DNA of 42,999 nt, from NCBI GenBank assembly GCA_016342325.1, contig JAEINR010000053.1, positions 1 to 42,999 on the forward strand, in the 5' to 3' direction. Both the position numbers and the translations under genes were made by a program. This DNA is from Desulfobacterium sp. (lineage in GTDB: Bacteria > Desulfobacterota > Desulfobacteria > Desulfobacterales > Desulfobacteraceae). The stretch's first letter is position 1; every line of letters starts with the position of its first letter. The notes below the pieces were generated by a model. It did not search any database. It was not told where the DNA came from and was given only the letters and a program-made list of their open reading frames with translations. Below, piece by piece: positions 1 to 42,999 of the stretch.

Positions 1-1703
1 AGTTCGGACAGATCCTGGGCATTGAGTTTCACCTGGGCGCTGGAGTTGGTCATTTCACTTGAGGAGACGGTCACCGCTGAGATCTCCTGGGAGACATCCC
101 CGGCCGCCATGGAGGCCTGGGAGACGTTTTCGTTCACTTCTCCGATGCCCAGGGAAGCCTGGGAGACGTTCTCGGCGATCTCCCGGGTGGTCACGGACTG
201 CTCTTCAACGGCCGTTGCAATGGTTGAGACGATGGCGTCGATCTCGGCCACCACCTTTGCGATGGTTGAAATCTCCGTGACCGTATCCTGGGTGGAATCC
301 TGTATGTCCTGGACCCGGGATTTAATCTCACCCGTGGCCGCAGAGGTCTGGTTGGCCAGCTCCTTTATCTCGTTGGCCACAACGGCAAATCCTTTCCCTG
401 CTTCTCCGGCCCTTGCCGCCTCGATGGTGGCGTTGAGGGCCAGCAGGTTGACCTGATCGGAAATATCGGTGATGGTTTCAACCACCTTGCCGATCTCCTT
501 TGCTGCCGTCCCGAGTTCGTTGACCCGGTCCGTGGCATTGCTGGTCTGGGACACGGCATTGTCGGTTATGCCCCTGGCATTTTCCGCATTGGATGCTATT
601 TCGCTGATGGTGGCGGTCATCTCCTCCGAGGCAGAGGCCACAATGCCGATATTGGTTGAGGCCTCTTCCATGGCGGCTGCCACGGAGGTCATGTTGGCAC
701 TCATCTCTTCGGAGGCAGCTGCCACGGTATTGGCCCTTGCGGCCGTTCCTTCAGAGGCCTCGTTCATCTGGTCCGATATCCCGGCCAACAGGTGGGACGA
801 GTCTGTGAGCTTTTCGGAATCGCCCTTTATATCAGTGATCATGGACTGGACGTTCTCGATGAAGAGATTGAACCAGTCGGCAAGCTCCTGGGTCTCGTCC
901 CCGGAGCTCGAGTCTATCCGCTGGGTGAGATCACCTTCGCCTTCGGCGATATCCCTTAACATGTGGATCATTTTTCGGATGGGACCCACCACCCCCTTGG
1001 AAATGACAAAATAGCCGGTCGTAAGGGAGAGGACGATAAAGGCGGATATCACCATACCTACCTTTACCACCTGGGAAGCGATCTCAGCTTTTATCTCCCC
1101 CGCTTTTTTATCCAGAACCACATCCACATCATCGGTATAGATGCCCGTGCCGATGTTCCAGTCCCAGGCGTCAAAGCGTTTTCCAAAGCTGAGTTTCCCC
1201 ACCGGCTTGTCATGTCCGGGTTTGGGCCAGAGATACTGGAACATGCCTCCCTGGCTGCTGCTTTTCGCGGCCTTGATCAGTTCCCTCATGGGATAGACCC
1301 CGTTGGAATCCTTTAAATCGATCAGGTTTTTACCCTGAATCTCGGGCTTTACGGGCATGAGGATGTTTGTTCCGCTTGAATCGTAAATAAAGAAATACCC
1401 TGAGTCATCCCCCCCATAGCGAAGGGAGCCGATGGCGTCCAGGGCCTTTTGCTTGATCTCGGTTACGGAAAATCCCTTGTCCTGCCCATCTTCAAGGTGA
1501 TCCTGGGCCATGGCGTGGACGATTCTTACCATCTCCTTGAGCATCTGGGTTTTTTCGTTCATCACCCCTGTTCTGTACTCGTTGATGGCAAGCTCTCCCT
1601 CCTTCTGAAGGGCCGATGCCGAAAGAAGAATGGCTGCCCCGCCAACCAGCAGAAGTGATACAATAATGAGAAGATTGACTTTGGTTCCGATTTTCAGTTT
1701 CAT
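1..1703 (-). CDS. Methyl-accepting chemotaxis protein (MCP1), 3' end outside window
   Basis: Membrane chemoreceptor of the Cache/HAMP/MA type, reading from ATG at 1703 and still open at position 1. By comparison with the downstream-strand paralogue only about 14 C-terminal residues are missing, giving about 581 aa. It has an N-terminal membrane segment, a periplasmic single-Cache (sCache_2-like) domain with the family pattern YFFIYD...LLPVKPE, a second membrane segment, HAMP, and an MA signalling hairpin containing the conserved tip [16 protein letters not shown]. It is a tandem duplicate of the gene at 1766-3439 but carries 24 extra residues near the C-terminus, where the motif NVSQAS occurs twice. 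Its short upstream gap resembles the leader of the other copy but lacks that copy's candidate promoter, so it is probably cotranscribed. The ligand is unknown; Cache domains of this type often bind small organic acids. Confidence 0.93.
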
Positions 1704-1765
1704 CCCTACCTCCCTATATTGTAATAACGGTTGCTTTGTCGGCGGTGACCAGGCACTTCAATCCA

Positions 1766-3439
1766 TCACACCTTGAATTTTCCCACCATGGTTGACAAAT
1801 GCTTGGCAAGTTCGGACAGATCCTGGGCATTGAGTTTCACCTGGGCGCTGGAGTTGGTCATTTCACTTGAGGAGACGGTCACCGCAGAGATTTCCTGGGA
1901 AACCTCCCCGGCGATCTCCCGGGTGGTCACGGACTGCTCTTCAACGGCCGTTGCAATGGTTGAGACGATGGCGTCGATCTCGGCCACCACCTTTGCGATG
2001 GTTGAAATCTCCGTGACCGTATCCTGGGTGGAATCCTGTATGTCCTGGACCCGGGATTTAATCTCACCCGTGGCCGCAGAGGTCTGGTTGGCCAGCTCCT
2101 TTATCTCGTTGGCCACAACGGCAAATCCTTTCCCTGCTTCTCCGGCCCTTGCCGCCTCGATGGTGGCGTTGAGGGCCAGCAGGTTGACCTGATCGGAAAT
2201 ATCGGTGATGGTTTCAACCACCTTGCCGATCTCCTTTGCTGCCGTCCCGAGTTCGTTGACCCGGTCCGTGGCATTGCTGGTCTGGGACACGGCATTGTCG
2301 GTTATGCCCCTGGCATTTTCCGCATTGGATGCTATTTCGCTGATGGTGGCGGTCATCTCCTCCGAGGCAGAGGCCACAATGCCGATATTGGTTGAGGCCT
2401 CTTCCATGGCGGCTGCCACGGAGGTCATGTTGGCACTCATCTCTTCGGAGGCAGCTGCCACGGTATTGGCCCTTGCGGCCGTTCCTTCAGAGGCCTCGTT
2501 CATCTGGTCCGATATCCCGGCCAACAGGTGGGACGAGTCTGTGAGCTTTTCGGAATTGTCCTTTATCTCTATGATCATGGACTGGACGTTCTCAATAAAG
2601 AGATTGAACCAGTCGGCAAGTTCCCGGGTTTCATCCCCGGAACTCACTTCTATTCGCTGGGTGAGATCACCTTCTCCTTCAGCGATATCCCTTAACATGT
2701 GGATCATTTTTCTGATGGGACCCACCACTCCCTTGGAGATGACAAAATAGCCGGTCATAAGAGAGAGGACGATAAAGGCGGATATCACCATACCCACCTT
2801 TACCACCTGGGAAGTGATCTCGGCCTTTATCTCCGCTGCTTTTTTATCCAGAACCACATCCACATCATCGGTATAGATACCCGTGCCGATGTTCCAGTCC
2901 CAGGCGTCAAAGCGTTTGGCAAAACTCAGTTTTGCAACGGGCTTGTCATGTCCGGGTTTGGGCCAGAAATACTGGAACATCCCCCCCTGGCTGCTGCTCT
3001 TTGCGGCCTTGATCAGTTCCTTGATGAGATAGACCCCGTTGGGATCCTTTGTATTGATCATATTCGTTCCCTGGAGCTCGGGCTTTACCGGCAGAAGAAT
3101 GTTTATTCCAGTTGAATCGTAAATGAAAAAATACCCGGAGTCACCATCTCCATAGCGAAGGGCACCGATGGAATCCAGGGCGTCTTTTTTTATATCGGCC
3201 AGGGGAAGTCCTTCTCTCTGTCCGTCCGCCAGGTGATCCTGGGCCATGGCGTGGACGATTCTTACCATCTCTTTGAGCATCTGGGTCTTTTCGTTCATCA
3301 CCCCGGTTCTGTATTCGCTGATGGCAAGCTCTCCCCCCCTTTGAAGGGCTGATGCCGAAAGAAGTATGGCCGCCCCGCCAACCAGCAAAAGCGATACAAC
3401 AATGAGAAGATTGACCTTGGTTCCGATTTTCAGCTTCAT
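1766..3439 (-). CDS. Methyl-accepting chemotaxis protein (MCP2), tandem paralogue
   Basis: Chemoreceptor of 557 aa. Residues about 8-30 form the first membrane segment. About 35-210 is a periplasmic sCache_2-like sensor with the motif [15 protein letters not shown] and the end motif [13 protein letters not shown]. About 215-237 is the second membrane segment, followed by HAMP ([19 protein letters not shown]) and the MA domain with tip [16 protein letters not shown]. No C-terminal CheR-docking pentapeptide is visible. The 3' half (about 1914-2558) is identical base for base to 178-822 of MCP1, whereas the sensor halves differ, which points to recent gene conversion or duplication. Relative to MCP1 it lacks 24 residues after TREIA, consistent with deletion between internal VSQ-containing repeats. 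The SD-like sequence GGGAGATAGAG precedes ATG. Confidence 0.96.
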
Positions 3440-3489
3440 CTCTATCTCCCTATTATAATTACTACCGTTGTTATTGTGGCGTTTAGGGT

Positions 3490-3505
3490 TGCAAAAAATG
3501 GGCCA
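3490..3505 (-). promoter_or_regulatory. Candidate sigma-54 promoter for MCP2-MCP1
   Basis: On the minus strand the sequence TGGCCC-ATTTT-TTGCA matches the -24/-12 consensus TGGCAC-N5-TTGCA with one mismatch and exact spacing. The predicted start is near 3479, giving a leader of about 40 nt. The homologous gap before MCP1 (1704-1765) retains similarity to the leader but not this element. Confidence 0.5.
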
Positions 3506-3595
3506 GGAGGTCGTTTGGTCTGCGCCTGCCGGGTTTTACCCCGTCTCTTTTTGAAACAATACTCCCAGGCATTTTTGTTGCGATATTTCTTGTTC

Positions 3596-3623
3596 TTGAT
3601 AAAAGAGTGCTGATTGCTATAAT
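3596..3623 (+). promoter_or_regulatory. Candidate sigma-70 promoter for the triheme cytochrome gene
   Basis: TTGATA (3596-3601), a 16-bp spacer and a perfect TATAAT (3618-3623) lie about 110 bp before the cytochrome start codon on the same strand. Nothing else on the plus strand between here and 3737 looks coding. Confidence 0.5.
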
Positions 3624-3736
3624 GCCATTCATTATACAGGGGGGGCGGTTGAAATGGCAACCGGTATTTACGCTTCTCCCCCTCCCGGGCACTGTGATCC
3701 CGGGGGATGATTCTAACGTTAAAGGAGGCAGTGAGT

Positions 3737-4084
3737 ATGCAAAAGAGATGGGCGTTTTCCACGTTTTTTATTATGGTTTTTGGTGTCGTTGCGATCGTTG
3801 TCGCAGGTGTAAACCTTGGCGCAGAAAGGTTCTCCATTGACGGAGGGAAACGGGGGGCGGTGGCGTTTCCCCATCATATGCACCAGGAGGCCCTGACCGA
3901 TTGCGCGTCTTGCCATGACCTTTTTCCCAAAAGCGCAGGCGTAATCCAGGAGATGAAAACCAGCGGCAGCCTCAAGAAAAAACAGGTGATGAACAGCAAG
4001 TGCATCTCCTGCCACAAGCGGCTCAAGAAGGCAAACGAGGCTTCAGGGCCGGTGAAATGCGGTCAGTGCCACACCCGAACTTGA
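3737..4084 (+). CDS. Triheme class III (c7-like) cytochrome c, membrane-anchored or exported
   Basis: Protein of 115 aa with three haem-binding motifs, CASCH, CISCH and CGQCH. Three further histidines (FPHHMHQ) bring the total to six, exactly what bis-His coordination of three haems needs. This matches the cytochrome c7/c3 family, which carries low-potential electrons in the periplasm. An N-terminal hydrophobic stretch (FFIMVFGVVAIVVAGV) is a signal sequence or uncleaved anchor. The start at 3737 is preferred over upstream in-frame codons because AAAGGAGG sits 8 nt before it and the hydrophobic segment starts soon after. The gene stands alone between a divergent chemoreceptor gene and a methyltransferase, so its redox partner is not identifiable here. 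Confidence 0.9.
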   Translation: MQKRWAFSTFFIMVFGVVAIVVAGVNLGAERFSIDGGKRGAVAFPHHMHQEALTDCASCHDLFPKSAGVIQEMKTSGSLKKKQVMNSKCISCHKRLKKANEASGPVKCGQCHTRT

Positions 4085-4135
4085 TTTGGAAAAAGGTGAT
4101 TTTAGATAGCTGACCCCATACAACGGAGGGAATCG

Positions 4136-5245
4136 ATGGATGAAGTAGCAGACGACGTATCAGTGGGAAAACAGGCGCAATTTTCACAGCGGATGACAGA
4201 GATCCTCAATGGCGGTGCCCTGACCCTTGCCATGGCCCTTGGGTATAAACACCGCATCTTTGATGTGATGGAAGGCTTTGACGCGCCAGCGACCCCTGGG
4301 AAGATCGCGGAAGCGGCAGGATTGAGCGTCAGGTATGTGCAGGAGTGGCTGGGAATCATGGCCACGGGCAGGATCGTTGTGATCTCAACCCATACGCCGG
4401 GAGAGGCCCTCTACCATCTTCCCCGGGAGCACGCCGCCCTGTTGACCCGAAGCGCGGGCAACGCCAACCTGGGGGTCTATGCCCAGGAGATTCCCCTTCT
4501 TACCTCCTGCGCCATGGAGGCGGTGAGCAGCGGCTTTGTCACGGGGGACGGGGTGCCCTTTTCCCGATACCCGGATTTCCAGGCCTTCATGGGGGAGATC
4601 TCCGATGCCAGGCACCGCCAGATCCTGGTGGATCAATTTATTCCTTGCGTGGACGACGGCCGTCTTTTGGAACGGCTTAAAAAGGGCATCCGGGTCTGTG
4701 ATCTGGGCTGTGGGGAAGGGGTGGCCATGAATCTCCTGGCAGAGGCGTTTCCGAACAGCCGCTTCCTAGGGATCGACAACCATGATGCCGCCATTGACAA
4801 GGCAAGGAATGATGCCGAAAAAACAGGCCTGGTCAATGCCGAGTATTGTGTGGCAGATGCGGCCACCTTGAAGGATGACCCCAGGTTTGACAATCGGTTC
4901 GACTATGTGATGGCCTTTGACGCCATCCACGACCAGACCCGTCCCCATGAAGCCCTTGGGAGTGTTGTTTCCATGCTGGCAAAGGGCGGCCTCTTCTCCA
5001 TGATAGATATCGATGCGGCCACGGACCAGGCCGCGAACATGGACCACCCCCTGGCGCCTTTTATGTACACCGTGAGTCTCATGCACTGCATGCCCGTGGG
5101 GCTGAACAACAAGGGGGCAGGGCTCGGGATGATGTGGGGCCGGGAGAAGGCCGTTGCCATGCTGGAACAGGCCGGCTTTGACCGGGTCGAGGTCCTGTCC
5201 ATGGACCACGACCCCTATCATCTCCATTTTCTCTGCCGGACGTAA
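4136..5245 (+). CDS. Class I SAM-dependent methyltransferase with N-terminal winged helix
   Basis: Protein of 369 aa. The N-terminal part (about 15-90) looks like the dimerisation/winged-helix region of O-methyltransferase-like and Rv2258c-like enzymes (TPGKIAEAAGLSVRYVQEWLG). The central Rossmann domain has SAM motif I VCDLGCGEGVA, motif II FLGIDNHD and a later FDAIHDQTRPHEAL segment. The C-terminus closes with the family-like HDPYHLHFLCR. GGAGG precedes ATG with good spacing. It follows the cytochrome gene by 51 bp, but no functional link is evident. The substrate is unknown. Confidence 0.87.
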   Translation: MDEVADDVSVGKQAQFSQRMTEILNGGALTLAMALGYKHRIFDVMEGFDAPATPGKIAEAAGLSVRYVQEWLGIMATGRIVVISTHTPGEALYHLPREHAALLTRSAGNANLGVYAQEIPLLTSCAMEAVSSGFVTGDGVPFSRYPDFQAFMGEISDARHRQILVDQFIPCVDDGRLLERLKKGIRVCDLGCGEGVAMNLLAEAFPNSRFLGIDNHDAAIDKARNDAEKTGLVNAEYCVADAATLKDDPRFDNRFDYVMAFDAIHDQTRPHEALGSVVSMLAKGGLFSMIDIDAATDQAANMDHPLAPFMYTVSLMHCMPVGLNNKGAGLGMMWGREKAVAMLEQAGFDRVEVLSMDHDPYHLHFLCRT

Positions 5246-5250
5246 ACGGG

Positions 5251-5334
5251 TTCAGATTTTTTGCTTCATCTCTTCTGTCTGAGTTAAGCAGGTTCAGGTC
5301 TATTGCTTTGTTTCTTCTGCCCGGGCCAGGCGGG
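5251..5334. repeat. 42-bp tandem repeat abutting the 3' end of the permease gene
   Basis: Two imperfect 42-bp units start at 5251 and 5293 (TTCAGATTTTTTGC and TTCAGGTCTATTGC). A third, weaker unit begins at 5335 inside the last codons of the minus-strand permease gene (ATCAGGTTTGTTGC). Differences between the first two units are almost all transitions. The units fill the gap between the convergent methyltransferase and permease genes. Confidence 0.6.
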
Positions 5335-5335
5335 A

Positions 5336-6280
5336 TCAGGTTTGTTGCAGCGCCATGCGTTTCTCGATCCCGGCCACCCCCATGGAGCAGCAGAAGCAGA
5401 CGGCAAAGTAGAGAAAAAGCACCGTGATCCACACCTCAAAGGTCAGAAACGTGGCAGACATGAGCTCCATGCCCTGGAAGGTGAGTTCCTGTATGGAGAT
5501 CACGGAGACGATGGAGGAGTCCTTGATGGTGGAGATGATCTGGCCGGCCATGGGGGGGAGCACCCGCACCAGGGCCTGGGGAAGGACCACATGCCTCAGC
5601 TGCTGGAACCGGGTGAGCCCAAGGGCGGCGGAGGCCTCCCACTGGCCCTTTTCAATGGACTCCACCCCGGCCCGGATGATCTCCGTAAAATAGGCGCCTT
5701 CGTAAAGGGCCAGGGCTGCGGTTCCGGAAAAAAAGACCGGCAGGTGGGACGGGTCTGAAATAAAGGTCGTTACAAAATCCCGTAAAAGCCCCTCCTCCAT
5801 GGCGGCGGCCCGGTCAAGTCCTATAAAAGGGACGATGATCTCGCCTAAAAAATAGTAGAAGATGAAGATCCAGACGATCACCGGAATGTTGCGGATGGTT
5901 TCCACGTAGGCCGTGGCAATCATCCGCAAAAAACGGCTGGGTCCGCCCTTCATGGTGCCCATCACGACGCCGATGACAAGGGCCGTGAGGGTGGACCAGA
6001 AAGAGATCCTGAGGGTGATCAACAGCCCTGTGAGGATCATGCCGGGCACCCATCTGCCGGTGGGGTCGTCAAAGCGGAGGATGTACTGGGGAATCACCTC
6101 CCACTTCCAGTTGTAGTGGGACTCAAGGGTGATGGTCACCATGAGCCAGGCAACCCCGGATCCCAACAGGGCAAACACCACCAGGTCCAGCAGGGTCAGC
6201 TTGGGATTCTTTTCAATCAATTGATCCGTGTCTCCCACTCCCGGGTTTTGAACCAGTATGTTTTTCTCTCCTTGAACCAC
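5336..6280 (-). CDS. Polar amino-acid ABC transporter permease (HisM/GlnP family)
   Basis: Inner-membrane permease of up to 314 aa, with a long N-terminal region before the transport domain. The binding-protein-dependent permease signature is clear: the EAA loop reads ALYEGAYFTEIIRAGVESI then GQWEASAALGLTRFQQLRHV, followed by LPQALVRVLPPM. The open frame can begin at GTG 6280, overlapping the upstream binding-protein gene by 64 nt. A later start is more likely: GTG at codon 14, or the TTG that overlaps the TGA stop of the binding protein, implying translational coupling. It forms an operon with the binding protein and the permease at 7174-8019. No ATP-binding subunit is encoded next to it. 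Confidence 0.92.
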   Translation of the reverse strand: MVQGEKNILVQNPGVGDTDQLIEKNPKLTLLDLVVFALLGSGVAWLMVTITLESHYNWKWEVIPQYILRFDDPTGRWVPGMILTGLLITLRISFWSTLTALVIGVVMGTMKGGPSRFLRMIATAYVETIRNIPVIVWIFIFYYFLGEIIVPFIGLDRAAAMEEGLLRDFVTTFISDPSHLPVFFSGTAALALYEGAYFTEIIRAGVESIEKGQWEASAALGLTRFQQLRHVVLPQALVRVLPPMAGQIISTIKDSSIVSVISIQELTFQGMELMSATFLTFEVWITVLFLYFAVCFCCSMGVAGIEKRMALQQT

Positions 6281-7047
6281 CCTTCGGATTCAACGTAGTG
6301 GATCCAGTTGTTGAGGAAGTTGATGGTGTCGAAATCTCCTTTTTTCACGGCAAAGCCGATGGGCTCCCGGGTGAAGTTCTCCTTAAGGGGGAGAAACAGT
6401 TTTGTGGGATGCTTGATCGCCTGGAACGCAGGGGTCGGAGCCGATGATACAACCCCGTGGACCCGGCCGTTGATGGCTTCCTGAAAGGCCTGGGCCTCGT
6501 CGTCGAACATTCGGATCTGGGCTTTGGGCAGGTGTTTTCGTATGGCGGCAACCCCGGTTGAACCGAGCCGGGCCGACAGGACCACATCGGGTTGGTTAAA
6601 GGCGGTAAGCCCTGAAAAGCCCTTTGCCATGGTGGTGCTTGCTGCCATGGACATTCCGGTGTAGTCATAGGGATTGGAGAAGTTGACTTTGAGGTTGCGG
6701 CTGGGCAGTATTCCCATTCCACCGATGATGATGTCAAACTTTCCGGTCAACAGCGCTGGAATGATGCCGGACCACTTGGTGGGGATGAATTGCACCTTGA
6801 CCCCCATGTCCTTGGCAAGCCGTGTGGCCACATCAATTTCAAATCCCATGAGCGTGCCGGTCTTGTCCTTCATGGCCCAGGGAACAAAGGTGGACATGCC
6901 CACCCGCAGAACCCCTCGTTTCATGACCTGCTCCACTGTACTTTCGCCATTGGAGCCGGCAACAGCCTCGGGGGTGCTGAATCCTGCCAGGGCCAGGACC
7001 ACGGCCGCCATGATAAGAACGTTAATGTAACGGGTCAATGATTTCAT
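6217..7047 (-). CDS. Periplasmic amino-acid-binding protein (solute-binding family 3)
   Basis: Protein of 276 aa with a Sec signal peptide (about residues 1-30, INVLIMAAVVLALAG then VAGS). The mature protein begins with the family 3 pattern VMKRGVLRVGMSTFVPWAMKD, then GFEIDVATRLAKDMGVKVQF, DIIIGGM and SNPYDYTGM. It would capture a polar amino acid or related compound for the two permeases encoded on either side. GAGAATATCC precedes the ATG. A 126-bp gap separates it from the upstream permease and contains only short hairpins. Confidence 0.93.
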   Translation of the reverse strand: MKSLTRYINVLIMAAVVLALAGFSTPEAVAGSNGESTVEQVMKRGVLRVGMSTFVPWAMKDKTGTLMGFEIDVATRLAKDMGVKVQFIPTKWSGIIPALLTGKFDIIIGGMGILPSRNLKVNFSNPYDYTGMSMAASTTMAKGFSGLTAFNQPDVVLSARLGSTGVAAIRKHLPKAQIRMFDDEAQAFQEAINGRVHGVVSSAPTPAFQAIKHPTKLFLPLKENFTREPIGFAVKKGDFDTINFLNNWIHYVESEGWFKERKTYWFKTREWETRIN

Positions 7048-7173
7048 GGATATTCTCCTTAGAATGGTGAGTTATAAAATAGGGGATTTTTTCCCACTGG
7101 TGGCGTCGATGCCAAACCGTCAGGGGGCGTTTCCCCTAGAGCAAGATTGCTTCCCTTGTGCGATATCATAAAA

Positions 7174-8019
7174 TCACACATTTTGGGACAGCTTTTTTTC
7201 CATGGCACGGGTGGCCATGGAGAGGGTCAGGGTGATGGCAAGGTAGATGGCGGCAATGGTGAGCCAGATCTCGAACACAAGATAGGTCTCGGCCATGATT
7301 TCCTGGCCCTTCATGGTCAGATCGTACACGGCGATGGTGCTCACCAGGGCCGAGTCCTTGATAAGGGAGATCATCTGACTTGTGAGGGGCGGCAGCATGA
7401 TCCTGACGGCCTGGGGAAGGATGATGTGGCGGTAGGTGCTGAAGCGCCCTAATCCCAGGGAAAGGGCCGCTTCCCACTGGCCCTTGGGTATGGCCGTGAT
7501 GCCCGCCCGGATGATCTCCGAGGCATAGGCGCCCTCAAACAGGCCCAGGGTGAGGACGGCCGCGGCAAACCGGCTGAGCCCCATTGCCGGAGAGAGCACG
7601 AAGTAGATGAAAAAGAGCTGCACCAGAAGCGGGGTGTTGCGGATAAGTTCAAGGTAGAGTCTGGCCAGAGCCCTGAGGGAGAAGAGGTTTGAGAGTCGGC
7701 ACAGGGCGGCCACAAGGCCGAACAGGCTCGATAGCAGAAGGGCGATGAGCGACACCTTGAGGGTTACCCCAAGGCCCGCCAGAAGCGGTCCCTGAATAAA
7801 CCCCTGGTCACCGAGGGTGGCGATATATTTGGGAATGCGATACCACTGCCAGTTGTACGCCATGGTGCCGGCGCCGGTGTGGATGATCCAGATGAAAATA
7901 GCCGATGTCATGGAGAATTTGATAAGATCCCAGAACCAGGCAATGGCAATGCCGGTTGCGGGTTTTGTGGGTCCATGCTCCTCTTGCGCTTGTTTGATCG
8001 TTTCCTCCTGTTTGTGCAC
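7174..8019 (-). CDS. Polar amino-acid ABC transporter permease, first gene of operon
   Basis: Permease of about 281 aa with the HisM/GlnP transport domain: YLELIRNTPLLVQLFFIYF, then LFEGAYASEIIRAGITAIPKGQWEAALSLGLGR (EAA loop) and LPQAVRIMLPPL. It pairs with the permease at 5336 to form a heterodimeric channel. The start is unclear. The open frame begins at GTG 8019, yet the best Shine-Dalgarno (AGGAGG) lies inside codons 4-6 and is followed at the right distance by ATC, not a normal start. It is the promoter-proximal gene of the three-gene operon. Confidence 0.92.
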   Translation of the reverse strand: MHKQEETIKQAQEEHGPTKPATGIAIAWFWDLIKFSMTSAIFIWIIHTGAGTMAYNWQWYRIPKYIATLGDQGFIQGPLLAGLGVTLKVSLIALLLSSLFGLVAALCRLSNLFSLRALARLYLELIRNTPLLVQLFFIYFVLSPAMGLSRFAAAVLTLGLFEGAYASEIIRAGITAIPKGQWEAALSLGLGRFSTYRHIILPQAVRIMLPPLTSQMISLIKDSALVSTIAVYDLTMKGQEIMAETYLVFEIWLTIAAIYLAITLTLSMATRAMEKKLSQNV

Positions 8020-8074
8020 CCCTTGTTGAGCTGTTGTGCCCCATGATCAAGGCAAACAGGCAAATTCGCATCGT

Positions 8075-8103
8075 ATCATATCTGGACAGATATTCAATGT
8101 AAA
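8075..8103 (-). promoter_or_regulatory. Sigma-70-like promoter with palindromic operator for the amino-acid ABC operon
   Basis: Reading the minus strand, TTTACA (8103-8098), a 17-bp spacer and TATGAT (8080-8075) form a good promoter with a start near 8068. The spacer and the edge of the -10 hold the perfect palindrome ATATCTG-GA-CAGATAT (8078-8093). A protein bound there would block RNA polymerase, so repression is the simplest reading. The repressor is not identifiable. Confidence 0.55.
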
Positions 8104-8126
8104 ACCCGGGAAATGGCGGTCCTGTC

Positions 8127-8141
8127 AGGCATGAAAATTGC
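8127..8141 (+). promoter_or_regulatory. Candidate sigma-54 promoter for the SRPBCC-SDR operon
   Basis: AGGCAT-GAAAA-TTGC matches the -24/-12 consensus with correct GG-N10-GC spacing, with the T of TGG and the C of CAC changed. The predicted start is near 8153, leaving a leader of about 80 nt before the TTG start at 8233. Confidence 0.35.
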
Positions 8142-8232
8142 TACCCTACACAGACGAGACAAAGGGTCTTGAAAAAAGAGTTCCAAAGCGGTAGTTACTT
8201 TATAGATCTGCTTTATTAACAGGGAGGTTCCA

Positions 8233-9639
8233 TTGCCGGAAATTATTTATTCAAAACAGTCCCGGGTCAACGATTCAACAGAAGCGCTCTTTTCCTGGCA
8301 TGAACGGCCCGGTGCCCTGGAGAGATTGACGCCGCCCTGGATGGGGCTCAAGTCGGTTTGCACCACCCGGGGTATCAAGCCCGGATCCAGGGTCAAGGTG
8401 AAGCTCTCCCTCCTGGGGCTGCCCGTTACCATGGAGGCGGAACACATGGCCTATGCGCCTTCCTCAATGTTCAAGGACCGGCTCGTCAGGAGTCCCTTTG
8501 CCGAATGGACCCATACCCACACCTTTACCCCCCATGGAAACAACGGTTCAACCCTTTGGGACAGGGTGGCGTACAAACTGCCCCCCTACCTCCGGGGGCC
8601 GATGAAGCCGTTTGTTGCCCGACAGATCGAGCGGATGTTCTCCTATCGTCATTCGATTACCTGCGAGGATATCCACCGCCACAGGGACGCTCCTGCTCCC
8701 TTGACTGTTCTGCTTTCAGGTGCCGGCGGTGTTGTCGGCTCTGCCCTGGTTCCGTTTCTCACCACCGGCGGCCATCGGGTCATACGCCTGGTCCGTCGTC
8801 CTCCCCGGGAGGGCAGGGATGAGGTGTTCTGGGACCCGGCCCGGGGAACGCTTGATCTAACCCGTGTCGGTCCCATTGATGCCGTGATCAACCTTAACGG
8901 CAGCCCTATTTTTGGGAAGCGCTGGACCCGGAAGCAAAAGGCAACGATTATCCAAAGCAGGGTCGATTCCACCCGCACCCTTGCCCGTGCCCTGGCGGGT
9001 CTTGCCCATCCCCCAAAGGTGTTCATCTCGGCTTCGGCAACCGGGTTTTATGGGGAGGGGGGCAGCCGGGTGCTGACTGAAGACGCTCCCCCGGGCGACC
9101 TTTTTATCTCCAAGGTCTGTTCCCAATGGGAAGCAGCGGCCGCCCCTGCCAGGGACGCAGGCATCCGAACGGTGCTTGCCCGCATTGGCGTGGCACTCAC
9201 CCCAAGGGGTGGGGGGCTGGCCGAACTCTTGCCCTTTTTTATGCTGGGGCTTGGCGCAAAGGTTGCCAAGGGAGATCAATACATGAGCTGGATCGCCATG
9301 GACGATCTCGTCTATGGCCTGTACCACATCATTAACACCCCGTCTATTCACGGGCCCGTGAACCTTGTCTCCCCCAACCCCGTGACCAACCATACCTTTA
9401 CCAGGGCCCTTTCCCAGGTGCTTTCCACCCGGGCGGGACTCATGTTGCCGGCGGGTGCCATCCGTTTCCTCTGGGGAGCCATGGGGGAGGAGGTGCTGCT
9501 GGCAAGCACCCGGGCCGTTCCGGAAAAAATGTTGGACTCGGGTTTCAGGTTCGGTCACCCCGATCTTGTGGACTCCCTTGGTTTTACCCTGGGCCGCCCG
9601 GTTATGGGCGTATTTGAAAAGGATGACATCCATGTCTAA
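8233..9639 (+). CDS. SRPBCC domain fused to SDR39U1/YfcH-type NAD(P)-dependent epimerase (TIGR01777 family)
   Basis: Fusion of 468 aa. Residues 1 to about 150 resemble the SRPBCC hydrophobic-ligand-binding fold (SWHERPGALERLTPPW, RSPFAEWTHTHTFTP). From about 158 follows an extended-SDR-like domain with the dinucleotide motif LLSGAGGVVGSALVPFL, then SASATGFYGEG, LARIGVALTPRGGGL and SWIAMDDLVYGLYH, all typical of TIGR01777. It ends in a DUF1731-like segment (PVNLVSPNPVTNHTFTRAL). No classical YxxxK pair is evident. Translation probably starts at TTG behind AGGGAGG. The stop overlaps the next start, so it heads an operon with a membrane protein and a DHH phosphoesterase. The substrate is unknown; the fusion suggests a bulky hydrophobic ligand. 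Confidence 0.9.
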   Translation: MPEIIYSKQSRVNDSTEALFSWHERPGALERLTPPWMGLKSVCTTRGIKPGSRVKVKLSLLGLPVTMEAEHMAYAPSSMFKDRLVRSPFAEWTHTHTFTPHGNNGSTLWDRVAYKLPPYLRGPMKPFVARQIERMFSYRHSITCEDIHRHRDAPAPLTVLLSGAGGVVGSALVPFLTTGGHRVIRLVRRPPREGRDEVFWDPARGTLDLTRVGPIDAVINLNGSPIFGKRWTRKQKATIIQSRVDSTRTLARALAGLAHPPKVFISASATGFYGEGGSRVLTEDAPPGDLFISKVCSQWEAAAAPARDAGIRTVLARIGVALTPRGGGLAELLPFFMLGLGAKVAKGDQYMSWIAMDDLVYGLYHIINTPSIHGPVNLVSPNPVTNHTFTRALSQVLSTRAGLMLPAGAIRFLWGAMGEEVLLASTRAVPEKMLDSGFRFGHPDLVDSLGFTLGRPVMGVFEKDDIHV

Positions 9640-10729
9640 ACCGTTAAAACTTCTCTTCTCCTTCCTGATGATCACGGCATTGTGCTTCGGGTTTGCCGAC
9701 ATCTATTTTCCCCTTGAAACCCTTGATCTCGAGCGGCTTCACATCTTCCTCTTCAATCTCTGCAGCGGGGGCACCATCATTCTTTTGTTTTCAGAGAACC
9801 GGGGTAGGCTGTCCTTCAGAACCGGGTCTTTCCTTGTGCTCTCCCTTTTCTATGCCCTGTCCGCCTTCCTGGAACTCTATCCAGTCACAATCCTTCTCTC
9901 CCTTGTCCTTGCCGGGATCGTCGAGTCCATCAGGGTGGAGAGCTTTTCTCTCTTTCCCAAGAATTTTTTCTCGTTAACCGAGACGGTGTCGGCAAAGTTT
10001 CACCAGGCCTCTCTCCTGTGCCTCTCCATTGGCCTTGTCTTCTCCTCCCTGGTTATTGTCAACAATGAATATCTCCATCTGGTTCACATGGAGAAGTTGG
10101 TGCTGAACACCTTTTTCCTGGGGTTCTCCTTTCCCCTCTCCCTCATCACCCTGTCCGTGATTTTTTCCATGATACGGGCGAACTCAGATTCGGTCACCGG
10201 GATCGTTTCCATGGTCTGTTTCTGGGTGATTAATCTCGGAGTGATCACTTTTTTTATATTCATTCTCCTGGAGCGGTTCTACCCTCAGATCGCAGTCACC
10301 CTTGCACTGTTTGCCGCGGTTGTGACGGTCCTGATTCTCTATGCCCGGCTTGGCCAGCGGCTCCAGCAAAAGCAGTTTCTTTCCTCGGGAATCGGTTTTC
10401 TTGTGGTCACGGCCGTGTCAGGCATTGCCTACATTCTGTTTCAGATGGCCCCGGGGTATGATTCGGAACAGACCCGATGGCTGTTGCGACTCCACACCTT
10501 TGCTTCCCTGTACGGGTGGAACCTCTGCGGACTTGCCGTGATCTGCCGGTTCCGGGATTTTCCCATCTCCCTCCATTCGGGGATGGTGATATCGATCCAT
10601 TGGCTCACGGCCCTGGTGCTGGCTCCCCTTGGGACCTTTTTCCCGGTGGCTGCAATCCTGGCAGTGGCCGGTTATTTTTTCATTGTGTTTGCCCTTTTTT
10701 TCAGCAGTAACGGGCAGGGGGTTCAATGA
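9632..10729 (+). CDS. Polytopic membrane protein of unknown function
   Basis: About 365 aa with roughly 12 hydrophobic segments and short loops. The frame stays open further upstream, but the upstream residues (rich in R, P and W) are a shadow of the previous gene. ATG 9632, eight bases before the end of the preceding stop codon and with AAGGA in front, gives a sensible N-terminus (MSKPLKLLFSFLMITALCFG). Conserved-looking features in the C-terminal third are RLHTFASLYGWNLCGLA and HSGMVISIHWLTALVL, with histidines inside predicted helices that could bind metal or haem. I do not recognise the family. It is translationally coupled to its neighbours: 8-nt overlap upstream, 4-nt overlap downstream. 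Confidence 0.85.
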   Translation: MSKPLKLLFSFLMITALCFGFADIYFPLETLDLERLHIFLFNLCSGGTIILLFSENRGRLSFRTGSFLVLSLFYALSAFLELYPVTILLSLVLAGIVESIRVESFSLFPKNFFSLTETVSAKFHQASLLCLSIGLVFSSLVIVNNEYLHLVHMEKLVLNTFFLGFSFPLSLITLSVIFSMIRANSDSVTGIVSMVCFWVINLGVITFFIFILLERFYPQIAVTLALFAAVVTVLILYARLGQRLQQKQFLSSGIGFLVVTAVSGIAYILFQMAPGYDSEQTRWLLRLHTFASLYGWNLCGLAVICRFRDFPISLHSGMVISIHWLTALVLAPLGTFFPVAAILAVAGYFFIVFALFFSSNGQGVQ

Positions 10730-11697
10730 GTAATATACAGAGGCTTGAAGGACTGCTGGGCTGCTTTTCAGGGGAGAGCAGGGTGCTTATTATCATTAAT
10801 GCAGACCCGGACGCCATTGCCAGTGCCATGGCCGTGAAACGGCTTCTCTGGCGCAAGGTGAGTGAGGTAACCATCACCTATTTCAACGAGATCAGCCGTC
10901 CGGACAACATCGCCATGGTTCGCCTCCTGGATGCAGGCCTTGTTCCCCTGGCCAAGATCAATGACCGTAATTTCAACGCCTTTGTTGTGGTGGATTCCCA
11001 GCCCGACCACCACGAATGCTTGGCCATGTTCCCCTACGATGCCGTCATCGACCACCACCCCCTTTCCTGTGATGTGGGACGGTTCAACGATATCCGTGAG
11101 GGGTACGGGGCCTGTTCGACCATGATGACCGAATACCTTAAGGCCGCAGGGGTTAAGCCGTCGGCAAAGCTTGCCACGGCACTGCTTTTGGGCATCAAGA
11201 CCGACACCTCCGGATTTTTGCGCCAGGCTGGCATGGAGGATGTGAAAGCCTTTCAATACCTCTACCGGTTTGCCAACATCCATCTTCTCACCCGGATCGA
11301 GCAGGCAGAGCTGGGAGAGGAGCATCTGGAGACCCTGGCTGCGGCCATACGGAGCCGGACCATCCTCCACAACCGGATCTATGCCCATGCCGGCAAGATC
11401 GCCAACCCCGACCAGTGCGTGATCACCGCGGATTTCTTCATGCGGATCTCCTCGGTTAACTGGAGTATTGTCTCGGGGGTGTACAACGCAACGCTGATCA
11501 TCATTATCCGCAATGACGGCCTTCGCAAAAACGCAGGCACCGCGGCCAAACAGGCTTTTGAAGCCGTGGGTTCCGCCGGGGGTCACAAATCCATGGCCCG
11601 GGTTGAGATCCCCATGGCCGAGCTCGATTCGGGGCTTGATATTGGCACGTGGATCATCCAACAGATGGAGAAGCACGCCGGTACAAAGATCGTGTGA
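10726..11697 (+). CDS. DHH/DHHA1-family phosphoesterase (NrnA/PDE-like)
   Basis: Protein of 323 aa with the DHH motifs: NADPDAIAS (DxDxxxS metal-binding motif I), VVDSQPDHHE, DHHP and LLLGIKTDTSGF. The C-terminal DHHA1 motif is GSAGGHKSMAR. Members of this family hydrolyse nano-RNA, pAp or cyclic dinucleotides using Mn2+. Size and domain order fit an NrnA-like or PDE-like enzyme without extra membrane or PAS domains. It overlaps the preceding membrane-protein gene by 4 nt (ATGA), so it is the third gene of that operon. The exact substrate cannot be deduced. Confidence 0.92.
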   Translation: MSNIQRLEGLLGCFSGESRVLIIINADPDAIASAMAVKRLLWRKVSEVTITYFNEISRPDNIAMVRLLDAGLVPLAKINDRNFNAFVVVDSQPDHHECLAMFPYDAVIDHHPLSCDVGRFNDIREGYGACSTMMTEYLKAAGVKPSAKLATALLLGIKTDTSGFLRQAGMEDVKAFQYLYRFANIHLLTRIEQAELGEEHLETLAAAIRSRTILHNRIYAHAGKIANPDQCVITADFFMRISSVNWSIVSGVYNATLIIIIRNDGLRKNAGTAAKQAFEAVGSAGGHKSMARVEIPMAELDSGLDIGTWIIQQMEKHAGTKIV

Positions 11698-11734
11698 GAC
11701 ACTTATTTGTCTGAGCTCGACACATAAGTGTTTC
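11696..11734 (+). promoter_or_regulatory. Long inverted repeat after the DHH gene (terminator or upstream activator site)
   Basis: Arms 11699-11711 (ACACTTATTTGTC) and 11719-11731 (GACACATAAGTGT) pair at 12 of 13 positions around a 7-nt loop, and the pairing extends outward. It starts at the DHH stop codon, so it may terminate that operon, although no clean U-tract follows. Its inner TGTC-N7-GACA and its distance of about 146 bp from the candidate sigma-54 start also fit an enhancer-binding site. Confidence 0.5.
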
Positions 11735-11834
11735 ATACGGACGTTTGGTGCCGGTCAGCGGTATGGTCCTGTGTTGAGATGTTTTGTTTGGTAACTCGTT
11801 GAAAATTCATGGTTTATTGATGCGTGATTCCGGT

Positions 11835-11849
11835 GGGCATGGAACTTGC
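11835..11849 (+). promoter_or_regulatory. Candidate sigma-54 promoter for the DVU0772-like gene
   Basis: GGGCAT-GGAAC-TTGC has exact -24/-12 spacing (GG-N10-GC), with two mismatches to TGGCAC. The predicted start near 11861 gives a 33-nt leader ending in a strong GGAGG and the ATG at 11894. Confidence 0.5.
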
Positions 11850-11893
11850 TATATCTATTGTCGTTGGAATAATTATTTATTGGAGGAACGTCA

Positions 11894-12247
11894 ATGAATC
11901 TCAACGATATAAAAAAGAACCTGGATATCATCAATTCCGTTGATTGGAACATGACACCTGAAGAGGCGATCGCCCTTCACCTTGAGTGGGGCCCGTTGCG
12001 GGATCTGTCCTACTACAACTCCAGGGACAACGATAATGAGACGGTTTATTTTGTGCTCAACACCTGGAAAAAAATCCCCATCATTACCCTGGTAAGACGG
12101 AAGGGATTTGATTCCGAAGAACTTGCAACTTTCCGGCTTCCTAATAAACTCGAACAAAAAGTGATCAACTCCGAGGGGAAGCACCAGGGTGTATACGCGG
12201 TTGAAGGCGAGGTAAGGGAGTGGCTCCGGAAAGAACTTGCCGCTTAA
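11894..12247 (+). CDS. DVU0772-family conserved small protein
   Basis: Protein of 117 aa, acidic and soluble, without signal peptide or cysteines. The N-terminus (NSVDWNMTPEEAIALHLEWG) and the core VYFVLNTWKKIPIITLVRR are what I associate with the DVU0772 family of sulfate reducers, whose function is unknown. GGAGG lies 8 nt before ATG. It appears monocistronic: a sigma-54-like promoter precedes it and a strong hairpin follows. Confidence 0.75.
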   Translation: MNLNDIKKNLDIINSVDWNMTPEEAIALHLEWGPLRDLSYYNSRDNDNETVYFVLNTWKKIPIITLVRRKGFDSEELATFRLPNKLEQKVINSEGKHQGVYAVEGEVREWLRKELAA

Positions 12248-12259
12248 AATAAGACCCGT

Positions 12260-12292
12260 GGTTCCCTTTGGGCGTGTTGCCCAACGGGAGCC
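12260..12292 (+). terminator. Hairpin between the DVU0772-like gene and iorA
   Basis: Arms 12260-12273 and 12279-12292 pair at 13 of 14 positions (including one G-T) around the loop GTGTT. No long U-tract follows, so it may be an inefficient terminator or a leader structure of iorA. Confidence 0.5.
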
Positions 12293-12342
12293 CTGCCTTG
12301 CGTTTCAACCTGTAATCCTCTCCTTTAAGTGGGGTGAATATC

Positions 12343-14214
12343 ATGAAACAGATGGGTGAGATGCTGCTTCGAAGGGAGTCCTTTGAAGAGATTGTCATGG
12401 GGAATACCGCCCTTGTGAGGGCCATGGTGGCATCCGGCACCCGGGTGATATCTGCCTACCCGGGGTCGCCGACGCCTGAAATTGCGACAGCCATTGGCGC
12501 AATCCCGGATGGGAAGCGCCCCTTTTACTTTGAATTTTCCACCAATGAAAAGGTGGCCATGGAAGTTGCCTATGGCGCTTCGATAAACGGTCATTTATCA
12601 ACCGTCTTTTTCAAGAGCGTGGGGTTGAATGTGGCCTCGGATACCTTTGTGCAATTGAACCTGATGAATCTCATTGGCGGGATGGTTGTGGTCCTGGGAG
12701 ACGATCCCGGGGCAAATTCCTCCCAGAACGAACAGGACAATCGCCATTTCGCCCGCATGGCCTACACCCCGGTTCTGGAGCCGGCAAATCCTTCGGAAGT
12801 TTACACCTGCTACAAGGCGGCGGCCCTGCTATCAAAAAAGCATCACATGCCCGTGATCCTGAGAATGACCACCCATGTCTGCCACGCCAAGGAAAAGGTT
12901 GCCTTTGACGCCTTGCCTGACCTTGTGTTTGACGATACCCCGAAATTTGATGTGGGTAACGGTCCCTATATTCCCATTACCTCCCTGGTTTTTCCCAAAA
13001 AGCGGCGGGCCTTGGCAAACCTTGCTGCCGTGGAATCCGGGGCTGAAGAAAGCAGCCTCAATTCTGTGACGGACCACGGGAATGACAAGCGTGGTATCAT
13101 CACCATGGGGCTTCCCTTTATGTCGCTCATGGATGTCCTGGAAAAGGCGACCCAAAAGCCTGACATCTTGAAGCTTGGGTTTGTCCATCCCATCCCGAAG
13201 AAGCTTGTGCTTGATTTTATCACAACCCACAGGTCGGTGAAAATTCTGGAGGAGCTCGATGACATCCTGGAAAATGATGTCAAGAAAATCGCCTATGACG
13301 CGGGGGTGACAACCCGGATCATGGGCAAGGCCGATGTTGAGGACTGGGTGGGCGAGTACACCTACGACAAGGTCTACGACATTCTGTCACGGACCTGGCC
13401 GGATCTGTTACCGGTAAGGGAAGAAGCCGATCAAGGGGTGGTGGTTCCCGATCGTCCGGCCCAGATGTGCCCGGGTTGCGGCCACCGCAGCGCATTCTAC
13501 GCCATTAAAAAAGCCATTGAAAAAAATGACATTACCGTGGCCGATATCGGCTGCCACACCCTGGGATTCCTGCCCCCCTACGAGATGGGGCAGCTTCTCA
13601 TGTGCATGGGCGCGTCCCCTGGAATGGGGGCCGGGTTGTCCCTTTTTAACGATTCGCGAAAAGTGGTGGCGTTCATGGGCGATTCCACCTTTTTCCATGC
13701 CGGACTGCCCGGTATCATCAATGCCGTGTTCAACAACCACAACATCACCCTCATCCTGATGGAGAACGGCACCACGGCCATGACCGGTCACCAGGAGACC
13801 CCTGCAACCGGTAAAAACGTTAATGGGGTGACAGACAAAATTCCCTTGAAAGGGGTGCTGGAAGGGCTCGGGATCCGGCACATTTACGAAGTGGACACCT
13901 ATCAGCAGGAAAAGCTGACCGATCTTGTGAAACAGGCCCTGGCGGATGATGCATTCAGTGTCGTCATCGCAAGGCACCCCTGCATGCTCAAGTTTACAAG
14001 GGAGCAGCGCCGTAAAAAGGGGTACCAGGGAAAACGGGTTGCCATCGACCAGAAGATCTGCGATCAAAACCATGAATGCCTTGCTTCCTTTGGATGTCCC
14101 TCTTTCACAAGAAAGGAAGACGGCAGCGTTGAGGTAAACCCTGATCTTTGTATTGGCGACGGGTCCTGCATGCAGACCTGCCCCACATCGGCCATTAGTC
14201 CCCACAAACCCTGA
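12343..14214 (+). CDS. iorA: Indolepyruvate:ferredoxin oxidoreductase, alpha subunit
   Basis: About 623 aa. The N-terminal 2-oxoacid oxidoreductase domain begins GNTALVRAMVASGTRVISAYPGSPTPEI. The TPP domain in the second half has MCPGCGHRSAFYAI, DIGCHTLGFLPPYE, MGDSTFFHAG and the Mg2+/TPP segment ENGTTAMTGHQETP. The C-terminal Fe-S region holds only six cysteines, as C-x5-C-x5-CP and C-x5-C-x3-CP. Where classical IorA has the second Cys of each cluster, this protein has Asn and Asp. With IorB it would oxidatively decarboxylate aryl pyruvates to aryl-acetyl-CoA and reduce ferredoxin. ATG 12343 is chosen because GGGGTGA lies 5 nt upstream; an in-frame GTG at 12334 is possible. Confidence 0.95.
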   Translation: MKQMGEMLLRRESFEEIVMGNTALVRAMVASGTRVISAYPGSPTPEIATAIGAIPDGKRPFYFEFSTNEKVAMEVAYGASINGHLSTVFFKSVGLNVASDTFVQLNLMNLIGGMVVVLGDDPGANSSQNEQDNRHFARMAYTPVLEPANPSEVYTCYKAAALLSKKHHMPVILRMTTHVCHAKEKVAFDALPDLVFDDTPKFDVGNGPYIPITSLVFPKKRRALANLAAVESGAEESSLNSVTDHGNDKRGIITMGLPFMSLMDVLEKATQKPDILKLGFVHPIPKKLVLDFITTHRSVKILEELDDILENDVKKIAYDAGVTTRIMGKADVEDWVGEYTYDKVYDILSRTWPDLLPVREEADQGVVVPDRPAQMCPGCGHRSAFYAIKKAIEKNDITVADIGCHTLGFLPPYEMGQLLMCMGASPGMGAGLSLFNDSRKVVAFMGDSTFFHAGLPGIINAVFNNHNITLILMENGTTAMTGHQETPATGKNVNGVTDKIPLKGVLEGLGIRHIYEVDTYQQEKLTDLVKQALADDAFSVVIARHPCMLKFTREQRRKKGYQGKRVAIDQKICDQNHECLASFGCPSFTRKEDGSVEVNPDLCIGDGSCMQTCPTSAISPHKP

Positions 14215-14215
14215 T

Positions 14216-14270
14216 CCGGACAACTCTGATTGTCTTGCCAAAATAATACGAAAATCGGAGATATGAATAA
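14216..14270 (-). repeat. Dispersed intergenic repeat, copy A (internally shortened)
   Basis: Read on the minus strand, it contains CGTATTATTTTGGCAAG, then CAATCAGAG and TTGTCCGG, collinear with the other copies (16536, 22729, 26815 and 31245) but missing roughly 17-20 bp in the middle. It begins two bases after the iorA stop codon. Confidence 0.65.
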
Positions 14271-14310
14271 AACCGTTATTTTGCCGGAACTTTTTTAAGT
14301 GAGATGAAAA

Positions 14311-14883
14311 ATGGATGAATTCAATGCATATCTGATAGGTGTCGGAGGCCAGGGCATTGGTCTTTTGAGTGAAGTCCTCATACGGGCTGCTGACCATGCA
14401 GGTCTCAGGGTCAAGGGGGTGGACACCCACGGCCTGGCCCAGCGGGGGGGCACGGTGATTTCCCATCTGCGAATGGGGGATCGGGTCTCTTCGCCCATGG
14501 TTCCCCGGGGCAAGGCAGACCTGGTGGTGGCCCTTGAACGGAATGAAGCGCTCAGGGGGGTGAATACGGCCTCAAAAAAGGGCGGTGCCCTGGTTTACTA
14601 CGATACGGTGTGGCAGCCCCTGGGGGTTCGCCTGGGCCATACGGAACCCGTGGGGGAAGATCATATTGGGGCGCTGTGCCGGCAAAAAGATGTCCGGCTT
14701 TACAAGGTGTATGACCCGGAACTTGTTGAGCCCCGCATGCAGAATATTGTTGTGCTGGCAACGGTTGCAAAGCATGGGTTGATCCCCACTGTCCTGGATA
14801 TCCATTACCGCCGGGCCATGGCGGATCTTATGCAAGGGAATATGCTGACTAAAAACATGGCGTTGTTTGACGCAAAAATTTGA
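14311..14883 (+). CDS. iorB: Indolepyruvate:ferredoxin oxidoreductase, beta subunit
   Basis: Protein of 190 aa, the pyruvate/ketoisovalerate oxidoreductase gamma domain. It shows the nucleotide-binding motif LIGVGGQGIGLLSEVL, then VKGVDTHGLAQRGGTVISHLR, RGKADLVVALERNEALR and the C-terminal NIVVLATVAKHGLIP, typical of IorB. It forms the catalytic heterodimer with IorA, encoded 96 bp upstream with copy A of the dispersed repeat in the gap. The Shine-Dalgarno is weak. The next small gene begins 24 bp downstream, so the three are probably cotranscribed. Confidence 0.95.
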   Translation: MDEFNAYLIGVGGQGIGLLSEVLIRAADHAGLRVKGVDTHGLAQRGGTVISHLRMGDRVSSPMVPRGKADLVVALERNEALRGVNTASKKGGALVYYDTVWQPLGVRLGHTEPVGEDHIGALCRQKDVRLYKVYDPELVEPRMQNIVVLATVAKHGLIPTVLDIHYRRAMADLMQGNMLTKNMALFDAKI

Positions 14884-14906
14884 TGCAAAAAACGGAGGTG
14901 ATTGAG

Positions 14907-15140
14907 ATGGGCGATCCAACGGACGGATCCAAGGTCACGGTGTTTTCGGTGTTTGATTTTTACCCGGGCCAAAAAATATATATCGATGGCGGTCCCCGAA
15001 AGGGCGACTGGGAGGTGGTTAACGTAACGGAGAAGAAGGTCCGGCTCAGGTGCCCGGTCAGTTTAAGGGAATTTGAATGGGACCGTTTCTGTTATCGTGT
15101 GGCGGAGCGGGTATTCACAACCTGGCCCCAGAAAGATTAA
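14907..15140 (+). CDS. Small conserved-looking protein of unknown function downstream of iorB
   Basis: 77 aa with no signal peptide or membrane segment. The frame is open from 14880, but a perfect GGAGGTGA at 14894-14901 places the start at ATG 14907 (MGDPTDGSKVTVFSVFDF). The middle (KIYIDGGPRKGDWEVVNV) looks like a small beta-rich fold, and the end (EFEWDRFCYRV) is rich in aromatics. Its position directly behind iorAB suggests cotranscription, but I do not recognise the family. Confidence 0.75.
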   Translation: MGDPTDGSKVTVFSVFDFYPGQKIYIDGGPRKGDWEVVNVTEKKVRLRCPVSLREFEWDRFCYRVAERVFTTWPQKD

Positions 15141-15198
15141 TGACTCTAATTGAAAATCTTGCACATAAAATTTAACGATTGAGCGAACAGGAGAAATT

Positions 15199-15654
15199 AT
15201 GGATGTAAATACCTACAAGAATATTATCAACATGGCCATCGCTAATGAGATAGAGGCCCAGGTGTTTTACGGGGCTGCCGCGGTAAAAGTGAAAGATGCC
15301 TATCTTAAGGAGATGTTTGAACACTTTGCGAAAGAGGAGAAGATGCATGAAAAGCTGCTCAGGAACATACTGAAAAGCAGCACCATCCATCTCCACTTTA
15401 GTGAAGATATTGACTATAAAGTGGCTGAAACCGTTGATGAACCGAGCCTGACCACGGACATGAAGCCTGCGGACGCCATCGCCCTTGCCATGAAAAAAGA
15501 GGAACAAGCCTTAAAAGAGTACACCCTGCTTGCACAAAATTGCCAGGATCCGGAACAGAAAAAAACGTTTCTGGATCTTGCCGCCATGGAGCGTGGGCAC
15601 AAGCTGAAACTTGAAAAGGCGTTTTTGGACGTGGGGTATCCTGAGGCATGGTAG
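15199..15654 (+). CDS. Rubrerythrin-like ferritin-family diiron protein (no rubredoxin domain)
   Basis: 151 aa forming a four-helix ferritin-like domain. Diiron ligand motifs are visible: ANEIEAQVFY, KEEKMHEK (ExxH), KEEQALKEY and MERGHKLKLE (ExxH). The C-terminal rubredoxin domain of classical rubrerythrin is absent; a separate rubredoxin gene lies about 1 kb away. Such proteins reduce peroxide or store iron in anaerobes. AGGAG precedes ATG. Its stop overlaps the possible start of the DUF2156 gene. Confidence 0.9.
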   Translation: MDVNTYKNIINMAIANEIEAQVFYGAAAVKVKDAYLKEMFEHFAKEEKMHEKLLRNILKSSTIHLHFSEDIDYKVAETVDEPSLTTDMKPADAIALAMKKEEQALKEYTLLAQNCQDPEQKKTFLDLAAMERGHKLKLEKAFLDVGYPEAW

Positions 15655-15656
15655 GC

Positions 15657-16547
15657 ATGGATTTGGCGTTTCACCCCATATCCCTTGAACGGCAGCCGGA
15701 GTATTCGGCGCTGTTTTCCCTTTGTCCCGTAAAATCGTCGGATTACAGCTTTTTGAATCTCTGGGCATGGGCAGAGGAGTATGGCCTTGAATGGGCGTGG
15801 AAAGATGATCTTGTCTGGATCCGCCAGACCCGGCCCGAAACATTCTACTGGGCGCCGGTGGGGGCCTGGGACCAGGTGAACTTTCAGCGGTGTCTTGGAG
15901 AACATTTCAAGGCGGGGACTGTTTTCATTCGGATTCTCCAACCTTTGCTGGAAATATGGAAAACCGCCATGGTCCCTGGCGTGGAATGGGAAGCGTCCCG
16001 TGACCATTGGGATTATCTCTATGCCGCAAAAGAGTTGATTGAACTTCGGGGCAACCGGTTTCACAAAAAGAAAAATCTGGTGAACCAGTTCAGGAAGCTT
16101 TACAACTACCAGTACTTAGCCTTTGACAGCACCCTGATCGGACGTGCCATGGATATGCAGGAAGACTGGTGCACCTGGCGGGATTGTGAGTCATCCGAAG
16201 CCCTGGCTGCAGAAAACCGGGTCATTTCCAGGGTGCTCAATAAATGGACGGCGTTGCCGGGAATCATGGGGGGGGCCATTCTTGTGGACGGTCAAATGGT
16301 TGCCTACACCATTGGGGAACAATTGTCCGACGATACACTGGTGATCCATTTTGAAAAAGGTGATACCCAATTCAAAGGGGGGAACCAGGCTATCAACCAG
16401 ATGTTTCTTGAACATTCCGGAATCGACGCATCCTTTGTCAACCGGGAACAGGATCTTGGGAATGAAGGGCTCCGCAAGGCCAAACTCTCCTATCACCCCG
16501 TGGGGTTTGTTGAAAAATGCAGGGTTCTTCTAACTGCTTCGCACTGA
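15657..16547 (+). CDS. DUF2156 (GNAT-fold) domain protein
   Basis: About 296 aa, related to the C-terminal domain of phosphatidylglycerol lysyltransferases (DUF2156, tandem GNAT fold). Recognisable segments are SDYSFLNLWAWAEEYG, YAAKELIELRGNRFHKKKN, and the C-terminal KGGNQAINQMF and NREQDLGNEGLRKAKLSYHP. No membrane domain is attached, so it probably acts on a soluble acceptor. ATG 15657 has GAGG about 10 nt upstream; ATG 15648 would overlap the rubrerythrin-like gene by 7 nt. The last codons lie inside copy B of the dispersed repeat, so the C-terminal residues may come from the repeat. Confidence 0.88.
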   Translation: MDLAFHPISLERQPEYSALFSLCPVKSSDYSFLNLWAWAEEYGLEWAWKDDLVWIRQTRPETFYWAPVGAWDQVNFQRCLGEHFKAGTVFIRILQPLLEIWKTAMVPGVEWEASRDHWDYLYAAKELIELRGNRFHKKKNLVNQFRKLYNYQYLAFDSTLIGRAMDMQEDWCTWRDCESSEALAAENRVISRVLNKWTALPGIMGGAILVDGQMVAYTIGEQLSDDTLVIHFEKGDTQFKGGNQAINQMFLEHSGIDASFVNREQDLGNEGLRKAKLSYHPVGFVEKCRVLLTASH

Positions 16548-16610
16548 ATCTTCGTGTTATTTTGGCAAGGAAACCAGAGATCTTCTTTGGTTTAGGCTTG
16601 TCCAGGTTAG
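16536..16610 (+). repeat. Dispersed intergenic repeat, copy B
   Basis: Begins GCTTCGCACTGAATCTTCGT, has the core TTATTTTGGCAAG and ends GGCTTGTCCAGGTTA. It overlaps the last codons and stop of the DUF2156 gene and runs up to the rubredoxin terminator. It matches copies C and E over nearly its whole length. Confidence 0.75.
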
Positions 16611-16613
16611 GAT

Positions 16614-16657
16614 AAAAAAAGCCTCTCCCCTTGGTCTTTTGGACCAAAGGGAGAGGC
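16614..16657 (-). terminator. Rho-independent terminator of the rubredoxin gene
   Basis: Arms 16621-16636 and 16642-16657 pair at 15 of 16 positions around a 5-nt loop. On the minus strand the stem is followed by seven T (16620-16614). It lies 10 bp after the rubredoxin stop codon. Confidence 0.9.
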
Positions 16658-16666
16658 GATCAGAGG

Positions 16667-16828
16667 TTAGTCCTCTTTTGAAAATTCATCTTTTCCAGCG
16701 CCGCACACTGGGCAGGTCCAGTCATCCGGAATATCGTCAAAGCTTGTTCCGGCATCGACCCCATTGTCTGGATCCCCGCTTGCAGGGTCATACACATAAC
16801 CGCATAGATCGCATACATACTTGTCCAT
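16667..16828 (-). CDS. Rubredoxin
   Basis: Small iron protein of 53 aa with the four iron ligands in [16 protein letters not shown] and [13 protein letters not shown] (two CxxCG-type knuckles), plus the conserved aromatic and acidic residues of the family. It passes single electrons at low potential to oxygen-detoxifying enzymes, for example rubrerythrins or rubredoxin:oxygen oxidoreductase. GGAG precedes ATG by 7 nt. It lies downstream of cydAB and a DUF2892 gene on the same strand and has its own strong terminator. Confidence 0.97.
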
Positions 16829-16857
16829 CGTTTGTCTCCTTATTGTTGTGATTAATC

Positions 16858-17061
16858 CTATTTAAACGCTTTTCCGGATCGAAACCCCGCCGCCCTGAGA
16901 ATGTGGGCAAGGGGGCAAAAACCGGTGAATGCCGCCTGGAACATATTGGCGCCGACAAAGGCGGTGACCCATAGCCAGTGGAGGCTGTGGGAGACCGCAA
17001 ATATAGTGGTGATCAGTATCATGGCACCGGCAAAGGCAAAAATAATTCTATCGATGTTCAT
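16858..17061 (-). CDS. DUF2892 (YgaP-type) small inner-membrane protein
   Basis: 67 aa with two predicted membrane helices ([18 protein letters not shown] and [19 protein letters not shown]) followed by the signature [11 protein letters not shown]2892 proteins often accompany sulfurtransferase or stress genes; their biochemical role is unsettled. GGAGG stands 9 nt before ATG. It sits between cydB and rubredoxin on the same strand, 29 bp from rubredoxin, so the two are probably cotranscribed. Confidence 0.9.
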
Positions 17062-17096
17062 GGGGTTGAACCTCCTTTTTTGCTTGCAGGTTACTA

Positions 17097-17220
17097 CTCA
17101 AGGTTTTTTCCGGTCACCTTATCCCTTGGCAGGTCAGTTCCCAAGGTCTTTCTCGGTCACCTTATCCCTTGGTAGGCTAGTTCTCAAGGTTTTTCTCGGC
17201 CATCTTTCCCTGGGTTAATA
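17097..17220 (-). repeat. Three degenerate tandem copies of the cydB 3' end
   Basis: On the minus strand the last codons of cydB (KGKVTEDDLEY-stop) are followed by three diverged copies. The first reads QGKMAEKNLEN-stop in frame. The next two read KGKVTEKDLGN-stop and KGKVTGKNLE-stop after one extra T. Landmark CTCAAG/CCCAAG positions 17097, 17140, 17183 and 17221 give periods of 43, 43 and 38 bp. Confidence 0.75.
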
Positions 17221-18231
17221 CTCAAGATCGTCTTCGGTCACCTTTCCCTTGAACAGGTTGTAGGCCCAGATCTGATAGGCAATAACCAGGGGAAGAAAGA
17301 TCACCACCACCGTGAGCATGATCTTCAGGGTCAAGGGACTTGAGGATGCATTGAATGCGGTCAGGGTGGCTGCGCTGTCGTGAATGGAGGGGTACAGGGC
17401 GGGGAACAGTCCCGCAATGCCGAAAAAGGTGGCCCCAACGATGGTAACGGCCGATGAAAACCAGGCCTTGAAGTAGTGCTGTTTGGTCAGGAAATATTTG
17501 ATGCCGAAAAGGGCTGCCACGGTCACAAGGATGATCAGAAACAGTGCCGGGTACTTGAAATAGTTGTCGTAGAGGGAGGTGGCAAAAAAACTTGCTCCCA
17601 AAAAGAGAACGGCCAGGGCAACAAGGAACATCCAGAGCTTATGGGCCGTTGCCACCGCCCTGTCATGGAGATCACCCTCGGTCCTGATGGCCAGCCAGTT
17701 GGCGCCGTGGACCATGAAGAGAACCAGGAATAGCGTTCCCCCGAGGAGTCCGTAGGGGTTGAGGAGCATGAGCAGGTTTCCATGGTAGAGGCCCTGGCTG
17801 TCAAAGGGGATGCCCCTGAAGATGTTGGCAAAGGCGACGCCAAAGAGAAGTCCGGGGACGGCGCTTCCCACAAAGATGCAGGTGTCCCAGACCCGCTTCC
17901 AGCCCGGGGAGTCGATCTGGCCACGGAATTCAAAGGCAACGCCCCTGAGAATCAGGGCAAAGAGTATCATCAGCAGGGGGGTGTAAAGGGTTGAAAACAT
18001 CACCGCATACACCTTGGGAAAGGCGGCAAAGGTGACGCCGCCTGCGGTGATCAGCCACACCTCGTTTCCGTCCCAAAGGGGGCCCACGGAATTGATCATC
18101 ATCCGTCGGTCCGTATCGGATTTTCCCAGAAAGGGATAGAGGGTTCCAACACCAAAGTCAAATCCGTCTGTCATGAAAAAGATCGCCCATAGAAGGCCCC
18201 AAAGGAAGAACCAGGTTGTCTGCAATATCAT
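17215..18231 (-). CDS. cydB: Cytochrome bd ubiquinol oxidase, subunit II
   Basis: 338 aa, the usual length, with about eight or nine membrane helices. Family landmarks are FFMTDGFDFGVGTLYPFLG near the N-terminus, GPLWDGNEVWLITAGGVTFAAFP, FRGQIDSPGWKRVWD and the C-terminal IMLTVVVIFLPLVIAYQIW. With CydA it reduces O2 to water with quinol electrons, which in a strict anaerobe serves mainly oxygen removal. It follows cydA by 65 bp. Its last codons are the template for the degenerate tandem repeat immediately downstream. Confidence 0.97.
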   Translation of the reverse strand: MILQTTWFFLWGLLWAIFFMTDGFDFGVGTLYPFLGKSDTDRRMMINSVGPLWDGNEVWLITAGGVTFAAFPKVYAVMFSTLYTPLLMILFALILRGVAFEFRGQIDSPGWKRVWDTCIFVGSAVPGLLFGVAFANIFRGIPFDSQGLYHGNLLMLLNPYGLLGGTLFLVLFMVHGANWLAIRTEGDLHDRAVATAHKLWMFLVALAVLFLGASFFATSLYDNYFKYPALFLIILVTVAALFGIKYFLTKQHYFKAWFSSAVTIVGATFFGIAGLFPALYPSIHDSAATLTAFNASSSPLTLKIMLTVVVIFLPLVIAYQIWAYNLFKGKVTEDDLEY

Positions 18232-18296
18232 GGTTGTAATCTCCTGTTTTTGTGAATGTGCGTTTGAAAGAACATGTCAGTGGCTGGCCTGCTCGG

Positions 18297-19607
18297 TTAT
18301 ACCTCTTCCGGTACCGGTCCTTTGATGGCCTTTTTGGCCATGAGAAAGAATCCGACTGCCCCCAAAAGACCGTAGACAATGACAAAGGCGATAAGGGAGA
18401 TCATCACCTGGTAACCGGCAATGGGTGAGGCGGCCTCGGAGGTTCTCATCAACCCGTAGACGATCCAGGGCTGGCGACCGACCTCGGCCACCATCCAACC
18501 CATCTCAATGGCTAAATAGGGCAGGGGCATGGCCCAGAACATTATTTTGAGGTAGCCGGGGGAGTCCACCAGGCGGTTACGCTTGAAAAAACCAACCAGG
18601 GTGAGGAGGATGAAGAGGGTACCCAGGCCCACCATGATCCTGAACCCGATAAAGGTAAGGAGCACCGGGGGACGGTCTGCTTTGGGGAAATCGTTAAGGC
18701 CCCGTACCGTTGCATTGAAATCGTGGAATCCAAGGAAGCTTAAGAGACCGGGCAGGGAACCAAATTCCCAGAGATTTTTTTCAGCCTCCTGGTCGGGCCA
18801 GGCAAAGAGGAGAATGGGAGCGTTGGCCTGGGTGTCCCAATGGGCTTCCATGGCGGCAAGTTTGGCCGGCTGGACCTCTGCCACGTGGATACCGTGGAGA
18901 TCCCCGGTAAAGGCGACGGCAAAGGATGAGACAAGTCCGAACACCAATGCGATTCTGAAGGATCGGTTGAAAAGTGACACGTGCTGTTTCTTTAACAGGT
19001 GAAAGGCGCTGATCCCCATGACGAAAAAGGCGCCAACGAGGCAGGCCGAGGGAATCATGTGGAGGATCTCCAGGAGGGCAAATTTGTTAAAAATAAGCGC
19101 GGTGAAGTCGGTCATCTCCGCCCGGTTGTTGCGGATGGTGTAGCCCACGGGATGCTGCATGAAGCCGTTGGCCGTGAGGATCCACACGGCTGAAAAATTG
19201 CCCGCAATGGCCACAAGCCACATGACGCCGGCATGGGCCTTGGCGGAGAGTTTTTTCCAGCCGAAGATCCATATGCCGATGAAGGTGGATTCAAGGAAAA
19301 AGGCAACCGTGGCCTCAATGGCCAGCAGGGAGCCGAACACATCCCCCACATATTCCGAGTACCTTGACCAGTTGGTACCGAACTGGAACTCCAGGGTGAT
19401 GCCCGTGACAACACCCACGGCAAAATTTATCAAGAATAGCTTACCCCAGAATTTGGTCATTCTCAGGTACTCTTTGTCCCCGGTCCTGGCATACTGGGTT
19501 TCCATGTAGGCAATTATGATGGAGAGTCCCAGGGTCAGTGGAACAAACAGGAAGTGGAACATGGTGGCAACGGCAAACTGAAGCCTTGATAAAAAAACAG
19601 GATCCAT
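18297..19607 (-). CDS. cydA: Cytochrome bd ubiquinol oxidase, subunit I
   Basis: 436 aa from ATG 19607, which has GGAG 6 nt upstream. An open extension of 68 codons upstream lacks membrane-protein character and is excluded. Haem ligands expected from E. coli CydA are in place: His18 (MFHFLF), Glu in IEATVAFFLEST, His in LLEILHMIPS, and Met in GFRIMVGLG. The quinol loop is of the short type (HIHVAEVQ-like segment GIHVAEVQPAKLAAMEAHWD) and the GRQPW motif is present. The upstream 190 bp contain a perfect palindrome at 19801 that may be an operator. Confidence 0.97.
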   Translation of the reverse strand: MDPVFLSRLQFAVATMFHFLFVPLTLGLSIIIAYMETQYARTGDKEYLRMTKFWGKLFLINFAVGVVTGITLEFQFGTNWSRYSEYVGDVFGSLLAIEATVAFFLESTFIGIWIFGWKKLSAKAHAGVMWLVAIAGNFSAVWILTANGFMQHPVGYTIRNNRAEMTDFTALIFNKFALLEILHMIPSACLVGAFFVMGISAFHLLKKQHVSLFNRSFRIALVFGLVSSFAVAFTGDLHGIHVAEVQPAKLAAMEAHWDTQANAPILLFAWPDQEAEKNLWEFGSLPGLLSFLGFHDFNATVRGLNDFPKADRPPVLLTFIGFRIMVGLGTLFILLTLVGFFKRNRLVDSPGYLKIMFWAMPLPYLAIEMGWMVAEVGRQPWIVYGLMRTSEAASPIAGYQVMISLIAFVIVYGLLGAVGFFLMAKKAIKGPVPEEV

Positions 19608-19800
19608 GGTTTCTCCTATGGGTTGTTGAATAAACGTTGGTTCGGTCCGGACAACAGGGCCCTTGCCCAAGGAGCGGGCCGTTGTTGATCGAAAAAAGTT
19701 AATCTTAATGTTGTATAAACTAAATTTTCGGATTTTGCCATGGGTCGTTGTCATTTTTGCAACAGACCCGGCTGTCATCCCAAGACCAAAAGTTGAACTA

Positions 19801-19819
19801 CACAATAGCAACTATTGTG
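19801..19819. promoter_or_regulatory. Perfect palindrome upstream of cydA
   Basis: CACAATAG-CAA-CTATTGTG, 8-bp arms with a 3-bp spacer, about 195 bp before cydA. It is a candidate dimer-binding operator. It resembles but does not match the Rex consensus (TTGTGAA...TTCACAA), so the protein is not assigned. Confidence 0.5.
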
Positions 19820-19865
19820 CCAAAGGGCGTTCTTCTTGTCAAGGGACCTGGCCCGGGACAGGGGG

Positions 19866-19916
19866 CTGTCTCATTGCAACATAACCGTATCATACGAATC
19901 TGATGCAATGAGACAG
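19866..19916. promoter_or_regulatory. Inverted repeat, candidate enhancer site for a sigma-54 activator
   Basis: Perfect 13-bp arms CTGTCTCATTGCA (19866-19878) and TGCAATGAGACAG (19904-19916) flank 25 bp that contain an inner palindrome CGTATCATACG (19886-19896). The centre is about 128 bp upstream of the start predicted from the sigma-54-like promoter at 19993, a normal distance for enhancer-binding proteins. Confidence 0.6.
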
Positions 19917-19992
19917 GGACACCTGGGGCCAGGAAGCCCCGGCAACGGCCCTGACGCCTTCCTCCTACCCCTTGGAGACTGGAAGACCAAGG

Positions 19993-20007
19993 TGGCACGG
20001 TTGCTGC
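19993..20007 (+). promoter_or_regulatory. Candidate sigma-54 promoter of the small-protein/ferredoxin operon
   Basis: TGGCAC-GGTTG-CTGC matches the -24 element perfectly and the -12 element with one change, with GG-N10-GC spacing. The predicted start is near 20019, 45 nt before the ATG at 20064. Confidence 0.55.
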
Positions 20008-20063
20008 ACTGTTTATTTTACATAAAGGCGTATTTAGTTAAACAGGTGGGAGAATTTTTCCAG

Positions 20064-20312
20064 ATGCTGCATAAACCGTGCGACAACAATATTTTAAAGG
20101 CCCTTGAACTTGCGGAACAGATGATTCTTCTGGCCCAAAAGGGGGATGAAGAACGGGAGGATTCCGGGTGCGGTATCTTATACGGTGTTCTTCTGGATTC
20201 AGGTTTCAAGCTCAGGGAACTTGCAAGAAGAGAGAGAGAGAACCATATGAAAAAGGGGTGGTGGAAGGAGTGTGAAAAAGACGTTGAAAAGACTGGAAAT
20301 CGATTTGAGTGA
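20064..20312 (+). CDS. Small conserved-looking protein of unknown function
   Basis: 82 aa, soluble and predicted helical: ILKALELAEQMILLAQKGDE, then the compact DSGCGILYGVLLDSGFKLREL and a charged C-terminus. Two cysteines (KPCDNN and SGCGI) are spaced too far apart for a simple metal knuckle. The start at ATG 20064 is chosen because the frame before it runs through the promoter region; the SD is GGTGGGAG, rather distant. The 3' end overlaps the ferredoxin gene by 41 nt, so the two are coupled. Confidence 0.7.
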   Translation: MLHKPCDNNILKALELAEQMILLAQKGDEEREDSGCGILYGVLLDSGFKLRELARRERENHMKKGWWKECEKDVEKTGNRFE

Positions 20313-20478
20313 ATGTGTCCTTTGCGATATCTGCATTGAATTGTGTCCCTATGTGTTTAAGAAAAATGATGCGGGGTACATTGAGGTGGTTGAGACCGAT
20401 GACTACCCGGAAGAGGATATTGCTGATATCATCAAGAGCTGCAGGGGAGATTGCATTGGATGGGATGAAGACGCTTAA
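20272..20478 (+). CDS. Single-cluster [4Fe-4S] ferredoxin with an unusual C-terminal CRGDC
   Basis: 68 aa. The N-terminal cluster motif is ECVLCDICIELCPYVF (C-x2-C-x2-C-x3-CP); the last ligand lies in SCRGDCIGW, where related monocluster ferredoxins usually have CP-V-EC. The acidic body (ETDDYPEEDIADII) is typical of low-potential ferredoxins. The open frame starts at GTG 20272, where GGAG is too close; TTG 20284 is an alternative. It overlaps both neighbours (41 nt upstream, 14 nt downstream) and so belongs to a tight three-gene operon. Confidence 0.88.
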   Translation: MKKTLKRLEIDLSECVLCDICIELCPYVFKKNDAGYIEVVETDDYPEEDIADIIKSCRGDCIGWDEDA

Positions 20479-20947
20479 GAGAAAAGTGCATGGGCTCCTT
20501 GCCCGGAATGACGGTTTCTCCTTTCCGGAGGAGATCCTGGGGTTTCCCCCCAAACGGGTGGTGAACCCACTTTTCTCCTATATTCAAAGCTGTGACGGGA
20601 GAATAAAAACAAGGGCTGTTACCGCCATGGGAAAGGTGGTGGCAGCCCTTGCCGACCAGGAGATGGAAGCGGCCAGGATTGTGATGCGGCGCCTCATGTG
20701 GAGCCTGAACGATGAGTCCGGCGGGATCGGCTGGGGCGCGCCCGAGGCCATGGCTGAGATCATGGCCGAGCATGAAGGGCTTGCCAGGGAGTTTCATAAG
20801 ATCCTCATATCCTACGTGGATTCCGAAGGAAACTATCTGGAGTTCGCGCCGTTGAGACAGGGGGCTGTGCTTGGCCTGAAACGGCTTTTCAAGGCACAGC
20901 CCCGGGTCATGGAACCCTATGGGAATATCCTGGAAACATTGGAGTGA
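20465..20947 (+). CDS. DVU0298-family HEAT-like helical protein
   Basis: 160 aa from ATG 20465, overlapping the ferredoxin by 14 nt. Features are an N-terminal MKTLKRKVHGLLARNDGFSFPEEIL and a helical core RAVTAMGKVVAALADQEMEAARIVMRRLMWSLNDESGGIGWGAPEAMAEIMAEH, the characteristic signature of the DVU0298 family of sulfate reducers. The repeat-like helices suggest protein-protein interaction; the function is unknown. Coupling to a ferredoxin suggests a redox-related partner. The frame is open upstream to 20309, but that part is a shadow of the ferredoxin gene. Confidence 0.85.
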   Translation: MKTLKRKVHGLLARNDGFSFPEEILGFPPKRVVNPLFSYIQSCDGRIKTRAVTAMGKVVAALADQEMEAARIVMRRLMWSLNDESGGIGWGAPEAMAEIMAEHEGLAREFHKILISYVDSEGNYLEFAPLRQGAVLGLKRLFKAQPRVMEPYGNILETLE

Positions 20948-20952
20948 TGCGT

Positions 20953-21804
20953 CTACTTAGAGCCGTTTTCGGCAAAGTTTTTGATCATCAGCTCGCCAAG
21001 CTCGGTGGATCGTTTTGAGGCCGCCTCCACGGCATTGATCATGGTGGTCCTGAGGCCGCCCTGCTCCAGGGTGTGGATACCGACAATGGCGGTTCCACCA
21101 GGGGAGGTGACCATGTCCTTGAGCTGGCCCGGGTGATCGTTTGATTCAAGGAGCATTTTTGCCGCCCCCATGACGGTCTGGGTGGATAAAAAGAGAGAAT
21201 CTTTTCTGGAGAGTCCCATCTTTACGCCTGCATCTGCCATGGCATCGATGATCATGAAGATGTAGGCCGGTCCGCTGCCGCTCAATCCGGTAAAGGCGTC
21301 CATGAGAACGTTCTCCTGGATAAAGACGCTCTTTCCAACCGAGTCGAACACGGCCTTTGCAAGTTCGATGTCTCCTTCGACCACATTCTTTCCTGCCGCG
21401 ATTGCCGTGGCGCTCTCCTTAACAAAGGCGCAGATGTTGGGCATCACCCGGATCAGGCGAAGTTTCTTGTCCAGGCAGGACTCAATGGCTGCCAGGGGCA
21501 CGCCTGCGGCAATGGAGATGATGAGCTTGGACATGTCAAGCTCGGCCGCCGTCTCCTTGAGAACGGTGTGGAGGATTTGGGGTTTTGTGGCGTAGATAAC
21601 GATCTGAGCCCACTGGATCACCTCAAGGTTGCTGGTTGTGGTGGCAATGCCGTATTTCTCGTGGACGATCTCAAGTTGATCCTGTCTCACATCCGAACAG
21701 ATGATGTTTTCAGGTTTTGCCGCCCCGGAAAGAACAAGGCCGCTGATGAGAGCCTCTCCCATGTTACCACATCCAATAAAACCTATTTTTTTGTCATTCA
21801 GCAT
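20953..21804 (-). CDS. proC: Pyrroline-5-carboxylate reductase
   Basis: 283 aa, standard length. The NAD(P)-binding motif is KIGFIGCGNMGEALISGL; further family segments are ATKPQILHTVL, LIISIAAGVPLAAIE, RVMPNICAFVKESATAI, the dimerisation/active-site motif LSGSGPAYIFMIIDAMADAGVKMGL and the C-terminal VTSPGGTAIVGIHTLEQGG. It catalyses the last step of proline synthesis. It converges on the DVU0298-like gene with a 5-bp gap and is divergent from the TIGR02757 gene. Confidence 0.97.
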   Translation of the reverse strand: MLNDKKIGFIGCGNMGEALISGLVLSGAAKPENIICSDVRQDQLEIVHEKYGIATTTSNLEVIQWAQIVIYATKPQILHTVLKETAAELDMSKLIISIAAGVPLAAIESCLDKKLRLIRVMPNICAFVKESATAIAAGKNVVEGDIELAKAVFDSVGKSVFIQENVLMDAFTGLSGSGPAYIFMIIDAMADAGVKMGLSRKDSLFLSTQTVMGAAKMLLESNDHPGQLKDMVTSPGGTAIVGIHTLEQGGLRTTMINAVEAASKRSTELGELMIKNFAENGSK

Positions 21805-21904
21805 GCTGATTGCTCCTTAGGATTGATGACGTTGTGAATATTGCTGTTCCAGCCTGGATAACCCGTTCTTTTATAATGAACGATTTTGCCATTAAAGTGT
21901 AGCT

Positions 21905-21920
21905 CTTGATTTTAGTCAAG
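21905..21920. promoter_or_regulatory. FNR/HcpR-like palindrome
   Basis: CTTGAT-TTTA-GTCAAG, with the same half-sites as the box before hcp. It lies 25 bp before the TIGR02757 start and 100 bp from proC. That position is too close to the plus-strand gene for class II activation, so repression or a fortuitous match are both possible. Confidence 0.35.
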
Positions 21921-21945
21921 ATAAAAAAACAGAGGAATTGTCCCC

Positions 21946-22728
21946 ATGTTGAAAAACAAACTTGATGTTATTTATCGCCGCTACAACAAGCGGGAGTATG
22001 TCGCCCCGGATCCCCTCCAGTTCCTCTATGACTATCCCACGGTCAGCGAACGGGAGATTGCAGGGCTTGTTGCCGCCCTTCTCGCCTATGGCCGGGTCGC
22101 CCAGATACTCAAGGCCGTGTCCCAGGTGCTTGATCTTCTTGGACCCTCGCCCCGGGACTATCTGTTAAATCAAGGGGAGAAGGATATTGTCCGTGATTTT
22201 GAGACGTTTAAATACCGGTTTACCACCGGAGAACACCTTTCCACCCTGCTCCTGGGGGTCAAGGATGTGCTCAACCGGTTCGGATCCCTTGAGGCCTGCT
22301 TTCTTGACGGCTACTCTCCGGACCATGGGACCGTGATTCCGGCCATGTCCGCCTTTGTTAAAGAGATATCGGCCAGGGGCGAGACCGGCATTCTTGCCGC
22401 AGATCCCGATAAAAAGAGCGCCTGTAAACGCAACAACCTGTTTCTGCGGTGGATGGTCAGGCACGACCGGATCGATCCCGGCGGCTGGGATAACATTTCC
22501 GGCGCCGCCCTGGTGATCCCCCTGGACACCCACATGTTCCGGGTGGGAACCCTGCTGGGGTTTACCCGTCGAAAACAGGCCAACCTGAAAACCGCCCTGG
22601 AGATCACCCAGGGGTTCAGGCTGCTCTCCCCGGTCGATCCTGTCCGGTATGACTTTTGCTTAACACGGTTCGGCATCAGGGAGGAGCTGGGCCCTGGGGA
22701 TCTTAAAATGATGTTGGAAACATCTTAG
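21946..22728 (+). CDS. TIGR02757 family protein (DUF2400)
   Basis: 260 aa, the usual size. Recognisable segments are REIAGLVAALLAYGRVAQILKAV near the N-terminus, KRNNLFLRWMVRHDRIDPGGW in the middle and IPLDTHMFRVGTLLGFTRRKQANLKTALEITQGFR towards the end. The helical layout is reminiscent of HhH DNA-repair glycosylases, but the activity is not established. AGAGGA precedes ATG. Copy C of the dispersed repeat follows the stop codon directly. Confidence 0.92.
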   Translation: MLKNKLDVIYRRYNKREYVAPDPLQFLYDYPTVSEREIAGLVAALLAYGRVAQILKAVSQVLDLLGPSPRDYLLNQGEKDIVRDFETFKYRFTTGEHLSTLLLGVKDVLNRFGSLEACFLDGYSPDHGTVIPAMSAFVKEISARGETGILAADPDKKSACKRNNLFLRWMVRHDRIDPGGWDNISGAALVIPLDTHMFRVGTLLGFTRRKQANLKTALEITQGFRLLSPVDPVRYDFCLTRFGIREELGPGDLKMMLETS

Positions 22729-22804
22729 CCAGGACAAGCCAGAATAGAAAAAATATCGGACGCCCTTGCCAAAAGAATACGAAAGTAAGAATTGAGAAGC
22801 TAAA
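22729..22804 (-). repeat. Dispersed intergenic repeat, copy C
   Basis: On the minus strand it begins GCTTCTCAATTCTTAC, carries the core GTATTCTTTTGGCAAG and ends GGCTTGTCCTGG. It aligns without gaps to copy E and fills the space between the TIGR02757 stop and sfsA. Confidence 0.75.
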
Positions 22805-22820
22805 GAGAGGAAGCAGAAGA

Positions 22821-23534
22821 ATGGGTTACAACGGACATGTGTTACCGAGATTGATACCAGGCACCCTTGTGAAGCGGTACAAACGGTTTTTGGCGGATGT
22901 GGAACTTGAGAGCGGGGCAGTGGTCACGGCCCACTGTCCCAATACCGGATCCATGAGGGGGTGCTCAACCCCTGGAACGAGGGTCTATCTTTCCGAGAGC
23001 GATAATCCCAAGCGAAAGCTCAACTACACCTGGGAGCTGATGGAGATCCCCGAAACCTTCATCGGCATCAACACCCAGGTTCCCAACAAGCTGGTGCAAC
23101 ACTCCATCGAGGGTGGCCTTGTTGCGGCGCTTTCCGGTTACACCTCGGTTCGCCCAGAGGTGAAGACCAGTGAGCACACCCGCCTTGATCTATTGCTTTC
23201 CAATGCTGCCGGAGAAGAGTGCTTTGTGGAAGTAAAAAACTGCACCCTTGTTGAAGAGGGGGTGGCCAGGTTCCCGGATGCCGTCACCGTAAGGGGGCAG
23301 AAACATCTGGCGGAACTTGAGCGCCTTGTCTCCCAGGGCAAGCGGGGGGTGATCTTTTTTCTCATCCAGCGCATGGATGCGGTGGCGTTTAAACCTGCCG
23401 GCGACATCGACCCCGCCTATGCCCGCCTCCTGGGACAGGTGGTCCGGGCCGGGGTTGAGGTGATCGCCTGGGACACCGTGATGGATCTTAACCGGATCTG
23501 CCTGGGAAAATCGATTCCCGTCACCCTTGAATGA
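22821..23534 (+). CDS. sfsA: SfsA-family DNA/RNA nuclease (sugar fermentation stimulation protein)
   Basis: 237 aa, the normal SfsA length. The N-terminal OB-like part has VKRYKRFLADVELESG and AHCPNTGSMRGCSTPG. The nuclease core has RLDLLL...ECFVEVKNCTLVEEGVARFPDAVTVRGQKHL, with the PD-(D/E)xK-like E-V-K ligands. The C-terminus AGVEVIAWDTVMDL is typical. Although named for maltose regulation in E. coli, the fold is that of a nuclease. A strong terminator follows. Confidence 0.95.
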   Translation: MGYNGHVLPRLIPGTLVKRYKRFLADVELESGAVVTAHCPNTGSMRGCSTPGTRVYLSESDNPKRKLNYTWELMEIPETFIGINTQVPNKLVQHSIEGGLVAALSGYTSVRPEVKTSEHTRLDLLLSNAAGEECFVEVKNCTLVEEGVARFPDAVTVRGQKHLAELERLVSQGKRGVIFFLIQRMDAVAFKPAGDIDPAYARLLGQVVRAGVEVIAWDTVMDLNRICLGKSIPVTLE

Positions 23535-23586
23535 CCCGGTAAGCCCGCCTGAAATATAGTCCCCGGCATCCGTACCACAGATCTAT

Positions 23587-23630
23587 TATAGGAATTCATG
23601 GTTTATCTACCTGAATTCCTATATTTTTTT
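23587..23630 (+). terminator. Rho-independent terminator after sfsA
   Basis: Perfect 12-bp arms TATAGGAATTCA (23587-23598) and TGAATTCCTATA (23612-23623) enclose a 13-nt loop and are followed by seven T. Confidence 0.93.
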
Positions 23631-23648
23631 GTTGCGGAGGTAAGTCTT

Positions 23649-23672
23649 ATGAGATATAGCTCTAAACTTTGA
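23649..23672 (+). other. Possible seven-codon leader peptide before the PhnD-like gene
   Basis: ATG followed by six codons and TGA (MRYSSKL) stands 8 nt after a strong GGAGG (23636-23640), right behind the sfsA terminator and about 100 bp before the PhnD-like gene. The ribosome-binding site is better than many real ones in the window. It may be a regulatory leader or a chance frame. A TTGATG-N16-TATAAT pair (23733-23760) lies further on but would leave almost no leader for the next gene. Confidence 0.3.
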
Positions 23673-23773
23673 AGGGGAATGTGGAAGCGCAGTCAATGCC
23701 GATGCCCGCCCCATGTCCTCGCCGACAAAGTGTTGATGGTTTGAGCGATTATTCTATAATTCAGATGGGGGGT

Positions 23774-24664
23774 ATGATGAAAAAATTAGGTATTTTAGGG
23801 GTCGTTATTGTCTTTATCCTATCATCGGCAGTTGCGTTTGCCGGTGAGAGCTATACGCTTGGCGTACTTGCCAAAAGGGGGCCTGTCAAGGCGCTTAAAA
23901 AATGGAGCGCCACCGGCGACTACCTTTCCTCGGCCATTGGCCAGAAATTTGAGATCGTTCCCCTCTCCTTTGACGAGGTGAATCCGGCGATAAAGGCGGG
24001 GAAGCTCGATTTTTTCCTGGTCAATTCCTCCATGTTTGTCACGGCCAAGGTGAAATACGGTGCCAAGGCCATCGCCACCATGGTCAACTCCCGTCAGGGC
24101 AAGGCCTTGAAATCCTTCGGCGGTGTCATCTTCACCTCGGTTGACAACGACGCCATCAACACCCTGGCTGATCTCAAGGGGCAATCCTTCATGGGCGTTA
24201 AGAAATCATCCTTTGGCGGATGGCAGATGGCCTACAGCGCGTTTATCAATGCCGGCATCGATCCCTTTGCCGATTTTTCCGATCTCAAGTTCGGCAACAA
24301 GCACGACAATGTGGTCCTGGCCGTCCAGAACGGCGTCGTGGCGGCCGGCACGGTGCGCACCGACACCCTGGAGCGGATGGCGGCGGATGAGACCATCTAC
24401 ATGGAAGATTTCAAGATCATCAAAGGGGAAAACAGTCCTGAGTTTCCCTTTGTCCTGAGCACCGCCCTCTATCCCGAGTGGCCCCTTGCCAAAGCAAAAA
24501 AGACGCCGGAGGCCATTGCAAACCAGGTGGTGGCGGTTCTGAAGAATATGACGCCCGGTGATGCCGCAGCAAAAAGTGCAAAGATTGTCGGCTGGGTCGA
24601 TGCCCTTGACTACACCCCTGTTGAAAACCTCCAGAAAAAACTGAAGATCGGCGCTTTTAAATAG
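23774..24664 (+). CDS. PhnD-like periplasmic substrate-binding protein
   Basis: About 296 aa. ATG 23774 or 23777 is chosen because GGGGGG lies just upstream and a Sec signal peptide follows at once (KKLGILGVVIVFILSSAVAFAG). The mature protein has PhnD-family (PF12974) landmarks: YTLGVLAKRGPVKALKKWSATGDYLS, DFFLVNSSMFV, GGVIFTSVDNDAINTLADLKGQSF and the end AVQNGVVAAGTVRTDTLERM. No permease or ATPase genes are nearby; instead a chemoreceptor gene follows 130 bp downstream. The likely role is ligand presentation to that receptor rather than uptake. The ligand may be a phosphonate, a phosphite or another oxyanion. Confidence 0.88.
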   Translation: MMKKLGILGVVIVFILSSAVAFAGESYTLGVLAKRGPVKALKKWSATGDYLSSAIGQKFEIVPLSFDEVNPAIKAGKLDFFLVNSSMFVTAKVKYGAKAIATMVNSRQGKALKSFGGVIFTSVDNDAINTLADLKGQSFMGVKKSSFGGWQMAYSAFINAGIDPFADFSDLKFGNKHDNVVLAVQNGVVAAGTVRTDTLERMAADETIYMEDFKIIKGENSPEFPFVLSTALYPEWPLAKAKKTPEAIANQVVAVLKNMTPGDAAAKSAKIVGWVDALDYTPVENLQKKLKIGAFK

Positions 24665-24794
24665 TCTTTTATATGAAACGCCGGCTAAAACGATGTAATC
24701 AGTGAATTTAGCTCTGCGTCTTCGACACATTTTTCGTTGTGGACGAAGCACAAATACCATGCGCCGGCCATGCCGGTTAATATGGGGAGATAAC

Positions 24795-26795
24795 ATGTCA
24801 GCCTTGTCCGAAATCTTTAAGAGCAGCCTGCGGATGAAGATCCTCATCCCTGTGGGAATTTTTGTATTCATTTCGTTTGGGATCCTTGCTGTTGTGGTGT
24901 CGTCCTTCCAGGGGCGGCAGCTCTCTGCCATGGGAGATCAGGTCAACACCCTGCTCAAAGACTCCAGCCGGGATACCCAAAAGGATTTTGAGCAGCTGGA
25001 TTCAGATCTTACCGGCTGTTTCAGGACCATGTCCGCCACGGCCACGGAACAGCTGTCCGGGTCCACGGCCGCTGCATTGGCGGCAGAGAAAAACCGCTCC
25101 TCCGACGAGTGGGAAGCGTGCTTGAAAAAAAGTGCCGAATCCCTGGCCATGCTCCTTGCCGCGGTGGCGCCCCCTGCCATTGTCGCCAACAACTTTTCCG
25201 ATCTCACCGGCTATGTCAAGGCAGCCGCCAGTGATCCCAATCTTGTGTTTGCCCTTTATCTTAACCCCAAGGGCCGGCCCTATGTCCGGTACCTGGACAG
25301 GGAAAATCCGAAAATACAGGCGTACGTCGCACTCGGCACCGGCAAGCGAAAGTATGAAAAGGTGTTGTCCGCATCCCTTGATGATCCAGGGGTGGTCCGG
25401 GTGGAAAGAATATTGGAACTTGAGGGCAAACCCCTGGGGCGCCTGGTCCTGTGTATGGACAAGAAATCGGTGACCCAAAAGATCGACGGCATGTCGAAAC
25501 GGTTCAGTGCCATGATCGACGCCAATGCAAAAAGGATCGAAGGGGTGGTTGGCACCGAGGCCGCACGGGTGATGGAGCGGGTTGATCTTTCCCTGGGCCA
25601 TGTAAAGGCCAAGGGCCTTACCCTTGTTACGGACACGGCAGCAAGCATCGATCTTGCCGGAAAGCAGGGAGAGCGCCGGGTCCGGATCATCCTCATGGTT
25701 GCAGGGCTTGTCTGCGGTGGACTCATGCTTTTTGTCACGGGATTTCTGGTGGTAACCCTGTTGATCAAACCCGTGGAAGAGGTGGCGGCGAATCTCAGGG
25801 ATATTGCCCAGGGTGAGGGAGATCTCAAGACCCGGCTTGAGATAAAAAGCCGGGATGAGGTCGGGGCACTTGCCTCCTGGTTCAACGTTTTTATCGAGAA
25901 GATCCAGGGGGTGATTGTGGAGATCTCCGAAAATACCGGGGTGACCACCGATTCCTGCAAGGACCTTCTCCAGGTGTCGATACTTCTGTCCCAGGGGGCC
26001 CAGGAGACAACGGTCAAATCCAATACCGTTGCTGCGGCTGCCGAGGAGATGAGTTCCAACATGGTGCTGGTGGAGGAGGAGACCCGGGACGCGTCAGATA
26101 ACATGGTGACCATTTCTGCGGCCGTGGAGCAGATGACCACTTCCATGGCGGATATCGCGGCAAACGCCGGAAAATCAAGTGTTGTCACGGAACGGGCCGT
26201 GACCTATTCCACCAATGCCTCCAACCAGGTCGCCGTTCTCGGCAACGATGCCGAGGAGATTACAAAGGTGACCGAGGTGATCATGGCGATCTCGGAGCAG
26301 ACCAACCTTCTTGCCCTCAATGCCACCATCGAGGCGGCACGGGCAGGGGAGGCCGGACGGGGATTTGCCGTGGTCGCAGGTGAGATCAAGGCATTGGCGG
26401 CCCAGACATCAGGGGCCACCAGCGACATCCGGGAGAAGATCGAAGGGATCCGTTCCTCCACCGCCATGACCGTTGGGGAGATCGAGAAGATCTCATCGGT
26501 GATCAGCGAGGTCAACACCATCACCGGCACCATTGCCGCGGCCGTTGAAGAGCAGTCCGTGACCACCCGGGAGATCGCCGGAAACGTGGCCCAGGCCACC
26601 CTGGGAATCGGGAACATCAGCGAGAGAGTGGCCCAATCCTCTTCTGTTTCCGGGGAGATCGCCAGGGATATCTCCGAGGTTAATGGCACCTCCTCGGGTA
26701 TCTCTGACAGCAGCGTTCAGGTGAAATCCAGCGCCGAAACCCTGGCCGCCCTTGCCGCAAGTCTCAAGGAGCAGGTCTCCCAATTTTCCGTGTGA
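24795..26795 (+). CDS. Methyl-accepting chemotaxis protein (MCP3) paired with the PhnD-like protein
   Basis: 666 aa from ATG 24795 (GGGGAGA upstream). First membrane segment at about 15-37. A large periplasmic region of about 270 aa contains a Cache-like part ([25 protein letters not shown]). The second membrane segment is followed by HAMP ([14 protein letters not shown]) and the MA domain with tip [16 protein letters not shown]. The C-terminal arm retains the repeated [20 protein letters not shown] stretch present in MCP1 but lost in MCP2. No CheR-docking tail is seen. Proximity to the PhnD-like gene suggests that a ligand-loaded binding protein docks on the periplasmic domain. Confidence 0.95.
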
Positions 26796-26814
26796 CCATT
26801 GGGATCGTTTTTTA

Positions 26815-26888
26815 GCTTCTTAGCTCTGATTCTTGTATTCTTTTGGCAATAGAATTATATTTTTTGGGTTCTGGTGTGTTCAATTTAG
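26815..26888 (+). repeat. Dispersed intergenic repeat, copy D
   Basis: Begins GCTTCTTAGCTCTGATTCTT, with the core GTATTCTTTTGGCAAT, then TTTTTTGGGTTCTGG and the end GTGTTCAATTTAG. It aligns to copies C and E with one or two small gaps and lies between the MCP3 stop and the Crp/Fnr gene. Confidence 0.7.
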
Positions 26889-26925
26889 GGTTTACACAGG
26901 GGGACGGAAGATATAAAAGAGAACC

Positions 26926-27603
26926 ATGAAAACAATCATGGATACAATCGGCTTCGTCCCCCTGTTCCAGGGGCTTGACAGGGAAAATCTTGAGGAAATC
27001 GCCTCGGTGTGTGAGCGGCGAACGGTGAAAAAGGGGGAACTGATCTTCACGGACGGGGACCCCTGTAACGGGTTCTATGTGGTCGAGACCGGCAAGGTCA
27101 AGATCTTCAAGCTTTCTTTTATGGGCAAGGAGCAGATCCTCCACATCTACGGCCCGGGAAAACCCTTTGGCGAGGTGCCGGTGTTCACCGGAAAGCAGTT
27201 CCCCGCATCTGCCCTGGCCGTGACCAACGCCACCTTGATTTTTTTTCCGAGAAAGCGGTTTGTCGAGCTGATCGTATCCCACCCCAACCTGGCCCTCAAC
27301 ATGCTGGCCGTGCTCTCCATGCGGCTCAAGGAGTTTACGGTCATGGTGGAAAACCTCGCCCTCAAGGAGGTGCCGGCCCGGTTGGCATCCTATCTCATGG
27401 CCACCCGCAAGGAGCAGGAACACCCGGGCCCGGTCCGTCTGCCTGTCTCCAAAACCCAGCTGGCAGGTCTCCTGGGAACGACTCCTGAGACGATCTCCAG
27501 GGTCTTGACCCGCATGACCCAGGACGGTCTCATCCAGGTGGACAACCGGGTGATCACCCTCCTCGACCCCGACGGGGTGACGGATCTCTCCGAGCAGGGA
27601 TAA
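26926..27603 (+). CDS. Crp/Fnr-family transcription regulator (HcpR-like candidate)
   Basis: 225 aa. An N-terminal cyclic-nucleotide-binding-type beta-barrel (VPLFQGLDRENLEEIA, GELIFTDGDPCNGFYVVETGKVKIF, GKPFGEVPVFTG) leads through a dimer helix to a Crp-type winged helix with VSKTQLAGLLGTTPETISRVLTRM. The four N-terminal cysteines of Fnr are absent, so it does not carry an Fnr-type cluster. It is encoded near two promoters with FNR-type palindromes, one before hcp. In sulfate reducers such a gene near hcp is HcpR, which responds to nitrosative stress. The HcpR assignment rests on context. Fragments of a second copy of this gene's 3' end occur at 28096 and 29660. Confidence 0.92.
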   Translation: MKTIMDTIGFVPLFQGLDRENLEEIASVCERRTVKKGELIFTDGDPCNGFYVVETGKVKIFKLSFMGKEQILHIYGPGKPFGEVPVFTGKQFPASALAVTNATLIFFPRKRFVELIVSHPNLALNMLAVLSMRLKEFTVMVENLALKEVPARLASYLMATRKEQEHPGPVRLPVSKTQLAGLLGTTPETISRVLTRMTQDGLIQVDNRVITLLDPDGVTDLSEQG

Positions 27604-27789
27604 AGTGCCTGCAGGGAAGTAAAACCCTGCTCAAGATGCGATCTTTCATAAATCTTTGTTGCGGATCACGGATAAAATTTGATACCATCGGATTGTCCGG
27701 ATCGGACGGGACTTACCGCAATTCACACGCTATCATTTCTGAAAAGCGAATCACAGACTTTTGCCGGGCATGTATGCAAACCCAAGCTG

Positions 27790-27873
27790 ATGGCGTTTAA
27801 ATTTTTCTGTTCCTCCTGCGGAAGGGGAGCGGTCAAGGAGGATGACATCTGTAAACCATCACCCATTAAATAA
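27790..27873 (+). CDS. Possible 27-aa cysteine-containing mini-protein
   Basis: Short frame encoding MAFKFFCSSCGRGAVKEDD then ICKPSP. CxxCG followed by a third Cys looks like half a zinc ribbon. No clear Shine-Dalgarno is visible, and it ends 15 bp before the ferredoxin start. It may be a real short protein, a leader, or a degraded remnant. Confidence 0.3.
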   Translation: MAFKFFCSSCGRGAVKEDDICKPSPIK

Positions 27874-27888
27874 CAGGCGGATTTTAAC

Positions 27889-28086
27889 ATGGGAAAAATC
27901 GTTGTGATCGATGAGGATGAATGTACGGGCTGCGAGTCATGTGTCGAACTTTGCCCGGAAGTCTTTGAATTTGACAGTGACGCTGAAAAGGCGATCGTGA
28001 TCAAGCCCGAAGGAGGAGATGAGGAGTGTATCGAGGAGGCGATGGATTCATGCCCCGTTGAATGCATCTTCTGGAAAGATGGGTAA
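27889..28086 (+). CDS. [4Fe-4S] ferredoxin
   Basis: 65 aa with the monocluster pattern DECTGCESCVELCPEVF and the terminal ligand in DSCPVECIFW; the remaining sequence is acidic. It resembles Desulfovibrio and Thermotoga-type single-cluster ferredoxins, small soluble carriers of one electron. Given the neighbours (Crp/Fnr regulator, Hcp and its associated Fe-S protein), it could feed electrons to Hcp, but no direct evidence exists. It is separated from the regulator by 285 bp and converges on the Fe-S protein gene with a shared hairpin between. Confidence 0.93.
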   Translation: MGKIVVIDEDECTGCESCVELCPEVFEFDSDAEKAIVIKPEGGDEECIEEAMDSCPVECIFWKDG

Positions 28087-28114
28087 CGGCTTTCTTCGAG
28101 CAGGGCTGGGGCTG

Positions 28115-28156
28115 GGCATGAAGACCGTTTGAGGTCTTCATGCCATGGCTGTTTTT
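28115..28156. terminator. Convergent terminator hairpin between ferredoxin and Fe-S protein copy 1
   Basis: Perfect 12-bp arms GGCATGAAGACC (28115-28126) and GGTCTTCATGCC (28133-28144), 6-nt loop, and a T-run at 28152-28156 on the plus strand. The same hairpin, with one mismatch, recurs before copy 2 at 29716. Confidence 0.8.
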
Positions 28157-28892
28157 AATTGAGAATTTCTCCCCTTCGGGTGATCACCGTGGTGGACAGG
28201 TCTATCTCTTTGCCGGCAAGCTCCATGGCCTGCTTTACGATGCCGGGCAGACCTGAGCAGCAGGGCACCTCCATGATCAGGACCGTGATGCTGTTGATGG
28301 TATTGGCCGCAAATATCTGGGTGAACTTCTCCACATAGGAATCCTTATCGTCAAACTTGGGGCACCCCATCATCACCACCTTATCCTTGAGAAAATCCTC
28401 GTGGAAGGCGGCATAGGCAACGGGTACGCAGTCCGCCGTGACAAGGAGGTCCGCTTCTTTGAGGAAGGGCGCAGTGGGGGGCACAAGCCTGATCTGAACC
28501 GGCCAGTGGCCCAGGGCGGAGTCGGCGGAGGCGGAATTCATCCGGGCAGGCGTGTTTGCCGTCTGGCAGGTGCCTGCCTGGGGAAAGGTCGCAAGTTGTT
28601 CCGAAGGGCAGCCGCAGCCTGAGGGTGCAGGCGTTTTTTGCTCTTTTGGGGCCTCCAGATAGGCCTCCACCGCCGCTTCGTCAAAGGGATCCGCCTCCCG
28701 CTCCACCAGCTTGAGGGCGTCCTGGGGACACTCCCCGAGGCAGGCGCCGAGACCGTCGCAATATTGATCCTTGACCACCTTGGCCTTGCCGTCGATGATC
28801 TTTATGGCACCTTCGGCACAGGAGGGAACGCAGTTGCCGCAGCCGTCGCAGCGTTCTTCATCTATCTCTATTATTTTTCGTATGGTTTTCAT
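28155..28892 (-). CDS. Hcp-associated Fe-S protein, copy 1 (own FNR-type promoter)
   Basis: 245 aa. Two ferredoxin motifs open the protein: CDGCGNCVPSCAEGAI (full four-Cys set) and YCDGLGACLGECPQDAL, in which Leu replaces the second Cys. A linker with the cysteines SGCGCPSEQ follows, then a C-terminal domain with LLVTADCVPVAYAAFHEDF, VVMMGCPKFDD and EVPCCSGLPGIV, so more metal sites are likely. Homologues sit beside hcp in Desulfovibrio (the DVU2543-2544 pair, from memory). It is about 90 percent identical to copy 2 at 29756 and differs mainly in the linker. Confidence 0.9.
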   Translation of the reverse strand: MKTIRKIIEIDEERCDGCGNCVPSCAEGAIKIIDGKAKVVKDQYCDGLGACLGECPQDALKLVEREADPFDEAAVEAYLEAPKEQKTPAPSGCGCPSEQLATFPQAGTCQTANTPARMNSASADSALGHWPVQIRLVPPTAPFLKEADLLVTADCVPVAYAAFHEDFLKDKVVMMGCPKFDDKDSYVEKFTQIFAANTINSITVLIMEVPCCSGLPGIVKQAMELAGKEIDLSTTVITRRGEILN

Positions 28893-29201
28893 TATATATT
28901 CTCCCTGGTTGAGGAAATTGTTTTTGTTTCACACCCTGGATATAAGATAGTGCATATTTGTCCCGTTTGCCTTGATATGGATCAAGAAAAGTATGTTTTT
29001 TAAATCCGGTGATCATGGTGATGGGGATTTTTGATCCTCAGGGCAGCGGTTTATTCATATCAAAAGCTGAAACAGCCTATTCGAAAGAATTTAAATGCAT
29101 TGCCCATGAAATACCTTTGTATTAAAAAAGGACTGTTGGCGAGAAAAGAAATATGAAAAGTGAGTAAAGATGGAAAAATATTCAGATACAGGTAAAAGGC
29201 T
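28893..29201. other. Intergenic region upstream of Fe-S copy 1 and the AT-rich gene
   Basis: 309 bp. It holds the Fe-S copy 1 leader and promoter (to 28986) and then AT-rich sequence with no recognisable element before the GTG at 29202. Confidence 0.5.
28944..28986 (-). promoter_or_regulatory. FNR/HcpR-type promoter of Fe-S protein copy 1
   Basis: Perfect palindrome CTTGAT-ATGG-ATCAAG (28971-28986). On the minus strand, 21 bp later, comes TATCTT (28949-28944) as -10. The inferred start near 28937 puts the palindrome centre at -41.5, the class II activator position. The whole element and leader are homologous to the hcp promoter. Confidence 0.8.
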
Positions 29202-29621
29202 GTGAAATATATTGAAATCAATAAACGAATAACTGATTTTTATTCGATAACTTTAGAAGACATACTTTTGAGAATTCAACCATATATTGAAAACTTTAAA
29301 TGGTCAATTCAACTTATCGATGGGGTTGGGAATATTGAAAAGATTATTGGAATGAATATTGTTGAATTGGAAAAATACTGTGACAATTCACCGAAAGGCT
29401 ATATTATTGATTTTAGCAAGTTAATGACATTGTCAAAAACTTTTAAGGATATTATAGATATACTCATTGTAGGATGTGAAGAGGAAGGAAAAATACCCAA
29501 AGCCTATAAGGATGATAACTGGGAAAATAATTGCAACGTAATTATCTCAAGAGAGGATAGTTCCTTATGGCAATTGTTTTCTCAAAATTCAAATATATTC
29601 ATGAATTTGAGAAAACAGTAA
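29202..29621 (+). CDS. AT-rich orphan gene, unknown function
   Basis: 139 aa from a GTG start, soluble, no signal peptide. The sequence (YIEINKRITDFYSITLEDIL, KGYIIDFSKLMTLSKTFKDI) matches no family I can name. Size and style recall small immunity-like proteins, but that is only an impression. Base composition is far more AT-rich than its neighbours and codon use differs (many ATA, AAA and TTA), suggesting recent acquisition. It sits alone between the two copies of the Fe-S protein gene, next to a fragment of a Crp/Fnr gene. The Shine-Dalgarno is weak. Confidence 0.65.
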   Translation: MKYIEINKRITDFYSITLEDILLRIQPYIENFKWSIQLIDGVGNIEKIIGMNIVELEKYCDNSPKGYIIDFSKLMTLSKTFKDIIDILIVGCEEEGKIPKAYKDDNWENNCNVIISREDSSLWQLFSQNSNIFMNLRKQ

Positions 29622-29659
29622 CATGATCATTTCTAAGGCAAATACCGGCCCTTTCAAAG

Positions 29660-29710
29660 ATAACTCTCTTTGATCCTGACGGGGTGATGGATCTTTTCGA
29701 GCAGGGATGA
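29660..29710 (+). pseudogene. Remnant of the 3' end of a second Crp/Fnr gene
   Basis: The frame ITLFDPDGVMDLFEQG-stop aligns with the C-terminus of the regulator at 27603 (ITLLDPDGVTDLSEQG-stop), with 42 of 51 bases identical. Nothing upstream of 29660 is clearly regulator-like. A shorter piece (TTCGAGCAGGG) of the same tail is present at 28096. Confidence 0.75.
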
Positions 29711-29715
29711 GGCTG

Positions 29716-29745
29716 GGCATGAAGACCGTTTGAGGCCTTCATGCC
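29716..29745. terminator. Second copy of the convergent hairpin
   Basis: Arms GGCATGAAGACC (29716-29727) and GGCCTTCATGCC (29734-29745), one mismatch, same loop GTTTGA and same following ATGGCTGTTTTTAA as at 28115. Confidence 0.75.
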
Positions 29746-29755
29746 ATGGCTGTTT

Positions 29756-30481
29756 TTAACGGAGAATTTCTCCCCGGGGGGTGATCACCGTGGTGGACAG
29801 GGGGATCTCGTTGCCGGCAAGTTCCATGGCCCGCGTTACAATGCCGGGCAGGCCGGAGCAGCAGGGCACCTCCATGATCAGGACCGTGATGCTGTTGATG
29901 GTGTTGGCCGCAAATATCTGGGTGAACTTCTCCACATAGGACTCCTTATCGTCAAACTTGGGGCACCCCATCATCACCACCTTATCCTTGAGGAAATCCT
30001 CGTGGAAGGCGGCATAGGCCACGGGCACGCAGTCCGCCGTGACAAGGAGGTCCGCTTCTTTGAGGAAGGGCGCAGTGGGGGGCACAAGCCTGATCTGAAC
30101 CGGCCAGTGGCCCAGGGCGGAGGCGGAATTCATCCGGGCAGGCGTGTTTGCCGTCTGGCAGGCGCCTGCCTGGGGAAAGGTCGCAAGCTGTTCCGAAGGG
30201 CAGCCGCAGCTCGAGGGTGCAGCTTCCTTGTGCTCTTCAGACTTAAGATAGGCTTCCACCGCTTCTTCGTCAAAGGCTTCCGCCTCCCGCTCCACCAGCT
30301 TGAGGGCGTCCTGGGGACACTCCCCGAGGCAGGCGCCGAGACCGTCGCAATATTGATCCTTGACCACCTTTGCCTTGCCGTCGATGATCTTTATGGCGCC
30401 TTCGGCACAGGAAGGAACGCAGTCGCCGCAGCCGTCGCAGCGTTCTTCATCTATTTCGATTATTTTTCGTGTGATTTTCAT
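29756..30481 (-). CDS. Hcp-associated Fe-S protein, copy 2
   Basis: 241 aa paralogue of the protein at 28155, with the same N-terminal motifs (CDGCGDCVPSCAEGAI; YCDGLGACLGECPQDAL with Leu in place of the second Cys), a shorter, partly different linker (AYLKSEEHKEAAPSSCGCP) and an almost identical C-terminal domain (VVMMGCPKFDD, EVPCCSGLPG). It has no FNR-type promoter of its own and begins 3 nt after the HD-domain gene stop codon, so it is cotranscribed with that gene. It is probably the ancestral location, with copy 1 derived from it. Confidence 0.9.
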   Translation of the reverse strand: MKITRKIIEIDEERCDGCGDCVPSCAEGAIKIIDGKAKVVKDQYCDGLGACLGECPQDALKLVEREAEAFDEEAVEAYLKSEEHKEAAPSSCGCPSEQLATFPQAGACQTANTPARMNSASALGHWPVQIRLVPPTAPFLKEADLLVTADCVPVAYAAFHEDFLKDKVVMMGCPKFDDKESYVEKFTQIFAANTINSITVLIMEVPCCSGLPGIVTRAMELAGNEIPLSTTVITPRGEILR

Positions 30482-30484
30482 TGT

Positions 30485-31222
30485 CTACTCTCCCTGGTTC
30501 AGCAGAACCGCTGCTGCCTTTTCCTTTCCATGGTCTGTGAGAAAGGATTTGGCGATAATTCTTTCAAGCCGTTCTTTATCCATGGTGCCGTCCTTGTTCT
30601 CCTCCTGGAGATTGGTGATGAGGTCTGCATCGTAAAGCACCTTGAAGTTGGTGGTCTCCACCTCCCTTGGGTGATGGTGGTGGCCCACAATATCGCACAC
30701 CTCCTGGATCAGGTCCTCCTTGGCATTGAGTTTCTCAAGGAGGGTGCGGGCAATGGGCGGTCCTTCCAGCTCTTGAAACTTTGGGGCACTGGAGTTGTGT
30801 TTGCGTTCCGCCTCTTTGATGCCGATGTCGTGGAGATAGGCGGCACAAAGAATGATGGCCAGGTTTCCCTGTTCTTTCTTGCCAATGGCTTCAGCAAATC
30901 TCGCAACCCTTGAAGCATGGCCAATGCGCTTGAAATCGGTATGGAAATAGCGCTTCATCTCCACGGCCACCCTGTCCTTGAGAAGATCGTCCCTGTTCTG
31001 GAGAAACTCTTCAGGCAGGGTGCCGAGGCACTGCTCCGCATACTGGCAGTAGGAGGCGCACCCGAAATCCATGTTGGGGTTGACCATCTTTTTTCCGCAG
31101 CCTTTGCATTTCCGTGCCGTGTCATCCTTGAAAAATTCGATGGTGGCGCCGCATTTTGGGCACGGTGTTTCAAAGATGGCTTCCTTGTTCCAGTATTGGG
31201 TGTCCTGACCCGGGCATTTCAT
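30485..31222 (-). CDS. HD-domain phosphohydrolase with N-terminal zinc ribbon
   Basis: 245 aa. Residues about 20-47 form a zinc ribbon (PCPKCGATIEFF then KCKGCGKKM). A second cysteine group follows at about 52-66 (FGCASYCQYAEQCLG), which could bind another metal. The rest is an HD domain with GHASRVARFAEAIG, AAYLHDIGI (the HD pair), VGHHHHPRE and LYDADLITNL. Such enzymes cleave phosphomonoester or nucleotide bonds with metal help; the substrate is unknown. It is tightly linked to Fe-S copy 2 (3 nt) and lies 188 bp downstream of hcp on the same strand. GGAGG precedes ATG. Confidence 0.9.
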   Translation of the reverse strand: MKCPGQDTQYWNKEAIFETPCPKCGATIEFFKDDTARKCKGCGKKMVNPNMDFGCASYCQYAEQCLGTLPEEFLQNRDDLLKDRVAVEMKRYFHTDFKRIGHASRVARFAEAIGKKEQGNLAIILCAAYLHDIGIKEAERKHNSSAPKFQELEGPPIARTLLEKLNAKEDLIQEVCDIVGHHHHPREVETTNFKVLYDADLITNLQEENKDGTMDKERLERIIAKSFLTDHGKEKAAAVLLNQGE

Positions 31223-31244
31223 AGTGGGCCTCCTTTTGGGTTTC

Positions 31245-31320
31245 GCTTCTGAGCTCTGATTTCCGTGTTATTTCGCCAAGAGAATCAGATCGTTTTTTTG
31301 GTTCCGGCTTGTCCAGGTTA
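31245..31320 (+). repeat. Dispersed intergenic repeat, copy E
   Basis: Begins GCTTCTGAGCTCTGATTT, has CGTGTTATTTCGCCAAG in the core, then TTTTTTTGGTTCC and the end GGCTTGTCCAGGTTA. It lies between the HD-domain gene and hcp. It is the most complete copy together with C. Confidence 0.75.
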
Positions 31321-31370
31321 AGGCGTTTACTTAAGGTGCTTCAGCCGTTTCTGGGTTTAGGTTTTTTGCC

Positions 31371-31402
31371 GGGATCTCCAGGTGGTTTCACCTGGAGATC
31401 CC
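31371..31402. terminator. Perfect hairpin just after hcp
   Basis: Arms GGGATCTCCAGGTG (31371-31384) and CACCTGGAGATCCC (31389-31402) pair fully with a 4-nt loop. On the minus strand the hcp stop is 8 bp before the stem, but the following bases are A-rich, not T-rich. It may therefore stabilise the hcp message 3' end rather than act as a classical terminator. Confidence 0.55.
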
Positions 31403-31410
31403 TGGGGCGA

Positions 31411-33054
31411 TTAGTTGCCCTGCATCATGGCTTGGATGTCGCTTTCCACCTCGCCAGTGGGTTTTATGTCGAAGTTCTCCACCAGCACATTGAGGACCGC
31501 CGGTGAGATAAAGGCCGGCAGGGATGGCCCAAGCCTGATTCCCTTGACCCCCAGGTGCAGCAGGGCCAGGAGTACGGCAACGGCCTTCTGCTCGTACCAT
31601 CCGATGTCAAAGCTGATGGGAAGGTCGTTGATGTCGTCCAGGCCAAACACCTCCTTGAGCTTGAGGGCGATCACGGCCAGGGAGTAGGAGTCGTTGCACT
31701 GACCCGCATCCAGTACCCTGGGGATGCCGTTGATGTCGCCCAGATCCAGCTTATTGTAGCGGTATTTTGCACAGCCGGCCGTGAGGATGACGGTGTCTTT
31801 CGGAAGTTGCTCAGCCACCTCGGTAAAGTACCCCCGTCCCTTTTGCCTGCCGTCGCAGCCTGCCATTACGATGAACCGTTTTATGGCACCGGACTTGACC
31901 GCGTCAACCACTTTGTCGGCAAGAGCAAGCACCTGGTTGTGGGCAAATCCGCCCACGATGGTGCCGGTCTCTATCTCGGTGGGGGGGGCACAGCCCTTTG
32001 CAAGCTCGATGATCCCGGAAAAATCCTTGGTTTCGCCCTGGCTTCTTTCAGGAAGATGCTTGACACCGGGATAGCCCACGACCCCTGTTGTAAAAATTCT
32101 GTCGGCGTAGCTGTTCTCCTTCTTGATGGGGATGATGCAGTTGGTGGTCATGAGAATGGGGCCGTTAAAGCTCTCAAACTCATTGTTCTGGTGCCACCAG
32201 GAGTTTCCGTAGTTTCCCTTGAGGTGATCGTAGCGCTTGAACGCAGGATAGTAGTTTGCCGGAAGCATCTCGCCGTGGGTATAGACGTCCACCCCGGTAT
32301 TCTCGGTCTGTTTCAGAAGCTCTTCCATGTCCTTTAAGTCATGGCCTGAGATGAGGATGCCGGGGTTGTTACCCACACCGATGTTTACTTGGCTGATCTC
32401 GGGGTTGCCGTAGGCCGTAGTATTGGCCTCGTCAAGGGTGGCCATGGTGGTGACGGCCATTCCGCCGGCTTCAAGTACCAGGGCAACCATCTCATCCACG
32501 CTGAGATCCTCGGTGGTGGAGGCCAGGGCCTTGAGAATAAAATCGTAGATATCGGTTTTTTCCTTGCCGAGCACGGCGGCATGGTCTGCATAGGCGGCAA
32601 TACCCTTGAGGCCGATGATCAACAGCTCCCTTAGGGAGCGGACATCCTCGTTCTCTGTGGCAAGCACACCCACGGTCTTTGCCTTTGCCTGGAACTCTTC
32701 TTCGTTGTCGGAAAACCAGAGTGCCGACCCGTCAAGATCCGTACCGAGCTTTCCGTCCAGTTTCTCAACAAGCCCTTTTTTTATGGCCTGGGCCTGACGG
32801 ACCCAGTCAACCAGGCTTGCATCGTCAAAGTTGGCATTGGTGATGGTGGTGAACAGCGCCTTTGCGGCAAAGCGTCCGGCCTCGGTGGTCACATCGATTC
32901 CCGCCTCTTTTGCTTTGGCTGCAAGAACCGCTATCCCCTTGAGGTTGAATATTAGAAGATCCTGGAAGTTTGCGGTTTCTTCTTTCTTGCCGCACACACC
33001 GGCGATGGTGCATCCTTTACCCTTGGCAGTTTCCTGGCATTGAAAACAGAACAT
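31411..33054 (-). CDS. hcp: Hydroxylamine reductase (hybrid cluster protein)
   Basis: 547 aa from ATG 33054 (GGAGAAGGG just upstream); an open extension to 33099 is not needed. The N-terminal cluster motif [14 protein letters not shown] then TIAGVC has spacing C-x2-C-x8-C-x5-C, typical of class I Hcp of sulfate reducers. Hybrid-cluster segments include [57 protein letters not shown] and [12 protein letters not shown]. It reduces hydroxylamine or NO in nitrosative-stress defence. The promoter carries an FNR/HcpR-type box at -41.5. Downstream on the same strand are the HD-domain and Fe-S genes. Confidence 0.97.
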
Positions 33055-33110
33055 GGTTGCCCTTCTCCTTTTTGGTTGTGGAAAATATTTGTGTTTCAAA
33101 CCCTGACCAT

Positions 33111-33153
33111 AAGATAGTGCATACTTGCACGATTTTCCTTGATGTGGGTCAAG
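33111..33153 (-). promoter_or_regulatory. FNR/HcpR-type promoter of hcp
   Basis: Palindrome CTTGAT-GTGG-GTCAAG (33138-33153) with one mismatch between arms. On the minus strand, 21 bp on, lies TATCTT (33116-33111). The inferred start near 33104 gives a box centre of -41.5 and a 50-nt leader. Confidence 0.8.
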
Positions 33154-33194
33154 AAAATTATATTTTTATGCTTTTTTATGGGGCGAAGGGGGGA

Positions 33195-36100
33195 TTACAG
33201 GGGCAGATTCAGCTGTTGGGCAATGGTTTCCATGATGCGCCTTGCGCTGTCAAAATCGACCCGGGTCATGCAGCCATGGAGGTTGAGGGCTTCATCTTTA
33301 AACCCGGCGCTGACCAGGAAGGCTGTCACCTTTTCCAGGTGGTTGTCGGCATCCATCAGGTTCTGTGAGAGGAGCGTGTGCATTGTTTTGATCTCCGGGG
33401 TGATGATCTCAAGGTCCGGCAACGGTGCCCTGGTGTGGCGCATTTCGCTTTTGGGGGGAATTCCCTGTTGGAGAGTGTTGATGGCGTTGATAACCCGGTT
33501 TACCTCCCCTTGCACCCCGTGGAAGATCGGATCGTTAGGGCAGGTGTCCTTTTGCAAGGCGTTTTCAAGTGTTTCCGCAAGTTGGAAAAGTGGGGTCGCC
33601 TCGATGTTTCCGGCCACACCTTTCAGGGTATGGGCCAGCCTCAGGGCAAGGGCTAGCTTCTTTTCCTTTAATGCCGCTTTGATGGCTTCAACATCGTTGG
33701 CGTGGTCGTTTACAAAGCGTTGAAGAAGTTTCAGGTAGAGGGCCTGGTTGCCATCGACCCGCTTGATTCCCTTTGAGATAGCGATCCCCGGCAGATCATT
33801 GGGTAGAACGGGTTCATCGGCCGCCTCGGTAGCGGGTCGGGTCCTGTATTTCCGGCCCGGGGAAAGATTGATCTTGGGGCGTATCCATTTTTTTAAGGTG
33901 CTGAAAAGGCGATCCGGGTCCATGGGTTTTGTAATGTAATCGTTCATTCCCGCCTCAAAGCACTGTTCCCGGTCCCCCTTGATGGCATGGGCGGTAATGG
34001 CGATGATGGGAAGCCTGCCCGTGGCGGGTGATTCCCATTTTCGTATGGTTCGGGTGGCTTCAAACCCGTCCATTTCGGGCATTTGTACATCCATGAGCAC
34101 GGCATCGAATCGGTGTGAATTCCCGGTCTGGGCGGTCACCACGGCGACCGCCTCCTTGCCGTTGCCGGCATTTTCAACGATGATGCCCCGGTGCTCCAGC
34201 AGCTCCACGGCCACCTGGCGGTTGATTTCATTGTCTTCCACAAGAAGAATTCTGGCCCCTTTGAGTCGTTCCATGTTCATCACCTCCGTGGTGATCATGG
34301 TCCGGGTTCGCCCCCCTTCGCCCTGTTTTTTCTCCTCGAAAAACCTGAAGATGGTATTGAAGAGAAGGGGTTTTGTGATGGGCTTGAACAGGAATGCATC
34401 GATTCCAGCGGTTTGTGCCTGTTGGATCTCGGTTTCCTGTCCAAACCCGGTGATCATGATGATGGGGATTTTCGATCCCCCGGGCAGCCGTTTTATTCTC
34501 TTGGAGGCGGTGATGCCGTCCATGTCCGGCATGCTCCAATCCATGAAAATCATGCCAAAGGCAGGGGTGTTGCTGCTTTGCCTGACCTTTTCAATGGCTT
34601 CTGTTCCGCCTGGTGCTGTTTGTGCCATAAAACCGAGGGCGTGGAGTAGCCCTTTTAGAAATCGTCTGCAGGTGGTGTTGTCGTCCACCACCAGGACCCC
34701 CATGTTCCGGAGAAAGCCGGGGAGGGCATGGCGGGGCTCCCGCTCCCGGGGCTGGAGCCCAAAGGTGGCGGTAAACGCGAAGCAGGCTCCCGCTCTCTGG
34801 TCGCTCGTGGCCCAGATCTCGCCCGCCATCATCTCCACTAGCTGCTTGCAGATGCTCAGGCCAAGTCCCGTGCCCCCGTATTTTCGGGTGGTGAAGGTCT
34901 CTGCCTGGGTAAAGGGGGTGAACAGGGCCGGGATCTTCCCAGCTTCTATGCCGATGCCGGTGTCTGTTACCGAAAACGTCAGCCTTACCCGATCGTCCAG
35001 GTGTTCCACCAGCCTTCCCTTGATGATGATTTCCCCCTGCTCCGTGAATTTGAGGGCATTGGCCGTCAGGTTGATGAATATCTGCCTCACCCTGAGGGGG
35101 TCGCCGACCAGGGCGGACGGGACATCGTCGTCAATGATGAAAAATAACTCCAGTTTCTTTTTCGCGATCTTGTCGGCAAAGAGATCAGACAGGCTGTCCC
35201 AGACATCGTCCAGCAGAAAATCCACATGGTCCATCTTGAGTTCGCCGGCCTCTATCTTGGAAAAGTCAAGGATATCGTTGATGATGCCAAGTAGATTCTG
35301 GGAGGCGCCTTCAATCTTTGTCAGGTAGTCCTGCTGCTTGGCCGTCAGACGGGTCTTCAGGGCCAGGTGGGTCAGCCCCATGATGGCGTTCATGGGGGTC
35401 CGGATTTCATGGCTCATGGTGGCCAGGAAATCACTTTTCGCCTTTGTGGAGGCTTCTGCCGCTTCCTTGGCTATCTTCAGCGTTTCTGCCCGCTTCTTTT
35501 CGGTAATATCTTCCAGCATTCCCTGGTAATAGAGTGAATTGCCGCCATCATCGACAATGGTGTGGACCGTGATCGAGACTGTGATAATACTTCTGTCCTT
35601 GCAAAACAGCTCGGTTACGAAGTTTTCCACACTCCCCTGGGTGTTGATGAGATCCCTCAGGCGTTTTCCTGTGCCGGGGTCGACATAGATATCGTCGGCA
35701 ATATCGGACACCGACACCATGATCTCCCGGGGAGAGTCATACCCCAGGATCTTTGCCAGGGGAGGGTTGGCCGTGATGATGCGACACCCCGGGCTGATTT
35801 GGAAGATGCCTTCTCCGGCGTTGTCAAATATGTCTCGGTATTTTTTCTCGGCCCGTTTCAGCGCCGTCCGGGACTGTTCCAGCTCAAGGTAGCGTGCCTT
35901 GAGCTGGCTGACCATCTCCTGGATGGCTTTCTGCACGTTTGCAAGCTCCAGTGCCGATTGCTTTCCTTTGAGTTGGGCAAAGGCCATTCCCGATGAGGTG
36001 CTCACGCTGATGGCATATTTCTCAATGGCTTTCAACGGGTTGATGACGCTTTTCATGAGAACAAAGAAGATGATGGACACAAGTCCGAGGATGAGCGCAA

Positions 36101-36581
36101 AAAAGCCTGACAAGAGGTTGACAAGGTGGTGGCTCTGTTCCTGTTTCCTTAGCTGGGGGGTCAGGTAGATGCCGAGGGTTCCCAGGACATTTTTATTAAA
36201 GCGGATATCGGTTTCGGCAAAGAGGAACCCGTTCCGGGTTGGTTCCGTGGCAAGCCGTTGGATGGTTCCTTCCCTTTGTCGGCCATAGCCGATGAACCGC
36301 TCTGGTTCCCTGAAAAAGAGGGCATGGACCTCCCGGTCCTCCATGAAAGATTTCATGATCTTCGAGGTGTCGGTGAAGTTCAGGGTCCATATGGGGTTTG
36401 CAAGGGCTGTGGATAATTGTTCTGAGATGGTGTCGAGCTTGGTATGGAGGGCGTTGATGTTGCTGGTGTAGTGCCAGCAATAGTCCATGGTCACAAACGC
36501 ACCCATGACCAGGGTGGTCACCCCCAGCAGGGTGAGGATTACGATCTCTGTGATGGAGCGGAGTCTTTTTTTCAGGGCCAT
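33195..36581 (-). CDS. Hybrid sensor histidine kinase (PAS-HisKA-HATPase-REC-REC-HPt)
   Basis: 1128 aa. Two membrane segments (about 11-33 and 152-177) flank a periplasmic sensor of about 120 aa. A PAS domain spans about 244-362 (YRDIFDNAGEGIFQISPGCRI). HisKA has the phospho-His at about 391 (ATMSHEIRTPMNAIMGL). HATPase_c carries INLTANALKF, DTGIGI and YGGTGLGLSI. REC1 (VLVVDDNTTCRRFL, FMDWSMPDMDG) and REC2 (ILLVEDNEINRQVA, LMDVQMPEMDG) precede a C-terminal HPt (LAHTLKGVAGNIEA). A full phosphorelay in one chain, BarA-like in layout. It lies 59 bp after a periplasmic binding-protein gene that may provide its ligand. The output regulator is not in the window. Confidence 0.96.
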   Translation of the reverse strand: MALKKRLRSITEIVILTLLGVTTLVMGAFVTMDYCWHYTSNINALHTKLDTISEQLSTALANPIWTLNFTDTSKIMKSFMEDREVHALFFREPERFIGYGRQREGTIQRLATEPTRNGFLFAETDIRFNKNVLGTLGIYLTPQLRKQEQSHHLVNLLSGFFALILGLVSIIFFVLMKSVINPLKAIEKYAISVSTSSGMAFAQLKGKQSALELANVQKAIQEMVSQLKARYLELEQSRTALKRAEKKYRDIFDNAGEGIFQISPGCRIITANPPLAKILGYDSPREIMVSVSDIADDIYVDPGTGKRLRDLINTQGSVENFVTELFCKDRSIITVSITVHTIVDDGGNSLYYQGMLEDITEKKRAETLKIAKEAAEASTKAKSDFLATMSHEIRTPMNAIMGLTHLALKTRLTAKQQDYLTKIEGASQNLLGIINDILDFSKIEAGELKMDHVDFLLDDVWDSLSDLFADKIAKKKLELFFIIDDDVPSALVGDPLRVRQIFINLTANALKFTEQGEIIIKGRLVEHLDDRVRLTFSVTDTGIGIEAGKIPALFTPFTQAETFTTRKYGGTGLGLSICKQLVEMMAGEIWATSDQRAGACFAFTATFGLQPREREPRHALPGFLRNMGVLVVDDNTTCRRFLKGLLHALGFMAQTAPGGTEAIEKVRQSSNTPAFGMIFMDWSMPDMDGITASKRIKRLPGGSKIPIIMITGFGQETEIQQAQTAGIDAFLFKPITKPLLFNTIFRFFEEKKQGEGGRTRTMITTEVMNMERLKGARILLVEDNEINRQVAVELLEHRGIIVENAGNGKEAVAVVTAQTGNSHRFDAVLMDVQMPEMDGFEATRTIRKWESPATGRLPIIAITAHAIKGDREQCFEAGMNDYITKPMDPDRLFSTLKKWIRPKINLSPGRKYRTRPATEAADEPVLPNDLPGIAISKGIKRVDGNQALYLKLLQRFVNDHANDVEAIKAALKEKKLALALRLAHTLKGVAGNIEATPLFQLAETLENALQKDTCPNDPIFHGVQGEVNRVINAINTLQQGIPPKSEMRHTRAPLPDLEIITPEIKTMHTLLSQNLMDADNHLEKVTAFLVSAGFKDEALNLHGCMTRVDFDSARRIMETIAQQLNLPL

Positions 36582-36640
36582 GGAACGCTTTTCCTCAGGT
36601 TCGTAAAGAACGGTCGTAAAAATGGCGAATCCAGGTGATA

Positions 36641-37372
36641 CTATTCATAGTTTGTCAGTTCTCCCCTGGCGACGAGGTCATGGTAGCTCTGCTCGAGTCG
36701 TTCCAAGAGGGCTGGGGCATTGGGGGTGTTTTTGTTTATGTTGAAGCCACAGTGCCAGCGGAACAGGGGCTGGATCACAAGATTGGGAATGGGGGCGTTC
36801 TTCAGAAAGTCGTCCCCGATGTATTTGTAGCTCAGCAGGTAGTCGGCCCGGTTTCGCAGGAGCATTTTAAAGGCCGCCCCATGGGTGTTTGTCTCATAGT
36901 AGTTCACCCTGTTGCGTTTGTCCCGGATCCAGCCCCCCCAGTCCTTGTACGTAAAGCCCCGGATCAGGATAACGGAATTGCCGGCAAGCTGCTCCTTTTG
37001 GGTCACCTTCTTCCTGTCTCCCAGGTAGTAGATCCCCATTTCCAGGGGGAAGAGCGTCACCTTGCTGGAGATGGAGGATTCCTTCACCAGGGGGATCGAA
37101 CTGAGGCCGTTGAACAGGTGGATCTTTCCCTTTGCCAGGTAGTCATAAAACCGGGCTGCAGGGTAACTCTCCATGGTATAGGCGATCTTTGCATTGTCGA
37201 GGGTCTTGGTGGTGATCTCATTGACAAGCCCTGCGGGTTTTCCGTTTTCGTCAACATAGGTCAGGCCGGGAAAATCAAAATAGCCCACCTTCAGCACGAA
37301 GTTATCCCCATGTGCCTTGACGGTAAAAACAAGTGTCAGTATGATGAAAAAATAGGATACAACGGTTCCCAT
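36641..37372 (-). CDS. Periplasmic binding protein (family 3-like) beside the hybrid kinase
   Basis: 243 aa with a signal peptide (SYFFIILTLVFTVKAHGD) and a bilobal binding-protein core: LKVGYFDFPGLTYVDENGKPAGLVNEITTKTL, then HLFNGLSSIPLVKES and RADYLLSYKYIGDDFL. No transport genes accompany it. The order patatin-like gene, binding protein, hybrid kinase, all on the minus strand with gaps of 40 and 59 bp, suggests it acts as a detachable sensor for the kinase. GGAGAG precedes ATG. The ligand is unknown. Confidence 0.85.
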   Translation of the reverse strand: MGTVVSYFFIILTLVFTVKAHGDNFVLKVGYFDFPGLTYVDENGKPAGLVNEITTKTLDNAKIAYTMESYPAARFYDYLAKGKIHLFNGLSSIPLVKESSISSKVTLFPLEMGIYYLGDRKKVTQKEQLAGNSVILIRGFTYKDWGGWIRDKRNRVNYYETNTHGAAFKMLLRNRADYLLSYKYIGDDFLKNAPIPNLVIQPLFRWHCGFNINKNTPNAPALLERLEQSYHDLVARGELTNYE

Positions 37373-37412
37373 GATACGCTCTCCAGGCTAATGTTCTGCC
37401 AAAGCCGATCTG

Positions 37413-38510
37413 TTATTGGCCGTTGTTGTAGGCGTTGATCTGCTTTAACGTGCCTTCGTACCCCACCTTTATCCCCTGGTCAAGGTTGGCGTGGTTCCAG
37501 TGATAGTTGACCTTTCCGTAGTTCATCTCGATGTTGACCATCTTGATCTTTTTTTTGCTTTTCCTGTTGTGTTCGGCAAGCCTGTAGGAGAAGAGCTTGA
37601 TGTCGTCGTCCGATATGGTATTAAAGGGGAGCATGACCCCGACCAGTGCCGATTCCACCAAATTTTTTGGGGGGTCGACCTCTTTGTAGTCGGCAATTTT
37701 TACAACCCATATCTCATCCAGATCCTTGTGGTCGTTCAAGAGCACGTCAAGGTTGACCGTATCGATGACAGCCCCTTCGCAATAGCGGTTTTTCTTTCCG
37801 TCCACGGTTCTGTTTTCCGTATAGTGGAGGACGCTGGAACCTGCCATCAGCGCATCGGCATCGATATCGTTATAGGCATGCTCCCTGTTGTTGATGAAGA
37901 TCTCCATCTTTTTTTGGGAGAGATCGTAGGCATTGATATAGACGATCTTGTCGCTCTTGAACAACTGGTCGAAATCGATGAATTTATCCACGAAACCCTG
38001 GCTGCTGACGAGTCCCGCGATCCCGCTTTTTTCTACCTTATACTGGAGCTGGGCCATGAAACGCATAAAGGGGTTCAGGGCAAGTCCTTCGCTGATGGTA
38101 TAGTAGAGTGCATCCATTTCCCGGGGCGGGTTGCCCAGGAGGTTCCAACCGTATTCGGCCATCCTCTGGGGAAGGAAAAGATATCGATAGGTGTTGAAAT
38201 CGACAACCTTTTCCATGAGCTTGCCGTAATCGTGGAGGTAATTCATCTGAAAAACTTTATAGTTGATGGGAAAGCTTTCATAGACGTCATCCGGTAAGAA
38301 TATCTGCTCCCTGAAGAATCGGTCCAGGGCCGCGATCCTGTCTTCCTCTTGGGGCAGGCTGTTGTAAAAACACCCCACCCAGCTTCCTACGCAGGCACAG
38401 GAGTAGATGTCAAATTCGATTTTTTTCTCTTCAAATGCCTTTAATGCCCCGATTTCGATTCCTGCAACCGGCCCTCCCCCGGATAGTGCAATCGCACGTT
38501 TCTTGGCCAT
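37413..38510 (-). CDS. Patatin-like protein with altered catalytic residues
   Basis: 365 aa. The oxyanion loop is clear near the N-terminus (IALSGGGPVAGIEIGALKAFEEKKIEFD). The nucleophile elbow, normally G-x-S-x-G, aligns with C-A-C-V-G in IYSCACVGSWVGCFYNSL, so Cys stands where Ser is expected. The second dyad motif, normally DG(G/A), reads RYCEGAVID, with Glu for Asp. There is no signal peptide or membrane segment. It may be a Cys-dependent acyl hydrolase/transferase or a non-catalytic lipid-binding relative. It is first in an apparent operon with a binding protein and a hybrid kinase. GGAGGAGAC precedes the ATG. Confidence 0.85.
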   Translation of the reverse strand: MAKKRAIALSGGGPVAGIEIGALKAFEEKKIEFDIYSCACVGSWVGCFYNSLPQEEDRIAALDRFFREQIFLPDDVYESFPINYKVFQMNYLHDYGKLMEKVVDFNTYRYLFLPQRMAEYGWNLLGNPPREMDALYYTISEGLALNPFMRFMAQLQYKVEKSGIAGLVSSQGFVDKFIDFDQLFKSDKIVYINAYDLSQKKMEIFINNREHAYNDIDADALMAGSSVLHYTENRTVDGKKNRYCEGAVIDTVNLDVLLNDHKDLDEIWVVKIADYKEVDPPKNLVESALVGVMLPFNTISDDDIKLFSYRLAEHNRKSKKKIKMVNIEMNYGKVNYHWNHANLDQGIKVGYEGTLKQINAYNNGQ

Positions 38511-39076
38511 TGTCTCCTCCTTTGGGTGAAAATATCAGATCTCTGTTTCTTTAAAAAAACCTGGGCATGGGCAAGTGAGGCCCTTGCAAGGCTGTGTGGG
38601 TCACGGATGTTTAATCGATGCAGGCGCTTTGGTCGGTGTGATTAAATTGTGCTGTGATAGAAGAGAAGAATGATTTTGCAAATGTAACTTAACCGTTGGA
38701 TGATGTCAACCCATTGTTGGTAAGGGCTGGGCTGGGGGATTGATCCGTTTGGTCGGATAACCATTGCTATTTACTACCTATAACGACTTTAAACCATGGC
38801 GATCAATTTGAAATTGAGTTCTTTTTACTTAAACTGCTTTTTACTTATATTGTTTTGTTCGAGAGTCGTTATTGCGGGCTTGATCATAAGGTCGGTCATT
38901 AATACTAAACCGCTAATACCTCTCAAAGAGAACAGATTTGCCATCCTCAACATCAACAGCAACACTATGTTTTCTTATTTCAACACCCTCTTGAAATAAG
39001 AAAACATAACATTAATTTTTTATCCCTTTGTTTTTGAAGACCGAATAAACAGAGAAGGAAATCCTCTCTGAAAAGG
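38511..39076. other. Intergenic region between the patatin-like gene and the Pot-type operon
   Basis: 566 bp with no convincing gene. The first 200 bp are the upstream region of the patatin-like gene, without an obvious promoter match. From about 38780 the sequence is AT-rich. A 67-codon plus-strand frame (38796-38999) runs into the hairpin at 38966 and lacks a Shine-Dalgarno, so it is not called. Confidence 0.5.
38966..39008. terminator. Long perfect hairpin downstream of the Pot-type operon
   Basis: 18-bp arms (38966-38983 and 38991-39008; core TTATTTCAA...TTGAAATAA) with a 7-nt loop. It is located 69 bp after the last gene of the minus-strand operon. A T6 run follows only in the plus direction, so on the minus strand it is more a 3'-end stabilising hairpin than a textbook terminator. 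Confidence 0.6.
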
Positions 39077-39919
39077 TCACATACCCAGGACTTGAGCCGC
39101 AGGTTCGGGAGGTATCTTCACAGCCGCTTTGATCATTTCCCGTCGTCGTCTGTACTCGTAGGCGATCGCTCCGAAAACCGTCAGGATGATAAAAATCACT
39201 GCCAAGGCGTTCATGGCCGGGCTGATAAAGCTACGTAATTTGGTGCCGATATAGATCGGCAATGTCTGCTCAACACCAATGGCAAACAAGGTCGTGTTGT
39301 AGTTATCAAAAGATTGCATAAAAGCCAAGGCCATGGACGAGATCAAGGCGGGTTTTAAAAAGGGTAGTGTTATTTTCCAGAATACCTGGCGATGGGTTGC
39401 ACCCAGGTCAAAGGCAGCCTCTTCCTGGGTCAGGTCAAAGCGCTGGGCCCGGGACATGATCAGAAGCATGCAATAGGAGGATATAAAGGTCGATTGGCCT
39501 ATAATGGCGGTCCATAAGCCGCCGGGAATATCCATATAACTGTCCCAGAACAAAAAGGTTGAAATTCCCAGGATAATACCCGGCGTCAGGATGGGTGAAA
39601 CCAGGACCCCATATACAAAATTCCGGGCCTTAAACTGCAGTCGGGTTAGCAGCAGGGCCCCGCCTAACCCAATGGGTACGGATATTGCGACCACTGAGAA
39701 TGCAACAATGAAACTATTCCAAAGGGCACTCCACATCTGGTCATCTTTGGCAAGTTCTCCAAACCACATCAGTGTAAACCCTTTCCAGGGCGTAATCTGG
39801 GGGATATCATTGGCATTAAAGGCAATAATCGTCATAAAAATAAGTGGCAGAAACATATAGGCAAAAAACAGGACCAGATAGAGGCCGATCATAAATTTAA
39901 AAATAGATTTCGATTTCAT
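39077..39919 (-). CDS. potC: Pot-type ABC transporter permease, PotC family
   Basis: 280 aa with six membrane segments. The N-terminus (FMIGLYLVLFFAYMFLPLIFM) and the EAA-loop region QEEAAFDLGATHRQVFWKITLPFLKPALISS are typical of PotC. It pairs with the permease encoded upstream, overlapping it by 4 nt (ATGA). As the last gene of the operon it is followed by a long hairpin. The substrate may be a polyamine or another small cation or organic compound and cannot be fixed from the permease. Confidence 0.92.
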   Translation of the reverse strand: MKSKSIFKFMIGLYLVLFFAYMFLPLIFMTIIAFNANDIPQITPWKGFTLMWFGELAKDDQMWSALWNSFIVAFSVVAISVPIGLGGALLLTRLQFKARNFVYGVLVSPILTPGIILGISTFLFWDSYMDIPGGLWTAIIGQSTFISSYCMLLIMSRAQRFDLTQEEAAFDLGATHRQVFWKITLPFLKPALISSMALAFMQSFDNYNTTLFAIGVEQTLPIYIGTKLRSFISPAMNALAVIFIILTVFGAIAYEYRRRREMIKAAVKIPPEPAAQVLGM

Positions 39920-40824
39920 TGGGTAAGCTCTTTCAAACCGACTTTAAATAGTTTAAGCATCATAAACATAAAAACAACGCAGAGCAGCATTAAGACGGTT
40001 GCATAGGCCGCTCCCAGGTTCCAGTTGGCACACTCAAAATTGGTGTTGATCACCTGGGTGAACCAGAAACTGCTGGGGCTGCCCAAAAGCTGTGGGGCTG
40101 CAACGGTTCCGGCCGCCAGCATAAATGTCATGGTACAGCCTACGGCGATGCCGGGTTTGGCATGGGGCATGACGATTTTATAGTGAATGCGCGGCCAGGA
40201 AGCCCCAAGATCCCGGGCGGCATCCAGCTGATTTTTGTCCAGACTCTCCATGACATTGTATATTGGGAAAACCATGAAAAGAATATAGGCATAGGTCATC
40301 CCCAGGATCACCGCCCCATTGCCCATGCGAAAATTAATGGGATCAGCAATTATCCCAAGGAATATGAGTAATTGATTCAGGATACCCATATCTGCCAGGA
40401 TGATTTGCCAGGCAAACAGCCGCAGCAATTCATTGATCCAATAGGGGATTATCAATCCCAGCATCAACAAACCGACCTTGGCGCCCCGGGCCACCTTGGC
40501 CAGGTAAAAGGCGATTGGGTAACAGATGGAAAGGGCGACCAACGTGACGATGAGGCTGGACCATATGGTTTTAAAAAAAATCGCCATGTGCAATCTATTG
40601 GTGAAAAACACCAAATAGTTTTTTAGGGTCCATACATCCTTGGGTCCGCCGAGTTCCCGTAACGGCAACATGGGTCTTAACGAGTAATCAAACATGATCA
40701 GCTGGGGGATTATAATCATGAACACCACCCAGACACCGACTGTAACCGAAATATATGCGATGCCGATTTTACCGAGGTCCCTTAGGGCCGTATTCCAAAA
40801 ATCACGCAATGGGGGTGCCTCCAT
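39916..40824 (-). CDS. potB: Pot-type ABC transporter permease, PotB family
   Basis: 302 aa, six membrane segments. PotB-like segments are IPYWINELLRLFAWQIIL, GMTYAYILFMVFPIYNVMESLDKNQLDAARDLGASWPRIHYKIVMPHAKPGI (the EAA loop) and AAGTVAAPQLLG. Its start overlaps the 3' end of the ATPase gene by 23 nt and its stop overlaps the next permease by 4 nt, so the operon is translationally coupled. Confidence 0.93.
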   Translation of the reverse strand: MEAPPLRDFWNTALRDLGKIGIAYISVTVGVWVVFMIIIPQLIMFDYSLRPMLPLRELGGPKDVWTLKNYLVFFTNRLHMAIFFKTIWSSLIVTLVALSICYPIAFYLAKVARGAKVGLLMLGLIIPYWINELLRLFAWQIILADMGILNQLLIFLGIIADPINFRMGNGAVILGMTYAYILFMVFPIYNVMESLDKNQLDAARDLGASWPRIHYKIVMPHAKPGIAVGCTMTFMLAAGTVAAPQLLGSPSSFWFTQVINTNFECANWNLGAAYATVLMLLCVVFMFMMLKLFKVGLKELTQ

Positions 40825-41890
40825 TTTTTAATACAAACGCATTTTTCCGGCTGAACCGCACCTTGATCTGTTCGCCCTCTTGGAGCTTTGGAACTGAACC
40901 ATCGTTATTGAGTCGCATGGTAAACAATTGGTCCTGTTCGGTTGTGAGCGTTACCACGGCATAGGCCCCTTCAAAACTGATGGTCTTTGTCCGACAGGCC
41001 AAGACGTTTTCTGCAGTGGATTCTTCTGCTAAAAATACGGTCTCGGGCCGGATAAAAATAGTGGCGGTTTCTCCTTTTGTAATGTGCTGGGGATTTTTAC
41101 AAAAAAAGGATCCCCATGCTGTCTTAAGAAGTGCATAGTCACCATCAATACGGATGATATCACCCTGAATAATATTGGTCTCACCGACAAAGGATGCCAC
41201 AAAAGCGGTTTTTGGAGTGTTGTAAATAACATCGGGTTCTGCCACCTGTTCCACCTTGCCAATGGACATTACCCCTACACGATCAGACATGGTCAAGGCT
41301 TCGGTCTGATCATGGGTGATATAAATAAACGTGACATCGGTGCGACGTTGAATATTTCGCAACTCAGCCCGCATATGGTTCCTAAGTCTTAAATCCAGTG
41401 CGGACAATGGTTCGTCAAGCAATAAAACGGCAGGGTTCACTGCCAGAGCACGGGCTATGGCCACGCGCTGTTTTTGTCCGCCGGACAGTTCGCTGACCAT
41501 TCTACCGCCGGTTCCATAAAGATCCACAAGCTCAATGAGTTCTTCCACTTTTTTTGTTCGTTTCGCTTTTGACACGTGGCGCACTTCCAGGCCGAATCCG
41601 ATATTTTCTTCCACTGTCATCAGGGGGAAAAGCGCCAGGTTCTGGAATATCATGGCGGTTGGACGATTGTTCGATCCAATCCCGCGCATGTCTTTGCCGC
41701 CGATCTTTATTTGTCCTTCACTGGGATCCATAAAGCCTGAAATCAGACGCAGCAATGTGGTTTTACCGCAACCGGACGGTCCTAAAAAACTGAAGAACTC
41801 CCCGGCCTGGATATGTACATTTATATCACGAGCTGCGTAAACCTCTCCGAAACGCATGCTGACATCCAATAATTCAACATCTTGCCCCAT
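40802..41890 (-). CDS. potA: Pot-type ABC transporter ATP-binding protein
   Basis: About 362 aa. Walker A GPSGCGKTT, Q-loop AMIFQNLALFPLMTVEENI, signature LSGGQKQRVAIARAL, Walker B AVLLLDEPLSALD and switch ITHDQTEAL are all intact. The C-terminal part contains a TOBE-type domain (VGETNIIQGDIIRIDGD; TIFIRPETVFLA). ATG 41890 is preferred because AAGGGA lies 8 nt before it; the frame is open to ATG 41908, which has no Shine-Dalgarno. It energises the two permeases encoded next. Confidence 0.94.
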   Translation of the reverse strand: MGQDVELLDVSMRFGEVYAARDINVHIQAGEFFSFLGPSGCGKTTLLRLISGFMDPSEGQIKIGGKDMRGIGSNNRPTAMIFQNLALFPLMTVEENIGFGLEVRHVSKAKRTKKVEELIELVDLYGTGGRMVSELSGGQKQRVAIARALAVNPAVLLLDEPLSALDLRLRNHMRAELRNIQRRTDVTFIYITHDQTEALTMSDRVGVMSIGKVEQVAEPDVIYNTPKTAFVASFVGETNIIQGDIIRIDGDYALLKTAWGSFFCKNPQHITKGETATIFIRPETVFLAEESTAENVLACRTKTISFEGAYAVVTLTTEQDQLFTMRLNNDGSVPKLQEGEQIKVRFSRKNAFVLKNGGTPIA

Positions 41891-42027
41891 CCTATCATTC
41901 CCTTGCATGTATATAATTTTGAGATAATCGTCTCTTTGCGATCATCTTTTTTGTTTGGCGATAAAAAGGCCACAGGCCCTGTTACAGGAAACCTTAAGGA
42001 ACAGGGCACGGGCCATTTTCCCTTGAT

Positions 42028-42999
42028 TTAGGCGGCCTGAAATTTATCTCTGTATTCAGTACGCACCGGAACAAACCAGGGTTTTTCATTGGGATACCAC
42101 CACAGATTATCAAGGGCATTGCCTGGATAGGCGTCCTTAAAACTCTGTTTTGTTTTTTCATCCAGCAGATCGTCAACCCCTTTTACAACGCTGTTGTAAC
42201 CGGTTGTTTTTGCCACGATCGCTCCGGCTTCGGGTGTATAGGCCCAGTTGAGGAAGGCATAGGCCTGTTCCAAGTTCTCGGCATTTTTGACAATACTCAT
42301 GGAATCAACCCATGTCATGGCCCCTTCCTTTGGCGCCATGAACGTCACGGGTTTTCCTTCCTTTTTCATGGTCAGAATAGGACCGTCCCAGGTCTGGCCA
42401 ATCAAGCAGCCATTTTGCAAAAATGCCAGTTGGTGATCCTGGGCATTATTCCAAAACATCTTGATATTCTTTTTCTTGAGGATTAAGAATTTAAGAATTT
42501 CATCATATATTTTACGCATTTGTGCTTCACTTTTATACGTATCATACATCCTATTGGAGGGAACCTGGCCGGTTGCATCCAAGTATAATCCGGCACCAAT
42601 AAATACCGAATGCGGTCGACAGGTCACTTTTTGATTAAACTCAGGTTCCCACATGGTTCCATAGGATAGGTCACCATATTTATAATCGAGTTTATCAGTG
42701 TTAAAGGTAATCGCCTCTGTGCCCCAATCATAGGGCAGGCCGACACGTTTGCCATTGATAACACCCCCTTGTTTTCCGGATGATTCATAGAAGGAGGGTT
42801 CAAGGTTTTTCAAGTTTGGAATTTTGTTTTCGTCAATGGTCTTGTACAACTCAAATTCCATGTGCAGTGCGATTTCGGTTATGGAGGGCTGGGCAATGTC
42901 GAAACCCTTGGCACGGGCAGCACGCAATTTCAGAGCTCCTGACATCTGATAATTTGAAATGCAATTTATGCCGCCCGAAATACCAGGCGAAGGTCCGTT
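42028..42999 (-). CDS. Extracellular solute-binding protein, family 1/PotD-like, N-terminus outside window
   Basis: The frame is open to the window edge, so at least 323 residues are present; the signal peptide and first lobe start lie beyond 42999. An internal ATG at 42945 is not the true start. Segments SGALKLRAARAKGFDIAQPS, KIPNLKNLEPSFYESSG, VGLPYDWGTEAITFNTDKL, GQTWDGPILTMKKEGKPVTFMAPKEGAMTWVDSM and LEQAYAFLNWAYTPEAGA follow the spermidine/putrescine-binding protein pattern. It is the first visible gene of the four-gene transport operon and captures the substrate in the periplasm. Specificity is not deducible. Confidence 0.9.
   Translation of the reverse strand, partial: NGPSPGISGGINCISNYQMSGALKLRAARAKGFDIAQPSITEIALHMEFELYKTIDENKIPNLKNLEPSFYESSGKQGGVINGKRVGLPYDWGTEAITFNTDKLDYKYGDLSYGTMWEPEFNQKVTCRPHSVFIGAGLYLDATGQVPSNRMYDTYKSEAQMRKIYDEILKFLILKKKNIKMFWNNAQDHQLAFLQNGCLIGQTWDGPILTMKKEGKPVTFMAPKEGAMTWVDSMSIVKNAENLEQAYAFLNWAYTPEAGAIVAKTTGYNSVVKGVDDLLDEKTKQSFKDAYPGNALDNLWWYPNEKPWFVPVRTEYRDKFQAA

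Follow-up and report, generated by a model that had tools for sequence, protein, structure and literature searches.

An 82-nt intergenic repeat of a Desulfobacterium genome, very probably mobile, shares its 26-nt tail with unrelated repeats

Copies of the repeat in the window

The window, a 42,999-nt stretch of a Desulfobacterium sp. genome (G000), contains the five dispersed copies (A to E) of a short repeat proposed by the first-pass annotation (Table 1). Their intergenic position in both orientations holds for the 82-nt unit defined below. Contact with stop codons was claimed for three copies: the gene upstream of copy B extends into the element (stop codon at 16545–16547), and copy C contains the stop codon (22726–22728) of the gene at 21946–22728, and the decayed end of copy A comes directly after a stop codon at 14214. 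Copies C and E, described as aligning over their full length without gaps, need one gap between them.

Table 1. Repeat copies in the window and features of copy E. The repeat model (HMM) was built from 14 copies, among them B, C, D and E, whose E-values are therefore flattering.
Feature	Position	Strand	Description
Copy A	14225-14265	-	Old remnant of the head half; matches positions 8-48 of the head-only HMM, E = 1e-9
Copy B	16529-16613	+	Full-length element; model E = 3.2e-20
Copy C	22722-22805	-	Full-length element; model E = 4.4e-17
Copy D	26810-26891	+	Full-length, diverged element; model E = 5.9e-16
Copy E	31240-31323	+	Full-length; consensus positions 1-82 = 31241-31322; model E = 2.5e-23
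Copy E, head motif	31242-31253	+	TTAG-N3-CTTAG, here TTCGCTTCTGAG; 95-copy alignment
Copy E, head stem-loop	31256-31288	+	CTGATTTTC ... GAGAATCAG; consensus fold
Copy E, 26-nt tail module	31297-31322	+	TTTGGTTCCGGCTTGTCCAGGTTAAG; tail common to unrelated repeats
Copy E, tail hairpin	31304-31316	+	Covariation in tail

Family size, edges and coding capacity

Alignment of 95 copies defines the repeat as an intergenic, sharply bounded element of 82 nt, and the ends of its consensus are not complementary, in agreement with the lack of terminal inverted repeats noted earlier. The genome holds at least 155 matches to the repeat model (150 candidates were scored in the genome-wide search), which disposes of the possibility, raised in the first-pass annotation, that a profile would find no further copies. 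When 2 mismatches were allowed, a 23-base pattern of the tail had 157 matches in G000 and, read backwards, none. Across the neighbourhood, 11 of 38 genomes carry the element, this one included. Pairwise identity of the copies averages only 80%, and nearest neighbours reach a median of 89% and a maximum of 97.5%. Copies are mostly dispersed; tandem pairs sharing one TTAG-like word also occur. The four arrangements relative to neighbouring genes (27, 25, 19 and 16 of 95 copies) show no marked preference, and the base before the element is T in 58, A in 17, G in 11 and C in 9 of the 95 copies. A weak strand bias was found with local GC skew (52 of 85 copies, from 36 loci, agree; permutation by locus, p = 0.03) and was absent with third-codon-position skew (p = 0.25).

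A coding repeat was ruled out: no reading frame is conserved in the 95 copies, and in 33 of them the length minus 82 nt is not divisible by three. The peptide earlier read from the complementary strand is not special, its frame being open in 56 of 95 copies versus 86 and 80 for two forward frames (counts that keep insertions); with minority insertions dropped, 66 of 95 copies contain a loose form of it, and 41 of these 66 are free of internal stops. Stop codons were not supported as a preferred target, since open frames ended at the two edges in 11 and 10 of 88 copies (7 of the 95 were not placeable) and the internal TAG that served as control ended an open frame in 9 of the 88.

In 423 kb of G000, the models recovered 52 paired head-and-tail copies, 11 head-only copies and 7 tail-only copies, with no clear bias toward 5' truncation. 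Inspection by eye finds a diverged tail in 7 of the 11 head-only copies and a diverged head in some of the 7 tail-only ones.

Modular plan and structure

The last 26 nt of the element (TTTGGTTCYGGCTTGTCCRGGTTAGG) are a module of their own, which also terminates unrelated repeats both elsewhere in Desulfobacterota and in Chloroflexota. Several families have a common plan, that is, a TTAG head, a stem-loop, a variable middle and the tail, and a TTAG-N3-CTTAG-like motif also heads several of the other families. Neither the tail module nor the spread to other genomes is visible from the window alone.

The tail hairpin was shown to carry compensatory base changes: paired cells make up 95.4% (shuffles, 90.9%) and two-sided changes number 16 (shuffles, 7.0), with 0 of 500 shuffles as high and no signal in slid controls. 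The number of pairs with a two-sided change (2 versus 0.9, reached in 51 of 500 shuffles) is not above shuffles, and pair types (4 versus 4.1) are not in excess. Pair counts of the head stem-loop give no clear covariation within the 95-copy set, in which only positions 6–13 clearly stand out (11 of 94 two-sided); because the mini-hairpin at these positions is, by eye, not kept in some other families, this signal may reflect subfamilies. Folding is mixed, with z = -2.3 for the consensus, -2.0 for copy B in a different fold, and +0.7 for copy E, which itself does not form the consensus head stem-loop. The conserved hairpins would suit single-stranded DNA as well as the RNA-level element suggested earlier.

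Empty sites and target word

Comparison with the same-genus genome G001 revealed that the element is absent at 13 of 18 sites, one of the 13 absences concerning a second repeat that ends in the same tail. In the window, (i) copies B, C, D and E are missing from their syntenic places in G001, which at the place of D reads TTTTTAGGGTTTACAC; (ii) a further genome, G002, is likewise without a copy at the places of C and E; and (iii) copy A has, by eye, a decayed counterpart at the same place in G001. The approximately 70 kb compared contain one copy in G001, a shared one, and none private to it. Because these are lineage-specific insertions with empty sites, the repeat is very probably mobile. Thus, of the decayed mobile sequence suggested earlier, mobility is supported and mere decay is not, since nearest neighbours are up to 97.5% identical, whereas the only intact copy common to G000 and G001 has, by eye, approximately 82% identity.

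Taken jointly over ten sites rather than site by site, several of them aligning poorly, a TTAGG-like word is present once in the empty site and on both sides of the element after insertion. The best joint score (328.0) assigns positions 1–77 to the element and the last five bases to the target, and a close second (326.5) takes the first five bases and the last one from the target; these two placements differ in the side that bears the target word, which may be either. In copy E, the last five bases of the tail module are perhaps target-derived. A target-derived base at position 81 fits only in part, the consensus being matched there in 0.50, 0.88, 0.58 and 0.74 of copies from the youngest to the oldest quarter. 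Target-site duplication was not seen: the end words of a copy agree at 289 of 475 letters, versus 289.5 in shuffles.

Search for the machinery

G000, the genome that received the insertions, has eight Y1 matches. All eight, with 30 of the 49 matches listed for eight further genomes, make up 38 Y1 loci in nine genomes, in none of which a tail lies beside the Y1 gene; the sole tail seen is an ordinary copy in locus L101, approximately 0.9 kb from the gene. Genome G271 has 12 tails and two marginal Y1 matches, and G001 has 68 copies and four broken Y1 matches. Of the 199 Pfam families in 98 frames beside tails of other genomes, the 25 commonest include no transposase, recombinase or reverse transcriptase family, and neither these 25 families nor the 38 Y1 loci revealed a parent element in which the ends of the repeat enclose tnpA. 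The eight Y1 matches of G000 speak for the mechanism proposed below; the 38 Y1 loci, the few or broken Y1 matches of G271 and G001 and the families beside tails weigh against it.

Viral contigs gave no match to two exact patterns, and five partial phage matches of 18–21 nt were taken as chance. Plasmids had no match to the full element and two 26-nt matches to the tail query at E = 0.05; a gene for a tyrosine-type recombinase is approximately 215 bp away from one plasmid tail. A search of Rfam found nothing in the window at gathering scores; with the limit raised to E = 5, 7 loci gave two weak matches, both from locus L113. No account of the tail, the middle or such an element was found in the open-access PMC literature, and the HRM2 genome paper, in the part available, counts exact repeats of at least 50 bp and names no such element.

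Comparison with known systems

By the tests made, the repeat is not a MITE, a REP or a REPIN. MITEs and ERIC-like enterobacterial repeats are short, intergenic and without coding capacity, and the repeat is like them in size, intergenic place and non-coding nature; in contrast to MITEs, it has neither terminal inverted repeats nor target duplication. Non-autonomous IS200/IS605 derivatives lack inverted ends and target duplication, have hairpins near both ends and insert at a short word, all of which is also found in the repeat.

REP and REPIN sequences with their RAYT are alike in being short intergenic high-copy hairpins with a tetranucleotide beside the hairpin and in occurring in several phyla, and they are described as thought to spread in trans (PMC8266576, PMC3116915, PMC3733652). 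A REP is defined as a palindrome of 20–50 nt that has GTAG or CGTC at one end (PMC8266576, PMC3733652), and a REPIN is two inverted REPs that form one hairpin (PMC3116915). By contrast, the repeat (i) has TTAG(G)/CCTAA as its word; (ii) is asymmetric, its head and tail being different sequences and not an inverted doublet; and (iii) has one tail with exchangeable bodies. No RAYT gene flanked by the repeat was found in the 38 Y1 loci; CGTC REPs are described as having no dedicated transposase (PMC3733652).

Proposed mechanism and rival explanations

We propose, at a probability of roughly 0.45, that the repeat is one family of modular, gene-free short mobile elements, moved as folded single-stranded DNA by a trans-acting enzyme most like that of IS200/IS605 or RAYT. 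An HUH single-strand transposase fits best because there are no inverted ends and no target duplication, the end hairpins are unlike each other and the target word is short; this mechanism is a serious possibility that we put at somewhat less than even odds. The trans-supplied enzyme would act on a folded single strand, recognising its head stem-loop and its tail hairpin, and would join the element ends where TTAG-like words occur; the two ends would be the head and the tail, with the middle free to vary. The weak strand bias seen with local GC skew agrees with this mechanism, and its absence with third-codon-position skew does not. Tandem copies with one common TTAG-like word would result when one copy inserted at the edge of another.

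The main rival is a tyrosine recombinase of the integron/Xer type that would insert a small circle via a folded single strand, in the manner of attC. The attC R' box is GTTRRRY, and attC inserts at secondary sites through a folded single strand; the repeat is likewise a folded site of similar length with a variable middle, and its GTTRRR-like 3' end (GG/TTAGG) resembles the R' box. An element-derived left TTAG with a target-derived right TTANG is what cassette insertion would leave, the tandem copies look like a cassette array, and the best joint placement gives the right-hand word to the target, and there is no target duplication. The recombinase gene near the plasmid tail is also in favour, as is the head of several copies in genome G346, which reads GCCTAACC and complements the tail end GGTTAGG. 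However, the head of the 82-nt family has no RYYYAAC box and no R'' box complementary to R', the copies are mostly dispersed, the preceding base is not G as a rule, and the 25 commonest families beside tails include no integrase; we regard this explanation as unlikely. Spread through RNA appears improbable. It would make the repeat a bacterial counterpart of eukaryotic SINEs, which end in the tail of a partner LINE: an enzyme that recognises the constant 3' tail of a transcript would reverse transcribe this transcript into the target. One 3' tail on many bodies and the occurrence of tails alone (9 of 120 tails lack a body) agree with it, but the head of the 82-nt family is as sharp as the tail, and the 423 kb gave no clear 5'-truncation bias.

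Two explanations do without present movement. The copies may be relics whose enzyme is gone from the lineage, with presence and absence partly due to deletions in G001, and the low mean identity of copies and the lack of a private copy in G001 point that way; this is quite unlikely in view of G002, which also lacks copies C and E, and of nearest-neighbour identities well above that of the intact shared copy. Least probable is an immobile conserved regulatory or structural RNA, or a protein-binding site, at many genes: hairpins and intergenic position suit it, but the element is absent at most syntenic sites in G001, prefers no orientation and has no Rfam match in the window.

Tentatively, an unrecognised superfamily of modular mobile elements may exist in Desulfobacterota, Chloroflexota and perhaps Betaproteobacteria. 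Its members would have a head made of TTAG and a stem-loop and a covarying tail of 26 nt, would take up palindromic DNA as exchangeable middles, and would be moved by an undescribed enzyme system. Short intergenic repeats are common in bacteria, yet few have a known way of moving; here, sharp ends, placeable insertions, empty sites and a cross-phylum tail make the ends, the target word and the structure directly testable. The tail can serve as a probe: finding it around the gene of an enzyme in some genome would identify the machinery. If the superfamily reading is true, several intergenic palindromic repeats of environmental genomes would be middles of one type of element.

The intergenic element and its copies

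All five related stretches that the first-pass annotation had described in the window (copies A–E) are present; B–E are full-length copies, whereas A survives as a head-half remnant. The genome-wide profile search proposed there, run with a sequence-only model made from 14 copies, gave at least 155 matches in the genome of origin, G000 (150 candidates scored; 6.67 Mb, 205 contigs). A pattern of the last 23 bases, with up to 2 mismatches, matched 157 times and never when read backwards. Across 76 loci, 104 distinct matches were obtained at E ≤1e-3; 95 full-length copies, mostly from G000 with some from its relatives, were aligned and 9 partial ones left out. In this alignment, the 82-nt element (family 1) has sharp edges (TTTAGCTTCTTAGCTCTGATTTTCGTGTTATTTTGGCAAGAGAATCAGAAAACTTTTTTGGTTCTGGCTTGTCCAGGTTAGG) with unconserved flanks on either side. 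It comprises a head (TTAG-N3-CTTAG and a stem-loop), a middle, and a 26-nt tail. The mean pairwise identity is 80%, identity to the nearest neighbor has a median of 89% and a maximum of 97.5%, and 3 tandem pairs have one TTAG-like word in common. Gene calls from a home-made finder place the copies in intergenic positions, with all 4 neighbor arrangements represented (27, 25, 19, and 16 of 95); of the remaining 8, 3 were flagged within a called frame and the others had no called neighbor on at least one side.

The model matched at E ≤1e-3 in 11 of 38 genomes including G000 (116 candidates scored per genome): 119 matches in G000, 68 in G001 (Desulfobacterium sp. Pec_A4), 41 in G004, 36 in G003 (Desulfamplus magnetovallimortis), 23 in G013, 15 in G002 (D. 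autotrophicum HRM2; chromosome of 5,589,073 bp), 5 in G018, 2 in G011, and one each in G007, G020, and G036.

Mobility and insertion joints

Comparison of syntenic sequences indicates that the family-1 element has moved: the insert is missing from G001 at 13 of the 18 sites compared (see the table). The approximately 70 kb of G001 compared contain one copy, common to both genomes; a further G001 copy is located in L082, outside the compared part. Because G002 also has no copy at the places of C and E, these two are more simply read as insertions in the G000 line.

Table. Locations of the sites compared between G000 and G001, and of further repeats. L numbers denote stretches of genomes or plasmids, each with its own coordinates.
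Feature	Location	State in G001	Remarks
Family-1 copies	Window B, C, D, E	Absent	
Family-1 copies	L061 407, 14542, 19391	Absent	Other DNA instead at 407 and 19391
Family-1 copies	L074 2108; 9316/9387	Absent	9316/9387 is a tandem pair
Insert with family-1 tail	L074 14935–15078	Absent	Second repeat with the same tail at the end
Family-1 copies	L073 12167, 13038, 13686	Absent	12167 is a shortened variant
Family-1 copy	L061 11118	Intact in both	About 82% identity by eye
Family-1 copies	Window A; L061 6318	Common to both, decayed	
Family-1 copy	L074 12663	Ambiguous	
Family-1 copy	L073 6424	No syntenic match	
Copy with head units	L068:9513–9709 (minus)		Full family-1 copy, then three ~40-nt tandem head-only units, joints GTTAAG
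Second dispersed repeat	L074:14932–15019; L063, L069, L075, L082, L163–L166, L169, L172, L174, L175		~82 nt (TTATTGCTCTGGTCAGACCAATTGATACC...CATTTGACCGGCACTATA) in G000 and G001; 13 matches in loci read; imperfect inverted ends by eye; adjoins a family-1 copy in L166
43-nt unit	Window 17086–17252		4 in tandem, 67–100% alike, at edge of gene 17215–18231
95-nt repeat pair	Window 28906–29000/33073–33167		81% identity, before genes; unrelated to family 1
Duplicated pair	Window 1–1703/1766–3439		96–99% identical where aligned
Duplicated pair	Window 28081–28913/29682–30502		92–93% identical where aligned
Palindromic words	L181, L262, L202, L217, L276, L278, L285–L289		Imperfect (CTTCGTGTCTTCGTGG, CTTTGCGTCTTTGCG, CGCAGAGA..TCTCTGCG), environmental genomes, immediately upstream of tail
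Plasmid tails	L312:1501–1526; L313:1501–1526		Form CGGCTTAGG on two betaproteobacterial plasmids, E = 0.05 each; intergenic in Paraburkholderia pOLGA1; in Polaromonas sp. P1-6 within an annotated hypothetical gene, with a tyrosine-type recombinase gene ~215 bp away

The element ends were scored jointly over 10 of the syntenic sites, some of which align poorly and which singly disagree on the ends. In the best summed solutions, 5 to 7 end bases are already present in the empty site. The top score (328.0) assigns the last 5 element bases to the target; the second (326.5) assigns it the first 5 and the last one, with others close behind. At site E, TTTCG occurs in both the empty and the filled site, which favors a left-hand target word. 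Half of the copies in the youngest quarter have the consensus base at position 81, and positions 78, 79, and 82 are nearly fixed in this quarter. This pattern would fit a word TTANG on the right that comes from the target, but only weakly, because the match at position 81 is irregular over the age quarters (0.50, 0.88, 0.58, and 0.74, youngest to oldest). Target duplication is excluded, since the two end words of a copy are no more alike than end words from different copies (289 of 475 letters agree, compared with a shuffled mean of 289.5).

A tail module on unrelated bodies

When named genome contigs were scanned for GGCAAG together with the tail, 31 stretches matched; most belong to records of Desulfobacterium and Desulfamplus and to a deltaproteobacterial metagenome-assembled genome. 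Matches also occur on 2 Chloroflexi contigs, one Dehalococcoidia contig, and one alphaproteobacterial contig, the last of which cannot be upheld as a copy. In the phylum of G000 (phylum names were taken from named records), the tail was found in 31 of 297 genomes including G000, with 157 tails in G000, 39 in G313, 16 in G124, 12 each in G225 and G271, 9 in G088, and at most 3 in the rest; the backward-tail control matched once in each of 3 genomes. In the phylum of the Chloroflexi genome G038, 14 of 301 genomes have the tail: G346 has 40, G038 17 (backward control 0), G519 9, four have 2 or 3, and seven have one. The control gave single matches in 13 genomes there, and therefore the single-tail genomes of this phylum are at chance level. 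The G038 tails sit on at least 2 quite different bodies. Among the matches listed, the stretch common to unrelated bodies typically begins 3 bases upstream of GGTTC and closes with TTAGG. The tail is an independent module.

Reading by eye, we found heads near TTAG-N3-CTTAG with a stem-loop, whose loop often ends in TGG, outside family 1 in two G313 families, G225, G271, part of G124 and G088, and G181/G255. A head search (one mismatch, up to 400 nt upstream) detected this head at 8 of the 45 listed tails. The G346 head differs, having CCTAACC or GTTACC followed by a TTCTTG...CAAGAA stem-loop, and no clear head was seen by eye in G519, G067, some G088 and G124 copies, and most single-tail genomes. 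The middles range from about 10 to more than 200 bases and are often imperfect palindromes (e.g., CTTCGTGTCTTCGTGGTG, AGGTGTCAGGTGTCAG, and CGCGAAGGCGGGAAT).

The tail hairpin CYGG-CTTGT-CCRG was tested on 52 tails (38 distinct). Paired cells amount to 95.4%, compared with 90.9% in shuffles, and two-sided changes to 16, compared with 7.0; none of 500 shuffles was as high, a count that is not a probability because the tails are related. Slid controls gave no two-sided change. Neither the pairs with two-sided change (2 versus 0.9; 51 of 500 shuffles) nor the pair types (4 versus 4.1) are outstanding. The search patterns gave pairing no advantage: at the second pair (Y left, fixed A right), C-G counts as one mismatch and C-A as none, and a change on both sides of the outer pair counts as 2 and a change on one side as one. 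Covariation is weak within the 95-copy set, and the predicted consensus RNA fold is a row of hairpins including the head stem and the tail hairpin (z −2.3).

Candidate enzymes and classification

The element has no gene inside. Its joints and hairpins resemble those left by HUH single-strand transposases (the Y1 family, IS200/IS605 and RAYT), and the mover may be such an enzyme (probability about 0.4). G000 has 8 Y1 matches, but G271 and G001 have only marginal or broken ones, and a tail lies beside the gene at none of the 38 Y1 loci read. In 52 of 85 copies, orientation agrees with GC skew, a weak agreement (p = 0.03) that is absent with third-position skew.

Upstream frames were collected for 120 tails in the loci read, nearly all from genomes other than G000; the frame chosen was the longest with 110 codons or more whose end lay no farther than about 600 nt from the tail. 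The resulting 98 frames contain 199 Pfam families, the commonest being ABC_tran (6 of 98). Among the commonest 25 of the 199, no family of transposases, recombinases, or reverse transcriptases occurs; the families beyond these could still conceal a rare autonomous copy. A recombinase acting on a folded site is an improbable mover of family 1, and spread mediated by RNA is less probable still.

By the features tested, family 1 is not a MITE, REP, or REPIN, and the open-access literature searched for the tail and middle words yielded no relevant paper. We file family 1 as a small intergenic mobile repeat without a gene of its own, a new form of that known kind.
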